The notes under the pieces: generated by a model
The model's database searches: none
What the model was told of the DNA's origin: nothing
Seen by the model: only the letters and a program-made list of their open reading frames with translations
Origin: Emticicia aquatilis
GTDB lineage: Bacteria > Bacteroidota > Bacteroidia > Cytophagales > Spirosomataceae
Assembly: GCF_014644295.1 (NCBI RefSeq)
Contig: NZ_BMKK01000016.1
Location: 1 to 64,000 of the forward strand
Direction: 5' to 3'
Length of the DNA stretch: 64,000 bases
Shown here: piece after piece, positions 1 through 64,000 of the stretch
Numbering within the stretch: the stretch's first letter is position 1
Layout: the number at the start of each line of letters is the position of its first letter
Program-made: the position numbers and the translations under genes

Positions 1-75
1 AGGCACAATCAAGTTTCGCTTTTTACAGGTATAACCCTACTTCGCTCGGCACATTGCAACGTCTCTACCATATTT

Positions 76-1059
76 CTACAATTTGGCATTGACCAAATCC
101 AACCACATTTGTTTTCCTTCACAATTCCAGTGCGAATCACCTTTTTCATAAAGTACTTTTTTAGAATTATGATAGGGTGTGTAAATATCAAAAAATGGCA
201 TTTTCAAAGCTGAGTTTTTCTGTATTCTTTCAATCAAATGATTATACTCCCCTAAATCTCTGCCAAGAATTGATGTTTTGTTGGGAATAATTGACAGATA
301 AACTTCATCAAAACCTGCATTTTTGTAGAACTGGTAAGTTTTATTCAAGTTATCAACCATCAATTGGATTTCTTTTTCAGAAATTTTATCAAAACACGAA
401 TTGATTCCCGAAGGCTGTGCATCTACTTGATATAAAAGATACTCCTCATCTTTTGAGAGCATGACTTTCTCATCAAGTCGGTCGAATAATTTCCAGTTCA
501 ACCATGCTTTCCATTCTTTTAAAGTCAAGAAAAAATCTGATGAAAAAAGTATTGACTCGTGCCGTTCGGTATTATACGGCACTTCATAATTTAATATTTG
601 TTCCGCTAAACTTTTCTCTTTTTCTAATTGCTTAATCGTCTCATTTTCAGCAACTTCCAAGTTCATGTATGGTACTGTAAACCTTTCTCGAAAGTGTCGC
701 TCAACCGTTTCGATGATAAGCACATTTCGTTTTGAGGTATCTAACTTTACCTGAATCGTATCTGTAATAAAAAACCTATTATAACTGTTTAAACCTTTGA
801 AATGATTCTTTTCGAGGCGTTCCTTTTCCGTGAAGCTATCACCCATGATAATCAACGAAGTATTCCCCGATGGTGGATTTTGTGGAACAGGGCATTGCTC
901 CAATGGAGCTTTAAATTTTGCCAAGTTCGACATTCGGTATAAATCACCGTAGCGGTAATCATCTTGTGTAATGCCTTTTTCGTGCAGCCACTTTGCCATA
1001 GAACCCGAAAAACCTAAATACCACAAGAATGAAAAAAGTATTAAAAAAAAGTACTTCAT
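76..1059 (-). CDS. AlgJ/SGNH-like membrane-anchored protein next to MBOAT
   Basis: A 327-residue protein with an N-terminal hydrophobic anchor (residues 1-20). It carries GDSFTE at about 73-78, the GDS block of SGNH hydrolases, and DSHWN at about 308-312, the Asp-x-His block of AlgJ/AlgX-type acetylation proteins. The gene lies 26 bp downstream of an MBOAT acyltransferase, the usual pairing for O-acetylation of an exported polysaccharide. The role is inferred from these two motifs and the neighbour; the substrate is unknown. The frame stays open upstream to 1140, but that would overlap the MBOAT gene. The Met at 1059 starts exactly at the signal anchor and has GAAAGAG about 10 bases upstream. 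Confidence 0.72.
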   Translation of the reverse strand: MKYFFLILFSFLWYLGFSGSMAKWLHEKGITQDDYRYGDLYRMSNLAKFKAPLEQCPVPQNPPSGNTSLIIMGDSFTEKERLEKNHFKGLNSYNRFFITDTIQVKLDTSKRNVLIIETVERHFRERFTVPYMNLEVAENETIKQLEKEKSLAEQILNYEVPYNTERHESILFSSDFFLTLKEWKAWLNWKLFDRLDEKVMLSKDEEYLLYQVDAQPSGINSCFDKISEKEIQLMVDNLNKTYQFYKNAGFDEVYLSIIPNKTSILGRDLGEYNHLIERIQKNSALKMPFFDIYTPYHNSKKVLYEKGDSHWNCEGKQMWLDLVNAKL

Positions 1060-1085
1060 ATTTACATCTCTTTCAAGAGCGAATT

Positions 1086-2495
1086 TTAAAACTGAAAATA
1101 TATAAATTGATTTGAGGTAAATACCCCGAAAAAGTAGCAAAGCACCAATAAAACGGTAAATCTCAGATAAAACTGAACAGTATTTTGAGTGCGTATTTGC
1201 ATCATAAATTTATCTTTTAACAATAAAACTGCAATCAAAAACCAACAAAAAACCATTTCATTGATACTAAACGGTGTGGCAATTGAATCATAATTTGTTA
1301 CGTGCAGAATCTTCGATAAAATTATTTTGGCGTTAGTCATTCCTTTGGCTCGAAAAAATACCCACGTGAACATTACCAACAAAAAAGTAAATGCTAAATT
1401 GAAAGTATTAATTATGCTGTTCGAGAAATATTTTTCGGCCTTAAAAGACACATAACGGTCTCGAATTTGGGCAAAAACCAAGTAAATTCCGTGCAAAGCT
1501 CCCCAAATGATAAACGTCCATGCGGCACCGTGCCACAAGCCACTCATCATAAAGACAAAGAAGAGATTGAAGTATCGACGAAACTCCCCTACCCGATTTC
1601 CGCCAAGTGGAATGTAAAGGTAATCTCGGAACCAGCCCGACAATGAAATGTGCCAACGACGCCAAAATTCACTAATTGATTTTGAAAAATACGGAGCTTC
1701 AAAGTTTTCCATGAGTTTAAAACCCATCACCCGAGCCGCACCAATGGCAATATCTGAATAGCCCGAAAAATCGCAATAAATTTGGAATGTAAAGAATATT
1801 GTAGCCACCAAAAGCGTGAGTCCATTATGGTCGTAAGGGTTATCATAAGAATAATCAACCACCATTGCCAAGCGGTCGGCAATCACTACTTTTTTGAACA
1901 TCCCCCAAGCCATTCGCATCAAGCCAGCTTTTAAGTTTTCAAAATCATACTCAAAGTTTTTATGAAATTGCCAAAGCACATTTTGCGGTCGCTCGATTGG
2001 CCCTGCTACGAGTTGCGGATAAAACATTACATAAAGAGCATAAATAGCAAAATCTTTTTCGGCTTTTTCGTTGCCACGATATACTTCAATCGTATAACTC
2101 ATCGCTTGAAAAGTATGGAATGATAAACCAATCGGCAATAGTATCTTTAATAATTCGAGCTGGGTTGTTGAGCCTAAATGAAAGAATACATTATTGATAT
2201 TTTCGACAAAGAAATTATAGTACTTAAAATAAGCCAGAAAGCCGATATTTGAGATTAGACTCAGCACCAAAAGCCATTTTCGTCGGCTACCTTGAGCATT
2301 TTCAATCCATATTCCTGCATAATAATCAACTACAATCGTAACAAATAGGATTAAAATATAAATAGGCTGAAAAACTGCATAGAAATAACAACTCGCCAAA
2401 AGCAAAAGCCAAATTCGTCCACGATGAGGCAAACTGAAATAAGCTAAAGTAACAACTATGAAGAAAAATATAAACTGTAGCGAATTAAATAACAT
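1086..2495 (-). CDS. MBOAT family O-acyltransferase (AlgI-like)
   Basis: A 469-residue polytopic membrane protein. The family moves an acyl group, usually acetyl, across the inner membrane onto an extracellular polymer. Visible AlgI-type blocks are FWRRWHISLSGWFRDYLYIPLGG at about 265-290 and SGLWHGAAWTFIIWGALHG at about 315-335, which contains the conserved histidines. The N-terminus is a run of membrane segments and the length is normal for AlgI/DltB relatives. It is first in a two-gene unit with the SGNH-like gene at 76-1059. No alginate or other exopolysaccharide synthase is visible nearby, so the polymer cannot be named. Confidence 0.9.
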   Translation of the reverse strand: MLFNSLQFIFFFIVVTLAYFSLPHRGRIWLLLLASCYFYAVFQPIYILILFVTIVVDYYAGIWIENAQGSRRKWLLVLSLISNIGFLAYFKYYNFFVENINNVFFHLGSTTQLELLKILLPIGLSFHTFQAMSYTIEVYRGNEKAEKDFAIYALYVMFYPQLVAGPIERPQNVLWQFHKNFEYDFENLKAGLMRMAWGMFKKVVIADRLAMVVDYSYDNPYDHNGLTLLVATIFFTFQIYCDFSGYSDIAIGAARVMGFKLMENFEAPYFSKSISEFWRRWHISLSGWFRDYLYIPLGGNRVGEFRRYFNLFFVFMMSGLWHGAAWTFIIWGALHGIYLVFAQIRDRYVSFKAEKYFSNSIINTFNLAFTFLLVMFTWVFFRAKGMTNAKIILSKILHVTNYDSIATPFSINEMVFCWFLIAVLLLKDKFMMQIRTQNTVQFYLRFTVLLVLCYFFGVFTSNQFIYFQF

Positions 2496-2621
2496 TGAGT
2501 GCCGATGAGTGTCTGTTTACAAATTTTATGTTCAAAGTTCAGTTTAATTATTAAAGTTTCAAAGCATTTTAGCTTAGAATCATCAATTTTTGATTTTTAT
2601 AAATGTTTTTTCAAGATGATA

Positions 2622-2653
2622 TTTGACTTTTAAAATCAAAAAGCCTATCTTTG
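2622..2653 (+). promoter_or_regulatory. Bacteroidota promoter of tRNA-Arg
   Basis: TTTG at 2622-2625, 20 bases, then TATCTTTG at 2646-2653. This is an exact match to the Bacteroidota TTTG / TAnnTTTG promoter, ending 12 bases before the tRNA. Confidence 0.75.
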
Positions 2654-2665
2654 CACCATGATTAC

Positions 2666-2739
2666 GGTTCCATAGCTCAGCTGGATAGAGCAACAGATTT
2701 CTAATCTGTGGGTCATAGGTTCGAATCCTATTGGAATCA
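2666..2739 (+). tRNA. tRNA-Arg (anticodon TCT)
   Basis: The 74-base cloverleaf folds cleanly: acceptor GGTTCCA with TGGAATC (one G-T pair), anticodon stem ACAGA/TCTGT around loop TTTCTAA giving anticodon TCT, and T arm ATAGG-TTCGAAT-CCTAT. The discriminator base is A at 2739. CCA is not encoded. It reads AGA codons. Confidence 0.96.
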
Positions 2740-2761
2740 CAACATAAGTTTTTAATAATCA

Positions 2762-2792
2762 AGCACTTACGAAAAATCGCAAGTGCTTTTTT
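2762..2792 (+). terminator. Intrinsic terminator after tRNA-Arg
   Basis: AGCACTTACGA pairs with TCGCAAGTGCT (11 bp, one mismatch) around a four-A loop and is followed by a T run at 2787-2792. Confidence 0.8.
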
Positions 2793-2906
2793 GTTTATTT
2801 CTCCCCTACTCTTCAATATTTACGTAGAAAATATCATTTTCGAGATTACTTCAAGTTATAGGTTTTTGTACGGTTGTTTAATATTTACACTCGTTTAAAC
2901 AGAACA

Positions 2907-2932
2907 CAAAAAAACCATCTTAAAAAGATGGT
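2907..2932 (-). terminator. Intrinsic terminator of the csbD-led operon
   Basis: ACCATCTT and AAGATGGT (2914-2932) form a perfect 8-bp stem. Read on the minus strand it is followed by seven T residues. It lies about 60 bases beyond the last small gene (2993-3172) of the operon driven by promoter A. Confidence 0.75.
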
Positions 2933-2992
2933 CTTTTGATACAACCTAACCACTGTTACCTATTAAACTATCTTTTTGAAATGCTATAAATA

Positions 2993-3172
2993 TTATTGAT
3001 GCTGATATTTGTATATATTCCTCCACGCTCGTTTTGTCAGAATTAAACTATTTAATTGCTTCAGCGTAAAACTTCCAAAATCGGAGATTTTATCTCCTAA
3101 AATTGTTAGTTGTAAAATTTCGTAGCTGCCAAGTACGAATAATATGGCAATGAGTAAAAATTGATACAGCAT
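2993..3172 (-). CDS. Small membrane-anchored protein, 59 residues
   Basis: An ATG-to-TAA frame of 59 codons. Residues 2-16 are hydrophobic (LYQFLLIAILFVLGS), followed by a mixed stretch and a basic tail (LTKRAWRNIYKYQHQ), so it is probably anchored in the inner membrane with the tail in the cytoplasm. It follows the lysine-rich gene by 27 bases and precedes a strong minus-strand terminator at 2907-2932, which supports it being the last gene of the operon. I do not recognise the family. Confidence 0.5.
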   Translation of the reverse strand: MLYQFLLIAILFVLGSYEILQLTILGDKISDFGSFTLKQLNSLILTKRAWRNIYKYQHQ

Positions 3173-3199
3173 GGCTTTTTATTGATAAGTTATGTATCT

Positions 3200-3505
3200 T
3201 TAGGTTACACTCAATTTTACAGTTTTAACTTTAGGAGCCGCTGGAAGTTTTTTAGCAATAATCTTCTTGGCTGGAACTTTGATTGTGTGTTTTGTAGCAC
3301 TAAGCAAATCTTTTACAATGGCTTGTTTTGCTGCTTTATCAGCTTCTTTGTTTGCTTTATTACGTAGTTTTGCTACTTTCTTGGCAATCTTCTTCGCTGA
3401 TTTTTCAATCGTTTTTTCGAGCTTTTTACTGATTTTATCCAGAGAGATAACCTCAATCAAAGTTTCCGAAATATCTTCGCTAATTTGCTTAATTTCTGTT
3501 TTCAT
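3200..3505 (-). CDS. Lysine/alanine-rich histone-like basic protein
   Basis: A 101-residue protein. Residues 1-30 are acidic and mixed; residues 30-100 are dominated by Lys and Ala in helical repeats (KKIAKKVAKL, KANKEADKAAK), ending in a Pro-Lys-Ala tail (KVPAKKIIAKK). The composition resembles bacterial histone H1-like nucleoid proteins, but no defined domain is visible, so DNA binding is an inference. The open frame continues upstream to 3607 inside the preceding gene; the Met at 3505 lies 10 bases after that gene's stop and is preferred. Confidence 0.65.
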   Translation of the reverse strand: MKTEIKQISEDISETLIEVISLDKISKKLEKTIEKSAKKIAKKVAKLRNKANKEADKAAKQAIVKDLLSATKHTIKVPAKKIIAKKLPAAPKVKTVKLSVT

Positions 3506-3515
3506 GGCTATAATT

Positions 3516-4154
3516 TTACAAGATTCTAAATCCGAGAGTTGCCTGTACCCAAGCATTTTTATAGCGTGGATTGGTTGATGTTCCATCGCCGCTATTATTC
3601 TGAACATCCCATCCGGCTCTTGCTCCGATTATGACTCGTTTGATGTTGATGTCAAGTCCGCCAACGGCACATAAAGTGTTTTTACGGATATTGGTATTCT
3701 TGAATTCATCTTGCTGCTCGACGGTTGCGAGTGCATTTTTGAAAACATCTTTTTGTTTTGTGAGGAAAGAAAATTGTGGTCCAAGCTGTATGGTCAGAAA
3801 GTTCGCAGGTTTGATTGAAAGCAACAAAGGAATGTCTATATAGTCAGTTGTGCGTGTTAGCTCGTACGTACTTCCCAAAAACGCACCTGTTTGTTTGTAG
3901 CCTTTCTGCGAAAACAATACTTCGGGTTGAACACCCAAAAATTTCCCGATAGGAATAGCCATAAAAATACCACCTGCTAAACCAAACTTGCCTTCGGCAT
4001 CAAAGTTTTCTCCATTTGAATCATAAATATTTGAATAGTTTGAACCTACTTTTAGTCCAAATTGAAACTTTTTTCGAGAATCATCTGAGACTTGGGCTTC
4101 GCATAGATTGATACTTAATACGATAGCCGATAAGAGCAAAAAGATTTTTTTCAT
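3516..4154 (-). CDS. Outer membrane beta-barrel protein (porin-like)
   Basis: A 212-residue protein with a cleavable signal peptide (MKKIFLLLSAIVLSINLCEAQ) and alternating amphipathic strands ending in the aromatic/hydrophobic terminal strand ATLGFRIL, as in the PF13568-type small Bacteroidota barrels. It contains the typical GLKVGSNYSNI first strand. It is predicted to sit in the outer membrane; ligand or function is not known for this family. It is the third frame in the csbD-led operon. Confidence 0.85.
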   Translation of the reverse strand: MKKIFLLLSAIVLSINLCEAQVSDDSRKKFQFGLKVGSNYSNIYDSNGENFDAEGKFGLAGGIFMAIPIGKFLGVQPEVLFSQKGYKQTGAFLGSTYELTRTTDYIDIPLLLSIKPANFLTIQLGPQFSFLTKQKDVFKNALATVEQQDEFKNTNIRKNTLCAVGGLDINIKRVIIGARAGWDVQNNSGDGTSTNPRYKNAWVQATLGFRIL

Positions 4155-4215
4155 GTTTTTAAAAATAAAAATTGTGTGTATTTATAGTTATATTTTGCAA
4201 AAGTTGAAATGGGTT

Positions 4216-4650
4216 TTACTTAACATTCTTCACTGTTAAGTCCTTGAATGCTTGGCCGAGTTCGTCCATGTCATGGTTGAATTCAGTTTTAAATTTTTCC
4301 CAATTCTCTTTACCGTCCAATTTATAATCATCCATTTTCTTTTTCATATCAGTATTTTTCTGCTCCAGTTAGGCTACTTTTTGTTTGTATTCTACTTGAG
4401 CATCTTTTTTCTGACTCGCAATACGAGCATTGAAATCTTTAATGATTACCTCATTGGCTGCAATTTTATCGGCAGTTTCGGCTTTATACTTTGCCATATC
4501 TGACATATATTCGGCGTTTGCATCGTCTAATTCATTATTAGCTTCAACCACCTCAGTTTTGGCTTCTTCCACTTTTTGGGTTGGCGAACTACAAGCTCCA
4601 ACGATTATTGTAAATGCAAAAATGGCGGCAACTATGATTGTTTTTTTCAT
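4216..4650 (-). pseudogene. sll1863-like stress lipoprotein interrupted by an in-frame stop
   Basis: The frame opens at 4650 with a lipoprotein signal (MKKTIIVAAIFAFTIIVGAC, Cys20), followed by a charged coiled-coil body. It stops at a TAA at 4369-4371 after 93 residues. The same frame then continues for 50 more codons (LEQKNTDMKKKMDDY ... DMDELGQAFKDLTVKNVK) to a second TAA at 4216. From memory, intact Bacteroidota members of the sll1863-type stress family end in a very similar tail, and the position of the stop fits a Glu (GAA to TAA, one base). So this is probably a recent nonsense mutation; readthrough or a base-call error are alternatives. It lies 42 bases after csbD in the promoter A operon. 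Confidence 0.75.
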
Positions 4651-4692
4651 TTTGATACGGTTTAAGAGTTTTAATTATATTCAGTGCAATTA

Positions 4693-4881
4693 TTATAGAC
4701 CCGAAATTAATTCGTGAAGTTCTTCTTTTGTCTTGCCAAGTTTCGTTTGTAAGCGACCCAACATTTCGTCTTGTTTGCCCTCCACTAACAATAAATCATC
4801 GTCGGTTAGCATTGCGTATTGTTGTTTGAGTTTGCCTTTGGTTTCATTCCAATTGCCTTTTAATTGTGTTAGATTTGTCAT
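4693..4881 (-). CDS. CsbD family stress protein
   Basis: A 62-residue protein matching the CsbD fold: LKGNWNETKGKLKQQYAMLTDDD at residues 7-29, then EGKQDEMLGRLQTKLGKTKEEL. CsbD-type proteins are short cytoplasmic proteins induced by general stress; the biochemical role is not established. It is the first gene behind promoter A (4918-4983), with 36 bases from the -7 box to the ATG, and leads an operon with the interrupted lipoprotein, a beta-barrel, a histone-like protein and a small membrane protein. Confidence 0.92.
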   Translation of the reverse strand: MTNLTQLKGNWNETKGKLKQQYAMLTDDDLLLVEGKQDEMLGRLQTKLGKTKEELHELISGL

Positions 4882-4917
4882 GATTTCTTTATTGAATGTT
4901 TACCACTAATTACTCAA

Positions 4918-4983
4918 CAAAGGTGGGGTTTCTTAGACACTAAAGTGTTACAAAATATTGTATATAAGTTACATGATTCACAC
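4918..4983 (-). promoter_or_regulatory. Shared island promoter, copy A (csbD operon)
   Basis: The 39-bp element at 4945-4983 reads, on the minus strand, GTGTGAAT-N2-TGTAAC-N15-TGTAACAC. It is followed after 19 bases by the -7 box CACCTTTG (4918-4925). Both TGTAAC half-sites are exact and 21 bp apart. Confidence 0.8.
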
Positions 4984-5020
4984 TTTTTGGTCAAATTCGA
5001 GCATTATTTGCAACGTTTGA

Positions 5021-5057
5021 TAAAAAATAGGGTTGAGAAATTTTCATCCTCAACCCT
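5021..5057 (-). terminator. Terminator of the ferritin-like operon
   Basis: AGGGTTGAG (5029-5037) pairs perfectly with CTCAACCCT (5049-5057). On the minus strand a T-rich tail (ATTTTTTAT) follows. It is placed just after the stop at 5071 and before promoter A, insulating the two units. Confidence 0.8.
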
Positions 5058-5070
5058 ACTTGTACTGTAT

Positions 5071-5865
5071 TTATACAATAAAAGGTCCGGCAATTGCCAA
5101 AACTGCTTCTTTGGTTAATGGCTCATCAAATGCTTCGCTGATAGCCTCATTTGTTTTTCCAGCTAAACCTCCTAAATTCACACCGCCTTGCACCAAATTA
5201 TCGTCACCCGCATAAACAGCAGCAGGGCTACCTTGTGCTAAGGTAATCCAACCTTTTGCCCCTACTACAAAACCTCTGGTATTGAGCAATCGACGCACGA
5301 CTGATGCGTGACGAGCCTCCACCGAATGAATCTGGAGAGCATATTCCAACAAAGGTTTATCTTCTGTGGCCATCAAATTAGCCGCTTGACCTTTATAGGC
5401 ACGTACACCTGTATCTTCTAAAGCGTGCGAAACAATAGCAAATGTTTTATAATTTGAAAATACATCGGCAAAAGCTCCTTTAGCTGTGAAATCAAAAGTA
5501 GGCTTGGCAACTGCACTTACACCTAATGCGGTTTTCAGAAAATTGACGTGCTGAGTTTCGTGCTTACTAATTTGAGTAAAAATTGCTTGGTCAGATGCAG
5601 GAATCAAACCAGTTGTTGAAATACCTTTTTTATAGAATTCATCTTCGAGGTATTCGAGGGTCAAAGCAAAGTTTAAAACCGCAATTGCACCAGGGGTGGC
5701 AGCATAGGCTTTATTGAGCATACTTGCCACAACGGTCGGAACTGCTACCGCAGCCAGCTTCTTACTGAAAGTATTAAATACACTTCGGCGTGATACATGC
5801 TCAAGTCTTTCAAATACTTCGCTATCTATTTTTTCTATGTCTGTTAATATCTTGAAAATATTCAT
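5071..5865 (-). CDS. Ferritin-like domain protein
   Basis: A 264-residue protein of the Ferritin_2 (PF13668) type. Candidate di-metal ligands are in the helices TLEYLEDEFYKKG (about 69-81), KHETQHVNFLK (about 102-112), ALEDTGVRAY (about 148-157) and HSVEARHASVVRRLL (about 180-194), giving the ExxH pattern twice. A hydrophobic stretch KLAAVAVPTVVASMLNKAYA at about 36-55 could be an export signal preceded by RR at 26-27, but it is not a clean Tat motif. It follows a second ferritin-like gene by 69 bases on the same strand. The substrate is unknown. Confidence 0.85.
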   Translation of the reverse strand: MNIFKILTDIEKIDSEVFERLEHVSRRSVFNTFSKKLAAVAVPTVVASMLNKAYAATPGAIAVLNFALTLEYLEDEFYKKGISTTGLIPASDQAIFTQISKHETQHVNFLKTALGVSAVAKPTFDFTAKGAFADVFSNYKTFAIVSHALEDTGVRAYKGQAANLMATEDKPLLEYALQIHSVEARHASVVRRLLNTRGFVVGAKGWITLAQGSPAAVYAGDDNLVQGGVNLGGLAGKTNEAISEAFDEPLTKEAVLAIAGPFIV

Positions 5866-5934
5866 GATAAATTGTTTTCTTTAAGTGTTTGAAAAATTGA
5901 AATAAGTTGCCTTATTTTTGATTGAATGCTTCAA

Positions 5935-6645
5935 TTAGCTTGTTGGAAGATTAGAGCCATTCAACTTTGTTGTCAAAAAAGGCTGCACTGCTGCCAAAAT
6001 ATCCGCTGGCTTTTTAGCGGCATCCAATCCATTAGTGTCAATAATATCATCTCCAGCAAAGGAGATTGATAACGGACTTAACAAATCACGAATTGCTGCT
6101 GCATGGCGAGCCTCTACCGAAACAATTTTACCTGCTAAAAGCAAATATCCGCCATCTTTTATTAGTTTACCCGCTCCATTATAAGCAGCAACACCCGTAT
6201 CTTCAAATACTTTGGCTGTTCCTAAAACACTGGCTCGGCTCGTAAAGTCAATGGCCGAAAAATTTACTTCCAAGGCTTGAATTGCATTGGTACCTAAAGC
6301 AACCTTAAAAAACTCTCGGTGGATGATTTCGTGGTCTCTGATATCGGTCAATAGCGACAACTCGGCAGTTGAAATACCTGAATAAGGAGTTGCGATGACT
6401 TGTGTATAAAAAGCAGCCTCTAATTGCTCAAGGGCATAGGCATAATTCAAAATACCTATATCGTTTGACCCTAAATTTACTCCAACAGCTACTTCGTCGT
6501 CTTTCTTACATCCAACTGCCAATAAGGCAAAACTCGCTGTGGTTGTCAGACCTACGTTGCGTAAAAAATTACGTCGATTCTTGAATGTTACTCCTTTGGC
6601 CATAGAACTTTTGGCTACCGCTGAATTTAGTTGTGATTTGTGCAT
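5935..6645 (-). CDS. Ferritin-like Tat lipoprotein
   Basis: A 236-residue protein. Residues 24-46 read RRNFLRNVGLTTTASFALLAVGC, a twin-arginine signal ending in a lipobox-like Cys46, so it is probably an envelope lipoprotein. The body has ferritin-like helices with candidate ligands in YALEQLEAAFY, RDHEIIHREFF, VFEDTGVAAY and VSVEARHAAAIRDLL. It is similar in order and motifs to the next gene (5071-5865), so the two are probable paralogs. No copy of the shared island promoter is visible upstream; 6646-6780 is AT-rich and otherwise featureless. Confidence 0.85.
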   Translation of the reverse strand: MHKSQLNSAVAKSSMAKGVTFKNRRNFLRNVGLTTTASFALLAVGCKKDDEVAVGVNLGSNDIGILNYAYALEQLEAAFYTQVIATPYSGISTAELSLLTDIRDHEIIHREFFKVALGTNAIQALEVNFSAIDFTSRASVLGTAKVFEDTGVAAYNGAGKLIKDGGYLLLAGKIVSVEARHAAAIRDLLSPLSISFAGDDIIDTNGLDAAKKPADILAAVQPFLTTKLNGSNLPTS

Positions 6646-6780
6646 AACAAAAAGTTGGTTTAAATGATAAATTAAATATTTGCATAAATATTTAATATTT
6701 ACTTAGGTATTAAAATTGATTGGTATATTTTTGGGGTATTATAAATTCAAAATTGGAAAACTAATTATTAAGCATTGATT

Positions 6781-7179
6781 TTAAGGTTTGTCAATTCCTT
6801 TACTCTTAGTTTCATGGCCAAAAAGATTCTTAAAAGCCACTTCACCCATTGCTTTTATCTTACTTGAATTACTTACTACGAGCGTTGTAACCGCAATTTG
6901 AAAAAGAGTTCCTGCTATTTTTTTAAAGGGATTATGTGAATTTCCTACCAAAAGTTTTTTTGATACGTATCCAGTAGCAATGCCTGCAATTCCATCTACT
7001 ACACTATCCTTCAAATCAGGTTGAGAGATAAATTCTTGTAATGAATTTTTCAAGAAATTGATTGGTCGCAGGCTTTCATAGGTGGTGTGGACTTGCTCTT
7101 TTAGAATAGTCATTTCTCGACATTGACGGTCTTCTAAGAAAGTTATTCTTTCTTTCAAAAGTACAGAATGGTCGGTCAT
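6781..7179 (-). CDS. Hypothetical protein coupled to a holin-like gene
   Basis: A 132-residue protein I do not recognise. Residues 1-30 are charged and helical (ITFLEDRQCREMTILKEQ). Residues 50-85 contain SVVDGIAGIATGYVSKKLLVG and residues 88-110 a moderately hydrophobic segment (IAGTLFQIAVTTLVVSNSS), so it may be peripheral to or embedded in the membrane. It overlaps the upstream holin-like gene by four bases (ATGA), indicating translational coupling and a shared role. Confidence 0.7.
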   Translation of the reverse strand: MTDHSVLLKERITFLEDRQCREMTILKEQVHTTYESLRPINFLKNSLQEFISQPDLKDSVVDGIAGIATGYVSKKLLVGNSHNPFKKIAGTLFQIAVTTLVVSNSSKIKAMGEVAFKNLFGHETKSKGIDKP

Positions 7180-7529
7180 GAGGTTGATTGTTTGAGCATT
7201 TGGGTAATAATAAAATTACTGATTGGTATTTTTACCCATTGATTTAAGTAAGAACGAAGCAAGACCGAAAGCAAAGCATAACAAGCTGCTACAATGAAGA
7301 AACCATAGTACGATTTGCCCAGCAAATCGCCAATCCACAATGCAACACCTACATTAAAGATGACAATGATTAATAAAATAGTTATGAATAATACTATTTT
7401 AACAGCAAAAGATGAAACAATATCAGCCGATTTATCAATGGCTTTCAGTTTCATCAATTCAATGGTTGTAGTACCGCAGTCTTCTGCTTTCTCAAAAAGC
7501 ATTTCTACGGGCGTTTCATAGTTTTTCAT
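7176..7529 (-). CDS. Phage-holin-like membrane protein
   Basis: A 117-residue protein with two membrane segments (about 43-70 and 75-95) after a helical cytoplasmic start (VEMLFEKAEDCGTTTIELMKLKAIDKSADIVS split over residues 8-39). The layout matches the holin-X/Phage_holin_3_6 type (PF07332) membrane proteins common in Bacteroidota stress operons, where no phage lysis role is implied. It is coupled to 6781-7179 by an ATGA overlap and lies downstream of the YtxH gene. Confidence 0.75.
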   Translation of the reverse strand: MKNYETPVEMLFEKAEDCGTTTIELMKLKAIDKSADIVSSFAVKIVLFITILLIIVIFNVGVALWIGDLLGKSYYGFFIVAACYALLSVLLRSYLNQWVKIPISNFIITQMLKQSTS

Positions 7530-7608
7530 GCTTGAAAGGAGTTTGAATGACTCATGACACAGAAACCTATGCCATGAGTAGCATATCTATATTGCCTTGC
7601 TTTTGTGT

Positions 7609-7923
7609 TTAATCTTTGATTATTCCATCAAACTTTGCTTTGTCTTTGGCAACTAATTCATTAACTTCCAACATGGCATTTTCATACTTAGATTTTCCTT
7701 TTGCCACAATGTTTTCTACATCATGCACTGTACTTTGGTACTTTTTGTTCAACGAATCTACAAATTCTTCAAAAGTATCTTTTAGGCCGTCGGCGTAGCC
7801 TTCGCCTTTATCCATAATTTTCTTTCTGGTTCTTGACCCTTTTTCGGGGGCAAACAAAATACCAACCAAAGCACCCGCTGCAACACCCGCCAGTATGCCT
7901 AATAAAACTTTTCCTGATTTCAT
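7609..7923 (-). CDS. YtxH domain stress protein
   Basis: A 104-residue protein beginning MKSGKVLLGILAGVAAGALVG, one glycine-zipper-like membrane segment, immediately followed by the YtxH signature ILFAPEKGSRTRKKI (about 22-36). The rest is an amphipathic charged helix. YtxH proteins are small membrane-anchored proteins linked to general stress; their mechanism is not known. It lies 20 bases after the lmo0937-type gene, within the unit that starts at promoter B. Confidence 0.9.
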   Translation of the reverse strand: MKSGKVLLGILAGVAAGALVGILFAPEKGSRTRKKIMDKGEGYADGLKDTFEEFVDSLNKKYQSTVHDVENIVAKGKSKYENAMLEVNELVAKDKAKFDGIIKD

Positions 7924-7943
7924 TTTTTTATTTCTTTGAATGA

Positions 7944-8102
7944 TTATTTAATGATTTTATTGCCCTGTATCACTCTCAAAAGGATTGTGATTACTGCAAT
8001 TACAAGCAAAACATGAATGATTCCGCCAACACCATAAGCAAAGAAACCAATTGCCCACGAAATGACTAAAACCACTGCGACGATATAAAGAAGATTGCCC
8101 AT
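7944..8102 (-). CDS. lmo0937 family small membrane protein
   Basis: A 52-residue protein starting MGNLLYIVAVVLVISWAIGF and containing two membrane segments split by FAYGVGGIIH, with the short basic tail RVIQGNKIIK. This pattern fits the lmo0937/DUF5670 family of tiny stress-associated membrane proteins. It sits between the lipoprotein gene and ytxH. Confidence 0.85.
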   Translation of the reverse strand: MGNLLYIVAVVLVISWAIGFFAYGVGGIIHVLLVIAVITILLRVIQGNKIIK

Positions 8103-8175
8103 TGTATGTGTGTGTTTATATAAAGTTGTATGTCTTTAGTAGCTAATTATCAGATGTTAAAATGATAATGTATCT

Positions 8176-8631
8176 TTATTGCCTGTAAAACTTATCGGTT
8201 TCTAATATCATCTGGTTGCCGGGATATTGAATATTTGCATCGTCTTCGGCCGTTATGAATATTTTTACTGGTCGGAAAGAAGAAACTGTCTCGAAAGATG
8301 CTTTTAGCTGCTTCGACATCATGCTCGTTCCGCTCTTAATCTGACCAATGTTTTTTGTAACGTCTTGGTCGGTCAGCATCCAAACTACATAAGTTTGTCT
8401 GGCAGGTTGCAGTCTTTGTACCTCTGCTAACTCAGTCAGGTGAATTTCGATGACATTGTTTTTGTTTTTATCAGTCTTAATATCAACGTAGCCACGTGCA
8501 GCAGGTACTGCTTGTGAATTAAGAAAAGCGATTCGTTTTGAACAAGCCGAAAACGAAAATGCTACTATCAGCGTCAGAACACCCAATAGGATATTTTTTA
8601 ATTGTTTGGACTTAGTTATTAAATTTTTCAT
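8176..8631 (-). CDS. Lipoprotein of unknown function
   Basis: A 151-residue protein starting at ATG 8631, with a lipoprotein signal (LLGVLTLIVAFSFSACSK, Cys at about 30). The mature part has regular beta-strand-like segments (GYVDIKTD, VIEIHLTEL, TYVVWMLTD, PVKIFITAED), suggesting a small beta-sandwich. I do not recognise the family. The frame is also open to 8667, but that would overlap the small peptide gene at 8654-8740; the later start aligns with the signal peptide. Confidence 0.75.
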   Translation of the reverse strand: MKNLITKSKQLKNILLGVLTLIVAFSFSACSKRIAFLNSQAVPAARGYVDIKTDKNKNNVIEIHLTELAEVQRLQPARQTYVVWMLTDQDVTKNIGQIKSGTSMMSKQLKASFETVSSFRPVKIFITAEDDANIQYPGNQMILETDKFYRQ

Positions 8632-8653
8632 GGTATTGTTTTTTAAAGTGTGT

Positions 8654-8740
8654 CTATGAACAAGCATTCAAAATGACAATGATTACGAAAACACACAGAA
8701 GGAAAATATTATCATAGTGTTCTGTTAATATGGATTTCAT
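8654..8740 (-). CDS. 28-residue lipopeptide (entericidin-like) behind promoter B
   Basis: An ATG-to-TAG frame of 28 codons: a short polar start (MKSILTEHYDN), a hydrophobic stretch (IFLLCVFVIIVI) and a terminal LNACS that looks like a lipobox with only one residue after the Cys. The ATG is 21 bases below the -7 box of promoter B, matching the 21-58 base leaders of the other seven copies, while the next gene would have an unusually long leader of 130 bases. I infer a real tiny lipoprotein; no homologue is known to me. Confidence 0.45.
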   Translation of the reverse strand: MKSILTEHYDNIFLLCVFVIIVILNACS

Positions 8741-8761
8741 ATTGTATCTTGGTTTACTATA

Positions 8762-8827
8762 CAAAGGTGCGAGATTAGATTTCAGAATGTGTTATACAAT
8801 ATTTGATAATATTTGTAAGATTCACAC
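8762..8827 (-). promoter_or_regulatory. Shared island promoter, copy B (lipopeptide-lipoprotein-ytxH unit)
   Basis: The 39-bp element is at 8789-8827 (minus strand GTGTGAAT at one end, TATAACAC at the other), then 19 bases, then CACCTTTG at 8762-8769. The inner half-site is weak (TACAAA). Confidence 0.75.
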
Positions 8828-8857
8828 ATTTGTCATGGTGATTGGTCATTTAAAGAA

Positions 8858-11230
8858 TTATACTAAATGACTTTGGCGATTGAATTTCAGATATAGTTTT
8901 TCGGGGTTTTCTAATTTCTGATTGCTCCTCGAAGCTTTTTCGAGGGTTAGCCGAGCCATTAAATAACTTACCGTTGATTCTGCTCCTTGATTGAGGTTGA
9001 TATAGCTTTCTTCTAAGCCATCATAACAACCGCCCGTACATGGATTATAGATAATTTGGTGCAAATGATTATTGCCCAAAAACCAATCAAAAGCAATTTT
9101 GCTTTTATTTTTATAGCTTTCGTCTTTAAAAACTGCATAAAACTTATTCAAAGCCAAAATTGTGTATGTAATATCGATAGGTTGTTCACCGCCAATTTTT
9201 ACTCGGTTTTCTTCTTCGCCTTTGTGCAACCATCCTTGATTCGAGATAACTTTGATGCTTTTTTCGGTGAAAATTTTTGATAACAGAAAATCAAACGAAG
9301 TTTTGGCAGTTTGCTTATAAATTGGCTCGCCCGTTGCCAGCCAAGCACAAAGCATTGCTTCGGGCAAAATGCTGTTTCCGTAGGTCAGATAGCTTTCAAA
9401 CCACGACCATTCAGGCTCGGCTTCGTGCTTATACATCTGCACTAAACGATTGCTCAGGCGAGTTATCAAGAGCATATCTTGCACCGAATGCTGCACACTA
9501 CTTCTATAATACAAACCCTTGATTATAAAGGCCATTGCTCTTGTAGAATGAATTTCGAGCAGATTTGCCAAAGTACTATCAATGGTCTTACCAGCTTCAA
9601 AAACCATCTCTTGGGGCAATGATTCACTCAATGAAATCAAATATCCTAAAGCCCAAATGGCTCTGCCATTCGAGTCGGCGAGGTTGTTTTCGTAATTTTG
9701 TTGGGTAAAAACTCCGTCTTTATCTACGTAATTCAAGAAACTTCCATCTTCTTGCAAACAATATCTGATAAAATTGAGGTAAATCTCAATGTACTTTAGG
9801 TCTTCGGCCTCTTGTGTTAGCTCATAATGTTGGCACATGGCTACCAATGCCCGAGCGTTATCGTCAAGTGTATAACCCGAACCAATATCTGGTTGATTAA
9901 TGATTGAAAACTGAATCATGCCAAAGTGGGTTGTCAGTTTTTTTACATAGTCAAGATTAATGGCTGGTATTTTATAATTCAAATGAATTTCTCCTTCGCT
10001 GATGTTTTCAAACAAAAGAGCGTGGGCAATGGCGGCATTTTCCCATGCGGTGTGTGCCATGCTGTGCAAGCCATTTGAGCTAATTTCTTTTAGTAAGGCT
10101 TCGTCGCCCAGTAAATTAATAACCGCCGCCGATAATTGACCCGAATTTTTGAAATCAACGATTATTCCCGCACCGTTTTTCAAGACCTCACGGGCGTGAG
10201 GAATGGGCGTAGAAATAATCGGACAGCCGCAACTAATGGCATAAGAAAATGTACCACTCACGGCCTGATTGGGGTCTTTTGAGGTAAACAAATAAATATC
10301 GGTCAGTTGCAGATAATCGAGCAAATCAGATAACGTAAGATAGTGATTAATGAACCTTACGTAATTCTGTAATTGCAGGCTTTCGACCTTGTTTTCAAGG
10401 AAATTACGGTATTTTTCACCTTCTTCTTTCGCTACCGAAGGATGTGTTTTTCCGATAATTAGAAACAATACATCATCATTGTCTTTGATAATTTCGGTCA
10501 TGGCCTCTAAAGTAGTTTCGATACTTTTCCCCGAACTTAGCAAGCCGAATGTTGAAAGCACTCGACGACCCGAAACATTATATTTTGCTTTCAAAAAATC
10601 TTTGTCAGAATGTGGTACTAAGTGCGTTCCATGCGGAATGATAGTGATTTTATCATCGGTTACTTCGTAATCGGTGGTCAGAATTCCCGCTGAAATATGG
10701 GTCATTACGATAACCGATTCGCATAAGTTTACGATATTTTTAACCGACGTTTTTAATGCCTCATTAGGTCTTGGCAAAACCGTATGAAAGGCAATAACGG
10801 CAGGCTTATTGAGTAATTTCAAGAAATGCTCGAAATAAAAGGCTTTTTTTAGCAATCCAAATTCGTGCTGAATCATTACCATCTTAATGTTATCATCATT
10901 ATTAATGGATTTTGCAAGTTTTATAAAATCCTCTGATACATCAGCATTCAGGACATACTTTATCGGTTCTTGATAAATATGTTTTTCGCTGTCAGATTCT
11001 AAAGGACAAATACTGATTTTGAACGAATAACTAAACTTGTTTTTGAGTGCTTTGATTAAATCTTGCGAGTAGGTGGCTATACCACACTCACGAGGAGGGA
11101 ATGAAGTAATGAATAAAATTTCGGGTAGTGAATTGGCACTATCCAACTTATGCGTGTTGTTTCCCGCACTAAATTTTTGCCAGCCCAAAGGCAATACATT
11201 GATACGACCAAGTGTGTTTTCATTGTTCAT
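8858..11230 (-). CDS. Glycosyltransferase family 4 fused to an alpha/alpha-toroid domain
   Basis: A 790-residue two-domain protein. Residues about 35-410 form a GT-B glycosyltransferase: SFPPRECGIATYSQDL near the N-terminus, IPHGTHLVPHSDKDF, GLLSSGKSIETTLEA, and the donor-binding region NQAVSGTFSYAISCGCPII. Residues about 430-770 are a helical repeat with GYTLDDNARALVAM, LADSNGRAIWALGY and GGCYDGLEESYINLNQGAESTVSYL, resembling (alpha/alpha)6 glycosidase barrels. It overlaps the GH130 gene by four bases. The pair probably makes or turns over a mannose-type oligosaccharide; the product is not known. The fusion looks intact. Confidence 0.85.
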   Translation of the reverse strand: MNNENTLGRINVLPLGWQKFSAGNNTHKLDSANSLPEILFITSFPPRECGIATYSQDLIKALKNKFSYSFKISICPLESDSEKHIYQEPIKYVLNADVSEDFIKLAKSINNDDNIKMVMIQHEFGLLKKAFYFEHFLKLLNKPAVIAFHTVLPRPNEALKTSVKNIVNLCESVIVMTHISAGILTTDYEVTDDKITIIPHGTHLVPHSDKDFLKAKYNVSGRRVLSTFGLLSSGKSIETTLEAMTEIIKDNDDVLFLIIGKTHPSVAKEEGEKYRNFLENKVESLQLQNYVRFINHYLTLSDLLDYLQLTDIYLFTSKDPNQAVSGTFSYAISCGCPIISTPIPHAREVLKNGAGIIVDFKNSGQLSAAVINLLGDEALLKEISSNGLHSMAHTAWENAAIAHALLFENISEGEIHLNYKIPAINLDYVKKLTTHFGMIQFSIINQPDIGSGYTLDDNARALVAMCQHYELTQEAEDLKYIEIYLNFIRYCLQEDGSFLNYVDKDGVFTQQNYENNLADSNGRAIWALGYLISLSESLPQEMVFEAGKTIDSTLANLLEIHSTRAMAFIIKGLYYRSSVQHSVQDMLLITRLSNRLVQMYKHEAEPEWSWFESYLTYGNSILPEAMLCAWLATGEPIYKQTAKTSFDFLLSKIFTEKSIKVISNQGWLHKGEEENRVKIGGEQPIDITYTILALNKFYAVFKDESYKNKSKIAFDWFLGNNHLHQIIYNPCTGGCYDGLEESYINLNQGAESTVSYLMARLTLEKASRSNQKLENPEKLYLKFNRQSHLV

Positions 11231-12288
11231 TTTTGTACGGGATTTAGTGTTAATTCATATAAAAGAGCCGATAAACTCACTGAAACATAGGCGATTCGCT
11301 CATCGGCTGCTCCATAATAAATATATAGTGTATCATCAAATAAAGCCGTGCCAGTCGGAAAGCAGACATTGTTTACTTCGCCTTTCAATTCCCAAGTTTT
11401 TTCGGGTTTAAATAGCGGGTATGGCAAACGTGCAATTTCTTTCTGTGGGTTATCTAAGTCGAGCAAAGCCACACAAGCTGAATATACATAACCTTTGATT
11501 GAGTCATGCACACCATGATAAATAATCAACCATCCTTTGGCGGTTTCGATGGGTGGACAGCCGCCGCCGATGTAGCTCACTTCGTGGTCGTATTTTGGAG
11601 CGAGAACTATATTTTTGTTGAAGTCCAAAAAGTATTTTTGCCAGAAATCAGGCGTCAAATCTTCTAACTTCTTGATACCAACTATGATTTGAATATCGGG
11701 CTTGATGCGGTGCAAAAAATAGAGTTTTCCTTCAATTCTTCGGGGAAAGAAAATCAAATTTTTGTCCCAAAGGAACATTTCTTTGCCTTCTTTTTCCAAA
11801 ATATGGTCATGTTCGTTATATCTGAAATATTTTTCGTTGAGTTTATTCTTGAACTTAGCCATGTAATTAAACTCATCGAAGGTTATCTTAGGCACGAGCA
11901 AACCAAGCTTTTTCCATTGTCTTAAATCAGTTGAAGTGGCCAAGGCACCGAGTGCATTCACTCCATCATAAGCCGTGTATGTAAGATAATATAAATTATC
12001 AATCTTCACGATTCGGGGGTCTTCAACTCCATGCGACTCATATTCAAATTCCGGCAAAATAAGCGGTTCGGCAAAACGTTCGATGACCGTAAATGGTCCA
12101 CTGAGTTTGCAATATCCGATACTCGAATAGTTTCCTTTTCCGACTGCCCTATAAAAAACATGAACGAATTCACCATCTTTAATTACAGCAGGATTCAAAA
12201 CTCCCATCTCCTCAAAACTTTGCGTTGTTTTTTCAAGCAAAATCCCCTCTTTTTTTACTTGTATCATGTTTTTTGGGTCAAACCCCAA
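11227..12288 (-). CDS. GH130 family glycoside phosphorylase-like protein
   Basis: A 353-residue five-bladed propeller-type protein. Visible GH130 blocks are the start IQVKKEGILLEKT, GVEDPRIVKIDNLYYLTYTAYDG (about 90-112) and GGCPPIETAKGWLIIYHGVHD (about 242-262). Characterised GH130 enzymes phosphorolyse beta-mannosides. It is coupled by ATGA to the glycosyltransferase downstream and is 15 bases after a small basic protein gene. A later Met at 12267 would also fit the family start. The substrate cannot be read from the sequence. Confidence 0.88.
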   Translation of the reverse strand: MGFDPKNMIQVKKEGILLEKTTQSFEEMGVLNPAVIKDGEFVHVFYRAVGKGNYSSIGYCKLSGPFTVIERFAEPLILPEFEYESHGVEDPRIVKIDNLYYLTYTAYDGVNALGALATSTDLRQWKKLGLLVPKITFDEFNYMAKFKNKLNEKYFRYNEHDHILEKEGKEMFLWDKNLIFFPRRIEGKLYFLHRIKPDIQIIVGIKKLEDLTPDFWQKYFLDFNKNIVLAPKYDHEVSYIGGGCPPIETAKGWLIIYHGVHDSIKGYVYSACVALLDLDNPQKEIARLPYPLFKPEKTWELKGEVNNVCFPTGTALFDDTLYIYYGAADERIAYVSVSLSALLYELTLNPVQK

Positions 12289-12303
12289 TTTATTGTTTAA
12301 GCA

Positions 12304-12426
12304 TTAGGTTACGCTCGGACTACTTTTCTCATTGCGTTTGGCGGCTTTTGCCGTACGTTTTTCTTTTAGACTTTTGGCTGGAGCTTTCTTGCCCGATTTG
12401 TCTTTGGCATCTTTATCGTTCGACAT
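12304..12426 (-). CDS. Small lysine-rich basic protein, 40 residues
   Basis: A 40-residue ATG-to-TAA frame, almost wholly Lys, Ala, Ser and Asp/Glu at the start (MSNDKDAKDKSGKKAPAKS) with a basic second half (LKEKRTAKAAKRNEK). It is likely disordered. It is placed between the copper-binding protein (39 bases upstream) and GH130 (15 bases downstream) on the same strand, so it is probably co-transcribed from promoter C. Function is unknown; nucleic-acid binding is only a guess from composition. Confidence 0.6.
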   Translation of the reverse strand: MSNDKDAKDKSGKKAPAKSLKEKRTAKAAKRNEKSSPSVT

Positions 12427-12465
12427 TTTGGTAGTATTTAATATGGATGAAAATTTATTTTTAAC

Positions 12466-12792
12466 TTACATTTTTGCACATTCAATGGCACATTTTCGGC
12501 AGGCCTCCGAGCAGATTTTGCATTGCTCCATATAATCGTATTTGTCACATTCTTCGGCACAAATGGTACAGACTTCAACGCAAAGCTTGCATATTTGCTT
12601 GACCAACTCACTATCCGATGCCATTGACTGCATGGCCAAAATACAGACAGCGGCACAATCATGGTCTAATTTTATAGACCGTGCCATCATTTCGATGTCG
12701 TCTTCTTTTAAGTCTTCGGTTGAGGCATCTTTGCAGGCCACTATACAATCGGCACAAGCATCAATGCAGGCTTGATATTTTTGAGGTATCAT
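12466..12792 (-). CDS. Four-helix-bundle copper-binding protein (Csp-like)
   Basis: A 108-residue protein with 16 cysteines arranged as CxxxC and CxxC steps along four helices (Cys 9, 13, 16, 20, 46, 50, 68, 71, 75, 78, 82, 91, 94, 98, 101 and 105). This is the pattern of DUF326/Csp copper-storage proteins, which bind many Cu(I) ions inside the bundle. It has no signal peptide, so it is the cytosolic type. It is the first gene behind promoter C, with 32 bases from the -7 box, and leads an operon that continues to GH130 and the glycosyltransferase. Confidence 0.92.
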   Translation of the reverse strand: MIPQKYQACIDACADCIVACKDASTEDLKEDDIEMMARSIKLDHDCAAVCILAMQSMASDSELVKQICKLCVEVCTICAEECDKYDYMEQCKICSEACRKCAIECAKM

Positions 12793-12824
12793 TTTATCAG
12801 CAAAATTTTAGTATTTTGAAAGTA

Positions 12825-12890
12825 TAAAGGTGTGAGAGTTTACGCAGAAAAGTGTTACATAATTTTTCTGGAAACTTGCATAATTCACAC
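12825..12890 (-). promoter_or_regulatory. Shared island promoter, copy C (csp-GH130 operon)
   Basis: The 39-bp element is at 12852-12890 (GTGTGAAT distal, TGCAAG inner, TGTAACAC proximal on the minus strand), then 19 bases, then CACCTTTA at 12825-12832. Confidence 0.8.
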
Positions 12891-12904
12891 ATTATGCCCA
12901 AAAA

Positions 12905-13510
12905 CTAATCTTTTCCCACCGGAAAACTAAGGCCAACGCTAACTCCGAATGCCAAATTTTGATAATTGAAGGCATTTTTTGTCACATCAGTCATGCCTCT
13001 GGTCATTCCCGCATCGACATTGAGCCAAGTTCGTGACTGGACTCGATAATTGAAACCCGCACCAACAATTCCACCAAAATCAAAATTATTATAAGCTGCC
13101 TTCCCATCAATTCCGAGAATTTCGTCACCGTTTTTATTGGTGGCTTTAATTAACGGAGCTAAATAAATACCAGCAAAAACCTTTGGCCGAAACTGACTTT
13201 CTGGCTCGCCAAAGTAATAAATAGCGGTAATCGGCACTTGCACATAATGCAGGCGGTCGTGGTCTGAATTGTAATTATAGGCTGTGCCTAATTGCGAATA
13301 CATGGCCTTAACGCCGAGTCCAAAATGGTCGTTTACGCTATAATTGGCAAAACCTCCAACCGAAATTCCTATTAAGCCTTTAGTATTTGAAGCTGCCATA
13401 AAAGTAGAAATATTCCCGCCAATCATTGGCCCTATGGAAAGGGTTTGGGCAGAAGCATTGACTGCATTTATGAGTACTAATGCAGCAAGTAATGTGTATT
13501 TTTTTAACAT
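12905..13510 (-). CDS. Outer membrane beta-barrel protein
   Basis: A 201-residue protein with signal peptide MLKKYTLLAALVLINAVNASA and beta strands typical of a small porin-like barrel: IGPMIGGNISTF, GLGVKAMYSQLG, FGGIVGAGFNYRV and a terminal AFGVSVGLSFPV. It is placed last in the unit USP, iron permease-like, barrel. It is not closely similar to the other barrel at 3516-4154 beyond the general fold. No ligand can be inferred. Confidence 0.85.
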   Translation of the reverse strand: MLKKYTLLAALVLINAVNASAQTLSIGPMIGGNISTFMAASNTKGLIGISVGGFANYSVNDHFGLGVKAMYSQLGTAYNYNSDHDRLHYVQVPITAIYYFGEPESQFRPKVFAGIYLAPLIKATNKNGDEILGIDGKAAYNNFDFGGIVGAGFNYRVQSRTWLNVDAGMTRGMTDVTKNAFNYQNLAFGVSVGLSFPVGKD

Positions 13511-13566
13511 TTTCGTTGTGTTTTATATGCGAATAATAAGGAGATGTACCACCGTGGACTACTTAA

Positions 13567-13965
13567 CTACTCTTTCTCTTCTACCTCTTTAATTTGCTCA
13601 ACTAAATCGGTGTATTCTTTTTGAAGTTCTTGAATTTCCAGTTCGGTTTTGTGTTCAACATTCATTACGGAATTATTGGCTATTTCACTTGAAACAACGA
13701 GTTCATTTACTTTGATGTGAAGCGAACCCGAAAAGCGGTTAAATTCCTTTTGAATAACAAATAGGCTCAGAAACGTAACTCCATGAATCAAATCTCTGAT
13801 AGATTCGTTGAGTTCTTGGTTGGCAAAATCTCGATTAGTAAACCAAAACATAATCATTACCAAAGCTAAAATAAAAGTGATAGAACTACCAAGAATTGCC
13901 GTTACAAAACCAGTTATTTTCTCAAAAATTCGTTCGAGGTGTCGGTATGTATTTTTTATGTTCAT
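13567..13965 (-). CDS. Low-affinity iron permease family membrane protein
   Basis: A 132-residue protein with two membrane segments (about 17-45 and 62-80). The line ITGFVTAILGSSITFILALVMIMFW followed by IHGVTFLSLFVIQKEFNRFSGSLHIKVNELVVSSE matches the PF04120 pattern, in which a conserved LIQ...NR...LHLKLDELI block follows the second segment. The tail is a charged coiled coil. Iron transport has not been shown for most bacterial members. It overlaps the upstream USP gene by four bases (ATGA). Confidence 0.82.
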   Translation of the reverse strand: MNIKNTYRHLERIFEKITGFVTAILGSSITFILALVMIMFWFTNRDFANQELNESIRDLIHGVTFLSLFVIQKEFNRFSGSLHIKVNELVVSSEIANNSVMNVEHKTELEIQELQKEYTDLVEQIKEVEEKE

Positions 13966-14813
13966 GAATAAACTGGCTTTTTGAAAAACAACATCGGAAG
14001 TTTGGCTTCCTGCACAAAATGCTCAGTTAGGCTGCTGTTGAATAATTTGCTAAAGAAAGATTTTTCGTAAACCGCCATAGCCAAAACATCGGGTTTGTGA
14101 GTTCGCACGTAAGTTTCCAAGCCTTTTACAATTTCCTCACGATTGATGTCTTTTATTGAAATATCAAAATTCTGGAACTCCTCTTTTAGCTCCGCAACCT
14201 CTTGCTTTACGGTTTGGTTGGCGTTTAGTTCAAAATAATCATGCACATGAATCACCTTACAGGTAGCACCCAACGGTTGAGCGAGTGCCAAAACTTCATA
14301 GGTTGCAGTTACTTCATCTTCCTTAAAATCAGCAGCATACATAATAACTTTTGGCATATTGAGTGGGGTATTTTCAGGAACAACCCAAACAGGGCAGTTA
14401 GAAGACTCCACTACTTTTTCGGCGTTTGTGCCAAACCAACGGTCAATCATATATGATGCTCCGTGCGTTCCCATCACAATTAGGTCAACGTTCATTCCCT
14501 TGGCGGTGTCGGCTATTACATCAGTTAGCAAACCGTATTCAACCAGTTGCACGATTTGTTCGGTGGGTAGCTTTGTTTCTTCCATTAGTTTATCGGCAAA
14601 AACCTGTAAACTTTGTTCGGCATCGTTTTGTCGTCGAACCACTATATCATCTTTATCAAAAATCATCGGAGACTCCGAAACTATTGGTAAAATGACCGAA
14701 TATACATTTAGTAAAAGAAGTTTGGCATCGAAACGCTTAGCCAACATGGCCGCATATTGTGCTGAATGAAAGGCATTATCGCTGAAATCGGTAGGAAAAA
14801 GAATGGTTTTCAT
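13962..14813 (-). CDS. Universal stress protein, two-domain
   Basis: A 283-residue tandem UspA protein. Domain 1 (about 1-145) begins MKTILFPTDFSDNAFHSAQYA and has the nucleotide-binding pattern VMGTHGASYMIDRWFGTNAEKVV (GxxG-9x-GT). Domain 2 (about 155-280) lacks a clean copy of that motif (MAVYEKSFFSKLFNSSLTEHFV), so it is probably the non-binding half. It is followed by an ATGA overlap into the iron-permease-like gene. A perfect inverted repeat at 14857-14874 lies 44 bases upstream of the start. Confidence 0.92.
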   Translation of the reverse strand: MKTILFPTDFSDNAFHSAQYAAMLAKRFDAKLLLLNVYSVILPIVSESPMIFDKDDIVVRRQNDAEQSLQVFADKLMEETKLPTEQIVQLVEYGLLTDVIADTAKGMNVDLIVMGTHGASYMIDRWFGTNAEKVVESSNCPVWVVPENTPLNMPKVIMYAADFKEDEVTATYEVLALAQPLGATCKVIHVHDYFELNANQTVKQEVAELKEEFQNFDISIKDINREEIVKGLETYVRTHKPDVLAMAVYEKSFFSKLFNSSLTEHFVQEAKLPMLFFKKPVYS

Positions 14814-14856
14814 GGCTGTATTATTTATTTTTGGTATGATGTATTACTGGTATATT

Positions 14857-14874
14857 CAGTGAATAAATTCACTG
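14857..14874. promoter_or_regulatory. Perfect inverted repeat upstream of the USP gene
   Basis: CAGTGAAT-AA-ATTCACTG, an 8-bp inverted repeat with a 2-base spacer. The size and symmetry suit an operator for a dimeric regulator, but it could also be the base of the neighbouring hairpin region. No TAnnTTTG box is obvious between it and the start codon. Confidence 0.4.
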
Positions 14875-14938
14875 GATAAGAGAACAAAGGACTTTTTCTA
14901 TTTTTCGACTCAAGTCGAAAAAACACAAGTTCTTATCC
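14874..14938. terminator. Nested hairpin terminator between SDR and USP genes
   Basis: TTTTTCGACT and AGTCGAAAAA (14901-14922) form a tight inner hairpin with A/T runs on both sides. An outer arm GGATAAGA (14874-14881) pairs with TCTTATCC (14931-14938). It likely ends transcription from the SDR gene. Confidence 0.6.
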
Positions 14939-14969
14939 AAACGACTTCTATGATTCAAATAAAATATCT

Positions 14970-15731
14970 TTACTGCACCACCAAACCACCATCAATTACT
15001 TGCGTAGTTCCTGTGATAAATTGGCTATCATCGCTGGCCAAGAACACTACTAATTTGGCAATTTCGATGGGTTCGGCGTAGCGTCCGAGTGGAATTGATG
15101 CTTCAAATTGTTTTTTTACAACTTCGGCATGGCCTGCCGAAGCACCTTCTTCAATCGAACGCATCATGCGGTTATTGACTGGGGAAGGATGAACCGAGTT
15201 TACTCTGATTTTTCGGGGAGCGGCTTCAATCGCCGAAACTCGCATGATTCCGACGGCGGCGTGCTTGCTCGTAACGTATGCTCCCAAACCAGCAAAACCG
15301 ACTATACCTGCAACCGATGAAGTCATGATGATGCTGCCGCCATCGTTCATGTGGGGCAAAACGTATTTATTTCCCAGCCACATTCCACGCACATTTACGG
15401 CCATTATTTTATCAAAAATCTCATCTGGATAATCTACAAGTGGTTTTACGACACCTTCGATACCTGCATTATTGAAGAAAATATCAATCTTACCAAATTC
15501 CTTAACGGCTTCATTGACATAGTGTTGCACATCTTCTGATTTCGAGACATCGGCCACGCAATATTTTATTCGAGAGCCTTCCAGCTCATCATCTACGGCC
15601 TTGAGTTCTTGTTCGTTTACATCAACCAAAAACACCTTTGCCCCTTCTTCTAAAAAAAGTTTGGCGGTTATTTTTCCGATGCTTCCTGCCCCACCCGTAA
15701 TGATGGCAACTTTATTTTCTAATCGTTTCAT
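14970..15731 (-). CDS. SDR family oxidoreductase
   Basis: A 253-residue classical short-chain dehydrogenase. The nucleotide-binding motif is GGAGSIGK at 14-21, DVN at 38-40 suggests NAD preference, NNAGIEG is at about 87-93, and the catalytic Ser-Tyr-Lys are in TSSVAGIVGFAGLGAYVTSKHA (about 137-158). The C-terminus ITGTTQVIDGGLVVQ is typical. The substrate is not predictable. It lies 27 bases after the YceI gene and is followed by a hairpin terminator, so it probably ends a BON-YceI-SDR unit. Confidence 0.93.
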   Translation of the reverse strand: MKRLENKVAIITGGAGSIGKITAKLFLEEGAKVFLVDVNEQELKAVDDELEGSRIKYCVADVSKSEDVQHYVNEAVKEFGKIDIFFNNAGIEGVVKPLVDYPDEIFDKIMAVNVRGMWLGNKYVLPHMNDGGSIIMTSSVAGIVGFAGLGAYVTSKHAAVGIMRVSAIEAAPRKIRVNSVHPSPVNNRMMRSIEEGASAGHAEVVKKQFEASIPLGRYAEPIEIAKLVVFLASDDSQFITGTTQVIDGGLVVQ

Positions 15732-15758
15732 GGTAAAACTGTGTTTGTTTTGAAGTAT

Positions 15759-16355
15759 TTACAATAAAGTTCTTTCGTTGGCATCGCCTGGTTGGAGTTC
15801 CATTGTCAAATCTTTGAACCCGATATTGGTCAATTCAATTTCGCAGTTGATACTGATTTCTTCACTTACCATAATTCCACCTGCTTCAATTGTTGTATTC
15901 CAAACCAAGCCCCAATCAGCTCGGTTGATTTTACCTGTGATAGTAAAACCTGCTCTTTCGTTTCCCCACGGATCTTTCACGATTCCTCCAAATTCTACAT
16001 CAAGCACTACGTTTTTGGTTACGCCAATCATGGTTAGCTCTCCCCAAAGTTTGTGTTTCCCTTTTTCTTCGGCTTTTACAATCGTGCTGGCAGTAAATGT
16101 GATTTGCTTGTGATTGATAACATCTAAGAAATCAACCGATTTTAGATGGTCGTCACGCTGAACATCGCCCGTGGTGATTGAAGCGGCATCAATCCAAACA
16201 TCAATTTCGGCGGTTGTAAAGTCTTTTTCAGAAGTGTAAATATTGGCTTCGAAGGTTTTGAATTCTCCTTTTACGTGGGCAATCATGAGGTGTCTTACCT
16301 TGAACGTAATATCGCTGTGAGCTTGGTCAATCGACCATTTGGTTTGATTTATCAT
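15759..16355 (-). CDS. YceI family protein, cytoplasmic type
   Basis: A 198-residue YceI-type lipocalin-like protein. It starts TKWSIDQAHSDITFKVRHLMIAHVKGEF, the standard opening, and has GDVQRDDHLKSVDFLDV (about 58-74) and WGELTMIGVTKNVVLDVEF. The family binds isoprenoid or other amphiphilic ligands. It has no signal peptide, whereas many YceI proteins are periplasmic, so this copy is likely cytosolic. It lies between the BON-domain and SDR genes. Confidence 0.92.
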   Translation of the reverse strand: MINQTKWSIDQAHSDITFKVRHLMIAHVKGEFKTFEANIYTSEKDFTTAEIDVWIDAASITTGDVQRDDHLKSVDFLDVINHKQITFTASTIVKAEEKGKHKLWGELTMIGVTKNVVLDVEFGGIVKDPWGNERAGFTITGKINRADWGLVWNTTIEAGGIMVSEEISINCEIELTNIGFKDLTMELQPGDANERTLL

Positions 16356-16436
16356 TATTTTTTTGATTTTGTGTTTTTATAATACATGAAGAAAAAAATG
16401 AGAGGAAAATCCTCCCACTTTTATTAAACCCGCTAA

Positions 16437-17093
16437 TTAATTAAAATTTACAATCAGCTCGTTATCAACCGACGTTACGCCAGGAGCATTCCAAGCGATT
16501 CGAGCAGCTTCATCTCTTTGGTAGTATGAGTCAACCGAACCATTTAAGGTTACATTATTGCCCAAAACTTTTACTTCAATATCTTGTTCGCAAATTGACC
16601 AGTTGCGTGTGAAAGCATCTTGAATATCTTTCTTTTCGATAGCATCGTGGGTTTCGGCACTTAGCCTGATGTCGTTGGTTACACCTAACACTCCAGCCAG
16701 TTGTTTCACAACTTTTTTTGTCGCTTCACGTTGGTAGTTCCATTGGACTTCTCCGTCGAGACGTACCCATCCATTTTCAACTTTCACGACAATATCTTCA
16801 TTCGGAATTTCCCAATTCAATTTCAAAGCATTCAGAATTTCGGTGGCTATATCAGCGTCATCTTTTTTCCATGTACTGCTAAATTTTATCTCTATTTTTT
16901 CGACTAAAGCCTTTAAACCTGATACTTTCTTGGCAGCTTCTTCGGCCTCCGACTTCTTGGCATAACTATCAACCGTTCCAGTGAGTGTCACAACACCATC
17001 AATAGCAGTAACGCCAATTTCGGCTGCGTGCAAAAGCGGTTCCCATTTTATGGCATTCTGAACATCTCTTTGTAAGTCTTCGTTACTCTTCAT
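16437..17093 (-). CDS. Triple BON domain protein
   Basis: A 218-residue protein made of three BON repeats (about 1-70, 75-145 and 148-218). Each contains the signature of a beta strand, Gly-Val and Asp-Ser-Tyr: VVTLTGTVDSYAKKSEAE, WVRLDGEVQWNYQREATKK, NVTLNGSVDSYYQRDEAAR. BON domains bind phospholipid or peptidoglycan-associated surfaces, usually in the periplasm, yet no signal peptide is seen here. It is the first gene behind promoter D. Confidence 0.93.
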   Translation of the reverse strand: MKSNEDLQRDVQNAIKWEPLLHAAEIGVTAIDGVVTLTGTVDSYAKKSEAEEAAKKVSGLKALVEKIEIKFSSTWKKDDADIATEILNALKLNWEIPNEDIVVKVENGWVRLDGEVQWNYQREATKKVVKQLAGVLGVTNDIRLSAETHDAIEKKDIQDAFTRNWSICEQDIEVKVLGNNVTLNGSVDSYYQRDEAARIAWNAPGVTSVDNELIVNFN

Positions 17094-17134
17094 CGTGCTG
17101 AGTTTTAGTGTGTGAATTAATTTTCACCACAACA

Positions 17135-17200
17135 TAAAGGTCAGAAGCTTTGGTCAGGAAAGTGTTACATAACTTTTAGAAAAAGTTACAACATTCACAC
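17135..17200 (-). promoter_or_regulatory. Shared island promoter, copy D (BON-YceI-SDR unit)
   Basis: The 39-bp element is at 17162-17200, minus strand GTGTGAAT, TGTAAC and TGTAACAC all exact, then 19 bases, then GACCTTTA at 17135-17142. The best match to the consensus together with copy A. Confidence 0.82.
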
Positions 17201-17326
17201 ATTTAGTGCTAACGCACAATTTAGAATTAAGAATGTAGAATTATGAGTAATGACGGGGTCGCTCCAAGCGATGTAGAATTATGACTATTAGCCAATTACA
17301 GTTCTATCACCACATAAATATAAGTT

Positions 17327-18205
17327 TTAACTCTCAGGAACAATTACTTGTAGAGCATTGGGAGCAATAATGGCATTGACTTCTTTTACTTTACCGAGAT
17401 ATTCTCCGTCTATCTGAAAATGGACTTTTTTGCGGGATTTCATGGATAAAGTATCAGTTTGAAAGATTTCGGTTTTGTCGGTATCGTGCGAACCATACGC
17501 AAAAGTCATTTTGAAGATTTCATAAAATGATTTTTTCTTAATCACGATTACTTCAAACAATTTATCCTCTAAGTTACCGATCGGGTTAATCACAACGCCA
17601 TTGCCATATTTGGTAGCATTGGCAATTACAATCATTTCAGCATTCATTTTAATGCTTTTATTGTCAATTTTTATGGTAATTTCCATCAAAGGGTTTTGCC
17701 ATAGCACTTTCAGCGATGCCAACAGATAACCCCACCAACCACGCATTGGTTGGTTTTCAAACTCCTTGATGGCGTAGGCGTTAAGCCCAATATCGCTCAA
17801 ATGGACGCATAATTGGTCGTTAATTTGAGTAACGTGGATTTTTTTTGAATAGCCTTGCGTAAGTATATCGAGTGCTTGTGTTGGAATGTCGCTAATTCCG
17901 AGTTCCTTTGCGAGTCCGTTGGCAGAGCCTGCGGGCAAAATTCCCATAAGGATTTTTGTTTTCATCAAACATTCAGCAACTAATTTTATTGTACCGTCGC
18001 CACCAACTGCAACCACACAATTAGGCGAAAATGCCTTGATTTGTTCTTTTATTGTTGAAATATTGCAGGTTTTGGTCAGATGATAAAAATCTACAGTGTG
18101 GTTGGTTGCAGCAAAATAATTGGTAATTTCGGAAGCCCAGTCGATAGAATTACTGCCCGAAGCAGCGTTAATTACAAAGAGTAGTTTCAAGTTATCGTGT
18201 GTCAT
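17327..18205 (-). CDS. Diacylglycerol kinase family lipid kinase
   Basis: A 292-residue protein of the DAGK/YegS/BmrU type, which phosphorylates diacylglycerol or a related lipid to the phosphatidate form. It shows VINAASGSNS at 11-20, the ATP-site loop GGDGT at 68-72, and PAGSANGLAKELG at 91-103. The Met at 18205 directly precedes the first strand and no nearer Met exists. Its start is one base from the divergent APP1-type gene, so each promoter must lie inside the other's coding region, or both must be read from further away. Confidence 0.9.
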   Translation of the reverse strand: MTHDNLKLLFVINAASGSNSIDWASEITNYFAATNHTVDFYHLTKTCNISTIKEQIKAFSPNCVVAVGGDGTIKLVAECLMKTKILMGILPAGSANGLAKELGISDIPTQALDILTQGYSKKIHVTQINDQLCVHLSDIGLNAYAIKEFENQPMRGWWGYLLASLKVLWQNPLMEITIKIDNKSIKMNAEMIVIANATKYGNGVVINPIGNLEDKLFEVIVIKKKSFYEIFKMTFAYGSHDTDKTEIFQTDTLSMKSRKKVHFQIDGEYLGKVKEVNAIIAPNALQVIVPES

Positions 18206-18206
18206 A

Positions 18207-19196
18207 ATGAAAAATAAAGTTGAGAATCGTGTTGCTACCGTGAAAGTCTATCATGGCTACGGACACCAAAATAATTTGGTGGTTTATGGCCATGTTTTGG
18301 CTGGAAAATCGGATACCTCAAGTAAATTTAACAATAATCTGCTCAGTAATATCATACATTTAATCAAATTGTTTTTGGTGAAGCCTATACCGAAGGTTAA
18401 AGTAAGTTTACAATGGCAAAAACAAAGATTCGATACTATTACGGAAACCGATGGTTTCTTCAAGTTCGAATGGAAATCAGATACCCAGATTGAAGCGGGT
18501 TGGCATCCTGTAATAGTACATTTGGCTAAATATCAAGGCTTTGTCTCGACATTCGGAGAAGGAAAACTTTTTGTTCCGCACGCTACCCAATATGGTTTTA
18601 TATCTGATATTGACGATACGGTGCTGGTTTCTCACTCTGCTAATACTGGCAAAAAACTGCGGGTGATGTTTACTAAAAATCCACGTAGTCGCAAGACATT
18701 TGCCGATGTGGTTAAATTTTATAAGCTGCTCTCACTCGCCCACACAAGTTCCTATTTGCTCAATCCGTTCTTTTATGTTTCCAGTAGTGAATGGAATTTA
18801 TACGATGATTTGAATGAGTTTTTTAAGCATAATGGCTTGCCGAAAGGAGCTTTTTTGCTGAATAATATCAAAAAATGGTATGAATTATTAAAAACAGGCA
18901 AGACAAAACATGAAGGAAAACTAATTAGAGTGACAAGAATTTTGAAAGCGTTTCCGAAACAACGCTTTATTTTATTGGGCGATAACTCACAAAGCGACCC
19001 TCAGATTTACACCTCAATAGCCAACAAATACCCCGAGCAAATTGTGGCGATTTATATCAGAAATATAAGTTTGGAGAAAGAGAATATAACAACCGAAACA
19101 CTTGATTCAATTCAAAATAAAGCTATTAAAACCTGTCAATTTAAGCATACTGACGAAGCAATTTTACATGCCAAAGACATTGGATTAATTACTTGA
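18207..19196 (+). CDS. APP1-type phosphatidate phosphatase (DUF2183)
   Basis: A 329-residue protein. The N-terminal beta domain starts VKVYHGYGHQNNLVVYGHVL (about 12-31). The catalytic HAD-like motif DIDDT lies at 134-138 (GFISDIDDTVLVS), giving the DxDxT signature of phosphatidate phosphatases, and LLGDNSQSDPQIY later supplies the second acidic cluster. Yeast APP1 converts phosphatidate to diacylglycerol; for bacterial members this is an inference. It is the reverse of the reaction of the divergent neighbour. The frame is open upstream to 18120 but the Met at 18207 fits the domain edge. Confidence 0.85.
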   Translation: MKNKVENRVATVKVYHGYGHQNNLVVYGHVLAGKSDTSSKFNNNLLSNIIHLIKLFLVKPIPKVKVSLQWQKQRFDTITETDGFFKFEWKSDTQIEAGWHPVIVHLAKYQGFVSTFGEGKLFVPHATQYGFISDIDDTVLVSHSANTGKKLRVMFTKNPRSRKTFADVVKFYKLLSLAHTSSYLLNPFFYVSSSEWNLYDDLNEFFKHNGLPKGAFLLNNIKKWYELLKTGKTKHEGKLIRVTRILKAFPKQRFILLGDNSQSDPQIYTSIANKYPEQIVAIYIRNISLEKENITTETLDSIQNKAIKTCQFKHTDEAILHAKDIGLIT

Positions 19197-19249
19197 AAGA
19201 TTGGCTATTTTTGTATTAATTTAAGCATTATGTAAAATTACAGATGTAA

Positions 19250-19344
19250 GGTCATAGCTAAAGCTAATTGAGATTCTCAATCTTCAAACCCCAGACTTAA
19301 GTCTGGGGTTAAAGAAAAAAACGATTTAAGCTTTAGCCATGACC
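19250..19344. repeat. Nested palindromic element (REP-like)
   Basis: A 95-base structure. Outer arms GGTCATAGCTAAAGCT (19250-19265) and AGCTTTAGCCATGACC (19329-19344) pair with one mismatch. Inside lie ATTGAGA-T-TCTCAAT and a perfect 24-base palindrome AACCCCAGACTT/AAGTCTGGGGTT at 19287-19310. It sits between convergent genes. It resembles dispersed extragenic palindromes of Bacteroidota; it may also end transcription from both sides. Confidence 0.6.
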
Positions 19345-19387
19345 TACAAAATACTGCTATTTTATTAATTCTGCATAACTCCTATCA

Positions 19388-19567
19388 CTACACATCTTCC
19401 CTGTTTTTTCCGTCATCTGGCGACTGCACAATCGAAATAACGCCATGCTCTTTTTGTTCGTCCGAGTTATTTTCTGTAACGAACTTATTTTCGTTTTCAC
19501 CTTTTTCGGGCGATTGTACAATTGAAATAATACCATGTTCTTTCGTGACTTTTTTCTTCTTTTTCAT
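19388..19567 (-). CDS. 59-residue protein with an internal duplication
   Basis: An ATG-to-TAG frame of 59 residues. It contains the same block twice: KEHGIISIVQSPEKG at about 9-23 and KEHGVISIVQSPDDG at about 39-53, separated by a polar, Asn/Glu-rich linker; the start is a run of lysines. The duplication, with conservative changes only, is good evidence that it is translated. No known domain. It follows the pterin dehydratase gene by 43 bases in the unit of promoter E. The ISIVQSP core could be a short binding strand. Confidence 0.65.
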   Translation of the reverse strand: MKKKKKVTKEHGIISIVQSPEKGENENKFVTENNSDEQKEHGVISIVQSPDDGKNREDV

Positions 19568-19610
19568 GTTTTTGATTTGAAATAAGCTGGTTAATCACAA
19601 TTTATTCCCC

Positions 19611-19847
19611 TTACTTCTTATAAATTTTATCAATCAATTTAGATAGTTTTCTATCTTTTTCTGTGACGCTATCACTGGCCTCATGCGTAAACAGGGTTAT
19701 ATCAACCTTGTTATATACATTACTCCAATTGGGGTGATGGTTCATTTTTTCGGCAGCAAATGCCACTTGGGTCATAAAAGCAAACGCTTCTACAAAATCG
19801 GCAAATTGAAAACTCTGTTTCAATTGGTTGTTTTCTTCTTGCCACAT
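19611..19847 (-). CDS. 4a-hydroxytetrahydrobiopterin dehydratase (PCD/DCoH)
   Basis: A 78-residue pterin-4a-carbinolamine dehydratase. The diagnostic run [20 protein letters not shown] (about 22-41) carries the paired histidines and the HPxW motif, followed by [21 protein letters not shown]. The enzyme recycles the 4a-hydroxy pterin cofactor formed by aromatic amino acid hydroxylases. No such hydroxylase is encoded nearby. It is shorter at the N-terminus than many members, which is common for the bacterial form. It is third from promoter E. Confidence 0.92.
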
Positions 19848-19857
19848 ATCTTTTTAT

Positions 19858-20034
19858 TTAGGATTTATTTTTAGGTTTTCCCAGTTCATCTGCTTCGCTC
19901 AAGGCAATCGCAATGGCTTGTTTTGGGTTTGTAACGATTGTGTCTGTATTTCCAGAATGCAAGTCACCCACTTTAAATTCGTGCATTACTTCAGCAACCT
20001 TTTTTTGAGAAGCCGTATGTTTTTTCTTTTTCAT
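19858..20034 (-). CDS. DUF6496 family small protein
   Basis: A 58-residue protein. After a basic start (MKKKKHTASQKK) it reads VAEVMHEFKVGDLHSGNTDTI and NPKQAIAIALSEADELGKP. This fits the DUF6496 pattern, in which a VMHEFK...GxL.SG block is followed by KQAIAIxLSEA. The function is unknown. A longer open frame to 20172 overlaps the upstream gene and has no support; ATG 20034 lies 7 bases after that gene's stop. Confidence 0.8.
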   Translation of the reverse strand: MKKKKHTASQKKVAEVMHEFKVGDLHSGNTDTIVTNPKQAIAIALSEADELGKPKNKS

Positions 20035-20041
20035 ATAGCCA

Positions 20042-20248
20042 TTAATTAATAGAAAATTCGCTCGGTTTTGGCAACTCATAAGGTGGGTTTTCGATAGGCC
20101 CAGTTGGCGGATTTTCAATTGGACTTTCGTCAGGATATATTTTGGGAGTATTTGGGTCGATGAGTAGCTCAAATTCGGGTAGTTTTTCGGGGTGCGGAAT
20201 CGTAATTGGCTCTTTTGTTTGGCCTGTCACTATAAGTTGGCGTTTCAT
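20042..20248 (-). CDS. Short proline-rich protein
   Basis: A 68-residue protein starting at ATG 20248. About a quarter of the residues from 20 on are Pro, with two near-repeats SPIENPPTG and GPIENPPYE, likely disordered. No signal peptide or membrane segment is seen. It is first behind promoter E, 33 bases from the -7 box, and leads a four-gene unit (this gene, DUF6496, PCD, duplicated-block protein). The function is unknown. Confidence 0.65.
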   Translation of the reverse strand: MKRQLIVTGQTKEPITIPHPEKLPEFELLIDPNTPKIYPDESPIENPPTGPIENPPYELPKPSEFSIN

Positions 20249-20281
20249 GGCATTTGATTTATGTAGAATAATATGAATAAT

Positions 20282-20347
20282 CAAAGTTCTACACTATTGG
20301 AAATCAAAGTGTTACATAATTTTAGAAATAACTTACAAAGTTCACAC
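20282..20347 (-). promoter_or_regulatory. Shared island promoter, copy E
   Basis: The 39-bp element is at 20309-20347 (minus strand GTGTGAAC, TGTAAG, TGTAACAC), then 19 bases, then GAACTTTG at 20282-20289. The element touches the 3' end of the AI-2E transporter gene. Confidence 0.78.
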
Positions 20348-21427
20348 ATTGATTTTCAAAAAGCCTTTAATTTTCTTCATCAATCCCTGTTCTGTTTTCT
20401 GAGGTTCAATCTCTCCAACTAAAAACCCATAAGGTTTTAGCGGTTCGATGTGGTCGAAAATTATTTTGAGTATCGCTGTCAGCGGTATCGCTAAGACAAT
20501 TCCCGATACTCCCCAAATTAGTTGGCCAATCACTAAGGCAAAGATGGTAAAAAGAGGATTGATTTTTACTTGTGGGCCTAAAATGATAGGTTCGAGCAAC
20601 CAACCTTGAATTGTCTGTACGATGCCATAAACCACGACAATTCCGCCCAACATTTCAATATTTGCACCGTGTAAGGCAGCAACAAAAACCGTTAAAACAG
20701 TTCCGATAATATTGCCAACATAAGGCACAATTTCTAAAAAACCGCACAAAATGGCGAAAAAAATGGCATCTTTAACGCCCAAAATGCTAAAACCAATACC
20801 GTACATAATCCATAAACAAGCTATCATTTTGAATAAACCAAGCAAATATTGCTGCGAAACTTTGGTGGTAGTTTGAATAATTTTCTCCATTTCAGATTTA
20901 TTCTTTTCGGTCGAAAGTTTCAGCAAAAATTGCTTGATATGATTGCGGTAATAGAGTAAAAAAATGAAATAGATATAAACCAAAATCAGATTACCGAAAA
21001 AACTCGAAACCGAACCCGCCATTGATTGCATGAGATTGGCGTAAGAAGGCTGCTCTTTTTTCAGAATCTGAAGTTGTTCTTCGGCCGAAACCCCAAAACG
21101 ATTAAAAATATATGTTTGTAGCTGAATGCCAGTATCTATGGCTCTTTGTTTCAGAAGTTCAACGTCTTTTACTAAACCTGATATTTTCCAGCCGAAAAGT
21201 GTAAGTAAACCACCAATAATTAAGATAATTGTAAGCAGACAAAGAACGACCGCAATGAATTTGGGTATTTTACGGTGTTGTAGCCAATTACTCAAAGGCA
21301 AAAAAAGTGTAGCCAAAATAGCACCAAAACACAAAGGCATCAAAAAAACTTTGCCAAAGTAAAGTCCTGCAATTATGAGAAATAAGAGAAGTAGTTTCTT
21401 GATTACCGAATTGAGCGTTATGGTCAT
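20342..21427 (-). CDS. AI-2E family transporter (PF01594)
   Basis: A 361-residue inner membrane protein with about eight membrane segments. It shows the family features: FLPLSNWLQHRKIPKFIAVVL near the start, and the C-terminal block CGFLEIVPYVGNIIGTVLTVFVAA followed by GWLLEPIILGPQVKINPLFTIFALVIGQLIWGVSGIVLAIPL. Members export diverse small molecules or act as ion antiporters; the autoinducer name should not be taken literally. It follows the OmpA lipoprotein by 89 bases. Its stop codon overlaps promoter E. Confidence 0.93.
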   Translation of the reverse strand: MTITLNSVIKKLLLLFLIIAGLYFGKVFLMPLCFGAILATLFLPLSNWLQHRKIPKFIAVVLCLLTIILIIGGLLTLFGWKISGLVKDVELLKQRAIDTGIQLQTYIFNRFGVSAEEQLQILKKEQPSYANLMQSMAGSVSSFFGNLILVYIYFIFLLYYRNHIKQFLLKLSTEKNKSEMEKIIQTTTKVSQQYLLGLFKMIACLWIMYGIGFSILGVKDAIFFAILCGFLEIVPYVGNIIGTVLTVFVAALHGANIEMLGGIVVVYGIVQTIQGWLLEPIILGPQVKINPLFTIFALVIGQLIWGVSGIVLAIPLTAILKIIFDHIEPLKPYGFLVGEIEPQKTEQGLMKKIKGFLKINV

Positions 21428-21516
21428 ATTTTAGCTTTTTTGATAGTCAAAAATACGATTAAAATTCAAGTATGTAAAATCCTGAGATACAATACATTGG
21501 CAGATTCATATCCTTA

Positions 21517-22437
21517 TCACTTCTGATTATCTGGATTCAATAAATCATAAAATTGGTCAAGTTTTGGCATTAAAATAATGCGAGTACGACGGTTCTTTGT
21601 ACGACCATCGGCAGTATTATTGCTTGCCAAAATATTGTACTGTCCACGACCCGCCGCAATCAATTTATTAGGGTCAATATTGAAATTCTGTTGCATCACT
21701 CGCACAACCGAAGTAGCACGTTTGGCACTTAAATCCCAGTTGTCGGTCACACAATCGGTGTTGATTGAAACATCGTCGGTGTAGCCTTCAACCATCACTT
21801 CCAACTCAGGTCTTGATTTAATGATTAAGGCGATTTTCTCTAAAATATTATTGGCTCGAGCAGAAATTTTAGTACTTCCCGTGCTAAACAGCATTTTATC
21901 TGAAATATTTATAAAAACTACTGTTTTATCGACTTTTATCTCCACATCTTTGTCTTCAATGCCATTACGCAATACGCTTGTAAGATTTACAGCCAAAGCT
22001 AAATTGATTGAATCGGTCTTGGTTCGGGCGGCTTGAAGCAAATAAATATAACGGTCTTTGGTAGCAAGTTGCGACAGCGTTTTATCAATGTTGGCGTTGG
22101 CTTCTTTCGATAAAACCGTTAGATTTCCTACGGCATCAAGTTGTTTATCTCGCAAGCCTTTGTAATCTACGATTTGCATTTTAAGTTCGTCGATTTGCAT
22201 ATCACGTTGCTGAACCAAACCAAGCGTATTGTTTTTTTGATTTTCGCTTTCTTGTTGCATTCTCGACATACGCTCAAGTTTATCTTTATAATCTTGTACG
22301 CTGTCTCCACATTTAACCAAATCTGATTCTGATTTATCGTAGAGAGACTGTAATTTGGTTAGTTTTTTCTTCACAACACACGATGTGAGCGTAATACCTA
22401 CCGCAAATAGTAGGATAAGTTTTGTAAGAGTTTTCAT
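21517..22437 (-). CDS. OmpA family lipoprotein with coiled coil
   Basis: A 306-residue protein. Residues 1-20 form a lipoprotein signal (LLFAVGITLTSCVV, Cys at 20). Residues 25-135 are a long charged coiled coil. Residues 165-295 are an OmpA-like peptidoglycan-binding domain with VEGYTDDVSI, NWDLSAKRATSVVRVMQ, GRGQYNIL and TKNRRTRIIL, including the Asp and Arg that hold diaminopimelate. It likely tethers the outer membrane to the cell wall. Confidence 0.93.
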   Translation of the reverse strand: MKTLTKLILLFAVGITLTSCVVKKKLTKLQSLYDKSESDLVKCGDSVQDYKDKLERMSRMQQESENQKNNTLGLVQQRDMQIDELKMQIVDYKGLRDKQLDAVGNLTVLSKEANANIDKTLSQLATKDRYIYLLQAARTKTDSINLALAVNLTSVLRNGIEDKDVEIKVDKTVVFINISDKMLFSTGSTKISARANNILEKIALIIKSRPELEVMVEGYTDDVSINTDCVTDNWDLSAKRATSVVRVMQQNFNIDPNKLIAAGRGQYNILASNNTADGRTKNRRTRIILMPKLDQFYDLLNPDNQK

Positions 22438-22513
22438 GTTATTTTTGAGAATTTAGTATTATCTGACTTGTAAGAAATATTAGTCAAGATTGTATATGAC
22501 AAATATTAAGTTT

Positions 22514-22529
22514 GACCTCGAATGAGGTC
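22514..22529. terminator. Small hairpin after dps
   Basis: GACCTC-GAAT-GAGGTC, a perfect 6-bp stem, lies 45 bases beyond the dps stop on the minus strand. The following bases are not a T run, so termination efficiency is doubtful. Confidence 0.4.
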
Positions 22530-22574
22530 GAACAAAGCCATATACTTTATGATAATTTTGTATTTTCACCGACT

Positions 22575-23045
22575 TTAATTCAAATATCGACTCAGAATCC
22601 AAGCAAAGGTTTCGTGTTGAATCATTATTCCAGTCAAGAAATCGGTTGTTCCTGCATCCCGGTTTTCTACACACTCATCAATATCTTTACGCAGTTCCAC
22701 AATCAAAGTTTCGTGGTCGTTTTTGAGTTCGGTAAGCATTTCTTTTCGTGATGGATACACTTTTGGCGATTCTTTCAGTCTTGTAAGTGCCGAAAACTCG
22801 CTCATTGTTCCGATAGTCTTGCTGCCCAACTTCCCGATACGTTCGGCAATTTCATCAATTGTTTCTTCGAGTTCGGCATATTGGTTTTGAAATAGTTTAT
22901 GCAATTCCATGAAACTTTCGCCCGAAACATTCCAATGAGATTTCCGAGTTTTGATGTAAAGTACCATTTCATCTGATAAGATATTGGAAAGTATTTTTAC
23001 GCTCATCTCTAAACGTTCTTCCGAAATACCAATTGCTGGTCTCAT
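22575..23045 (-). CDS. Dps family DNA-binding ferritin-like protein
   Basis: A 156-residue Dps. Ferroxidase residues are visible as KSHWNV (His37) and ELEETIDEIAERI (Asp64, Glu68), with the terminal helix HETFAWILSRYLN. Dps forms 12-mers that oxidise Fe(II) with peroxide and protect DNA in starvation. An upstream extension to 23087 gives a basic leader (MTLQRFFTHKLYNK) but the Met at 23045 is the better family start. It is second behind promoter F, 102 bases after the small membrane protein. Confidence 0.93.
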   Translation of the reverse strand: MRPAIGISEERLEMSVKILSNILSDEMVLYIKTRKSHWNVSGESFMELHKLFQNQYAELEETIDEIAERIGKLGSKTIGTMSEFSALTRLKESPKVYPSRKEMLTELKNDHETLIVELRKDIDECVENRDAGTTDFLTGIMIQHETFAWILSRYLN

Positions 23046-23147
23046 TTTGTTGTACAATTTATGTGTAAAAAAGCGTTGCAAGGTCAATAATTATTCGCTT
23101 CATATTTATAAAAAGTTGTGTGAATTTAGTTAATTAAAATGCTGTTT

Positions 23148-23333
23148 TTAGACATTTATATTCATCAATCCACTCAATAGTCCGAATGCTTTTAGGAGCC
23201 ATATAATTATAACTACTACAAAAACGATGTTTAAAATTCGTTTGATTTTCCCATCCATCGGGATGTAAGAATTGATAAGCCACAGGACAATACCTGCAAC
23301 AATTAACACGACTAAAATATTGACTAATGGCAT
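23148..23333 (-). CDS. Thivi_2564 family small membrane protein
   Basis: A 61-residue protein with two membrane segments split by NSYIPMDGKIKRILN (about 21-35). The ending IIIWLLKAFGLL matches the Thivi_2564 family of short inner membrane proteins of unknown role. It is the first gene behind promoter F, with 25 bases from the -7 box to the ATG. Confidence 0.85.
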   Translation of the reverse strand: MPLVNILVVLIVAGIVLWLINSYIPMDGKIKRILNIVFVVVIIIWLLKAFGLLSGLMNINV

Positions 23334-23358
23334 GATAAAAGAGGTTTAAGAGTGTATT

Positions 23359-23424
23359 CAAAGTTAAGCTTCTGCTGGTTGTAATGTGTTATATAATTGT
23401 TGGTATGAGTTACAAGATTCACAC
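23359..23424 (-). promoter_or_regulatory. Shared island promoter, copy F
   Basis: The 39-bp element is at 23386-23424 (GTGTGAAT, TGTAAC, TATAACAC on the minus strand), then 19 bases, then TAACTTTG at 23359-23366, the only copy with a perfect TAnnTTTG -7 box. Confidence 0.82.
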
Positions 23425-23461
23425 ATTTATTATTATTACAAGAAGTTTATAATCAGAAAAT

Positions 23462-23827
23462 CTATTTATCTTCTTCCAAATCATTGTGGTTGTCGCCTCC
23501 GATGCTGTAATAATTGTTTTCTTCATCTTCGCTACCGATGTTTTCTTGTTCATTGTCGAGTTCCGAGCCAGGTACATCTAAGTCGTCACCAATTAGGTTT
23601 CTTTCGGTTAAATCAGACTCAAAGTCTTGTTCATTGCGAGTATGAATTTTGGCCATATTCATCGAGTCTTGCATTTCGGCAGCTTCGAGGGGGGCAATGT
23701 CTGCATCTCTTTTAAATTTTGAAAAAACGTCTTCGCTGGCTGGATATAATGGATACCCCGGAAAATTATTGATTTCTTCCTTTTCGATTTGCTCTTTAAT
23801 CTGGTCGGCTTTGCTACTTTTTTTCAT
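23462..23827 (-). CDS. Acidic conserved hypothetical protein
   Basis: A 121-residue, strongly acidic protein. It has a PGYPLYPASEDVFSKFK block (about 23-39) and a C-terminal DLDVPGSELDNEQENIGSE then EENNYYSIGGDNHNDLEED. I recall very similar short proteins across Bacteroidota, always unnamed. Likely disordered and cytosolic. A TTG at 23842 is in frame, but ATG 23827 lies 11 bases after the stop of the preceding gene and is preferred. It is the third gene of a unit with 23839-24222 and 24219-24446. Confidence 0.75.
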   Translation of the reverse strand: MKKSSKADQIKEQIEKEEINNFPGYPLYPASEDVFSKFKRDADIAPLEAAEMQDSMNMAKIHTRNEQDFESDLTERNLIGDDLDVPGSELDNEQENIGSEDEENNYYSIGGDNHNDLEEDK

Positions 23828-23838
23828 GGCAATTTTTA

Positions 23839-24222
23839 TCAATGTTTTGAAAAATAATCTTTCACAAACGCAAGTTGCTGATTATCAGTCATTTTATCGG
23901 CAGATTTTACCTCAATTTTTATATGGTCGAAATGATGGTCTTCTTTCAGAATATTCATCAATTCTACTTTAGCATTGGTTGGGCCAAATAAAACAACTTC
24001 TTCATAGTTGATGATAACCTCGCTCAATTCTTTATAATATTCGGCTTGCTGATGCTGCTCAATGTTGTGCATTTTGTTTTCGCCTTTTGATTGACTATGG
24101 TCATTTTCATCATTTGCTGATTTCGATTTGATAGTAGTAGTAGCCGTTGGCATTTCAGAAAAATTCATCAAATAGGCAATCGAATGGTCCATCCAAACGC
24201 CTAAATATTTTGTTTTTGTCAT
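23839..24222 (-). CDS. Possible baeRF/eRF1-like domain protein
   Basis: A 127-residue protein. It opens YLGVWMDHSIAYLMNF and, after an Asn/Lys/Glu-rich linker (about 30-60), continues HQQAEYYKELSEVI, VVLFGPTNAKVELMNILKED and FVKDYF. The VLFGPTNAKxEL step resembles the domain-2 core of bacterial release-factor-like (baeRF) proteins, proposed to act at ribosomes; this is my inference from memory, with no test. It is coupled upstream by an ATGA overlap with 24219-24446. Confidence 0.65.
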   Translation of the reverse strand: MTKTKYLGVWMDHSIAYLMNFSEMPTATTTIKSKSANDENDHSQSKGENKMHNIEQHQQAEYYKELSEVIINYEEVVLFGPTNAKVELMNILKEDHHFDHIKIEVKSADKMTDNQQLAFVKDYFSKH

Positions 24223-24446
24223 TGTGTGTTGCTGTTTAATTTGTTGTGCGATTGTGCGTAGTCTTTCATCAAAATCTGTAAAGTATCGTAGTAGTCGGTG
24301 AGTACTTTTAGGCTGATTTCAGGCGTAGCTTCGTTCGGAATCGTGATGGGTATTTCGGAAATGTATTTCGATAATTCTGGAAAATCGCTTTGAATTTTCA
24401 TTGTTATCTCCAAGATTTTTGCATTGATTTCATCTTCAGTTTTCAT
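24219..24446 (-). CDS. Small conserved hypothetical protein
   Basis: A 75-residue, mostly helical cytosolic protein: MKTEDEINAKILEITMKIQ, DFPELSKYISEIPITIPNE, then EISLKVLTDYYDTLQILMKDY. Similar unnamed proteins are familiar from other Bacteroidota next to the baeRF-like gene. It overlaps that gene by four bases (ATGA) and is the first of three coupled genes. No shared island promoter lies directly ahead; a terminator hairpin (24470-24505) separates it from 24562-24873, so it may depend on readthrough or an unseen promoter. Confidence 0.7.
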   Translation of the reverse strand: MKTEDEINAKILEITMKIQSDFPELSKYISEIPITIPNEATPEISLKVLTDYYDTLQILMKDYAQSHNKLNSNTQ

Positions 24447-24459
24447 AATAATTCATAAA

Positions 24460-24505
24460 AAAAATAAAAAAATCGCTTTTACATAAAGACTGGTAAAAGC
24501 GATTT
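24460..24505 (-). terminator. Strong intrinsic terminator
   Basis: AAATCGCTTTTAC (24470-24482) and GTAAAAGCGATTT (24493-24505) form a perfect 13-bp stem. On the minus strand a T-rich tail follows the stem. It ends the single-gene unit of promoter G. Confidence 0.85.
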
Positions 24506-24561
24506 GAAATCTCACCACTAAAACTAAAATCTACCTACCTATTAAATACTTAAATGTTATG

Positions 24562-24873
24562 TTAAAGCAAAAGTATGAGCAACAAAACGATGATAATAAT
24601 GGCACCAACCGATAGATAAACTCCACCATTGATTGATGCAAGATTGGTCTTGAGGGTGCGTACTTCTTTGCGTAATTGCCTCTTTTCTTGGAAACTAAGT
24701 TTGCTTTTATCCATCGCCTTGATTTCTTCTAAGCGACTCAACAAAATCTTAGATTCGGCCAGTTCGGTTTTGGGTGTTTTGTCTTTTGCCAGAGCATTTT
24801 CGGCACTTAATTGTGCAGGAATAAATGATAACATAAACGAAAACGTGAGTGTGTAAATTAGGTGCTTGTACAT
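24562..24873 (-). CDS. Exported protein with C-terminal membrane anchor
   Basis: A 103-residue protein. Residues 1-24 are a signal peptide (YTLTFSFMLSFIPAQLSA), residues 25-75 a charged, helical coiled-coil region (KILLSRLEEIKAMDKSK, QEKRQLRKEVRTLKTNL), and the last 20 residues a pure Ile/Leu/Val membrane segment. So the coiled coil is probably periplasmic and tethered at the C-terminus. The function is unknown. The start at ATG 24873 matches the signal peptide; the frame is open to 24927 but that extension has no export character. It is the only gene between promoter G and the terminator. Confidence 0.72.
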   Translation of the reverse strand: MYKHLIYTLTFSFMLSFIPAQLSAENALAKDKTPKTELAESKILLSRLEEIKAMDKSKLSFQEKRQLRKEVRTLKTNLASINGGVYLSVGAIIIIVLLLILLL

Positions 24874-24931
24874 TTTAATTGAGTTTATAGGCCGCAGTTG
24901 GCGGAACAATTGTGGAATGATTTCCACTAAG

Positions 24932-24997
24932 CAAAGGTGATTATCTTTTGGGTAAAATGTGTTATATAATTGTTAGTAAAAGTTATATAATTCACAC
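24932..24997 (-). promoter_or_regulatory. Shared island promoter, copy G (overlaps an AraC-type gene end)
   Basis: The 39-bp element is at 24959-24997 (GTGTGAAT, TATAAC, TATAACAC on the minus strand), then 19 bases, then CACCTTTG at 24932-24939. The first bases of the element are also the last codon and stop of the AraC-type gene (24992-25552). Confidence 0.8.
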
Positions 24998-25552
24998 ATC
25001 ATCAAGGGGATTCCGTTTTTTATCTTTGAGCGATTTGAAGAACGATGGCGTTAGGCCAGTTACTTTTTTGAACTGATTGGAGAGGTGAGAAATACTACTG
25101 TAATGCAATTTGGCCGCAATTTCGGTCAGATTGAGTTCGTCGTAGATAATTAGCTCTTTTACCCGCTCAATCTTATGGTTCATGATATAATGCTCAATCG
25201 TGATGCCTTCGGTTTCGGAGAAAAGATTAGCCAAATAGGTGTAATCGTAGTGAAGTTTTTCTCTTAAATAATCCGAAAAATTTACCTTCGGAATATCATC
25301 GGTATAATGCACCATTTCTACGATTACATTCTTTATTTTTTCTATTAGCATTGATTTCTTATCGTCCATGAGTTCAAGTCCCGATTTATGTAATGCTTCT
25401 TTTAGTTCGTCGTGCTGTAATTGTGTGAGATTTTCCATGATTTCTACCTCGCCCAATGATATATTCATATAATGTAGGCCAAGATTATTCAGTTCTTCTT
25501 TCACTACCATCTTACATCGCAAACTGACCATGTATTTTATATATAGTTTCAT
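24992..25552 (-). CDS. AraC family regulator with degenerate metal-type N-terminus (AraC1)
   Basis: A 186-residue protein. Residues 1-45 are an HMA-like beta-alpha-beta piece (MKLYIKYMVSLRCKMVVKEEL); relatives I recall have CxRC where this has S10-x-R-C13, so a two-Cys metal site is lost. The AraC DNA-binding domain is at about 90-178, with YDYTYLANLFSETEGITIEHYI as the first helix-turn-helix and LTEIAAKLHYSSISHLSNQFKKVTGLTPSFFK as the second. A strong candidate to bind the shared element, whose half-sites are 21 bp apart. It is the last gene of the regulator operon and a paralog of 28227-28787. Confidence 0.88.
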   Translation of the reverse strand: MKLYIKYMVSLRCKMVVKEELNNLGLHYMNISLGEVEIMENLTQLQHDELKEALHKSGLELMDDKKSMLIEKIKNVIVEMVHYTDDIPKVNFSDYLREKLHYDYTYLANLFSETEGITIEHYIMNHKIERVKELIIYDELNLTEIAAKLHYSSISHLSNQFKKVTGLTPSFFKSLKDKKRNPLDDV

Positions 25553-25591
25553 GTGTTTTCATGTTAATATGCGTGCCTTTCCGGCACAAAC

Positions 25592-26029
25592 TCACATTCT
25601 ATCCATGTACCAATTGAGTTCTTTTTCCATTTTTTGGTAATGAAAAATCGTATCAATTAGCTTTTGTAAACGCATGAAGGCGGTTTCGCTCTTCACCACA
25701 TAATCAAAAGCTTTATGGTACATACAATTAACGGCTACTTCAATTTTATCTTGTGATGAAAGTATCACAACTGGCATTTTCGGGTATAAAGCCTTTATCT
25801 GAATCAGCGTTTCGAGGCCATTCATGGCATTTTTGTTGATTCCATCGAGGTGATAATCCAAAATAATTATATCTGGACTATTAGATAAATGTTCAACACA
25901 TTGCTCGCCTGTATGATAGGTTTCGATATCAAAATCAGCATTTTGTAGAAACTCAATTTCTAATGATTTCAGAAAAACCGCATCATCATCTACCAAAAAT
26001 AGCTTTACTTTATTGTCATGATTTGTCAT
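25592..26029 (-). CDS. Single-domain response regulator
   Basis: A 145-residue receiver domain with no output domain. Acid pocket DDD at 14-16, phosphoacceptor Asp58 (DIIILDYHL), conserved Ser/Thr region VVILSSQ at 87-93, and Lys113 (YVVKSE). The tail is a short helix (QKMEKELNWYMDRM). It is coupled by ATGA to the hybrid kinase, so it probably receives phosphate from the Hpt domain of that kinase and passes it on, or acts as a sink. Confidence 0.92.
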   Translation of the reverse strand: MTNHDNKVKLFLVDDDAVFLKSLEIEFLQNADFDIETYHTGEQCVEHLSNSPDIIILDYHLDGINKNAMNGLETLIQIKALYPKMPVVILSSQDKIEVAVNCMYHKAFDYVVKSETAFMRLQKLIDTIFHYQKMEKELNWYMDRM

Positions 26030-28173
26030 TTATTGGTTCTTATCTTTAAAAGTTCTTCTTCTAATTCTTGGCAAGCCTGCACACAAACATTTTCGAGTTT
26101 ATCTACCATCTCAGCAATACTCTCGTTTTGTTCTTGAATATTGGCATACTCTTGTATCTTTTTTGCCATTAGCTCAAAATCGGTACTGATACCCATAATC
26201 GAAAACGAGGGTATCATTTTATGAACCGAAGCGTGAAGCAGCGTCCAGTCTTTGTTTAGAAAACTTTGCTTCATTGACATGATGAGCGGCGGGGTTTGTT
26301 CGAGATAGAGTGAAATCATTTCTGACATTAACTTCGGATTTGATTTTGTACGATGACTCAAATATTTCAAATCAATACATCGTATCTTTTTCATTTCTTC
26401 GGCTATTTCTTTTTGGTTTACTTTCATCGAACTTTTAACCAAACTGACTATTTTGCTATAAAGTAGCCTTTCGTCGAGTGGTTTGGCTACATAATCATTC
26501 ATACCGACGGCTTTGCATTTGGCCAAATCTACCGTTGTCACATCGGCTGTAAGTGCAATAATTGGAGTAGTTGAGTGCATAGTGTTGCGTATGTACTCGG
26601 TTGCTTCAAAACCATTCATTTCGGGCATTTGTAAATCCATCAGAATTATATCATACGATTTTTGCTTTAATTTTTCGATGGCAATTTTGCCATTGGCCGT
26701 AATGTCACACTCAAAACCGAAGTCATCGAGCAAAGTTTTCATCAATAATTGATTCAAAGCCATGTCTTCAACAACCAAAACTTTTATATTTTTGGCTTCA
26801 TCATCAAATTCCATAATTTCGTTGATAGTTTCTGCCTCGGCTTTTGTTTTCTTGAAACTCAGCGTAAAACTAAAAGTTGAGCCTTCATCTACTTTGCTCT
26901 TCACGTGCGTGCTTCCACCTTGCTTTTCAACCAGTTGTTTCACAATTGCCAAACCAAGGCCAGTTCCGCCATAAAGTCGAGCAGTACCGCTGGTTGCTTG
27001 CTGAAAATTATCAAATATATTGTCGATTTTGCTTTCTGAAATACCGATACCAGTGTCGGCCACCGAAAACTCAATATTTACACTTTCTTTATCTTCGCTA
27101 CTTATACAAACATTCACAGTAATTGAGCCTCTGGTAGTAAATTTTACTGCGTTACTTACTAAATTCAAGATAATTTGGTGCAAACGAACTGGGTCACCGA
27201 CCAAGACATCGGGTATTTTTTTGTCGTATTCAATGAGTAATTTGAGGTTTTTTTCTTGAATTTTAGTCTCAAACAAGTGCAACATTGCCGAAATAGAAGA
27301 GGCCATTTTGAACGGTATTTCTTCAAAAGTCATTTTGCCAGCATCTACTTTGGCCAAATCGAGAATATCATTGATAAGCACAATGAGGGCATTGCCACTC
27401 ATTTTTATGGCCGTCAAATATTCTCGTTGTTTGACCGAAAGGTCAGTTTTTAGTAGAACTTTCGTAAACCCGATGATGGCATTCATGGGTGTCCGAATCT
27501 CATGACTCATGTTAGATAAAAACTGCTGTTTGGCTTTTACGGCTTCTTCGGCAATTCGTCGAGTAACTTCGGCTTTACTCTGAGCTTCTTCGGCAATGGC
27601 GGTTGCCAGTTCGGCAAAAATTCGTGCTTCGGTTAGCTCTTTTTCAATTCTTTTGTGTTCGGTTATATCTCTTGCCACCACCACAACTCCCAAAACATTC
27701 CCTTGTTCATCGTTATAAACGGAGCCATTAAACAAGACATCGGTAAGTTTATGGTCACTAATCGTGAGTGGAAAGTCCGACACAAAACCTTTGGCAAAAA
27801 TTTCTTGATAACCAGCTCTGGCTTTTTCGGGTTCGGTAAAATAATCGAAAAAGTCAGTACCGATAAGTTTCTCTCTCGAAAGACCTGTGATATTTACCGA
27901 AGCGTTATTCAAATCCGTAATTTTTCCTTCTGGGCTAATCGTAAATAAGGGGTCGAGACTCGCTTCAATCAAGATTCTGGCATAATTAGCAATCCTCAAC
28001 TCTGTCACTCGTTTTTCTTTTTCGATATTCTGAAAAACCAATTCTTTGTTGGCAATGATTAGTTCGGCGGCTCGTTTTTCCTTCTCTTCAAGCTGAAAAG
28101 CCAACTCCTTATTGGCGATTGCCAGTTCTTTATTTGCAATGATTAACTCCTCTGATTTGCTTGTTTTTAACAT
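26026..28173 (-). CDS. Soluble hybrid histidine kinase with PAS, receiver and Hpt
   Basis: A 715-residue protein with no membrane segment. Residues 1-65 are heptad-like repeats (ANKELAxxNKELAF); about 66-175 a PAS domain (ILIEASLDPLFTISPEGKITDLN); His224 is in FLSNMSHEIRTPMNAI; N box about 335-345, VADTGIGIS at 371-379, GGTGLGLAI at 402-410; receiver at about 464-580 with Asp513 in LMDLQM; Hpt at about 600-710 with His651 in ASVHKMIPS. A full intramolecular phosphorelay sensing a cytosolic signal. It lies between the two AraC-type genes. Confidence 0.95.
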   Translation of the reverse strand: MLKTSKSEELIIANKELAIANKELAFQLEEKEKRAAELIIANKELVFQNIEKEKRVTELRIANYARILIEASLDPLFTISPEGKITDLNNASVNITGLSREKLIGTDFFDYFTEPEKARAGYQEIFAKGFVSDFPLTISDHKLTDVLFNGSVYNDEQGNVLGVVVVARDITEHKRIEKELTEARIFAELATAIAEEAQSKAEVTRRIAEEAVKAKQQFLSNMSHEIRTPMNAIIGFTKVLLKTDLSVKQREYLTAIKMSGNALIVLINDILDLAKVDAGKMTFEEIPFKMASSISAMLHLFETKIQEKNLKLLIEYDKKIPDVLVGDPVRLHQIILNLVSNAVKFTTRGSITVNVCISSEDKESVNIEFSVADTGIGISESKIDNIFDNFQQATSGTARLYGGTGLGLAIVKQLVEKQGGSTHVKSKVDEGSTFSFTLSFKKTKAEAETINEIMEFDDEAKNIKVLVVEDMALNQLLMKTLLDDFGFECDITANGKIAIEKLKQKSYDIILMDLQMPEMNGFEATEYIRNTMHSTTPIIALTADVTTVDLAKCKAVGMNDYVAKPLDERLLYSKIVSLVKSSMKVNQKEIAEEMKKIRCIDLKYLSHRTKSNPKLMSEMISLYLEQTPPLIMSMKQSFLNKDWTLLHASVHKMIPSFSIMGISTDFELMAKKIQEYANIQEQNESIAEMVDKLENVCVQACQELEEELLKIRTNK

Positions 28174-28226
28174 ATTTTTGATGAGTTAATACTGTAAATT
28201 ATCATATAACTCGGAGTAGTGGATGA

Positions 28227-28787
28227 TTATAACTCTTCGATTGGAATCCTTCTTTTCTCTTTTAACTGTTTAAAATGTGTGGGTGTAAGGCCCGTTGCTT
28301 TTTTAAATTGGCTCGACAAATGAGCTACACTACTGTAATTCATATTGTTGGCAATTTCGGTGATGTTCATTTCGCCATAGACAATCAACTCTTTGATGCG
28401 TTCTACTTTGTGGGAAATGATATATTGCTCGATGGTAGTTCCCTGAACTTCGGAGAAAAGATTGGCCAGATAAGTGTAGTCGTAGTCGAGTTTTTTACTG
28501 ATGAAGTCCGAAAAATTAGTTTTGGGTAATTCTTCGGCATAATGCACCATCTCGATAATTACTTTCTTAATTTTCTCAATCAGCATGGCCTTTTTATCGT
28601 CCATGAGTTCGAGGCCAGCACTAAGAAGCATTTTTCTTAGCGATTTTGTTTGTTCTTCCGAAAGCACCTCCATTATATCAACTACACCCAAATCGACCAC
28701 TATAAAGTGTAATCCAAGCTTTCGTAGAGCCTCTTTCACCATCATCTTGCAACGGGTACTCACCATGTATTTGATGTATAGTTTCAT
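28227..28787 (-). CDS. AraC family regulator, paralog (AraC2)
   Basis: A 186-residue protein, identical in length and very similar to AraC1 (24992-25552): MKLYIKYMVSTRCKMMVKEAL start with the same Ser-x-Arg-Cys, ELMDDKKAMLIEKIK in the linker, and helix-turn-helix blocks YDYTYLANLFSEVQGTTIEQYI and ITEIANNMNYSSVAHLSSQFKKATGLTPTHFK. The duplication flanks the kinase and receiver genes. The N-terminal domain may be a sensor or dimer interface; ligand unknown. It follows the cupin gene by 56 bases. Confidence 0.88.
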   Translation of the reverse strand: MKLYIKYMVSTRCKMMVKEALRKLGLHFIVVDLGVVDIMEVLSEEQTKSLRKMLLSAGLELMDDKKAMLIEKIKKVIIEMVHYAEELPKTNFSDFISKKLDYDYTYLANLFSEVQGTTIEQYIISHKVERIKELIVYGEMNITEIANNMNYSSVAHLSSQFKKATGLTPTHFKQLKEKRRIPIEEL

Positions 28788-28843
28788 GCTTTATTAATAA
28801 ATTTTGAAACTGCTATCTTTTGAGGTAGCCGTCTGAAAGGCAA

Positions 28844-29188
28844 TTAGTCTTCGTAACCGCTCTTAATGACCGTCGAAATCATCTTGAATTGTTCGTTGGC
28901 ATTAAAAATATGCGAAGCATGAGCGGGAATAATAATACCTTCGCCTTTGGCAAGCCTAAAGACCTTCCCGTTGATAGTTACTTCGGCTTTTCCGTCAATA
29001 ATCTGAACATAATTATCGAAAGGGGAAATTTTCTCAGCCAATTCTTCACCTGCATCAAAAGACGAAGCCGTGATATTGCCAGTTATTTTGCGAATAATGG
29101 TTTTACTGACCACTGCATTGGGCAAATATTCAATGATTTCGACTATTATGTGTGCTTTTGATTTTTCTAACTCGGTAGCTGGCTCCAT
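28844..29188 (-). CDS. Cupin domain protein
   Basis: A 114-residue single-domain cupin. The core reads ISPFDNYVQIIDGKAEVTINGK (about 51-72) and LAKGEGIIIPAHASHIFNANEQFKMISTV (about 76-104), the two cupin motifs, with His at the second motif; the first lacks the usual HxH pair, so metal binding is uncertain. It is first behind promoter H, 28 bases from the -7 box, and precedes the AraC2-kinase-receiver-AraC1 genes. Confidence 0.88.
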   Translation of the reverse strand: MEPATELEKSKAHIIVEIIEYLPNAVVSKTIIRKITGNITASSFDAGEELAEKISPFDNYVQIIDGKAEVTINGKVFRLAKGEGIIIPAHASHIFNANEQFKMISTVIKSGYED

Positions 29189-29216
29189 TCTATTTTCAAT
29201 TAATTTACGTGTAGTG

Positions 29217-29281
29217 TAAAGGTGAGAATATTAAATTGATTAAACTTACATAATTGCATATATTTATTGCATAATTCACAC
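29217..29281 (-). promoter_or_regulatory. Shared island promoter, copy H (cupin-regulator operon)
   Basis: The element at 29243-29281 has GTGTGAAT distal, TGCAAT inner and TGTAAGTT proximal on the minus strand, then 18 bases, then CACCTTTA at 29217-29224. It is the most divergent copy and one base shorter, and it controls the regulators themselves. Confidence 0.65.
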
Positions 29282-29532
29282 ATTGAGTAAGTTGGCTCAA
29301 CCTTCGCTATGAGATAATTTACCCAGTACTTTACGATAAGTTGTTTTTCTACACCGCTCAGTAAATTTTATTAAAATTATCATTCTTAAATTTAGGGTAG
29401 ATGCCAGCATCATCAAGAATTATTTGTAATTTTGCCAAGGGAGTTTCATTCAAAATCGCTCCATAGTTACTGCTGCATACACTTTACTAAAGTTTTTCAC
29501 TCCAACCGTGTACTCCTAAAAACAATTTATAA
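29282..29532. other. Intergenic region between divergent units
   Basis: The 29189-29532 gap holds promoter H at its left end. To the right, TAATTTTG at 29427-29434 matches the TAnnTTTG -7 box for the plus-strand DUF1800 operon, but no TTTG is present at the expected -33 distance. Nothing else is recognisable. Confidence 0.4.
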
Positions 29533-31419
29533 ATGAAAACAAGAAGTACTCTCTTTGTTCAATTCTTCATTTGTCTTGGGATTTCTGTCGCCTTTGCTCA
29601 GCAAACAACTACTATCGGAAAAGGAAACCTCCAAAAGGTAAATGTCACTTCGAGTTCGACCGCTGTTAATGGTCAACGAACCCTTACAAGTACAGGTTTT
29701 CTACCCAACTATAGTGCAGCGGCAAGATTTCTTTCACAAGCTACCTTTGGTAATACTTATACCGAGATTCAGAAAGTGGCCAATCAAGGCATTGAAAAAT
29801 GGCTCGATGACCAACTGGCGATGTCGAATAGTTTCAGAATCGAAACTTATGTGCAGAACCTACATCAATCAATGGTCGATTCGCTCAATATCAAGAATAA
29901 TGTCAATACCTATACACTCACCAATGTTGGCGTGAGTAATTGGCATTTCGATGCAGCGTGGTTTCAAGGCTGTATGACTGCACCCGACCAACTTAGATGG
30001 CGAGTAGCGTTTGCCTTGAGTGAAATTTTGGTTACTTCAAGAATTTCGGCTTTTGATGGTAATCCTTACGCATTGGCGAGTTATTATGATGTCTTGATGG
30101 ATAATGCTTTTGGCAATTATCGTACACTTCTCGATAAAATCACTTACCACCCAGCGATGGGTTCGTACCTTACTTTCTTGAATAATCATGCAACCGATGT
30201 AGGCAAACAAACATATCCTGACGAAAATTATGCCCGTGAAATCATGCAATTATTTTCGATTGGCTTGTATCAACTAAACCTTGATGGTTCGGAGAAAAAA
30301 GATGCAAACGGACAACTGATTCCTACCTATAATAACGATGATATTGCCAATTTAGCAAAAGTTTTTACGGGACTTTCGTGGGGCGATGGTACATACTTAG
30401 GCATTAATGCGAAAGATATATGGAGCTACACGAAGCGAATGAAATTCTACGGAATTGATTCGAGCGATGCCAAGAAAAACCCTTGGAAAACCAATCCAAG
30501 AATTGTGGATGGCCATGAAAGAGGAGCGAAAACTTTCTTAGGCTCAACGGTTGACCCAACTGCCAGCCGTACAGCCATGCAAGGCGAAGCCGATATTCAA
30601 GATGCCCTCAATATCATTTTTAATCACCCAAATGTTGGCCCGTTTGTTTCTCGTCGATTAATTCAACGATTGATTACTTCTAATCCAAGTCCTGCATTCA
30701 TTCAGCGAATCGCCACCGTATTTAATAATAATGGTAGCGGTGTGAGAGGCGATTTGAAAGCCGTTATTAGAGCAATACTACTCGACCCCGAAGCAAGAAA
30801 TTGTTGCGGTGATGATACCGATACGTTTGGTAAGCTCCGTGAGCCGTTTGTCAGATATATGAATCTCATCAAAGGGCTAAACTTAACCGCTACGGGCGGA
30901 ATATTCAGAAATGCAATGGCCAGAGTTTATGACCAAACCGCTCAACGTCCACTCTCTTCACCTTCGGTTTTTAATTTTTATAGTCCAGATTATATCCCGA
31001 ATGGCCCGCTAAAAGATGCGGGGAAAGTTGGGCCAGAGTTTCAGTTATTAAGTTCGCAAACGCTCACTGGCTATTTCAATGCCCTCAATGATTGGTTGGT
31101 AAACGATGACCCAACTGATTATTATGGACTTTTTACGGGCGAAACTTACAAGCCTAATCAAGACCCTAAATTCAATACGGTGGCTGATTATGTACTTACC
31201 CGCAATGATAAACTCCCTCAGCTTTTAGATAAATATAATCTTATTTTAGCCAATGGCCGTCTTTCGACCGAATCTCTGAATACAATCAGCCAAGCTATCA
31301 AAGGTATGCCTTACTCCGAAGATGCCAATGGAGTTCCCAATACCACTGAAGCCTTTCGCAGAGTAAGACTCGCCATTTTTTTAATCATGACATCACCTGA
31401 CTACCTAATTAATAAATAA
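29533..31419 (+). CDS. DUF1800 domain exported protein
   Basis: A 628-residue protein with a signal peptide (FVQFFICLGISVAFAQQ). It shows the DUF1800 landmarks: SAAARFLSQATFG (about 57-69), DENYAREIMQLFSIGLYQL (about 230-248), GHERGAKTFLGS and VGPFVSRRLIQRLITSNPSP. The function of the family is unknown; it is nearly always encoded beside DUF1501, as here (3 bases downstream), which suggests the two act as a pair in the envelope or in secretion. Confidence 0.92.
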   Translation: MKTRSTLFVQFFICLGISVAFAQQTTTIGKGNLQKVNVTSSSTAVNGQRTLTSTGFLPNYSAAARFLSQATFGNTYTEIQKVANQGIEKWLDDQLAMSNSFRIETYVQNLHQSMVDSLNIKNNVNTYTLTNVGVSNWHFDAAWFQGCMTAPDQLRWRVAFALSEILVTSRISAFDGNPYALASYYDVLMDNAFGNYRTLLDKITYHPAMGSYLTFLNNHATDVGKQTYPDENYAREIMQLFSIGLYQLNLDGSEKKDANGQLIPTYNNDDIANLAKVFTGLSWGDGTYLGINAKDIWSYTKRMKFYGIDSSDAKKNPWKTNPRIVDGHERGAKTFLGSTVDPTASRTAMQGEADIQDALNIIFNHPNVGPFVSRRLIQRLITSNPSPAFIQRIATVFNNNGSGVRGDLKAVIRAILLDPEARNCCGDDTDTFGKLREPFVRYMNLIKGLNLTATGGIFRNAMARVYDQTAQRPLSSPSVFNFYSPDYIPNGPLKDAGKVGPEFQLLSSQTLTGYFNALNDWLVNDDPTDYYGLFTGETYKPNQDPKFNTVADYVLTRNDKLPQLLDKYNLILANGRLSTESLNTISQAIKGMPYSEDANGVPNTTEAFRRVRLAIFLIMTSPDYLINK

Positions 31420-31422
31420 GCC

Positions 31423-32946
31423 ATGAATAGAAGAGATTTTATCAGACAAGTTGGTTGTGGTGCGATGGGTTCGACCACACTTTTGAGTACCTTAACGAGT
31501 CTCGGAGCGGTAAACGGTGCCATGAGCGGCAGTGCTTCAAAGCTGCGTTCGGCCTCAAACGAAGACTATAAAGCATTGGTTTGTGTATTATTTTCGGGTG
31601 GCATTGACTCTTTTAATATACTGATTCCTTCGGGAACAACCGTTGGTGGAGATAATGGTTTCAATGATTATAAAAACGTAAGGTCTGATATTGCCATTCA
31701 GACAAACACCTCTTTGCTCCCACTCAATAATCCTCGATGTAGTGGTTTCAGAGGTCAACCTTGTAATTATGGTTCTTTTGGCGTTCATCCGACCATGACA
31801 GGCGTTCAGAATCTTTTCAATAACGGAAAACTCGCTTTCATGGCCAATATCGGCACTTTGATAGAGCCTGTTATGACCAAAGCCGAGTATCAAAGTGGCT
31901 TGAAGAAACTTCCTTTGGGTATTTATTCACACTCTGACCAAATTATGCAATGGCAAACATCTGTTCCACAAAGCCGTGACACGCTTGGGGTGGGTGGCCG
32001 TTTGGCCGATTTGCTCCACGCCTCAAATAGTTTGCAGGATATTTCGATGAATATTTCGTTGGGAGGAAAAAATAATTTTCAACGTGGAAAAGATGTAACC
32101 GAATACTCAATCAGTAATAATATTGACCCAAATAATGTCGGAATTACGGCACTGCCTTCATGGTGGAGTAATTCGGGTTTGATGACAGAACTTCGCAATA
32201 ATGCCGTTGATAGCATGGTTTCGAGAACTTACGCCAATCTTCTACAAAAAACATATAGTTCGACAACCAAAAGTTCGATTGAATCATTTGAAGTTTTCAA
32301 AAATGCACTCAAAAGGGTTCCGAGTATGACTACTACCTTCGGAACGAGTAGTTTGGCAAAAGACCTACAAGCAGTAGCAAAGGTGATGAGCGTACGAAAC
32401 GATTTAGGTGCTAAACGTCAGATTTTCTTTGTGAACTACGGTGGTTGGGATATGCACGATAATTTGGTTAATGGTCTAAATGCTCGATTACCAATTATTA
32501 GCGATGCCTTAAAGTCATTTTATGATGCCACCGCCGAACTTGGTATTGCAGAAAACGTAACAACCTTTACAATTTCGGATTTTGCTCGTACCATTACCTC
32601 AAACGGACTTGGCTCTGACCACGCTTGGGGCGGAAACACCATGATTATGGGCGGAGCAGTAAACGGCGGACGAATCTTCGGTAGATTTCCAAAAATGGAT
32701 GTTAGCAATAGTAACACGCAAAATATTTCGTTTAGAGGCAATTTTATTCCTTCTATTTCAACCGATGAAATGTATGCCGAACTGGCTCTTTGGTATGGTG
32801 TAAGTCCTTATGATTTGTGCTATGTTTTGCCTAATTTAAGCAATTTTTATTCGTATAGCCCCAATAATTATCCAGTTGGCTTCATGAATTTCAATGGAAC
32901 TACCATCTCTAATGTAGATAAACCGCAGGGTTGCTCTACTAATTAA
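31423..32946 (+). CDS. DUF1501 domain Tat-exported protein
   Basis: A 507-residue protein. It starts MNRRDFIRQVGCGAMGSTT, a twin-arginine signal. Landmarks of DUF1501 (a sulfatase/alkaline-phosphatase-like fold) are VLFSGGIDSFNILIP, HSDQIMQWQTSVPQ, NYGGWDMHDNLV and TISDFARTITSNGLGSDHAWGG. The substrate is unknown. It follows the DUF1800 gene and precedes the large PA14-type protein by 57 bases. Confidence 0.92.
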   Translation: MNRRDFIRQVGCGAMGSTTLLSTLTSLGAVNGAMSGSASKLRSASNEDYKALVCVLFSGGIDSFNILIPSGTTVGGDNGFNDYKNVRSDIAIQTNTSLLPLNNPRCSGFRGQPCNYGSFGVHPTMTGVQNLFNNGKLAFMANIGTLIEPVMTKAEYQSGLKKLPLGIYSHSDQIMQWQTSVPQSRDTLGVGGRLADLLHASNSLQDISMNISLGGKNNFQRGKDVTEYSISNNIDPNNVGITALPSWWSNSGLMTELRNNAVDSMVSRTYANLLQKTYSSTTKSSIESFEVFKNALKRVPSMTTTFGTSSLAKDLQAVAKVMSVRNDLGAKRQIFFVNYGGWDMHDNLVNGLNARLPIISDALKSFYDATAELGIAENVTTFTISDFARTITSNGLGSDHAWGGNTMIMGGAVNGGRIFGRFPKMDVSNSNTQNISFRGNFIPSISTDEMYAELALWYGVSPYDLCYVLPNLSNFYSYSPNNYPVGFMNFNGTTISNVDKPQGCSTN

Positions 32947-33003
32947 GAAATGGGTAAAGTCTTTAACAATTAGCAGATTTTTCACAAAAAATATTTTTCA
33001 ACC

Positions 33004-35379
33004 GTGAAAAGATTTTTAAAATACATATATAGTTTGGTGATTATTTTAATCATCAATCAAAACATTTTTGCTCAAAATTGTGTCGGAACGGCTGGCCAAG
33101 TAAAATGGAGTTATTGGACTGGCTTCACTTCATACCCAGATAGTACCGATTTGTTTGCTCTCGAAACTTTCCCAAGTCGCCCAGATGGTTCGCAAACTTT
33201 GGGGTATCTGAAGACACCCGTTAATTACACCGATTATTTTGCTTCGGTTATCAGAGGTTATATCAAAGTTCCTGCAACCGATACTTACATTTTCAATATA
33301 ACAGGAGATGATAAATCCATATTTTTTCTGAGTACAAACGACTCTCCTGCTAATAAAATCAAACGAGCCGAGATTTCTACCTACTCAGGGTTGACTGAAT
33401 ACAACAAAGAAGCAGGTCAAACTTCGCAAAGTATTCAGCTCGTAGGTGGACAATATTATTATTTTGAGCTTTATAACTTTGAAGGGACAGGAGGTGACTT
33501 CGTGAGTTTGCAATGGAGAAAAGCCTCTGAAACTACTGTTGTGTGGTCAATTATCGACTTTAATTATATCTACGAATATGCTTGTGGGCAGAATTGTCCA
33601 CCAAGAGGCACAGCCTGTGATGATGGTAATGCAAGCACAACCAATGACCAACAAGATGGTTTCTGTAATTGTGTCGGTACAGCTCCAGCACCCAATAATT
33701 GTGTTGGTGATAAAGGTTTGATTGAAGCCTACTATTATGATAATATTACAGGAAATTATGTAGAAAACGACCTCATCAATGCTGCTAAGTTTCCACTATC
33801 GCCTGACCGCCGAGAAAAACTCAAAGGTGCATATGGGCCATTAGTTCCTTATGCGAGGGATAATTATGGAACACTTGTGCAAGGTTTTTTGACAGTACCT
33901 GTGACTGGGAACTATGAATTTAACATTACGGGCGATAATCAGACATTTTTCTTTCTAAGCTCCGACGATAAAATAGAAAACAAGCAGTCGCATCAAGCAT
34001 TGGTGATGTACGGCATCGACGAAACAGACTATAAAAGTTCTGTTTTTCAGAATATCGGGCCACTTTTCATGGAAAAAGGGAAATATTATTACTTTGAGTT
34101 TAGGCACAAAGAAAGTAGCTGGCGAGACCACTTTAACCTTTATTGGAAAACTCCATTTCATGAAATCAGACAGTGGAAACGAGTACCAAACTTTTACCTC
34201 TATGATTATAAATGTGAGATTTCGTGTATTGCTCAAAATACTCCTTGTAATGACGATAATCCGTTTACCAAAAACGATAAAATTGACGCCCAATGTAATT
34301 GCGTAGGTACGCCTTGCTCTGGCCCCGATTGTGATGATGAAACAGCTCGCTACCAAGCATACGATTCCTGCGACCCAACCAATAACCTCACGACACTAAA
34401 AGAAGCTGCATGGGTTTCGTGTACCAATACTTTAAATCCAAATCCTAATCCAGCAAGAGCAAGTAATGCTCACTGGATTATGTATGATTTTAATGACCGC
34501 TATAAATTCTCAACTTCGAGGGTTTGGAATTACAATGTAGAAAACGAAACCGACAAAGGTTTCAAGACTGTAACCGTTGATTATTCGACCGATGGTACAA
34601 CTTGGCAAGCACTGGGCAATACTTATTCGTGGCCAAAAGCACAAGGATTACCCGATTATTCAGGCTTTGCTGGCCCTAACTTCAATGACGTTAAGGCACG
34701 TTATATCCTGATTTCGGCCATCGAAAACTGGGGAGCTGGTTGTTCGGGGCTTGGAAAAGTGGCTTTTGATGCAGTATTGTGCAATCCGAGTGGCACACCA
34801 TGTAATGACAACGACCCTCTTACGTCTTACGATAAATTTGATAATAACTGTAATTGTAAAGGTGTGAATATTAATTGTGGCAGTGATACGCTCCGACTTG
34901 CCAAAGAAACCTTGGCAGATGGTGCATTCAAAGCCAAAAAACGCATCGAAGCTCAGAGTTTAGTGCCTACAACCAAAGATATTTCGTTTACGGCGGGAAA
35001 TAGTATTGTATTATTACCAGGTTTTGAGGTAAATAGTAGTGCGATATTCAAGGCCGATATTGCTGATTGTATTCAAGCGGCATTTGTGGCGAATCAGAAA
35101 GCTACTGCTCCTACTGATAGTTCGGAGTTTTCGACGAAAGACACTGAAACATCCAAACTGAAAGAAATTATTTTCAGAATCAATCAACCGAGTTATGTAA
35201 AATTATCTTTGAAAGACTCAAAAGACCAATTAATTGTTACTTTACTTGACCATTACTCGGAGAGTTTGGGTACTCAAACCAAATATTTGCCAACTAATAA
35301 ACTGGCCAAAGGCACTTATTTTGTAGAGCTTGAATTAGGCGAGAAAAAACTCAGACAAGAGTTTGTGGTAGATAAATGA
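33004..35379 (+). CDS. Large secreted protein with two PA14-like and one discoidin-like domain
   Basis: A 791-residue protein with a signal peptide (to about residue 23). Two PA14-like domains lie at about 25-190 and 235-400 (VIRGYIKVPATDTYIFNITGDD; LVQGFLTVPVTGNYEFNITGDN). Cys-rich loops of the type GTxCxDxNxxTxxDxxDxxCNCxG recur at about 200, 415 and 600. A F5/8-type beta domain is at about 450-595, a coathanger-type segment (IVLLPGFEVNSSAIFKADI) near 670, and the last 80 residues end GTYFVELELGEKKLRQEFVV, like a T9SS sorting tail. It is probably a secreted carbohydrate-binding or adhesin protein. Confidence 0.8.
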   Translation: MKRFLKYIYSLVIILIINQNIFAQNCVGTAGQVKWSYWTGFTSYPDSTDLFALETFPSRPDGSQTLGYLKTPVNYTDYFASVIRGYIKVPATDTYIFNITGDDKSIFFLSTNDSPANKIKRAEISTYSGLTEYNKEAGQTSQSIQLVGGQYYYFELYNFEGTGGDFVSLQWRKASETTVVWSIIDFNYIYEYACGQNCPPRGTACDDGNASTTNDQQDGFCNCVGTAPAPNNCVGDKGLIEAYYYDNITGNYVENDLINAAKFPLSPDRREKLKGAYGPLVPYARDNYGTLVQGFLTVPVTGNYEFNITGDNQTFFFLSSDDKIENKQSHQALVMYGIDETDYKSSVFQNIGPLFMEKGKYYYFEFRHKESSWRDHFNLYWKTPFHEIRQWKRVPNFYLYDYKCEISCIAQNTPCNDDNPFTKNDKIDAQCNCVGTPCSGPDCDDETARYQAYDSCDPTNNLTTLKEAAWVSCTNTLNPNPNPARASNAHWIMYDFNDRYKFSTSRVWNYNVENETDKGFKTVTVDYSTDGTTWQALGNTYSWPKAQGLPDYSGFAGPNFNDVKARYILISAIENWGAGCSGLGKVAFDAVLCNPSGTPCNDNDPLTSYDKFDNNCNCKGVNINCGSDTLRLAKETLADGAFKAKKRIEAQSLVPTTKDISFTAGNSIVLLPGFEVNSSAIFKADIADCIQAAFVANQKATAPTDSSEFSTKDTETSKLKEIIFRINQPSYVKLSLKDSKDQLIVTLLDHYSESLGTQTKYLPTNKLAKGTYFVELELGEKKLRQEFVVDK

Positions 35380-35384
35380 TTTTT

Positions 35385-35420
35385 AAGGAAGGCTTCATTT
35401 GAGATGAAGCCTTCCTTTTT
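35385..35420 (+). terminator. Strong terminator after the PA14-protein gene
   Basis: AAGGAAGGCTTCAT pairs with ATGAAGCCTTCCTT over 14 bp, followed by a T run. The same stem core recurs at 37062-37108. Confidence 0.88.
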
Positions 35421-35423
35421 TTA

Positions 35424-36251
35424 TCAATCTTCAACAAAAGTAAATACTGGAACATTGGCATGATTAACCACATCTTCGGCAATACTTCCTTTGAAGAAAT
35501 GCGTAATTCCTGTACGCCCGTGAGTGTACATCACTACCAAATCGGCATCAATTTCTTCGACGTAATCTAAAATTCCAGCCTCAACCGTTGTAGCTTCCTG
35601 CACAACAAACTTACAATCAGTTAGCTTTAATTTGGCAGTCATTTTCTGCATTTTATCTTTGATTTCGGCATAATCAATTACTTTCAAGGCAGTATCTACA
35701 TATAAGAAATGCAGCTCGGCATCTTTAAACGGCAGATGATAGAGAGCTTTTTTAAGGAATTGTTCATGAGTGAAGTCAATTGCAAACACAACTTTTTTCG
35801 GTTCAAAATTATCTACATCACCTTTGACAACCAGCACAGGGCAAGAAGCCATTCTGACTACTTCTTCACTATTTGAACCACCGAAAAACTCTTTAAATCC
35901 TTCAGCTCCATTCGACCCCATGACAATCAAATCTGCCTTATGATTCAGTACAGAATCAACAAACTTTTCGCTACTTTCATCAATCAAAGCTTTGATTTTT
36001 ACACCTTCATATTTACTGATAAGTTCGTTCATTTCATTTTTAGCATCATTCAATACGCCTTTCCAAGCATCATCAATCGAAATACCCGAAGCACCATACA
36101 ATGAATAATAAGTATTAATATCTTGTACAGGGTAAATGCTTACATTTAGCAATTCGATGGTTGCACCGTTATAACGAGCGATATTGACAGCCACATCAAG
36201 AGCCTTATTGGCAATAGGACTAAAATCAGTTGGAACAAGTATCTTTTTCAT
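35424..36251 (-). CDS. Universal stress protein, two-domain
   Basis: A 275-residue tandem UspA protein. Domain 1 (about 1-145): MKKILVPTDFSPIANKALDVAVNIA and VMGSNGAEGFKEFFGGSNSEEVV. Domain 2 (about 150-275): KVVFAIDFTHEQFLKKALYHLP and VMYTHGRTGITHFFKGSIAEDVVNHANVPVFTF, with an intact GxxG-type nucleotide motif. So unlike the protein at 13962-14813, both halves keep the motif. It is monocistronic and separated from the island by the DUF1800 operon. Confidence 0.93.
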   Translation of the reverse strand: MKKILVPTDFSPIANKALDVAVNIARYNGATIELLNVSIYPVQDINTYYSLYGASGISIDDAWKGVLNDAKNEMNELISKYEGVKIKALIDESSEKFVDSVLNHKADLIVMGSNGAEGFKEFFGGSNSEEVVRMASCPVLVVKGDVDNFEPKKVVFAIDFTHEQFLKKALYHLPFKDAELHFLYVDTALKVIDYAEIKDKMQKMTAKLKLTDCKFVVQEATTVEAGILDYVEEIDADLVVMYTHGRTGITHFFKGSIAEDVVNHANVPVFTFVED

Positions 36252-36460
36252 TGGAATTTCGAGATTTGGTGAGATTTTATTTTTCAGTAAAATTCCTACT
36301 TAATACCTATCTTTTATATGACCTCCAATAATTGCATAACTGATTCTTTATCAGTTAAATAATGTTTAAAATCAACTTTTAGCCTGACGATATATATAGT
36401 TTTAGAAAAAATTACGGTTAGAGAAATCAATCAAAATACTCGTATTAAAAAATCATTTTT

Positions 36461-36468
36461 TACCTTTA
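36461..36468 (+). promoter_or_regulatory. Possible -7 box of the gamma-carbonic anhydrase gene
   Basis: TACCTTTA fits TAnnTTT(G/A), 57 bases ahead of the start. No clear TTTG at -33, so weak. The rest of 36252-36525 shows nothing. Confidence 0.3.
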
Positions 36469-36525
36469 CACTCATAACACTTAAAGTATCTTAAATCCGT
36501 TTTCGGGAGATTAATCAACTATAAT

Positions 36526-37050
36526 ATGGCTCTGATATTACCAGTTTTAGGAAAAATGCCACAAAATGGCGAAAATTGTTGGTTTGCTCCAAATGCCACC
36601 ATCGTTGGCGATGTCACGATGGGAAAAGACTGTACGGTATGGTTTAATGCTGTTGTTCGGGGCGATGTAAATTCAATCATCATGGGCGACCGTGTAAATA
36701 TTCAAGACGGTGCCGTTATACATTGTACTTACCAAAAATCAAAAACTATTATCGGGAATAATGTGAGTATCGCCCACAATGCAGTAGTACATGGCTGCAC
36801 GATTGAGGATGAGGTACTGGTTGGAATGGGAGCAATTATAATGGATGGAGCAGTTATCGGTAAAAACTCAATCATAGCCGCAGGGGCAATCGTGACTCAA
36901 AATACAGTTGTGCCAGCAGGTAGCATTTATGCAGGAAACCCAGCGAAGTTTTTGAAGGCTGTAACGCCTGAACTTGGAGAAGTGTTTATGCGAACTGCCA
37001 ACAATTATGTGATGTATGCGGGTTGGTTTAAAGAGAGTTCGGCGGAATAA
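36526..37050 (+). CDS. Gamma-class carbonic anhydrase family protein
   Basis: A 174-residue left-handed beta-helix. The hexapeptide repeats run from about 14 to 150 (ENCWFAPNATIVGDVTMGKDCTVWFNAVVRGD split over 17-48). Zinc ligand histidines are visible in AVIHCTYQ and SIAHNAVVHG. The C-terminus has two short helices. Whether it hydrates CO2 or is a relative such as YrdA/PaaY cannot be settled by eye. It ends in a hairpin (37062-37108). Confidence 0.92.
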   Translation: MALILPVLGKMPQNGENCWFAPNATIVGDVTMGKDCTVWFNAVVRGDVNSIIMGDRVNIQDGAVIHCTYQKSKTIIGNNVSIAHNAVVHGCTIEDEVLVGMGAIIMDGAVIGKNSIIAAGAIVTQNTVVPAGSIYAGNPAKFLKAVTPELGEVFMRTANNYVMYAGWFKESSAE

Positions 37051-37061
37051 ATGAAATAAAA

Positions 37062-37108
37062 AAGGAAGGCTTCGTTTTGAAGGGGACGCCCAGTCCGAAG
37101 CCTTCCTT
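37062..37108. terminator. Bidirectional-looking terminator
   Basis: AAGGAAGGCTTCG (37062-37074) and CGAAGCCTTCCTT (37096-37108) form a 13-bp stem between convergent genes, with A-rich sequence on the left and right. The stem core is the same as at 35385-35417. Confidence 0.8.
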
Positions 37109-37120
37109 AAAAACTATATT

Positions 37121-37756
37121 TTACATATCGCTCAATTCTTTCTTGGCATTAAGATAACCTCTAATGACAGTGAAAGTTGTGATTCCGAGGAAGAAGAAAA
37201 TAATGTATTGGACGTAATCTACTATCCACGGGAATTTTTCGCCAAAATAAAATCCACCGCCTACTAAAACGACCGTCCAAATGAGGCCACCTAAGATGTT
37301 ATAAAGCATGAATTTATAGATATTCATCTTTACAATTCCCGCTAAAATTGGTGAAAATGTACGAATAACTGGCAAAAAACGAGCAATAACTAAAGTTTGG
37401 CTACCATATTTTTCAAAATATTTTCTGGTATTTTCGATATATTTTTTCTTAAAAAACAATGAGTCGGGTCGAGTTTGTATGCCATCGCCAAAATACCGCC
37501 CAATGATATATCCTAAAAGCGACCCCAACACAGCAGCGGCAAACACACAAAACATCAATAACGAAACTGGTACATTGAGAAGCTTTGTGCCACAAAATAC
37601 CCCCGAAAGGAATAAAAGATAGTCGCCCGGAAGAAAAAAACCGAAGATTATCCCGTTTTCAATAAAGATAATTAAAGTAATCGTAATCAATCCACCCGTC
37701 CGAATCAACTCCTCGGAATTCATCAAGTATTTAAACCATTCGCTAATCTGTTCCAT
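37121..37756 (-). CDS. DedA family membrane protein
   Basis: A 211-residue inner membrane protein with about five membrane segments. DedA features are FIENGIIFGFFLPGDYLLFLSGVF (about 32-55), GSLLGYIIGRYFGD (about 78-91) and FEKYGSQTLVIARFLPVIRTFSPILAGIVKMN (about 114-145), with the conserved Arg and Pro residues. DedA proteins flip undecaprenyl phosphate or other lipids in several bacteria. No partner gene is adjacent. Confidence 0.93.
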   Translation of the reverse strand: MEQISEWFKYLMNSEELIRTGGLITITLIIFIENGIIFGFFLPGDYLLFLSGVFCGTKLLNVPVSLLMFCVFAAAVLGSLLGYIIGRYFGDGIQTRPDSLFFKKKYIENTRKYFEKYGSQTLVIARFLPVIRTFSPILAGIVKMNIYKFMLYNILGGLIWTVVLVGGGFYFGEKFPWIVDYVQYIIFFFLGITTFTVIRGYLNAKKELSDM

Positions 37757-37829
37757 TGAAATATCTTATAAGTTGATTGTTGCTGAAACAATCTATTGTT
37801 GTCTGAAGTGTACTCCTTTTTACCTTTAC

Positions 37830-38285
37830 TTACTCAACTTTTGGTTCGTTCAGTTCAATTACATAACCATCAGGGTCAGTAACGTATATCTGAAAAGCTC
37901 CATCAAAACGTTTCTGACGAACATAAGGCAAATTCTTTTCTTTCAAAAATGCCTCAATTTTATCAGCGGAGTTTTTTGGAATCGTCAACGAAAAATGCCC
38001 GCCATTTTTATCATTATTGGTCACTGGCTCGTTTCGACCAAGCAATAAATGTAATTGCTGATTTGGTGCAATCTGAAACCAACGTCTGATAGCCACTAAA
38101 TTATCTGGCACGTCAACTGGCTTTAAACCAATGATCTCACGGTAAAACTTTGCACTTTCTCTGAGGTCTTTCACGTAAAGTCCTACATGATTATAGCCTT
38201 GAATCTCAATAGCAGATTGGCTTTGTGCAAAACTTACCGTGCTTATCAATAATAAAAAAACAGTTGTTATTCTAAAATAATTCAT
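37830..38285 (-). CDS. Exported VOC (glyoxalase-fold) protein
   Basis: A 151-residue protein with a signal peptide (ITTVFLLLISTVSFAQ) followed by a complete VOC domain: GYNHVGLYVKDLRESAKFYREIIGLKPV (about 30-57), a His in QLHLLLGR, HFSLTIP, and the terminal ITDPDGY-like VTDPDGYVIELNEP. The metal ligands His33, His76 (approximate) and Glu near the end are present. The reaction is unknown; periplasmic location is unusual among VOC enzymes. Confidence 0.88.
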   Translation of the reverse strand: MNYFRITTVFLLLISTVSFAQSQSAIEIQGYNHVGLYVKDLRESAKFYREIIGLKPVDVPDNLVAIRRWFQIAPNQQLHLLLGRNEPVTNNDKNGGHFSLTIPKNSADKIEAFLKEKNLPYVRQKRFDGAFQIYVTDPDGYVIELNEPKVE

Positions 38286-38299
38286 TAGCTTGGGTTTAG

Positions 38300-38334
38300 A
38301 AAATTAAGAATTGAGAATTAAAAATTAAGAATTG
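38300..38334. repeat. Short AT-rich direct repeat
   Basis: AAAATTAAGAATTG occurs at 38300-38313 and 38321-38334, just upstream of the VOC gene. Similar AATTAAGAAT/GTAGAATTAT words occur at 17220-17283. Simple sequence; no function inferred. Confidence 0.4.
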
Positions 38335-38388
38335 TATTCTAAAAGTAATTATAAGAGAACTATTCCTTGAATAACTAATCAACCAATA

Positions 38389-40272
38389 TTAAGCCATTTC
38401 TGCCAATTCTAACCAACGGAACTCTTTTTCTTCGATTAGATTTGAAACTTCTTCAAATTCTTTTGCCCAAGCGGCCAATTCTTCGTGCGAACCTTCACCC
38501 GCATTCATTTTTTCTACCAAAGTAGCTTTTTTCTTTTCTAAATTCTCAATTTCTGTACCTAAATTCTCGTACTCTTTTTGTTCTTTGAAAGTCAACTTGC
38601 GTTTAGGTTCGCTCGGCTGCATTACTATAGCTGGCGTTGCGTTGGCCGATTTAAGATGAGCTTGTTTTTCTTTTTCGGCTAATTCCTGCTCTTCTTTATC
38701 TTCTTTCCACGAACGATAATCAGTGTAGTTCCCCGGGTAATCTCTGATATAACCATCGCCTTCAAATACAAAGAGGTGGTCAACCAATTTGTCCATGAAA
38801 TAACGGTCGTGCGACACAACCAGCAAACAACCGCCAAAATTCAACAAGAAATCTTCTAAAACATTGAGCGTTGCAATGTCTAAATCGTTGGTTGGCTCAT
38901 CAAGAATCAAGAAATTTGGGTTTTGAACCAAAATTTTGAGCAACTGCAAACGGCGTTTTTCTCCTCCACTTAGCTTACTTACATAGCTGTATTGCATGGC
39001 TGGTGGGAATAAAAAGAGCGTTAAGAAGTTTGAAATTGAAAGTTCTGTACCATCAGCCATTTTTACGTACTCAGCAATTTCTCGCACTACCTCAATTACT
39101 CGCTGACCTTCATCAAAATTTAAGCCTGTTTGCGAATAATATCCAATCTTAATGGTATCGCCTTTTACGACACGCCCCATATCTGGTTTGAGTTGTTCGG
39201 TCAGAATTTCGAGCATCGTACTTTTACCCATGCCGTTTTTACCCACAATCCCGATTCGGTCGCCACGCTTAAAGGTATAGCTAAATTCAGATATTAATTT
39301 TTTATTGTCAAACGACTTACTGATATGCTGAATCTCCATGATTTTACTGCCCATACGCTCCATTTTCATGCTCAACTCAAGCTTTTCTTCGGGGCCTTTT
39401 CTGACAGTTTTTTCTTTTAATTCATAAAACGCATCAATTCTACTCTGTGATTTTGTTCCACGAGCCTTCGGTTGCTTACGCATCCACTCCAATTCTTTAC
39501 GCAATAAATTTCGGTAATTTTTCTGAGTAGCAGCATCAACGGCTTCTTGTTCTTCTTTTTTCTCCAAATAATAAGCGTAGCTACCAGCGTACTTAAATAC
39601 CTTACTATTAGACAGTTCCAAGATTCTATTACATACTTTATCTAAAAAATAACGGTCGTGCGTAACCAAAAGCAAAGTAATATTTGAGGAAGAAAGATAA
39701 CCTTCGAGCCACTCGATAGTGTCGAGGTCAAGGTGGTTGGTAGGCTCATCAAGAATCAAGAAATCAGGTTCTTCGATTAAAACACGAGCAAGTGCCACAC
39801 GTTTTTTTTGTCCACCCGAAAGATTTCCCACGAGTTTATCAAAATACTCAATTCCCAGTTTCCCCAGAATCTGTTTTACTTTTGTTTCATAATCCCAAGC
39901 CTTTAGGTTATCTACCTGTTCGATAGCTCTTGCAATTCGATTATCATCACCCGAAAGCAAGGCATCCTCGTATTCTTTAACGGCTTTCGTATTGGAGTTT
40001 TCGATAGCAAAAATGGTTTCCATCACAGTTTTACCTGCCTGAAAATCTGGTTCTTGGTCTAAATACCCCACTCTAATATCTTTTCTGATACTAATCTCTC
40101 CCCCATCTACATCCGATTTTCCGATAATCATATTTAACATCGACGATTTACCCGAACCATTCGAGCCAATCAATGCTACTTTTTCGCCTTGTAAAATCCC
40201 AAATGTAAGATTCTTAAACAACCAACGCTCACCTAAATTTTTCCCGATATTCTCGGCCGATAAATAATTCAT
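38389..40272 (-). CDS. ABC-F family ATPase (Uup/EttA-like)
   Basis: A 627-residue soluble protein with two ABC domains: Walker A GSNGSGKSS at about 36-44 and GKNGMGKST at about 342-350; signatures LSGGQKKRVALARVL and LSGGEKRRLQLLKIL; Walker B LILDEPTNHLD and LILDEPTNDLD. A charged linker (about 230-300) and a C-terminal coiled coil (about 540-625) are as in Uup, which acts on ribosomes or DNA. No membrane partner, as expected. Confidence 0.95.
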   Translation of the reverse strand: MNYLSAENIGKNLGERWLFKNLTFGILQGEKVALIGSNGSGKSSMLNMIIGKSDVDGGEISIRKDIRVGYLDQEPDFQAGKTVMETIFAIENSNTKAVKEYEDALLSGDDNRIARAIEQVDNLKAWDYETKVKQILGKLGIEYFDKLVGNLSGGQKKRVALARVLIEEPDFLILDEPTNHLDLDTIEWLEGYLSSSNITLLLVTHDRYFLDKVCNRILELSNSKVFKYAGSYAYYLEKKEEQEAVDAATQKNYRNLLRKELEWMRKQPKARGTKSQSRIDAFYELKEKTVRKGPEEKLELSMKMERMGSKIMEIQHISKSFDNKKLISEFSYTFKRGDRIGIVGKNGMGKSTMLEILTEQLKPDMGRVVKGDTIKIGYYSQTGLNFDEGQRVIEVVREIAEYVKMADGTELSISNFLTLFLFPPAMQYSYVSKLSGGEKRRLQLLKILVQNPNFLILDEPTNDLDIATLNVLEDFLLNFGGCLLVVSHDRYFMDKLVDHLFVFEGDGYIRDYPGNYTDYRSWKEDKEEQELAEKEKQAHLKSANATPAIVMQPSEPKRKLTFKEQKEYENLGTEIENLEKKKATLVEKMNAGEGSHEELAAWAKEFEEVSNLIEEKEFRWLELAEMA

Positions 40273-40403
40273 ATATTTCTGCTAAACATCATCTGATAAA
40301 CTTCAAATGACTACTAATTCTTTAATTTTATGCAATTTAATACTTTATTCGTGGAACGTAACTTTATTTCGTTCGATAGTTGGGCCAGATGTATCATCAA
40401 GCC

Positions 40404-40691
40404 TCAAAGAAATCGCTCTACTAACACTTCCCATTCTTCTTCGAGCGAGATTTTAGGCATTGATTCACCGATTCTACGATACCAATAATTCGCATTAAAC
40501 CTATCTCCTTCCTTGCGGTGAAGATAGGCGTGCAGTTGGTCGTAAGCCAGCGTTCCTTCTTTTGTTTGGGCAATATTATGAGCTGCCTCCCAATCGCCTT
40601 TGGCATCATGCCAGAGGGCTTGCACCAAAATCGGAAGGGTTTTCGGAACTTGATTTTCTTTGAGGGTATTTTTGAAAGTTATTAAATCCAT
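40404..40691 (-). CDS. Conserved hypothetical protein
   Basis: A 95-residue soluble helical protein. The central line LWHDAKGDWEAAHNIAQTKEG (about 26-46) followed by LHAYLHRKEGDRFNANYWYRRIG (about 53-75) resembles a conserved unnamed family with a TPR-like feel. No signal peptide. The role is unknown. Upstream of it, a divergent gene for an LTA-synthase-like enzyme begins at 40800. Confidence 0.72.
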   Translation of the reverse strand: MDLITFKNTLKENQVPKTLPILVQALWHDAKGDWEAAHNIAQTKEGTLAYDQLHAYLHRKEGDRFNANYWYRRIGESMPKISLEEEWEVLVERFL

Positions 40692-40748
40692 CTTTTTATT
40701 ACAGTGAAAGATTGTTGGGTCAGGAGTGCCGTTAGACCTTATTTTTAT

Positions 40749-40756
40749 TAATTTTG
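40749..40756 (+). promoter_or_regulatory. -7 box upstream of the phosphotransferase gene
   Basis: TAATTTTG matches TAnnTTTG, 43 bases before the ATG at 40800. No TTTG at the usual -33 spacing. Confidence 0.4.
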
Positions 40757-40799
40757 CACCAAATTTAACAAAAAATTAACCCAAACTGGGGCTTTTCTT

Positions 40800-42668
40800 A
40801 TGTATTTACTTGTGTGGTTGAAGCGTATTACGTGGTTGCTTATCTTTTATTTCTTACTCAGATTTTTGTTTCTTGTTTTCAATATCAAATCTTTTCAATT
40901 TGCTGATGCTCAACAAATTAGCTATGCTTTTTTGTATGGTATAAAGTTCGATTTATCAGCCATTTTTATCAGCAATGTACTTTTTACGATAGCTTCTTTA
41001 TTGCCGTTTAGATTTACTGAAAAACAAAGTTATCAAAGCTTTCTGAAATATCTTTATTGGATTCCGAACATCGTATTCTTTTGGACAAATATTGCCGATT
41101 TTGAATATTATAAATTCATAGGCCGACGAACAATTTTTGAAGTCTTCGGTATAATGGGAGATGTTTTTGCTCAATCATTTAGCCTAATTGGTTCTTATTG
41201 GTATTTGGTCTTTCTATGGATTTTTGTAAGTTTTCTTTTTGTTAAATTTACGCCAAATAGCCCCAACTTTGCCAGAATCTCTTTGCGAAACAGTCCTCGT
41301 CAAATAATTCTAAAATCCATCATTTGGTTACTTGGAATCGGTTTTACGATATTGTTTTTCCGAGGTGGATTTCAAGAAAAACCACTTAGAATCAATCAGG
41401 CATTCGAGCAACATGATAATCATCTCGGAAATCTGACGCTCAATACCACCTTTACTTTTCTGACCACGATTGATGCGAAAGGCACAGAAAAAATTAATTA
41501 TTTTACTGATAATCAATTAGTTGACAATTTAGTCAAGCGAGATAGAAGTTCGCATTTTTCAGCAAGTGCTACCCCACAAAACGTCGTTATTATTATTCTC
41601 GAAAGTTTTGGAAAAGAATATATGGGCTACAAAAATCCCTACAAAGGCTACACGCCTTTCTTAGATTCTTTGGCAAAAAATAGCCTTTTCATGGAAAATT
41701 GTTTTGCCAATGGCCGGGAATCTATTATTGCGATGCCTGCTATTACGGCGGCAATTCCACAATTGATTGAAGAGCCATTTATTACCTCAAGTTATCAGTC
41801 GAATAAATTTGCGGGGCTGGGAAGTATCGTAAAAAAACATGGTTATGTTTCGTCATTCTTTCATGGTGCAAGAAATGGTTCGATGGGTTTTGAGGGTTTT
41901 TCGCAACTCGCTGGCTTTGATAAATATTTCGGGCTAAATCAATATCCTAAAGAAAAAATGGAAACTGATTTTGATAAAAACTGGGGAATTTTCGATGAAC
42001 CGTATTTGCAATATTTTGCCACAGAATTATCGAAAGAAAGTAAACCTTTTGTGGGTTGTGTTTTTACGCTGAGTTCGCACCACCCCTACCCGATTCCAAC
42101 CCAATACAAAGGAAAATTCCCAAAAGGAAAAGCCGAAATCCACGAAAGTTTGGGCTATACTGATTTAGCTTTGAAACATTTCTTTGAAACTGCGGCTAAA
42201 CAAACGTGGTTTAAAAATACACTTTTTGTGATTACAGCCGACCATACGCAGTTTAATACCGAAAAAAAATACGCAACGCCAACGGGAGCATACAGTGTAC
42301 CTTTGATTCTATATCACCCTAATAATCAAATACTTACACAATTAAAAAGCCTTGCAGATTCAACGAAAATATGCCAACATTCTGATATTTTACCAAGTAT
42401 TTTAGATTTTTTGAGTATCAATCAACAAGAAGTTTTACCTTTCGGAGAATCTATTTTTGCTCGAAATAAAGGTTTAGCGTTTCAATTAAATTCGGGGGTT
42501 TTTAGATTAATATCAGAAAACAAATATGTAGAAATGAGCCTTGATGGCAAGGCAAAAGGATTTGATTTAAAATCTGATAAATCAATAAATAATTTTGAGA
42601 CAAAACAACTGAAAGCCTACATTCAATATTATCGAAATGGTTTAATAGAAAATTCGTGGCTAAAGTAG
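40800..42668 (+). CDS. LTA synthase-like membrane phosphotransferase (alkaline phosphatase fold)
   Basis: A 622-residue protein: five membrane segments in residues 1-200, then a periplasmic sulfatase-type domain (about 255-600). Catalytic landmarks are VVIIILESFGKEYMGY (metal-binding Glu), CFANGRESIIAMPAITAAIP with Ser rather than Thr as the likely nucleophile, LSSHHPYPIP and VITADHTQF. The family adds glycerophosphate or phosphoethanolamine to lipids or polymers. A Gram-negative host has no lipoteichoic acid, so the acceptor is probably an envelope glycan or lipid. Confidence 0.9.
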   Translation: MYLLVWLKRITWLLIFYFLLRFLFLVFNIKSFQFADAQQISYAFLYGIKFDLSAIFISNVLFTIASLLPFRFTEKQSYQSFLKYLYWIPNIVFFWTNIADFEYYKFIGRRTIFEVFGIMGDVFAQSFSLIGSYWYLVFLWIFVSFLFVKFTPNSPNFARISLRNSPRQIILKSIIWLLGIGFTILFFRGGFQEKPLRINQAFEQHDNHLGNLTLNTTFTFLTTIDAKGTEKINYFTDNQLVDNLVKRDRSSHFSASATPQNVVIIILESFGKEYMGYKNPYKGYTPFLDSLAKNSLFMENCFANGRESIIAMPAITAAIPQLIEEPFITSSYQSNKFAGLGSIVKKHGYVSSFFHGARNGSMGFEGFSQLAGFDKYFGLNQYPKEKMETDFDKNWGIFDEPYLQYFATELSKESKPFVGCVFTLSSHHPYPIPTQYKGKFPKGKAEIHESLGYTDLALKHFFETAAKQTWFKNTLFVITADHTQFNTEKKYATPTGAYSVPLILYHPNNQILTQLKSLADSTKICQHSDILPSILDFLSINQQEVLPFGESIFARNKGLAFQLNSGVFRLISENKYVEMSLDGKAKGFDLKSDKSINNFETKQLKAYIQYYRNGLIENSWLK

Positions 42669-42711
42669 CACAACTGCCTCGGCAGTCCGATTTCCAAGTT
42701 GTGTAGTACCA

Positions 42712-42738
42712 GTAGAACAATTTAGAAAATTGTTCTAC
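42712..42738. repeat. Perfect 12-bp hairpin ahead of pxpB
   Basis: GTAGAACAATTT-AGA-AAATTGTTCTAC. It ends 13 bases before the pxpB start, with no T run after it. It could regulate pxpB translation or be a mobile palindrome. Confidence 0.5.
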
Positions 42739-42751
42739 AAACATTATTATC

Positions 42752-43420
42752 ATGCTAAATTACAAAATCTTTCCACTAAGCGATTCGGCCATAACGATTG
42801 ATTTTGGCAATGTCATTGATGAAAAAATCAATGATACAGTTATGCAATTATATCAATATTGCTCCAAAAATGCTTTTATTGGTATGAAAGAAGCAATGCC
42901 TGCTTATGCTTCTTTGACTATCTTTTATGATGTTTTTCAAGTCAGAAAAAACTATATTTCATTCAAATCTGCTTATGATTTTGTAGAAGATTTCTTGATA
43001 AAAACTTATGAAAATATCGGTGAGGTAGAAAATTATGTAAAAAGAACCGTTGAAATTCCTGTAAATTATGATGGCGAAGATTTAGGCTATGTAGCTGATT
43101 ATCATCAGATTAGCGAAGCACAGGTAATTGAATTACATACAGCCCCAACATACAGAGTATATATGATGGGATTTTTACCGGGTTTTGCTTACATGGGTGG
43201 TTTAGATGCTCGAATTGCTACTCCACGTAGGTCAACACCACGCATGAAAGTTCCTGCGGGAAGTGTGGGCATTGCTGGAAATCAAACAGGAATTTATCCA
43301 TCTGAAAACCCTGGAGGTTGGCAATTAATCGGCCGAACGGAATTGCAACTTTATACACCAAACGCCACAGAAATTACGCTCTTAAAAGCCGGTGATTTAG
43401 TGAAATTTGTTGCCTTGTGA
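42752..43420 (+). CDS. pxpB: 5-oxoprolinase subunit PxpB
   Basis: A 222-residue protein of the allophanate hydrolase subunit 1 type. Landmarks are FPLSDSAITIDFGN (about 6-19), YRVYMMGFLPGFAYMGGLDARIATPRRSTPRMKVPAGSVGIAGNQTGIYP (about 131-180, split here by family) and GGWQLIGRTE. With PxpA and PxpC it hydrolyses 5-oxoproline to glutamate using ATP. The partners are encoded 15.7 kb away at 59135-60716, unlike the usual adjacent arrangement. Confidence 0.93.
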   Translation: MLNYKIFPLSDSAITIDFGNVIDEKINDTVMQLYQYCSKNAFIGMKEAMPAYASLTIFYDVFQVRKNYISFKSAYDFVEDFLIKTYENIGEVENYVKRTVEIPVNYDGEDLGYVADYHQISEAQVIELHTAPTYRVYMMGFLPGFAYMGGLDARIATPRRSTPRMKVPAGSVGIAGNQTGIYPSENPGGWQLIGRTELQLYTPNATEITLLKAGDLVKFVAL

Positions 43421-43519
43421 TTGGGGAAATGGTTATTGGGAAATTAGTTACTGGGAAACAGGTATTTGCAATTTACTAATAACAAGTAACCAATAACCAG
43501 TTTCCCAATTTACCAATAA
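43421..43519. repeat. Intergenic imperfect palindromes
   Basis: Units such as GGTTATTGGGAAAT, GTTACTGGGAAAC and the reverse AACCAGTTTCCCAATT and AACCAATAACC recur across the region, allowing imperfect hairpins between the convergent pxpB and DUF1080 genes. Probably a bidirectional terminator built from duplicated words. Confidence 0.45.
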
Positions 43520-44191
43520 CTACTTCAACGGTGTTAAATCTACTTTTCTAAACTCTACTTCTGCACCTTCGGCTTGGAGTGCAATTTGTCCTTTCTGAGC
43601 GGTTGCTCCGAAACCATCATTGACCATATCGCCATTTACCCAAACTTTTATTTTATCGCCTCGGCATTCGATTGTCATTTTATTCCATTCTCCGAGTGGT
43701 TTTTCTGAATTATCCGTTAGATTTTTAACTCTTCGCTCTTTACCTTCTGTGATTCCCCAGTTTTCTTTTGGCCCACGTCGAGCTTCCATGTTTTCTACCT
43801 TAATATCTTCTACGATACACCAAAAATCCCCTGCATTTTCGTGCATCATTTGTACTTCGATAGATTTCGGAAACATTCCGTACAAGGCTCGTGGCGTTGA
43901 AGCATGTACCAAAACACCACAATTACCAGGTTTTCCTGCAAAACGATATTCTAATTCAAGACGATAGTTTTCGTACTTATCTTTGGTCAATAAATGGCCT
44001 TCGGGAGTTCCCATACTTACCAAATTTCCATCTCTGATAATAAATGATTTTCTGAGATTTGGGTCTTTATCGGTGGCAGGCACATCGCTATACCAATTAT
44101 TAAGGTCTTTGCCATTAAATAAATGGATGGTTTGAGCAAAGGTTTTCGCCAAGCTAAAAATGCTTAGAACAAGTACAATAAGATATTTCAT
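43520..44191 (-). CDS. DUF1080 (3-keto-disaccharide hydrolase type) exported protein
   Basis: A 223-residue protein with signal peptide LIVLVLSIFSLAKTFAQ. The concanavalin-like fold shows HLFNGKDLNNWYSD (about 23-36), YENYRLELEYRFAGKPGNCGVLVHA and a C-terminal MTIECRGDKIKVWVNGDMVNDG...KGQIALQAEGAEVEFRKVDL. DUF1080 proteins act on glycosides, in known cases removing 3-keto sugars. It is the last gene of the uronate PUL, 21 bases after the first heparinase-type gene. Confidence 0.9.
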   Translation of the reverse strand: MKYLIVLVLSIFSLAKTFAQTIHLFNGKDLNNWYSDVPATDKDPNLRKSFIIRDGNLVSMGTPEGHLLTKDKYENYRLELEYRFAGKPGNCGVLVHASTPRALYGMFPKSIEVQMMHENAGDFWCIVEDIKVENMEARRGPKENWGITEGKERRVKNLTDNSEKPLGEWNKMTIECRGDKIKVWVNGDMVNDGFGATAQKGQIALQAEGAEVEFRKVDLTPLK

Positions 44192-44212
44192 TTCGGATTG
44201 AGGATTTCTGAT

Positions 44213-46129
44213 TTAATTAAGTCCCAAAGTAAATGAATTTTTTGATTTTTGTGCCAAATTTTTACTATTCAAAATAATTCGTTGCACAGGCAGATTATCC
44301 CATTTGGTTTTAAAACTTATATATTCCATGCCTTCGGTTGAGGGTAAGTCGGTTGAAACCTCCCAAACTTTTGGGTCGTATTGCAGGTTTATGACTTGTC
44401 CTTTTGGAGTTTTTAGCGTAATTTTTCCCGCTACCGAGTTATCAATTGTACAGATTGTCATAAAAACTTGTTGCAATGAAGTTGGCTTTTGGTTCAACGC
44501 ATAATCGTCGGTTAGTTCAACGGTATTTTTTACTCTATTCAATTTCACAGTTCTGTTCCAAGATACAATTCCTGCGTTTTTATCATAAGCATTGGCGATA
44601 TCAAGGTTGAGCGTAGCTTCTTTCTCCGAAATGGTACTTTTCACATTGCTTGCTTCAAACTCTCGACCTGCTTTCTGACCTAAACCATTGATTATAGGCA
44701 AATTATGGTACAGAGATTGTGTAAACCAAAGTTCGTAGCGTTGAGCCGAAAACGTACGAGCCGTGTAATTTCCACGCCCAGCATCAATAATTACAGGCTC
44801 GCCATTAGCGTAGAGCATAAAATCACCTACGTCGTTGTGGTTGTGGCTTTCGGCGTTATGTCCACCGTGGGTTGCCATGAAAAATCCATTACTGGCTCGT
44901 GCCGTAAGCACCTGAATATCACCAAACCAAGCATCATTGACTGGCACATAAGGAGCCGATTCTTTCTGTACTTGCTTGATAGACAGATAGTTTTCGATTC
45001 TGCGTGGACGGTGATAGCTTCCGCCCATCGAAGCCGAAGTAAAGTTTTTAAATGCCCATTGTCCCATTTGAATCATTTTTTCATCTTTCAAGGCATTTCC
45101 GAAACGATAAAGCATCAATCCATCGGGGCGAAGTTTTGGGTCGGCATCGGCAAAATTCACGAAATAATGTCCGCTAATGTGAGTTTTATAGACATACGAA
45201 GCCATTTTTTTAATAAGTGGTTCATCATAAATACTAATTTGGTTTTTAGTGGCATTGCCCAACAATTCGAGACAATCGAACACACTTGCACCTGCCGCAA
45301 ACCAATAACTTGGACCTTCGTCACAACCGCCGTCTTCGCCCAAGCCGTTTAGGTAAAGGTCAGTGCCGAGCATTGTTCCGTAAATCATTTCGGCACGACG
45401 TTTTTCGTCTTTTTCGAGCATTAAAGTGGCCGAAATCCAATTCGACATAATCCACGGATTCCAATTATTAACTGGTTTTGTTTTACTCATCCAGCCGTAA
45501 TTATCTGATTTTGTGAGCATTGGCTCAAAAATACGTTTGTTGGTTTCGTAGTAAATTCTTTTGCGTAGAAGCTTACTAATTTTATCTAATTTTTCACCAA
45601 CAAAATAGTCGGCCATGCCCAGAACAGAAGCAGTTTCGGCAGAAAACAAATCTACAACGGGGTTTTCGACATCGGGTAAACCTCTGATGTGAGCAGGAAC
45701 ACCCCAATAACTTTCTTCGCAAATCGACCAAACGCCATTCATAATTGCTTCAACGAAACGACCTTTATTTTCCACACTTTCGGCCAAAATCAAATCAGTG
45801 AGTGCATTTCGTTTGCCATAAGATAATTTTCCATGACGCTCACGGTCACCCGAACGCACGTAGTCGAGAGAAGTTGTGGCAGAAATTGCCTCAAACTTAA
45901 AATCGAGTAGTTTTTCACCATTTTTTACGATGTCTTTCAAAACACTATCGGGCACGGCCGCTTGCCATTCCTCGGGAGTTTTTGGGTATGGATGATATTC
46001 TTTGAGCGGAATCAACGTTTTTTTTACCTCATCGAGCGTATATTTTTTGGCAAAAATGTTTCGCTGAGTTACTTGTGCGAAAAGTGTGGTGCTAAAAAGC
46101 AGTGTTAAAAAGAATATTATTTTTTTCAT
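44213..46129 (-). CDS. Heparinase II/III family polysaccharide lyase, exported
   Basis: A 638-residue protein with a signal peptide (MKKIIFFLTLLFSTTLFA). The helical N-terminal domain includes NWNPWIMSNW and GGCDEGPSYWFAAGASVFD (about 285). The C-terminal beta part begins with the metal/catalytic block HNAESHNHNDVGDFMLYANGEPVIIDAGRGNY (about 420-455). Lyases of this type cleave uronate polysaccharides by elimination. It differs from the other two lyases of the locus in sequence, so it may have another specificity. Confidence 0.9.
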   Translation of the reverse strand: MKKIIFFLTLLFSTTLFAQVTQRNIFAKKYTLDEVKKTLIPLKEYHPYPKTPEEWQAAVPDSVLKDIVKNGEKLLDFKFEAISATTSLDYVRSGDRERHGKLSYGKRNALTDLILAESVENKGRFVEAIMNGVWSICEESYWGVPAHIRGLPDVENPVVDLFSAETASVLGMADYFVGEKLDKISKLLRKRIYYETNKRIFEPMLTKSDNYGWMSKTKPVNNWNPWIMSNWISATLMLEKDEKRRAEMIYGTMLGTDLYLNGLGEDGGCDEGPSYWFAAGASVFDCLELLGNATKNQISIYDEPLIKKMASYVYKTHISGHYFVNFADADPKLRPDGLMLYRFGNALKDEKMIQMGQWAFKNFTSASMGGSYHRPRRIENYLSIKQVQKESAPYVPVNDAWFGDIQVLTARASNGFFMATHGGHNAESHNHNDVGDFMLYANGEPVIIDAGRGNYTARTFSAQRYELWFTQSLYHNLPIINGLGQKAGREFEASNVKSTISEKEATLNLDIANAYDKNAGIVSWNRTVKLNRVKNTVELTDDYALNQKPTSLQQVFMTICTIDNSVAGKITLKTPKGQVINLQYDPKVWEVSTDLPSTEGMEYISFKTKWDNLPVQRIILNSKNLAQKSKNSFTLGLN

Positions 46130-46151
46130 TTGTTTGTCGAGGAAAGGGTTT

Positions 46152-46979
46152 TTAATAACGGTCCATCATATCCAAAATACCACGCACATAGCCAACCGAT
46201 TCGGCCAAACCGCCTTCGGCATTTTCGGCATCTTTTTCGTATTCGATACTCATAACGCCTTGATAATTAACATCTTTGAGTGCTTTCATGAGTTTGGGAA
46301 TATCAATTACACCACGCCCAATCTGGATAGATTCGCTTTTGGCAACCGTTCCATCAACATCTTTTAAGTGCATATCATACATTCGATGTCCGTATTTTTT
46401 GATGGCCTCAATCGGATTCATTCCAAGCCTAACCACGTGACCAACGTCAATACAAAGACCGATTCGTTTGTCAAGATTCACAATTTTATCATAGACAGTA
46501 GCGGGCGTAGGATACACTTCATCTCCTGGGCCATGATTATGAATCGCCAGTTTGATGTCGTTTTCTTTCACATATTTTTCAACCAATGGCAGTAAATCGT
46601 GATTAGGTACACCAATTATCATTTTCATACCAGCAGCTTTGGCGTAGCGAAAGGCATTTTTTACTTCAGCTTCATTTTTCATGTAAATCACTCCACCACC
46701 GTAGATATTCAATCCTGCTTCTTTGAATTTTGAGATTGTTGTTTGAATATCGCTATCAGTGGCATCGAGTGGAAGATGAAAGTTTTTAAGTGCTATGTCT
46801 TTGATATTAAGACGTTTACAAATATCTATGACTTGGCTGACCGAATATTTTCGTAGCGTATAAGAAGCCAAACCAATGGTGAGTTTTGGCGAAGCTGCTT
46901 TTTGTTGAAATGCTAATGCAGGAACACTCAAGGCTGTTATTCCTAAGTGTTTCAAAAAAGTTTTTCTTGAATAAGTCAT
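46152..46979 (-). CDS. Sugar phosphate isomerase/epimerase-type TIM barrel, Tat-like signal
   Basis: A 275-residue protein. The start MTYSRKTFLKHLGITALSVPALA is an SRKxF Tat-like signal. The body is an AP-endonuclease-2-type barrel: IGLASYTLRKYS, DIALKNFHLPLD, AIHNHGPGDEVY, GLCIDVGHVVRLG and DMHLKDVDG, with metal ligands Glu/Asp/His visible. It may isomerise or epimerise sugars from the polymer. It lies between two lyases in the PUL. Confidence 0.85.
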   Translation of the reverse strand: MTYSRKTFLKHLGITALSVPALAFQQKAASPKLTIGLASYTLRKYSVSQVIDICKRLNIKDIALKNFHLPLDATDSDIQTTISKFKEAGLNIYGGGVIYMKNEAEVKNAFRYAKAAGMKMIIGVPNHDLLPLVEKYVKENDIKLAIHNHGPGDEVYPTPATVYDKIVNLDKRIGLCIDVGHVVRLGMNPIEAIKKYGHRMYDMHLKDVDGTVAKSESIQIGRGVIDIPKLMKALKDVNYQGVMSIEYEKDAENAEGGLAESVGYVRGILDMMDRY

Positions 46980-47012
46980 CGTTAAAAAAGGTTAGGGTGA
47001 ATAGATTTTTGA

Positions 47013-48875
47013 TTATTTCCAGTCTTTCAATGGAAGAATTTTTGTCTTTGAATTTACTTTGTTTTCTTCGGGAATCAATAAAACATCGAGAGAAATACTA
47101 CTATTGGCAGGTATTTTAACTTCAAAACCTACCAAAGTTGTACCCGTATTTGGGGCATCATAATCATGCGAACCTTGGGTTGACCATGTTTTCAATGTAA
47201 TATTGCTCGGGCTACTCACTTTCAGTTGCAGTTTTTTGCCTTTTTGTGTGAGTTCGGCTGTTCCATCAGTATTGATTTTTACCACAGCAGGCGTGAGCAT
47301 TGCCCAGCGAACAGTCGTTTCTTTTTCAGTGGCGGTTATTTCATCTTTTACCAAAACATATTTTTTGTCGATAATAGCTACACCTCGATTGACCGATGTA
47401 GCTTTGTCTTTATAAACAGCACTAATATCGGTAGTGGCCCTCAAGAAATTTAGATTTTTGGAAAAATGATTGATGCTCGCATAACCTTCAACTTTCTGAA
47501 ATTCATTATCAAAAGCGAGTGTGCTGTGGGTTAAATTATTGTAGCGAAACACCTGCCAACGCTCTGAATTTTGTGCCATTCCCCAGAGTTTTACGCCTTT
47601 CGATTCAAGCGATTCGTATTCTTGCATGCCAAAATCCATCGACCAGCGTTCGCCATTGGCGTCCATCACAAACGAACCAACATCCATGTGTCCGTGATTG
47701 ACTGAGGGCGAACCAGCCTTTAAACCCACATAAATTGCATCGGGCTTCGACCACGAAGTTCGCATCATGGCCACAGGATTTTTACCTTGACCAACCCAAA
47801 TCATTTCTTTTGGTTCGGTTACTTTTTCTAAACTTATGTCTTTACCCCAAATCATGGTAGCGGGCAAAAGTCTATCTCGGTGCATTGATTTGTCTTTGCC
47901 TTGCAAATACTGTTTTTCAGTGAATAACAGACTTGAATTTTGGGTTTTATTGGCAAACCAAAACATGGCCGGGCTGAGTCCGCTACCATTTCCTGCATCC
48001 GAATAATTGAAATTTTTACCCGAAGAACCCACCATATTTTGCATATAGCCCGCTGTTTTCAGAAATCCTGCCGTTGCTGATAAACCAAAATCTGTATTGA
48101 AAACTCGCTGGATTGCATCTAAAAACATCACATTGAAACTTGTGCCGTAGCCCCAATAACTGTAACCTTCGGGATATGCTCCTTCGGGTTTGTAATCTTC
48201 CATCGGCAACTTGATTGACTCAATGGCTCGGTCGATTATTTGTTGGGCAAGCGTTGGGTTTTCTTCATAAATTGCCATTGCTCCGTAGGTCATACCAGCA
48301 TTACAAACCTGATTCCAGTTGTGTGAGGCCTTTAGCCAACTATTATACTTTTTATCAAGCGATGGCTCAATTCCTTTTTTTAGAATTGCTTCTTTAATGA
48401 TTGCTTTTGAGGAAGTGGATAAATCATCGTAAAGCCAATCGTAGCCAATCGAAACGCCCATTGTCATTTCAGCTACATCTAAAAAATGACTCGGATTCCA
48501 ATCGCTGAATTGTGAAACTTTTACAAGTTCGGCTTCGGCTCTTTCTAAATATTTTTTATCTTTTATGATGCGGTAAGAATATGACAAGAAAAATACTCTT
48601 CGCAGACACTCTCGCGATTTATCCAACAATCGACGACCAATTTGAATGCGTTCGAGCGTCGGTAACGGAATAATTTTATTACTTTCATCAATGATGAGTT
48701 GATTAAGGCTTGCCCAAGTTGGGTCGGCTGCTATGTTTTTGCTGATTGCATTTTCTTCGCCTTCGAGTAATAAAATTCGAGGGTGTGAGGGCATTTTAGC
48801 ATCTTTTATTTGTCCAAATACTAAATTTTGGACGATGAAGAAAAATATACCTACATAAATCTTATTAATTTTCAT
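47013..48875 (-). CDS. Heparinase II/III family lyase, exported (paralog 1)
   Basis: A 620-residue protein with a signal peptide (VGIFFFIVQNLVFGQ). The alpha-toroid part has WNPSHFLDVAEMTMGVSIGYDWLYDD (about 125-150) and KASHNWNQVCNAGMTYGA; the beta part has SVNHGHMDVGSFVMDANGERWSMDFG (about 393-418) with His and Asp of the active site. Closely similar in these blocks to 49791-51608, so the pair is a tandem duplication. Substrate not readable. Confidence 0.9.
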   Translation of the reverse strand: MKINKIYVGIFFFIVQNLVFGQIKDAKMPSHPRILLLEGEENAISKNIAADPTWASLNQLIIDESNKIIPLPTLERIQIGRRLLDKSRECLRRVFFLSYSYRIIKDKKYLERAEAELVKVSQFSDWNPSHFLDVAEMTMGVSIGYDWLYDDLSTSSKAIIKEAILKKGIEPSLDKKYNSWLKASHNWNQVCNAGMTYGAMAIYEENPTLAQQIIDRAIESIKLPMEDYKPEGAYPEGYSYWGYGTSFNVMFLDAIQRVFNTDFGLSATAGFLKTAGYMQNMVGSSGKNFNYSDAGNGSGLSPAMFWFANKTQNSSLLFTEKQYLQGKDKSMHRDRLLPATMIWGKDISLEKVTEPKEMIWVGQGKNPVAMMRTSWSKPDAIYVGLKAGSPSVNHGHMDVGSFVMDANGERWSMDFGMQEYESLESKGVKLWGMAQNSERWQVFRYNNLTHSTLAFDNEFQKVEGYASINHFSKNLNFLRATTDISAVYKDKATSVNRGVAIIDKKYVLVKDEITATEKETTVRWAMLTPAVVKINTDGTAELTQKGKKLQLKVSSPSNITLKTWSTQGSHDYDAPNTGTTLVGFEVKIPANSSISLDVLLIPEENKVNSKTKILPLKDWK

Positions 48876-48889
48876 TTCAGTTTTTGTTT

Positions 48890-49789
48890 TTATAGAGATA
48901 TTTTTTTGATTTCCTTAGCACTCAATGCACGATTAAAGACAGCTAATCCACCGATTTGCCCTTTGAAAAAATTACCCATTCCATTTTTAAGTAAAACTGC
49001 TCCAACCGTAAAATCAGACCCATTATTTCCTATGCCGTTAGGGAAAAAGTACGGATTCTTTGTTTGAGTTAGGCCTTTTGGATAGCCTTCAAAACCAATT
49101 GTGTTGTTAATTAACTCAGGTTCTCTTTTTTCAAAGTCACCATTTACATAAGATTTAATAAAAGTGCCATCGTAAGTAAAAGCGATACAAGTCCACACAT
49201 TTGGCTGAACAACTTGCTTACTTGCCGAATAATCAATGGAGTATGGAAAAGGCGGTGTTGGTTTTCCAGAAGCTGAAATATGCCCACAAACCTGATTTTT
49301 GCCATTGTAGTGTGGTAACGAAACAAATAAGCCATATTGTCTTTTTCCACCATCTTGGTATTCGTTCCACATTCCGCCAACAAAACCAGTTTTTTCACCA
49401 GACCATTTTACCCAAGCAACAACAGTAACACCTTGATTTTGGCCATAAATATTAAGTTCTTTCGTCTCAGTATATGGCAATGATAGAAACGAATTATTGC
49501 CAAACTCCGTAGAATATCCCGATAATGGCCCTTCATTGATGCGGGGTAATGTACCATTCATTTCTTTTAATGGATATTCATTTGTTTCGTATGTTTTTCG
49601 TGGTGTCCCAGCTTCTTCTTTGAAATCCCATAATGCAACCAAACCTTTTGTTTTTGTAATTTTTAACAAAAGAGTACGGTTATTTTTTTCAGTGGTAGCT
49701 TGTCCAAAAGTGGTGAATGATAGAAAAAACAGAAAACACTTGAGGTATTTCAGAAAAATCAATACCTTTTTGAATGATTGTATTTTCAT
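48890..49789 (-). CDS. LamG/concanavalin-like exported protein
   Basis: A 299-residue protein with a signal peptide (CFLFFLSFTTFGQA) and one LamG-type fold at about 60-295: VALWDFKEEAGTPR, GQNQGVTVVAWVKW, WTCIAFTYDGTFIKSYVNGDFEKREPEL and a C-terminal FKGQIGGLAVFNRALSAKEI. Such proteins bind or lie beside the polymer targets of a PUL. It sits between the duplicated lyases. Confidence 0.88.
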   Translation of the reverse strand: MKIQSFKKVLIFLKYLKCFLFFLSFTTFGQATTEKNNRTLLLKITKTKGLVALWDFKEEAGTPRKTYETNEYPLKEMNGTLPRINEGPLSGYSTEFGNNSFLSLPYTETKELNIYGQNQGVTVVAWVKWSGEKTGFVGGMWNEYQDGGKRQYGLFVSLPHYNGKNQVCGHISASGKPTPPFPYSIDYSASKQVVQPNVWTCIAFTYDGTFIKSYVNGDFEKREPELINNTIGFEGYPKGLTQTKNPYFFPNGIGNNGSDFTVGAVLLKNGMGNFFKGQIGGLAVFNRALSAKEIKKISL

Positions 49790-49790
49790 T

Positions 49791-51608
49791 TTACCCTTTA
49801 GGTGAAAGTTTGATGATAATATTCACTTGTCCAGTTTGATTATGTAAACGGAGCATCAATCTCGAATGACCTGTGTTCAATTTTTCGGGAGCTTTCTGTA
49901 AAGCTGATTCGACAGTAAACTCAAGGCCTTTGGGTGAAATAATCTCTGCTTCGAGTGTTTTTGAGGTAATGGTTGCGTTTCGCAAAATTGCTTTTCCACC
50001 TTTTATGAGTTCGATTGTATTGGCGGTTGTCATTCCCCAAGCTACTTCTGTGCTTTTTGATAAAGTATGACTATCTTCAATCAAGAAGTTTTTTCGACCA
50101 TCGGTCAAGCTGACTTTTCTTGTACTTTTTGTCGAAAATTCTCGGTAGGCTTCGGTCAAATCGAGGCTTGCAGAAGGGGTAGCCACATTCAAATCAGTGC
50201 TGATAAATTTGGCTTTTGCCAATTCATACTGGTTTTTATTGCCCAAAAGTGGCACATTATGGCTGAAAGAATTGAGTCTGTAATATGACCAACGTTTGCC
50301 ATTTACGCCCATTGTCCAATACCCATCTAAATTATAATCATCAGAGCCTAAATCTTTTGCCCAGCGAACGCCACCCGCATCGAGTTCAAAATTCCCGAGG
50401 TCAAGGTGAGAGTGATTTGAGCTGTTAATCCCTGATTTTATGCCAATCCATGAAGCGTTAGGGTCGGTCCAGCTACTTCTCAAAAAGACCAGTTCGTTAA
50501 TATCTCCTTTTAGAAAGTAATCGAGTGGCGGGCTGACAGCTTCTGAATTCGGTGCTTTATACCAAGCCACATGAAATGGCGTAGCAAGAGCATTTGAACT
50601 CTTGATGTAATTATGGAGATAATTTGAAATCTGCGAGTTATTATAAACATTACTCAGAAAAAACATCGCTGCTGAGGTCGTAGCCTTACTGTTTTCGCCC
50701 GAATCGGCAAAATTCAAGATAAAATTGGTTGGGCCAGCACAAATCATTGGAACTAAACCCGATTTCGATAATCCGTCCGTTTTTTCGAGGCCGTACATAT
50801 CGCCTAAAGCTGTTTGTAAGGCCGACATTCCGTAAGATAAATACTCGGTTGCATAAGACCAATAACCTGGGCCTTCGTACCAAGCTCCATCGGGAGCATA
50901 AAATTTATTCGAGAAAGCCAAGTTAGGCACAACTTTCGGAATAAAATCGCTGGCGTACGTTGGGTCAGTTTCGGCAATAGCTAAAGCACCGACGAGCAGT
51001 CCGCCATTACAAACTTGGTTCCAGTTATTATCACCATTGTGCCACCAAGCCGACTCATAAGATTTACGGTATTCAGATAATCCTTTGATTTTCAGACCGT
51101 TTCTAATTGTTTCTCGGTCTGCCTTACTCATGTCGTTGTAGAGCCAATCGTAGCCGATTGCTACACCGTTGGTCATTTCGGCCACGTCTAAAAAGTGTGA
51201 AGGATTCCAGTCCGTAAAATCACATACAGCTTTCATATTATTTACGGCAGCATCTAAATACTTTTTATCTCCTGTAAAACGATAGGCCATTGCAAGGTGC
51301 GATGTACGTTTCAATAATTCTCGACTGACATCTAATAATCTCGGCCCAATCAACACTCGGGTGAGCATTGGTTTTGTAACAATCGAATTTGCTGTGGCGA
51401 TAACGGCAGTAACATATTTATCCAATACTGCATCAGTTTTGCGAGCAGCCTTCAATTCTTCAAGTTTTTGGTCGGTCAGAAATAGGCGTGGATGCTCGAT
51501 TTTAAGGTTTTTGAGGTTAGCAGGAAGGTCGGCAAGTGGGGTGGTTTCGTCTTTTTTACAAGAAATTATACAAAACCAAATGGCAAGAATAGAAAAAAGT
51601 TTTTTCAT
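49791..51608 (-). CDS. Heparinase II/III family lyase, lipoprotein (paralog 2)
   Basis: A 605-residue protein starting at ATG 51608, with a lipoprotein signal (LFSILAIWFCIISCKKDE, Cys about 18). It shares with 47013-48875 the blocks RVLIGPRLLDVSREL, DWNPSHFLDVAEMTNGVAIGYDWLYND and NHSHLDLGNFELDAGGVRWAKDLG. A longer frame to 51674 overlaps susD and an in-frame hairpin and is not supported. It is surface or periplasmic, first of the enzymes after SusCD, separated from susD by an attenuator-like hairpin. Confidence 0.9.
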   Translation of the reverse strand: MKKLFSILAIWFCIISCKKDETTPLADLPANLKNLKIEHPRLFLTDQKLEELKAARKTDAVLDKYVTAVIATANSIVTKPMLTRVLIGPRLLDVSRELLKRTSHLAMAYRFTGDKKYLDAAVNNMKAVCDFTDWNPSHFLDVAEMTNGVAIGYDWLYNDMSKADRETIRNGLKIKGLSEYRKSYESAWWHNGDNNWNQVCNGGLLVGALAIAETDPTYASDFIPKVVPNLAFSNKFYAPDGAWYEGPGYWSYATEYLSYGMSALQTALGDMYGLEKTDGLSKSGLVPMICAGPTNFILNFADSGENSKATTSAAMFFLSNVYNNSQISNYLHNYIKSSNALATPFHVAWYKAPNSEAVSPPLDYFLKGDINELVFLRSSWTDPNASWIGIKSGINSSNHSHLDLGNFELDAGGVRWAKDLGSDDYNLDGYWTMGVNGKRWSYYRLNSFSHNVPLLGNKNQYELAKAKFISTDLNVATPSASLDLTEAYREFSTKSTRKVSLTDGRKNFLIEDSHTLSKSTEVAWGMTTANTIELIKGGKAILRNATITSKTLEAEIISPKGLEFTVESALQKAPEKLNTGHSRLMLRLHNQTGQVNIIIKLSPKG

Positions 51609-51619
51609 AAAAGTGCAAA

Positions 51620-51650
51620 TAAAAGCCCTTTCTGACAAAACAGAAAGGGC
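51620..51650 (-). terminator. Hairpin between susD and the lyase gene
   Basis: GCCCTTTCTG (51625-51634) and CAGAAAGGGC (51641-51650) form a perfect 10-bp stem; on the minus strand TTTTATTTG follows. It looks like a partial terminator that would lower expression of genes after susCD. Confidence 0.75.
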
Positions 51651-51667
51651 AGTTTTTGAGAATTTTA

Positions 51668-53287
51668 TTACCAATTCGGGTTTTGCTTGAGATTCGGGTT
51701 CAACGAAATCTCATTCAAAGGTAATGGCCATAAATAATCTTTTGCAGGGTCAAACTTGCGGAAATTGGCTGCCGTAACTAAGATATAATTATCAGGAGTT
51801 AAGTTTACGGTAGTAGTTGTTCCGAATTCAGATTTAAAGAAGTAATTTCCTAAAACTGGCTTTGGAAGTTCAATCTCGGCCGTTTTCCAACGAATCAAAT
51901 CCCAATAACGATGTCCTTCTTGTGCTAATTCAACTCGGCGTTCACGACGGAGTTCATCACGCATATTTAGTCCGTTTGTTGTTACAAAAGCATTGGTTAA
52001 CTTCGCAATTTTACCTCTTGCACGAAGCGGATTAATTGCTAAATCAAGGTCGGCATCGCTGATGCTTCCATCTAATTCGTATTTTGCTTCTGCATAAGCT
52101 AAAAGTACTTCAGCATATCTCAAAATTGGTCGGTCAATCGAAGAAGCTTGCGTATTCCAGTCATCAATATTTGAAAATTTACGGAAGCAAAAACCTGTTT
52201 TTTGGAAAACCAAGACGGCAACATCGAATACTTTTTTAGTAAAAATGTATGGGTCGCCAGCTTTCATTACTGTTTGGTTCAATCTATCATCACGTCCAAC
52301 AAATACATCGGTGCTTTTAACAGGAGCTTTATATAATGGCGACTTTGTGATAGGTAAACCATCCGACATCAAATAAGAATCTACCAAACTTTTGGTTGGG
52401 TTTTTATTACCATTTTCGAGTGTTCCACGGAAATAAGTATGCGTCAATACACGGTCAGTTAAGCTAACACCATATTGTTTTACAATGATATTCTCCTTGT
52501 TTTGAAGCCCTTCGCCTGCATATTGGAACAAATCGAAATAATTGGCATATAATGCGTGTTGTTTGCTATCAATAACGGCTTTTGCTGCTGCAACCGCCAA
52601 AGTTAGGTGTTTTTTATAATCACCATAGTTATGGAATTTCGAGCGTGTTCCTTCAAAAAGAGCCACACGAGCTTTGAAAGCTAATGCTCCCGTATTCGAA
52701 ATTCTCCCAAAATTACCAATTCCGAGAGTTGCTATAGTTGGCAATTTTGAAGCAGCAAAATCAAGGTCTTGATAGATTTGGTCGAAAATCTTTTCTCTTG
52801 GGCTGGCTGGTTCGGTCAATTCTGGCGAAGTGTCATCTAATATTTTTAGAATCAAAGGCACATCACCGTATTTCTGAACTAAGCTATAATAGCCCCATGC
52901 ACGGAAGAAACGAGCTTCGCCGATGTATCGGTCAATAACCGCTTGGCTGGTTGTGGCAGCTGCTTTTGGGCCTTTTTCGATAATATTATTGGCTGCCCTG
53001 ATTAACTGATATGGAGAAGTATAGTTACCATCAGTTGAAGGAGCCAAACGAGAACCATCGCTGATATTGTTTGAAGTTAGACCAATGGCATCGTCAGACC
53101 ATACATCTTCGGTATTAAAGCCGGGTATGAAAGTGTAAAGATAGTTGGTAGCCGCTATTAAGTCAGTTTCCGAACGCCAAAAAGTAGCATCGCTGATTGA
53201 TGTTTCGGGCAAGCGATTGATGTCGCAAGCGGTCATGCCCAAGATGAGTAGGCACGTCGAAAGTATATATTTGAATTTTGATTTCAT
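51668..53287 (-). CDS. RagB/SusD family nutrient-binding lipoprotein
   Basis: A 539-residue SusD protein with lipobox LILGMTAC (Cys about 21), followed by DINRLPETSISDATFWRSETDLIAATNYLYTF. It contains the typical C-terminal DELRRERRVELAQEGHRYWDLIRWKTAE (about 450-480). It sits on the cell surface and, with SusC, captures oligosaccharides. The frame is open to 53296 but the Met at 53287 matches the lipoprotein signal. Confidence 0.95.
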   Translation of the reverse strand: MKSKFKYILSTCLLILGMTACDINRLPETSISDATFWRSETDLIAATNYLYTFIPGFNTEDVWSDDAIGLTSNNISDGSRLAPSTDGNYTSPYQLIRAANNIIEKGPKAAATTSQAVIDRYIGEARFFRAWGYYSLVQKYGDVPLILKILDDTSPELTEPASPREKIFDQIYQDLDFAASKLPTIATLGIGNFGRISNTGALAFKARVALFEGTRSKFHNYGDYKKHLTLAVAAAKAVIDSKQHALYANYFDLFQYAGEGLQNKENIIVKQYGVSLTDRVLTHTYFRGTLENGNKNPTKSLVDSYLMSDGLPITKSPLYKAPVKSTDVFVGRDDRLNQTVMKAGDPYIFTKKVFDVAVLVFQKTGFCFRKFSNIDDWNTQASSIDRPILRYAEVLLAYAEAKYELDGSISDADLDLAINPLRARGKIAKLTNAFVTTNGLNMRDELRRERRVELAQEGHRYWDLIRWKTAEIELPKPVLGNYFFKSEFGTTTTVNLTPDNYILVTAANFRKFDPAKDYLWPLPLNEISLNPNLKQNPNW

Positions 53288-53347
53288 GATTCGCATTAAT
53301 TTAATTAGTTAATCGTTGATGGTCAATAACTTATATTGACTAATTGC

Positions 53348-56300
53348 TTAGAAATTAAGATTGATACCAACTGAAGCTGTGGCAAAGAATGGGTAATCAT
53401 TCTCAATATTATCACGTTGCTCTGGGTCGAAATATCCTTTGAAATTGCCCAATCTTGAGAATGTAAGAATATCTTGAGCCGAGAAGAATACCCTTGCTCT
53501 CGAAATCTTAACTCTGTTAGAAAGGCTTTCAGGAATTGTATAACCAATTTGAAGGTTTTTCAAACGAGCATATTGTCCATTCAACAGCCATTTGTCCGAA
53601 ACACGGTAGTTGTGTGTTCCACCAGTGTAAGGGCGAGGGTACAAAGCATCAGGATTTTCTGGAGTCCAGTAATCTCTGTGAATACCTAAAGCTTGTTTCC
53701 AAGTTACCAATAGAGGGGCAATAGTTTCAGTTTCTGGTCTGAACGAACGCTTGCCTACACCTTGAATGAATGCAGTAAAATCAAATCCTTTATAATTAAA
53801 GCCAAGTGTTGTACCAAACACATAACGAGGCTGAGTAGTACCAAGATACACCAAGTCACCGAAGTCGCTGGTGTTTCCTTTTCCAACATTGATTTTTGCA
53901 TCGCCGTTGAGGTCTAAATATTTCACATCACCAGCACCTGTGCGGTTATCTTGGAAAGCCCAAGCTTTAACTTCGTCGGCAGTTTGGAAATATCCATCTG
54001 TTTTGTAGCCAAAAACACTGTTCAAAGGATAACCTTCTACGATACTGTTTGTACCCGCACTAACGATGTTTCTTCCCGCAAAATTGATGAGTTTATTTTG
54101 GTTGTCAGAAAGGTTAGCTGCAATATTATATGAGAAATCTTTACCGATTTGTCCTCTATAACGTGCTTCCAATTCCCAGCCCCAAGATTTCAATTCTCCG
54201 TTATTTTTTCTTGGAGTACCGATACCAATTACAGCAGGAAGGTTTTGTGGCGTAAGCATATTACGGTTATATTTTACGTAATAGTCACCGTTGATTGTTA
54301 GTTTATTTTTGAATAAACCTAAGTCAAAACCTACGTTAGTTGTTTCGATTGTTTCCCAAGAAAGGGCTTGCGATGGAATTGAACTCTGGAAAAGGTAAGA
54401 AGCACGAGAATCTCCCAAAACCAATGCCGAACCACGACTTAACTGACTTAAATAATCGTAGTTACCAATTGTGCTACCACCTAAAGCACCACCCAAGCGT
54501 CCCCATGATGCACGAAGTTTCAACTCAGAAATAAAGTTTACATCTTTCATGAATGCCTCACGGTGTATATTCCAGCCAGCCGATGCTGATGGGAAAACTT
54601 TAATTCTTAAATCTGGAGCGAGTTTTGAGTTTTCATCACGACGGATAGTTGCTTCGAGCAAATATTTACCATCATAATTATAATTGAAACGACTGAAAAC
54701 CGACTGCGAAGCATTAGTACCGATTGATTGGCTATTGGTTTTTGTTTTATCGTCGCCTAAGTTAAGCGTTGGCAAATCATTGCTCACTAAGTTTGTTGCA
54801 CCAGCCACCATGTTTTCAAATCTGAAATCTTCGTAGTTATATCCTGCCAAAATTCCAAAATTGTGTTTTGCTCCAACCTTTATGTCATAATTTGCCAAAA
54901 ACTGAAGGTTTGTATTATTTGTTAATTCATCAGTTAAAGTATAACTATTCACTTGGTTGATGTAACTCAATATTTTGCCTCTTCCCCAAAGTGGCACTGT
55001 ACGAGCAAAGTTTGTTCTATCACCGATGCGGTACTGAGTACCAACTACTCCACGAAGTGTAAGACCTTTTACGATATTTGCGGCTTTGAGCGTTACAGTT
55101 CCATCAAAATAATCTCTTTTATAATTATTATAGCCACCTGATTCAAGTCTGGCGTACACTGTCGCAGCCGAACCAGCACCATTATATTGTCCATCAGGGG
55201 TGAAAAACGGTGTACGAGTACGTAAACGATAAATTTCGTACATTAAACCTTGTCCATTTAAACCTCCTGAAGCAGCCTCTTGCTTATCTTTTGTATAAGA
55301 AAGTCGAGTATCGATTGAGAATATTTTACTCAGTTGAGCCCCTAAATTCAAACGAACATTGTAGCGTTGATAGCCATCTGGTCCGATTTTGAAGATACCG
55401 CTTTTACCATAATAACCACCTGACAACAAAAAGTTTAGTTTTTCTGTACCACCCGAAATGCTTAGGTTTTGAGTAGTCATAGACGAATATTTTCTTAAAA
55501 CTTGGTCAGTCAATGGAGTTTGGTTATAAAAAAGCCAAGTTGTCGTATCGGCAGGGTTAACCACATACGGCACACCATCTTTGATACGTTGGATATCAAC
55601 ATCCGAATACTCAGGACCACTTCCTGAGTTCTTACGAGCTAAGTTAGAAAACTCGGCCTCTTCTAAAAGCGACATTCTTTCAGGAACATTAATTGACCAG
55701 TCAGTGCCTTGTTGAGCTAAATAAGCAAATTTTATTTTTCCTGCTTTGGCTTTCTTTGTAGTTACCAAAATTACACCACCAGCCGCTTGAGCACCGTAAA
55801 TTGCGGCAGCCGCAGCGTCTTTCAACACACTGATATTCTCAACATCATTTGGGTTGAGTGACTGAAGTGTATTGCTTGGCACAGTTACTCCATCAAGAAT
55901 TACTAATGGCTCAATACTACCATTGGCAGATGATGCTCCACGAATCTGAATACCGATACCCTCACTACCTGGCTGACCATTTGAACGAGTAATAATCAAA
56001 CCTGGGCTTGTTCCTTGCAAAGCATTTGCTAAGTTACTTGATGGACGATTTTCGATAGTCTTTGAGTCAATCGTCGAAACCGCACCAGTCAAGTTTACTT
56101 TCTTTTGAGTTCCATATCCAACGACTACAACTTCTTCAAGCGATTTTGCATCAGCAGTCATATTTACGCTGATAATCGTTTGGTTACCAACTTCAATCTC
56201 TTGTGTTTCATAACCCAAGAAACTAAATACTAATACCGCATTTTTGTTAGGAACTTTGATAGAATAGTCACCTTTTCCATCAGTAGTTGCTCCACGAGAA

Positions 56301-56491
56301 GTGCCTTTGATTGTGATACTTACTCCCGGTAATCCTTCTCCTTTTTCGGCATCGCTAACTTTTCCTGTAATCGTGATGTCAGCAGCATTTGCATAGCTAC
56401 TTATCAAGCAGAGTAGAGCTAAAACAGTGTAAATAAGTCTGCTTTTTGCAGCCCTATTCATCAACTGATTGAACAGTAGATTTTTTTTCAT
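53348..56491 (-). CDS. SusC/RagA TonB-linked outer membrane transporter
   Basis: A 1047-residue protein: signal peptide, a carboxypeptidase-D-like domain (about 38-118, ITGKVSDAEKGEGLPGVSITIKGTSRG), then LEEVVVVGYGTQKKVNLTGAVSTI (plug start), a plug, and a 22-strand barrel ending VGINLNF. Imports bound oligosaccharides with SusD (52 bases downstream). Upstream neighbour is the GH88 gene. Confidence 0.96.
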   Translation of the reverse strand: MKKNLLFNQLMNRAAKSRLIYTVLALLCLISSYANAADITITGKVSDAEKGEGLPGVSITIKGTSRGATTDGKGDYSIKVPNKNAVLVFSFLGYETQEIEVGNQTIISVNMTADAKSLEEVVVVGYGTQKKVNLTGAVSTIDSKTIENRPSSNLANALQGTSPGLIITRSNGQPGSEGIGIQIRGASSANGSIEPLVILDGVTVPSNTLQSLNPNDVENISVLKDAAAAAIYGAQAAGGVILVTTKKAKAGKIKFAYLAQQGTDWSINVPERMSLLEEAEFSNLARKNSGSGPEYSDVDIQRIKDGVPYVVNPADTTTWLFYNQTPLTDQVLRKYSSMTTQNLSISGGTEKLNFLLSGGYYGKSGIFKIGPDGYQRYNVRLNLGAQLSKIFSIDTRLSYTKDKQEAASGGLNGQGLMYEIYRLRTRTPFFTPDGQYNGAGSAATVYARLESGGYNNYKRDYFDGTVTLKAANIVKGLTLRGVVGTQYRIGDRTNFARTVPLWGRGKILSYINQVNSYTLTDELTNNTNLQFLANYDIKVGAKHNFGILAGYNYEDFRFENMVAGATNLVSNDLPTLNLGDDKTKTNSQSIGTNASQSVFSRFNYNYDGKYLLEATIRRDENSKLAPDLRIKVFPSASAGWNIHREAFMKDVNFISELKLRASWGRLGGALGGSTIGNYDYLSQLSRGSALVLGDSRASYLFQSSIPSQALSWETIETTNVGFDLGLFKNKLTINGDYYVKYNRNMLTPQNLPAVIGIGTPRKNNGELKSWGWELEARYRGQIGKDFSYNIAANLSDNQNKLINFAGRNIVSAGTNSIVEGYPLNSVFGYKTDGYFQTADEVKAWAFQDNRTGAGDVKYLDLNGDAKINVGKGNTSDFGDLVYLGTTQPRYVFGTTLGFNYKGFDFTAFIQGVGKRSFRPETETIAPLLVTWKQALGIHRDYWTPENPDALYPRPYTGGTHNYRVSDKWLLNGQYARLKNLQIGYTIPESLSNRVKISRARVFFSAQDILTFSRLGNFKGYFDPEQRDNIENDYPFFATASVGINLNF

Positions 56492-56558
56492 AAAAGATTT
56501 GAGTTTGAATAAATGTTGATAAGTACTCTTTATAAGGTTGTGTGGATGTAGTTAAATC

Positions 56559-57746
56559 TTAAAATAATTTCTTCTTAGTTCTCAAGGCTTCGTATCTTAA
56601 AAGACCTTCTAAATAATAGTAGTCGGCATAAACAAGCGGAACATCAATTTCTGAATTACCTGGTTTATGACCCGTGCTGTGCATCAAAATAAAATGATTG
56701 TTTTTTCCAAGTTCGGCTTTAAATGCTGGTGTAGATAGTGTTTCGAGCATTTTAACGGCCGAATTATAATAAGTTTTGGCGTCTTTCCCTCCGTAAGTGC
56801 TTAGCTCCAATAATGCCGAAGCACAAATTGCTCCTGCTGAAGCATCTCGTTCTTCACCTGGTTTACTAAAATCCCAATACGGAATCATATCAGATGGCAA
56901 ATTTGGATTTTTGAGATAGAAATTGGCAATATTTCGAGCAAAATCAAGGTATTTTTTGTCTTTAGTCTCACGATACATCACGGTGTATCCATAAAGACCC
57001 CAAGCTTGTCCTCTTGCCCAGGCTGACTCATCTGCTGCCCCTTGATGCGTTTTCTTCGCTAAAACTTCTCCATTTTCGCCATATAATAATACGTGGTAGC
57101 TACTAAAATCAGGGCGATAATGATTTTTCATCGTATTATCGGCGTGCGTAACACTCAAATTATAAAGTTCTTTGTCTCCTGATTCTTTAGCTGCCCAAAA
57201 CAAAAACTCAAGGTTCATCATATTATCAATGATAACAGGATATTTATAGCCACCCTTGAAACTTTCCCAAGACTTAATTAAACCAACTTTAGGATTAAAT
57301 CGAGTTGCCAAAGATTTTGCTCCTGTAAGCATAATATCTTTATATACAGGATTTTTTGTAAGTCGATACCCATTGCCAAACGGACAATATAGCATAAAAC
57401 CTAAATCATGCGTGCGAGTATTAAATTTCTCTTTCTCAACTGCCATCGTCCATTTGTCGGCGGCATCTTTCCATTTTTGTTCATGATTAAATTGATAAAT
57501 ATACCAAAGCGAACCACCAAAAAATCCACTACACCACCAATCCGATTTCATATCACGAGGTTTTCCATCTGGCCATGTAGATTGCGGAAATTTCGTAAGG
57601 TCTGGGTGCGACGCAAGCATTCCTTCGTATTGTTTGGCAGCGAACTCAAATTCTTTTTTTACATCAAGTTTCGACTGACCAAATGATGTGAAAGACAAGA
57701 GCAATAGTAATGAGAAATAATACTTTTTAAGGTAGATTTTAATCAT
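56559..57746 (-). CDS. GH88 family unsaturated glucuronyl hydrolase
   Basis: A 395-residue exported protein starting at ATG 57746, with a signal peptide (YYFSLLLLLSFTSFGQS). The (alpha/alpha)6 barrel has SDWWCSGFFGGSLWYIYQ (about 66-83), HDLGFMLYCPFGNGY, PVIIDNMMNLEFLFWA (catalytic Asp), ADESAWARGQAWGLYGYTVMY and YWDFSKPGEERDASAGAICASALLEL. It removes the unsaturated uronate left by a lyase. It is the first minus-strand gene of the PUL, divergent from LacI. Confidence 0.93.
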   Translation of the reverse strand: MIKIYLKKYYFSLLLLLSFTSFGQSKLDVKKEFEFAAKQYEGMLASHPDLTKFPQSTWPDGKPRDMKSDWWCSGFFGGSLWYIYQFNHEQKWKDAADKWTMAVEKEKFNTRTHDLGFMLYCPFGNGYRLTKNPVYKDIMLTGAKSLATRFNPKVGLIKSWESFKGGYKYPVIIDNMMNLEFLFWAAKESGDKELYNLSVTHADNTMKNHYRPDFSSYHVLLYGENGEVLAKKTHQGAADESAWARGQAWGLYGYTVMYRETKDKKYLDFARNIANFYLKNPNLPSDMIPYWDFSKPGEERDASAGAICASALLELSTYGGKDAKTYYNSAVKMLETLSTPAFKAELGKNNHFILMHSTGHKPGNSEIDVPLVYADYYYLEGLLRYEALRTKKKLF

Positions 57747-58083
57747 TTGTTTGAAAGTTAGATTTATTAGAAAAATACAATAAATAAATATTTTTTTATT
57801 TATCACTTTAAGTCAATTTAATTATCTATTCATAAATAGATTTGAGTAATTTTTATAAATATATAGTGCGATTATTAATTATCAAAGAAAAAATTGAAGA
57901 ATAATCGTTTATTATTTTACTGTTTTTTGCAAACGTAACCGCAAACGTAACCGCAAACGTTTGCATATATTTTAATTTTTATAATATCTCTTTAAAAATT
58001 TATATTAACTTCGCTTGTCAAATTTTTTATTTATTTTTGATTGTCTAAGTCTATCGCTTTAAATATTGTAAAAGTTATATTTT
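57747..58083. other. Divergent regulatory region between GH88 and lacI
   Basis: 337 bases, strongly AT-rich apart from the operator-like repeats (57929-57964). No TAnnTTTG box is certain on either strand. It must carry the promoters for the PUL operon and lacI. Confidence 0.5.
57929..57964. promoter_or_regulatory. Tandem LacI-type operator repeats
   Basis: Three 12-bp units: GCAAACGTAACC at 57929-57940, again at 57941-57952, then GCAAACGTTTGC at 57953-57964. The last is a perfect palindrome centred on CG, the classical LacI/CcpA-family operator shape; the first two are half-sites. They lie 120 bases before the divergent LacI gene. Confidence 0.8.
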
Positions 58084-59100
58084 ATGCACCGCAGAACCCC
58101 AGTTACGATTAAAGATATAGCACAAACCCTCAACATATCGGTATCAACGGTTTCGAGGGCATTGCGTGGTATGCCCGAAATTCATCCAGATACCAAAAAC
58201 GCCATTCTTAAATTGGCCGAAGAAATGGACTATCAGCCCAATCAACTTGCCAAGAATTTGGTAGGAAACAGTACCAAGACAATCGGGGTAATTGTGCCAT
58301 CATTGAGTTATTATTTCTTTGCTTCAATGCTCAATAGTATCGAGGAGGCAGCCATGCAAGCGGGGTATAGTGTAATGGTTTGCCAAACCAACGAATCTTA
58401 TCTGAGAGAATTAGCCCAGATTCAAAATATGCTCAACTCCCAAGTAGAGGGTTTTATTATTTCATTGGCTCGTGATTCGCTCGACTATGAGCATATTAAT
58501 AGGTTAATCAAAAAGCAAATTCCATTGGTTTTGTTTGATAGATATACTGATAAAATCGAAAGTTCAAAAGTAATAGTCGATAACAAACAAGCGGCTTTTA
58601 AAGCAACTGTACACATGATTGAAAAAGGGTGCCGTCGTTTAGCTTGTTTGGCTGGGCCTCCGCATCTCGAAATCAGTAACCAACGTTTAGATGGGTTTCG
58701 GGAAGCTATCTTGACAAATGGCCTACAATATGAAGAACAGTACGTAAGCCACAGTGATTTTACGCAGGAAAACACCATCATACAAGCCAATAATATGATG
58801 AGTCAAAGCAATCCACCCGACGGAATTTTGACGATGAGCGATAATATTGCCTTTTCTACAATGTATGCTCTCAAACAACGTGGCTTACGAATACCTGAAG
58901 ATGTGGCTATGGTTAGTTTTAATAACGAACCTACGTGCTTATACCTTACTCCATCGCTTACAAGTATTAGTCAACCGATTCGAGAAATGGGAACTCAGGC
59001 TGTCAGGTTATTACTCAAACAACTCGAAGCCGATAAGATTGAACCCGAAACGGTTGTTCTTGATACACAATTAGTCATCAGAGAATCATCTTTAAGATAA
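58084..59100 (+). CDS. LacI family transcriptional regulator
   Basis: A 338-residue repressor. Helix-turn-helix and hinge lie at about 5-60: VTIKDIAQTLNISVSTVSRALRG, then MDYQPNQLAKNLVGN. The periplasmic-binding-like sensor follows (GVIVPSLSYYFFASMLNSIEEAAMQAGY). It likely binds the GCAAACGTTTGC palindrome upstream and responds to a sugar from the PUL product. It ends 34 bases before pxpC and may be transcribed with it. Confidence 0.94.
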   Translation: MHRRTPVTIKDIAQTLNISVSTVSRALRGMPEIHPDTKNAILKLAEEMDYQPNQLAKNLVGNSTKTIGVIVPSLSYYFFASMLNSIEEAAMQAGYSVMVCQTNESYLRELAQIQNMLNSQVEGFIISLARDSLDYEHINRLIKKQIPLVLFDRYTDKIESSKVIVDNKQAAFKATVHMIEKGCRRLACLAGPPHLEISNQRLDGFREAILTNGLQYEEQYVSHSDFTQENTIIQANNMMSQSNPPDGILTMSDNIAFSTMYALKQRGLRIPEDVAMVSFNNEPTCLYLTPSLTSISQPIREMGTQAVRLLLKQLEADKIEPETVVLDTQLVIRESSLR

Positions 59101-59134
59101 AATCATTAATTTTAGGAAAAATAATAGCCCAAAA

Positions 59135-59971
59135 GTGAAATATTTAAAGCAAGGGATTCTTACAAGCTATCAAAATTTAGGAAAAAATGGACTTCGACAT
59201 TTGGGTGTAAACCCAAGTGGAGCAATGGACAGACTTTCGGCAAGAATACTCAACATTGCTTTACAAAATACCGAAGACCAACCAGTGTTGGAAATGCACT
59301 TTCCTGCTCCTGAAATATTATTTGAAGAAGATTGTACCATAATCATTGGCGGAGCCGATTTCTCGCCGACCATCAATAATAAACCTATAGAAAATTGGAA
59401 AACAATTTTGGTTAAAACAGATAGTGTACTTAGATTTAAGAAATTAATTGTTGGCAGTCGGGCATATTTGGCAGTAAAGGAGGGAAATTGTAATTTTTTG
59501 CCGTATGTAGGACAGGTTTGCAACCTGTCTCAAAAAAAAACAATCCGTTTCACCGAAGGCAACGAGTTTGATTTACTGACCGAAATAAGTAAGCAAGCGT
59601 TTGAAAATCAAGTATTTACAGTCTCCAATGCTTCAAACCGAATGGGGTATCGAATGAATGCTGAAACTTTGGAAGTAAACGCTAAAAAAGAATTGGTCAG
59701 CTCGGCCGTAGATTTTGGAACAATGCAGCTTTTGCCAAGTGGACAAATAATAGTTTTAATGGCCGACCATCAAACCAGCGGTGGATACCCACGATTGGGC
59801 AATATTGTGTCGGTTGATTTACCAAAATTGGCTCAATGTAATGTAAATGATAGTATATTATTTAAAAAGATTTCGATTCAGGAAGCAGAAGACTTACTGA
59901 TTCAGCAAGAACTCGAACTTCAAAAACTAAAAGCAAGCATCAGATTTTTCAATGATAAACAAAAAAATTGA
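59135..59971 (+). CDS. pxpC: 5-oxoprolinase subunit PxpC
   Basis: A 278-residue biotin-dependent carboxyltransferase-type protein with a GTG start. It shows GLRHLGVNPSGAMDRLSARILN (about 20-41) and IVLMADHQTSGGYPRLGNIVSVDL (about 206-229). Around residues 115-140, where relatives have a glycine/serine-rich substrate loop, it reads NFLPYVGQVCNLSQ, which coincides with an embedded palindrome in DNA (59511-59529); this makes it shorter than many homologs (about 310). It overlaps pxpA by 20 bases. Confidence 0.88.
   Translation: MKYLKQGILTSYQNLGKNGLRHLGVNPSGAMDRLSARILNIALQNTEDQPVLEMHFPAPEILFEEDCTIIIGGADFSPTINNKPIENWKTILVKTDSVLRFKKLIVGSRAYLAVKEGNCNFLPYVGQVCNLSQKKTIRFTEGNEFDLLTEISKQAFENQVFTVSNASNRMGYRMNAETLEVNAKKELVSSAVDFGTMQLLPSGQIIVLMADHQTSGGYPRLGNIVSVDLPKLAQCNVNDSILFKKISIQEAEDLLIQQELELQKLKASIRFFNDKQKN
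59511..59529. repeat. Palindrome inside pxpC
   Basis: GACAGGTT-TGC-AACCTGTC lies in frame in the coding region, followed by a run of nine A residues. It encodes part of VGQVCNLS. Its form matches short dispersed palindromes that I recall from Bacteroidota genomes. Confidence 0.55.
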
Positions 59972-60716
59972 CCTCAACTGCGACATGGGCGAAGCATTCG
60001 GTGCTTGGCCAATGGGAAACGATAGTGCTTTAATGGAATTGATTTCGTCGGCTAATGTTGCTTGTGGTTTTCATGCGGGCGATGCCACCATCATGCGGAA
60101 AACGGCTCAATTGGCTATCGAAAAAAATGTTGCTGTTGGAGCTCATCCTGCTTTTCCAGATTTACAAGGTTTTGGTCGTCGAAATATGCAGCTTTCACCG
60201 CAAGAGGTCTATGATATTTGCGTGTATCAGATTGGGGCGATGTTCGGTACAGTAAGAGCATTAGGTGGTAAACTTCACCACGTAAAACCGCATGGGGCTT
60301 TATACAATATGGCTGCTAAAGATGCTGCATTAGCCAAAGCAATTGCCCAAGCAACAAAAGCTATTCATCCAGATTTGATTTTGTATGGTTTATCAGGCAG
60401 TCATTTAATTACAGAGGCCGAAAAAATCGGTTTACGCACCGCATCTGAAGTTTTTGCCGACCGCACCTATCAAAACGATGGGAATCTAACTCCTCGTACA
60501 CAAGCTAATGCTATGATTGAAAGCTCACAAGAAGCTGTCAATCAAGTAATGATGATGATTGAAAAACAAGTTGTTATATCTACTGAAGGCAGAGAAGTCG
60601 GGCTAAAAGCTGATACCGTCTGTATTCATGGAGATGGAATACACGCTGTTGAGTTTGCGAGAGAATTGAGAAATACTCTGTTAGGTAGGAATATTTTTAT
60701 CGAAACTATCAAATAG
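59952..60716 (+). CDS. pxpA: 5-oxoprolinase subunit PxpA (LamB/YcsF)
   Basis: A 254-residue LamB/YcsF protein: KIDLNCDMGEAFGAWPMGND (about 5-24), SANVACGFHAGDATIM, VAVGAHPAFPDLQGFGRR, LHHVKPHGALYNMAAKD, ASEVFADRTYQNDGNLTPR and VCIHGDGIHAVEFA. All these blocks are complete. With PxpB and PxpC it opens the oxoproline ring. The ATG overlaps pxpC by 20 bases, which suggests coupling; the downstream sterol-desaturase-like gene starts 4 bases after its stop. Confidence 0.95.
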   Translation: MINKKIDLNCDMGEAFGAWPMGNDSALMELISSANVACGFHAGDATIMRKTAQLAIEKNVAVGAHPAFPDLQGFGRRNMQLSPQEVYDICVYQIGAMFGTVRALGGKLHHVKPHGALYNMAAKDAALAKAIAQATKAIHPDLILYGLSGSHLITEAEKIGLRTASEVFADRTYQNDGNLTPRTQANAMIESSQEAVNQVMMMIEKQVVISTEGREVGLKADTVCIHGDGIHAVEFARELRNTLLGRNIFIETIK

Positions 60717-60719
60717 ACC

Positions 60720-61493
60720 ATGTTACTTCCTGAAAATATATCTCATCTTTTTTCTGTAATTTTTATTGCAAGCCTCATCCGCTATTTCGTTATTGCAGGA
60801 TTGGCTTTTTTGATATATTACATTGGTTTGAAAAACAAAGTATCCTACAAGAAAATACAGTTAAAATTCCCTAAAGCCACTGATTATCAACGTGAAATAC
60901 TTTATTCTTTACTAACTTTTTTGATTTTTGGAATAGTCGGTGTTTTACTCTACAATCCAAGTGTAAGGCCATATACCTTAACTTATTACAAGATTTCTGA
61001 CTACGGTTGGCCTTATTTTATATTCTCCTTTTTCCTGACACTACTCATTCATGATACTTATTTTTATTGGATGCACCGACTGATGCACCATCCGAAACTA
61101 TTTAAGTATTTTCATAAAGTCCATCATCAATCAACCAATCCCAGTCCGTGGACTTCATTTTCATTTCAACCACTCGAAGGCTTTGTTGAAGCAGGAATTT
61201 TTGTCGTTTTCGCTTTTGTGCTACCTTTGCACCCAATCATCATGCTTTCATTCCTCATTTTTATGACTGCTTACAATGTTTATGGGCATTTAGGCTGGGA
61301 ATGGCTTCCGAAAGATGGACATAAACATTGGTTTTGGAAATGGCTCAACAGCTCGTTGATGCACAATCAGCACCATCATTATTTCAAAAATAACTACGGC
61401 CTATATTTTAGTTTTTGGGATAGAGCGATGGGAACTTTAGATAAAAATTACGAAAGAGAATTTATAGCATTAAAAGAAAGACCTAAACCATAA
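60720..61493 (+). CDS. Sterol desaturase/fatty acid hydroxylase superfamily protein
   Basis: A 257-residue membrane protein with about four membrane segments. The di-iron histidine boxes are HDTYFYWMHRLMHH (about 104-117), FHKVHHQS (about 124-131) and HNQHHHYF (about 218-225). The superfamily hydroxylates or desaturates lipids. It lies 4 bases behind pxpA and ahead of the MFS gene, so it is likely co-transcribed, though the biochemical link to oxoproline is unclear. Confidence 0.9.
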   Translation: MLLPENISHLFSVIFIASLIRYFVIAGLAFLIYYIGLKNKVSYKKIQLKFPKATDYQREILYSLLTFLIFGIVGVLLYNPSVRPYTLTYYKISDYGWPYFIFSFFLTLLIHDTYFYWMHRLMHHPKLFKYFHKVHHQSTNPSPWTSFSFQPLEGFVEAGIFVVFAFVLPLHPIIMLSFLIFMTAYNVYGHLGWEWLPKDGHKHWFWKWLNSSLMHNQHHHYFKNNYGLYFSFWDRAMGTLDKNYEREFIALKERPKP

Positions 61494-61521
61494 GTTTGAA
61501 ACACATTAACCCTAAACTGCT

Positions 61522-62838
61522 ATGTTTGAAAAAAACCAAAAGAAAGTACTGAATGCTTGGACAATGTATGACTGGGCAAATTCGGTGCATAACCTCGTGA
61601 TAACGACTGTTGTTTTTCCGATGTACTTTTTGGCAACTACTTCCGAAAAAGATGCCAATGGTAAAGTCATTAATGATATTGTTGATTTCTTCGGAATTCA
61701 AATTCAAAACTCGGTTTTGTATTCATACACAATTTCAGCTGCTACACTCTTGCTGGTTATTCTCAATCCAATTCTTACACCATTGGCCGATTCAAGCGGA
61801 CGACGTAAATTTTTCATGAAAATTTTCTGCTATCTCGGTGCAGCAAGTTGTGCATATTTTTACTTTTTTACGAGAGGGAATGTAAATCCTGCTGTTATTG
61901 CATTCGGACTTTCAATTGTTGGTTGGGGTGGAAGTATCGTTTTCTATAATTCATTTTTACCAGTAATTGCCACCGAAGACCGTTTCGACAACCTAAGTGC
62001 AAAAGGTTTCACTATGGGCTATATTGGCAGCGTTATTTTACTGATAGTAAACCTTTTGATGATAATGCAGCCAACATTATTTGGCCTAACTCAGGCCGAT
62101 TCTGATTCTGGATTTACGGCCCGAATTTCATTCCTTACCGTTGGACTTTGGTGGGCTTTGTTTGCTCAAATACCATTTTATTATCTGCCAAAAGACGAGC
62201 CAAAATCTTTTAAAACTGGGCGTTTAACGACAGGCGTTCAAGAATTAGTGAAGGTGCTTAAAGAAGTCAGAAAGAATAAACTTATAACGAAGTTTTTGAT
62301 GGCGTTCTTATTTTACGACATGGGAGTAATGACAGTTATTTATGTAGCTACAATTTTCGCTGATAAAGAGCTTCACATCGAAAAACAAGGCCTTATCATC
62401 ACACTTCTGCTAATTCAGTTGATTGCAATTCCTGGTTCATACTTAGCATCTTGGCTATCCAGCAAGTTTGGTAATACAAAAGGTCTTTTGGTATTTATTT
62501 TCATTTGGTCGTTCATGCCTTTGGCAGCCTATTTTACAACTACTCAAAACGAATTTTATGTAATTGCGGCCATTGTTGGCTTGGTTATGGGCGGAATCCA
62601 ATCGCTTTCACGCTCAACATTTGCCAAACTTATTCCAGATGATACCACAGATACGGCCTCGTATTTTGGTTTTTATGATATTGTAGAAAAAGTCGCTATT
62701 ACACTCGGAACGCTGATTTTTGGTTTTGTCGGACAAATAACTGGTAATATGCGAAACTCAGTCTTAACAATATTGGTGTTTTTTATTGTAGGTTTTTTAC
62801 TTTTAATGAGAGTACCATCAAAGAAAGTTTATCACTAA
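61522..62838 (+). CDS. MFS transporter, Atg22/UMF1-like
   Basis: A 438-residue protein with about twelve membrane segments. It starts NAWTMYDWANSVHNLVITTVVFPMYF, the hallmark of the Atg22 (vacuole effluxer-like) branch, where DWANS is conserved. Also seen: PLADSSGRRKFFM and GGIQSLSRSTFAKLIPDDTTD. The branch may export amino acids. It is the last plus-strand gene of the pxpC-pxpA unit, 28 bases after the desaturase. Confidence 0.9.
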   Translation: MFEKNQKKVLNAWTMYDWANSVHNLVITTVVFPMYFLATTSEKDANGKVINDIVDFFGIQIQNSVLYSYTISAATLLLVILNPILTPLADSSGRRKFFMKIFCYLGAASCAYFYFFTRGNVNPAVIAFGLSIVGWGGSIVFYNSFLPVIATEDRFDNLSAKGFTMGYIGSVILLIVNLLMIMQPTLFGLTQADSDSGFTARISFLTVGLWWALFAQIPFYYLPKDEPKSFKTGRLTTGVQELVKVLKEVRKNKLITKFLMAFLFYDMGVMTVIYVATIFADKELHIEKQGLIITLLLIQLIAIPGSYLASWLSSKFGNTKGLLVFIFIWSFMPLAAYFTTTQNEFYVIAAIVGLVMGGIQSLSRSTFAKLIPDDTTDTASYFGFYDIVEKVAITLGTLIFGFVGQITGNMRNSVLTILVFFIVGFLLLMRVPSKKVYH

Positions 62839-62978
62839 AAATTGCTACAAAAGAGATTTAGGTATATATTTGTGATACAATTTTTGCAGTACAGTTATAA
62901 TAGTATCAGAATATTTGATATTTATTAAGAATATCAAAAAATTTAGATTAATTATGTACTACTAACTTATTCAAAAAC

Positions 62979-63053
62979 AGGATGTTAGCTCAGTTGGTTT
63001 AGAGTGTCGCCTCGACAAGGCGAAGGTCATCGGTTCGAGCCCGATACGTCCTA
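62979..63053 (+). tRNA. tRNA-Val (anticodon GAC, C at position 33)
   Basis: A 75-base cloverleaf: acceptor AGGATGT with ACGTCCT (one T-G pair), D stem GCTC/GAGT, anticodon stem TCGCC/GGCGA around loop TCGACAA, T arm ATCGG-TTCGAGC-CCGAT, discriminator A at 63053. The anticodon is GAC. Position 33 is C where nearly all tRNAs have U. CCA is not encoded; a T run follows at 63055. Confidence 0.9.
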
Positions 63054-63065
63054 CTTTTTCTCTTT

Positions 63066-64000
63066 ATGAAAGTTCTTTATGACCACCAATCGTTTTCGGG
63101 TGCAAAATACGGCGGAGTAGCAAGATATTTCTATGACTTGATGTATAATCTAAAATACGAACAAGGAGTAGATGTTGAGTTAGCCCTCAAGTTCTCGAAC
63201 AATGATTATCTAAAAAACGGTGACATAAAGCATGTGGCTCCTTTCAGCTTTTTCTTAGGATATGCCAAAACTAATATGCTTTTTTCGCATATAAATCGAC
63301 TGAATAGTGCTATCCAAATTGCTCGACAGAATTATGACGTTTTTCACCCGACTTATTTCAAAGATTATTTCTTGCCATTTCTCGGAAAAAAACCTTTTGT
63401 ACTTACCCACCACGACGTAATTCCCGAAAAATTTTCTACCCAATATGCCGCTTTAGATGGTTTTGATAAAAATCAGAAAAAGAAAATCTTGGATAAATCC
63501 TCAAAAATAATTGCGGTTTCAGAAAATACAAAGCAGGATATTTTGGATATTTTCAATATCGCTCCCGAAAAAGTTGAAGTAATTTATCACTCTACGCATT
63601 TCGCAACTTTTCAGCCAAATCCAGAAGTCAAGATTTCGACACCGAAAAGATATTTACTCTATGTCGGAAATCGAGATAACTATAAAAACTTTGATGTTTA
63701 TGTAGAGGCAATCGCCCCAATTCTCCAAAAACAAGATGATTTGTATCTAATTTGTGCAGGAAATGGTAGTTTTTCATCTACTGAACAACAATTGTTTTCA
63801 AGATTAAAAGTTGAAAAGCAAATCCTTCATCATGGAATTGATAGCGACGATGTGCTTTATCAGTTATATAAAAATGCTACAGTTTTTGTTTATCCATCTT
63901 TGTACGAAGGTTTTGGCATACCAGTTATTGAAGCTTTTGCATGCGATTGCCCCGTTATTCTAAGCGACCGTTCATGTTTTCCAGAAGTTGGTCAAGATGC
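63066..64000 (+). CDS. Glycosyltransferase family 4, truncated by the window end
   Basis: A frame of at least 311 codons from ATG 63066 running off the end. It starts MKVLYDHQSFSGAKYGGVARYFYDL, a GT-B N-terminus with a G-G-V-A-R-Y loop. Later blocks are LTHHDVIPEKF, IIAVSENTKQDIL, LLYVGNRDNYKNFDVYVEAI and VYPSLYEGFGIPVIEAFACDCPVI, which contains the ExxxxxxxE donor motif (EGFGIPVIE). So it is a retaining GT4 that likely builds a cell-surface glycan. The gene is only 13 bases after the tRNA. Confidence 0.93.
   Translation, partial: MKVLYDHQSFSGAKYGGVARYFYDLMYNLKYEQGVDVELALKFSNNDYLKNGDIKHVAPFSFFLGYAKTNMLFSHINRLNSAIQIARQNYDVFHPTYFKDYFLPFLGKKPFVLTHHDVIPEKFSTQYAALDGFDKNQKKKILDKSSKIIAVSENTKQDILDIFNIAPEKVEVIYHSTHFATFQPNPEVKISTPKRYLLYVGNRDNYKNFDVYVEAIAPILQKQDDLYLICAGNGSFSSTEQQLFSRLKVEKQILHHGIDSDDVLYQLYKNATVFVYPSLYEGFGIPVIEAFACDCPVILSDRSCFPEVGQD

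Follow-up and report, generated by a model that had tools for sequence, protein, structure and literature searches.

Class II activators of the AraC, XylS and MelR type use half-sites 21 bp apart, the proximal one lying over the -35/-33 promoter position, whereas MarA, SoxS and Rob use a single box of about 20 bp. General stress responses elsewhere depend on sigma-S, sigma-B or PhyR-EcfG. To our knowledge, Bacteroidota have neither sigma-S nor sigma-B, and the coordination of their stress genes is poorly known.

The 64-kb stretch of the Emticicia aquatilis genome analysed here (the window; contig NZ_BMKK01000016.1) carries eight 39-bp elements, all on the minus strand. We consider it quite probable that this element is the operator of a small AraC/XylS-type activator, represented by two paralogs in the cluster, which acts in the class II manner and drives a stress-type regulon spread over much of Bacteroidota. 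The AraC-type DNA-binding domain, the apparent spacing of the half-sites and the proximal placement are as in AraC/XylS class II activators. However, the regulator here is 186 aa long and its N-terminal domain is HMA-like, the promoter is a Bacteroidota one with a CACCTTTG -7 box, and a single operator sequence is common to the entire stress-type regulon. MarA (1bl0, 1xs9), the SoxS activation complex (7w5w) and Rob (1d5y) are solved matches to the DNA-binding domain, and they too serve a stress-type regulon; unlike theirs, the operator here reads as two half-sites at a set distance, and the DNA-binding domain is preceded by an N-terminal one. The sigma-S, sigma-B and PhyR-EcfG responses involve similar families (CsbD, Dps, OsmY/BON, Usp, YciE/DUF892), whereas a putative activator and a housekeeping-type -7 box are found here instead of a sigma factor.

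The first-pass annotation knew of no published description of the element, and none was found among the papers listed in the literature searches, judged by titles and opening abstracts and with subscription papers largely outside the search. Neither AraC nor TGTAA occurs in the main text of PMC9723704. Apparently, a stress control circuit of this kind is undescribed so far. Beyond the first-pass annotation, the analysis adds the probable activator, the repeats within the element and the distribution of the element across the phylum.

Eight elements and their promoters

All eight elements were located at the left ends claimed for them. The counts of seven exact copies of GTGTGAAT (the exception, at 20309, is GTGTGAAC) and seven of T(G/A)TAACAC (the exception, at 29243, is TGTAAGTT) were reproduced, as was the spacing to an nA..TTT(G/A) box, 19 bases in seven copies and 18 in that at 29243. 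Three other claims need qualification. TGTAAC is exact in only 3/8 distal half-sites. The -7 box is of the nACCTTTG type in all eight copies, but ACC itself occurs in six, the copies at 20309 and 23386 having AAC, and the final base is A, not G, in 3/8. The start codons follow 21–58 bases below the box if the 28-codon lipopeptide ORF (ATG at 8740) heads the 8789 unit; the ORF after it, which is longer, begins 94 bases below that box. The features are as follows.

4693–4881, minus strand: CsbD-like protein (Pfam CsbD, 3e-15)
4918–4925, minus strand: -7 box of copy 1, CACCTTTG
4945–4983, minus strand: element copy 1, heading the CsbD / lipoprotein / OMP unit
8762–8769, minus strand: -7 box of copy 2
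8789–8827, minus strand: element copy 2, before the 28-aa lipopeptide ORF, then a lipoprotein (8176–8667)
12466–12792, minus strand: Cys-rich protein, Csp1-like (NCBIfam TIGR04401, 2.3e-10, 40.9 bits, below the curated cut-off of 100; Pfam DUF326, 4.5e-05)
12825–12832, minus strand: -7 box of copy 3
12852–12890, minus strand: element copy 3, before the Csp1-like Cys-rich protein, then GH130 and a glycosyltransferase
16437–17093, minus strand: BON-domain protein with three BON stretches (Pfam BON, 4e-46)
17135–17142, minus strand: -7 box of copy 4
17162–17200, minus strand: element copy 4, before the BON-domain protein, then YceI, SDR and Usp
20282–20289, minus strand: -7 box of copy 5
20309–20347, minus strand: element copy 5, before a Pro-rich protein
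23359–23366, minus strand: -7 box of copy 6
23386–23424, minus strand: element copy 6, before a Thivi_2564 family protein (NCBIfam, 2.9e-21), then a Dps-like protein (Ferritin, 8e-28) and OmpA
24562–24927, minus strand: coiled-coil membrane protein, downstream of element copy 7
24932–24939, minus strand: -7 box of copy 7
24959–24997, minus strand: element copy 7, which overlaps the AraC-type gene at its stop codon
24992–25552, minus strand: MVSxRC AraC-type regulator, paralog 2, proposed activator (HTH_18, 5.6e-16; HTH_AraC, 7.6e-12)
25592–26029, minus strand: stand-alone receiver domain (Pfam Response_reg, 2.4e-17)
26026–28173, minus strand: PAS hybrid histidine kinase (domain search), between the two AraC-type genes
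28227–28787, minus strand: MVSxRC AraC-type regulator, paralog 1 (HTH_18, 5.5e-16)
28844–29188, minus strand: cupin protein, heading the genes below copy 8 (Pfam Cupin_2, 5.6e-07)
29217–29224, minus strand: -7 box of copy 8, 18 bases from the element
29243–29281, minus strand: element copy 8, promoter of the regulator genes

Each element can be read as two half-sites built on the 11-mer AATnATGTAAC and spaced by 21 bp, or two helical turns; the distal one has an additional 5' GTGTG box one turn upstream. Of 141 pairings between a distal half-site and a proximal TRTAAC, 136 show a spacing of exactly 21 bp. This reading of the half-sites is not unique, because the element matrix has partial palindromic symmetry as well, with a score of 4.58 over 45 columns, compared with 3.67 over 25 columns for the 21-bp direct repeat. 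The spacer and flanks differ among the copies, conservation being confined to the half-site columns. With a 46-bp element matrix, the only sites above 8 bits in the window are these eight, and each copy omitted in turn from the matrix still scores 21.6–48.9 bits. The -7 box is mostly CACCTTTG where the housekeeping consensus is TAnnTTTG, as given in PMC9723704; A..TTTG is retained, while the first position is C in 60% and T in only 17% of boxes (n = 227).

Element targets in the window and elsewhere include CsbD, Dps, BON, Usp and ice-binding-like proteins and the regulator itself. One regulon with stress-type genes behind the element is supported, the label "stress regulon" being taken from gene-family names. 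Downstream genes were chosen by a simple ORF rule, and some are probably spurious small ORFs. In the first set, 31/300 elements without a box were dropped and a gene was assigned for 251/269; in the second, 7/68 were dropped and a gene was assigned for 56/61. Of the 251 downstream genes, 30, found in 28 loci, cluster with the regulator itself, a share biased by the choice of loci.

The AraC-type regulator and its paralogs

The two regulator paralogs of the cluster are 64% identical to each other. The structure model of paralog 2 (pLDDT 88.8) has a C-terminal AraC-type HTH domain matching AraC/MarA/SoxS-type folds (TMt 0.69–0.84, isolated domains). Its N-terminal part, compared with the ferredoxin-like bab-bab fold of HMA domains, was modelled with high confidence as E2-6 H11-23 E28-32 E35-38 H44-56, and its matches to GolB, Atx1 and HAH1 are weak (E 0.2–0.4); Pfam HMA has no match in the regulator. 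The CxxC metal-binding motif is replaced by MVSxRC, with Ser10 and Cys13 invariant across 38 aligned sequences, and MVC is found in a few relatives elsewhere. The N-terminus looks like a copper chaperone of the HMA fold whose first metal-binding Cys has been lost and whose second is kept; its role would probably be that of a modified domain for sensing or dimerisation.

Two paralogs from the same genome in a copper context (C2:231441 and C4:172996) are 47–48% identical over nearly the full length. Copper-context HMA-AraC paralogs keep MVCxRC and their element lacks TGTGA, whereas the window regulators have MVSxRC; the C4 type likewise has a core TGTAA element with the -7 spacing beside the gene. 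TGTGA is present in 47/61 elements adjoining MVS-type genes, 2/4 adjoining other MVC genes and 0/6 adjoining copper-type genes of the window's genus, which retain the TGTAA core and the -7 box. A Cys-rich protein and an HMA/MauE protein are among those encoded behind copper-type elements. Flanking elements were detected beside 59/110 MVS-type and 9/23 MVC-type genes. The regulator tree was built by a quick method, and many of its branches are weak.

Occurrence in the genome and across the phylum

A search of the whole 6.75-Mb genome with up to three mismatches gave six matches, all inside this cluster, and the reversed 39-bp pattern gave none under the same conditions. A broader model (E < 0.02) found the eight elements and four dispersed sites genome-wide, two of which adjoin or neighbour copper-type paralogs. 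In 20 loci of other genomes, ATG ORFs of at least 100 aa hold 3/68 elements yet span 67% of bases; since element hits had served to select these loci, the count bears on coding or non-coding position alone. Random occurrence, including the scatter through coding regions that would have spoken against the first-pass annotation, is ruled out by the reversed-pattern and reversed-matrix controls and by this avoidance of coding sequence.

Applied to relatives, a matrix built from the window's elements only, which carried no information on the -7 box, yielded 82 non-redundant copies; 74 of them have a -7 box at offset 19 or 20. A second matrix of 90 sites was trained on relatives' loci, of which L138, L158 and L172 recur among 80 loci chosen for the regulator gene alone. 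In these 80 loci it gave 209 matches above 18 bits (188 with a box; 68/80 loci positive) against one for the reversed matrix. The recount without these three overlapping contigs, in 77 loci that are nearly all from Bacteroidota, gave 200 matches against one reversed, 180 with a box, in 65/77 loci. In both sets (74/82 and 180/200 with a box, offset 19/20), a constant distance from the box puts the proximal half-site over the -35 (-33) position. The region that it covers is, we assume, the -33 promoter position, and the fixed geometry supports the earlier proposal of an activator-type site substituting for a -33 box.

Among 296 genomes of the phylum, a regulator-family match (E 1e-25) was found in 43/45 element-positive and 95/251 element-negative genomes, with at most 11 candidates scored per genome, so that some regulator-negatives may be false; Fisher's 5e-14 overstates independence, the genomes being related. 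Four doubtful genomes were rechecked for the regulator. Some of the sites used to train model R2 came from the 80 regulator loci, and at least one contig of the genome scan, G456:C6, may be one of these loci, its length (176,045) being that of L181. The matches in element-positive genomes reach 1e-60 or better in 25, 1e-58 to 1e-41 in 15 and 1e-33 to 1e-27 in three; G472 has a match at 2e-24 only. Among the genes listed, at least 44/123 elements lie within 25 kb of the regulator gene and at least 16 within 1 kb. Many genomes with a 60–70% identical regulator have no element at E 1e-4. Of 20 selected loci with such a regulator, 18 have diverged elements and two have none; these 18 contain 48 matches of at least 6 bits, 33 with a box, and the reversed matrix gives 0. 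The element is spread through much of Bacteroidota, mostly beside one small regulator family.

Alternative readings, mechanism and significance

The element might be read by another protein, whether as the output of the PAS hybrid kinase–receiver pair or as some unrelated factor; in that case the AraC-type genes would be targets only. The kinase and the receiver do sit below element copy 8, and strong elements occur without a close AraC-type homolog in three genomes: G252 (eight elements, best E 3e-12) and G257 (seven, best E 8e-12) have only a 38–39% identical MVC-type paralog, and G430 (two, best 7e-12) has no match to the regulator protein or the 38-sequence profile. From these sequences, a different protein may read the element in the three genomes. 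However, Pfam detects nothing but a receiver domain in 25592–26029, the element accompanies the AraC-type gene where loci were chosen by that gene alone, and its sequence varies with the AraC paralog type; for the regulon in general, we consider this reading unlikely. The PAS hybrid kinase may nevertheless feed a signal into the circuit. That the AraC-type protein covers the -33 region as a repressor or as a dual regulator is more improbable still: the element overlaps a position where some regulators block polymerase, but its strict distance from a -7 box that falls short of consensus and has no -33 partner would fit activation, and a repressor would need no such phase.

An alternative sigma factor promoter, made of the element and the -7 box together, would agree with the fixed spacing and with a first box base that is mostly C, not T. 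We rejected it as very improbable: the promoter is not unlike the housekeeping type, since the box keeps the A..TTTG of TAnnTTTG, the 39-bp upstream part with its 21-bp repeat far exceeds a -35 hexamer, and, as far as passages of PMC9723704 show, the element is described by none of the six sigma motifs reported with the flavobacterial start-site map. Eight copies in a single orientation within 25 kb could also suggest a recently spread repeat of the REP/MITE kind or recent duplications. The chance of this is negligible, given that only the half-site columns are conserved while spacer and flanks diverge, that homologous genes in other families bear diverged elements with identical -7 spacing, and that coding sequence is avoided (3/68 elements).

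Returning to the class II activator, we infer activator binding, activation, a sensing step and stress induction. The activator would bind two half-sites, the proximal one occupying the place of the -33 element above a weak -7 box, and would recruit housekeeping RNA polymerase. It would drive its own genes and the CsbD, Dps, BON/OsmY-like, Usp, DUF892, OMP and ice-binding-like genes. A bolder proposal, for which we would give somewhat less than even chances, is that general stress control in much of Bacteroidota has the MVSxRC HMA-AraC protein as its master regulator. This protein would derive from a copper-responsive AraC protein by loss of one metal-binding Cys, perhaps leaving a single-thiol or metal-free sensor domain, and by gain of the GTGTG box in its operator; it would fill the role played elsewhere by sigma-S or sigma-B and would control ice-binding-like (DUF3494) proteins.

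With a defined operator, a probable activator and a readable geometry, the regulon can be predicted in many genomes and put directly to the test, and its promoters come with an activator site already built in. The orphan families Thivi_2564, DUF5670, DUF892 and ice-binding-like proteins are tied to one circuit.

The element and its promoter

The first-pass annotation had described eight minus-strand copies of a 39-bp element in the window, and their coordinates, strand, conservation and spacing agree with it on direct reading, with small exceptions only. Scanning the 64-kb window with a matrix of nothing but the 46-bp element gives these eight sites and no others above 8 bits; in leave-one-out tests they score 21.6–48.9 bits. 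When the 39-bp pattern was searched with up to three mismatches in the E. aquatilis genome (6,747,492 bases), six matches were found, all inside the cluster; the reversed pattern had zero matches in the same genome. A broader model detected the eight elements together with C7:79140, C24:18177 and C2:226441, each with an E value of 1.1e-6 or better, and also matched C4:173563 (E 0.0175). The C4 element is located directly after the gene of a copper-type paralog of the regulator considered below, and the C2 element lies about 5 kb from another such gene.

The consensus over 90 non-redundant sites is AT-GTGTGAAT-n-A-TGTAAC ... AATTATGTAAC-AC. The 11-mer AATnATGTAAC is repeated at 21 bp (element positions 6–16 and 27–37), and 256 distal half-sites gave 141 pairings with TRTAAC 12–33 bp further down; in 136 of these pairings the distance is exactly 21 bp. 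Its two ends, GTGT ... ACAC, are also partly inverted repeats of each other. The whole matrix scores no lower as a palindrome than as a direct repeat, so the direct repeat is not the sole possible reading. The start-to-start distance from GTGTGAAT to TGTAAC is 10 bp, one helical turn, a spacing that would suit the pair of HTH units in an AraC-type domain.

The element matrix was built without any -7 box. Nevertheless, of the 82 non-redundant hits that lie outside the window, 74 have A..TTT(G/A) at offset 19 or 20 below the element, and all remaining offsets up to 44 combined contain 12 boxes. In a wider set of 299 elements, the box is at 20 in 227, at 19 in 42 and at neither in 30. The proximal half-site sits at what we take to be the place of the -33 element. 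The absent -33 element, the weak -7 box and the strict phase are the traces that a class II activator would leave, and the mechanism is presumably a familiar one, class II activation by an AraC-type protein. The box consensus is CACCTTTG; the search pattern fixes A, TTT and the final G/A, whereas the base before the A is free, with C making up 60% and T 17%. The element-linked box differs from the -7 consensus of the housekeeping sigma factor, TAnnTTTG in an excerpt of PMC9723704, in having mostly C before the A instead of T.

Regulator genes beside the element

Two genes of the window cluster encode the candidate activator:

28227–28787, minus strand: AraC-type protein, 186 aa
24992–25552, minus strand: AraC-type protein, 186 aa, 64% identical to the former

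The gene order is cupin, AraC, PAS hybrid kinase, receiver, AraC; this run begins at element copy 8 (left end 29243) and finishes at copy 7 (24959). Two more regulator paralogs, 47–48% identical, are encoded elsewhere in the genome.

Of 58 relatives including E. aquatilis, ten have an element at E ≤1e-4, and each of these ten encodes a regulator with 68% identity or more. The reverse does not always hold: in G034, the regulator is 68% identical and the best element reaches only 0.0025. The family was covered by 220 genomes. Of these, 26 have an element at E 1e-4, and 23 of the 26 also have a regulator match with an E value of 1e-60 or lower. In G078, one of the three remaining genomes, the element immediately follows a weaker regulator gene; the assemblies of the two others, G115 and G146, are fragmented. 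Among 296 genomes of the phylum, a regulator-family match (E 1e-25) is present in 43/45 element-positive versus 95/251 element-negative genomes. In G005, a genome of the same genus, the regulator copy (C46:14279-14872) is interrupted by stops, and the element just below is still present.

With the regulator protein as the sole query, the best 80 loci were fetched (going by record titles, 78 from Bacteroidota groups, one from Melioribacteraceae and one from an uncultured bacterium). They contain 209 elements above 18 bits versus one with the reversed matrix; the box is beside 188 of the 209, and 68 of the 80 loci are positive. Three loci share contigs with the matrix training set; without them, there are 200 elements versus one reversed, 180 boxes and 65/77 positive loci. 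A number of elements lie just upstream of the regulator start codon or span its stop codon.

Regulator types and exceptions

Most regulators of the window type have MVSxRC near the N-terminus (MVS type), and its Ser and Cys are invariant across 38 aligned sequences; outside this alignment, L213, L174, L142 and L034 have MVC. The copper-context paralogs have MVCxRC. The structure model (pLDDT 88.8) comprises an N-terminal bab-bab domain and a C-terminal AraC-type domain. Its best solved-structure matches are DNA-binding domains of the AraT, YesN, MarA, SoxS and AraC type, and the copper chaperones GolB, Atx1 and HAH1 weakly match its N-terminal part. A quick tree separates 14 MVC sequences from a second group, which is made up of 107 MVS sequences, four MVC sequences and one of another kind.

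The element was found beside 59/110 MVS genes and 9/23 MVC genes. TGTGA occurs in 47/61 elements beside MVS genes, in 0/6 beside copper-type genes (all six from the window's genus) and in 2/4 beside other MVC genes. After co-occurrence, the strongest argument that the AraC-type protein would read the element is this pairing of protein type with operator type.

Some family relatives (L269–L272) have a pair of regulator genes no more than about 2 kb apart and variant elements such as TGTGATnnATGCAAC, which are possibly paralog-specific operators. On contig C2 of E. aquatilis (L081:2111-2404, minus strand), a 98-aa protein with 24 Cys is encoded behind an element, and an MVC-type regulator gene lies about 5 kb from that element. 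The Csp1-like protein of the window stands behind an MVS-type element.

Some results count against the AraC-type protein as the reader of the element; in the genomes G252, G257, G430 and G472, a distant paralog or another protein may read it. G252 (eight elements) and G257 (seven) each encode a single full-length family member, 38–39% identical and of the MVC type; in G430 (two elements), no regulator-family member was found even with a 38-sequence profile, and G472 has a regulator match only at 2.2e-24. Elements with a -7 box in G252, G257 and G430 (L246–L248, L255, L256, L260) are strong despite the lack of a close regulator homolog. Conversely, many genomes with a 60–70% identical regulator have no element at E 1e-4. 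When 20 hand-chosen regulator loci from 19 such element-negative genomes were scanned at ≥6 bits, diverged elements appeared in 18 (48 hits, 33 with a box; none with the reversed matrix), and two had zero elements.

Genes behind the element

Between 29.2 and 3.5 kb, most minus-strand genes of the window can be grouped into eight units with putative limits.

Putative units, all in the window on the minus strand
CsbD, lipoprotein, OMP
Lipopeptide, lipoprotein, YtxH, ferritin-like genes
Csp1-like, GH130, glycosyltransferase
BON, YceI, SDR, Usp
Pro-rich protein
Thivi_2564, Dps-like, OmpA
Coiled coil
Cupin, regulators

The YegS-like lipid kinase gene (17327–18205) does not clearly fit any of them. 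It adjoins, on the opposite strand, a long gene for an APP1-type phosphatase (18120–19196, plus strand) inside the otherwise minus-strand cluster. Directly under element copy 2, a 28-codon ORF (8654–8740, minus strand) ends with a lipobox-like ...ILNACS and a stop, possibly a mini-lipopeptide.

Homologs of the inner unit genes Dps, OMP, GH130 and Usp have their own elements in other genomes. A total of 251 genes downstream of elements were clustered, and the clusters were named after representatives, except the ice-binding-like one. The largest clusters are the regulator itself (30 genes, 28 loci) and ice-binding-like secreted proteins (PF11999/DUF3494; 30 ORFs, 22 loci, 28/30 matching PF11999):

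L102, L106, L142–L215, other Bacteroidota: ice-binding-like ORFs behind elements

They are followed by CsbD (22), cupin (15), coiled coil (14), BON (10), lipoprotein (9), OmpA/TSP3 (9) and Thivi_2564 (7). A Pfam survey of 56 downstream genes at element-chosen loci revealed OMP_b-brl (8), CsbD (6), ferritin/Dps (5), ice-binding-like (4), OmpA (4), DUF892 (3) and Usp (2).

The literature searched gave no description of the HMA-like (copper-chaperone-like) domain with its single Cys, of the operator shared by these genes or of the stress-type regulon, whose stress induction is presumed. The finding holds and goes beyond the first claim: the operator occurs across the phylum and has a probable activator, with putative binding, induction and signal.
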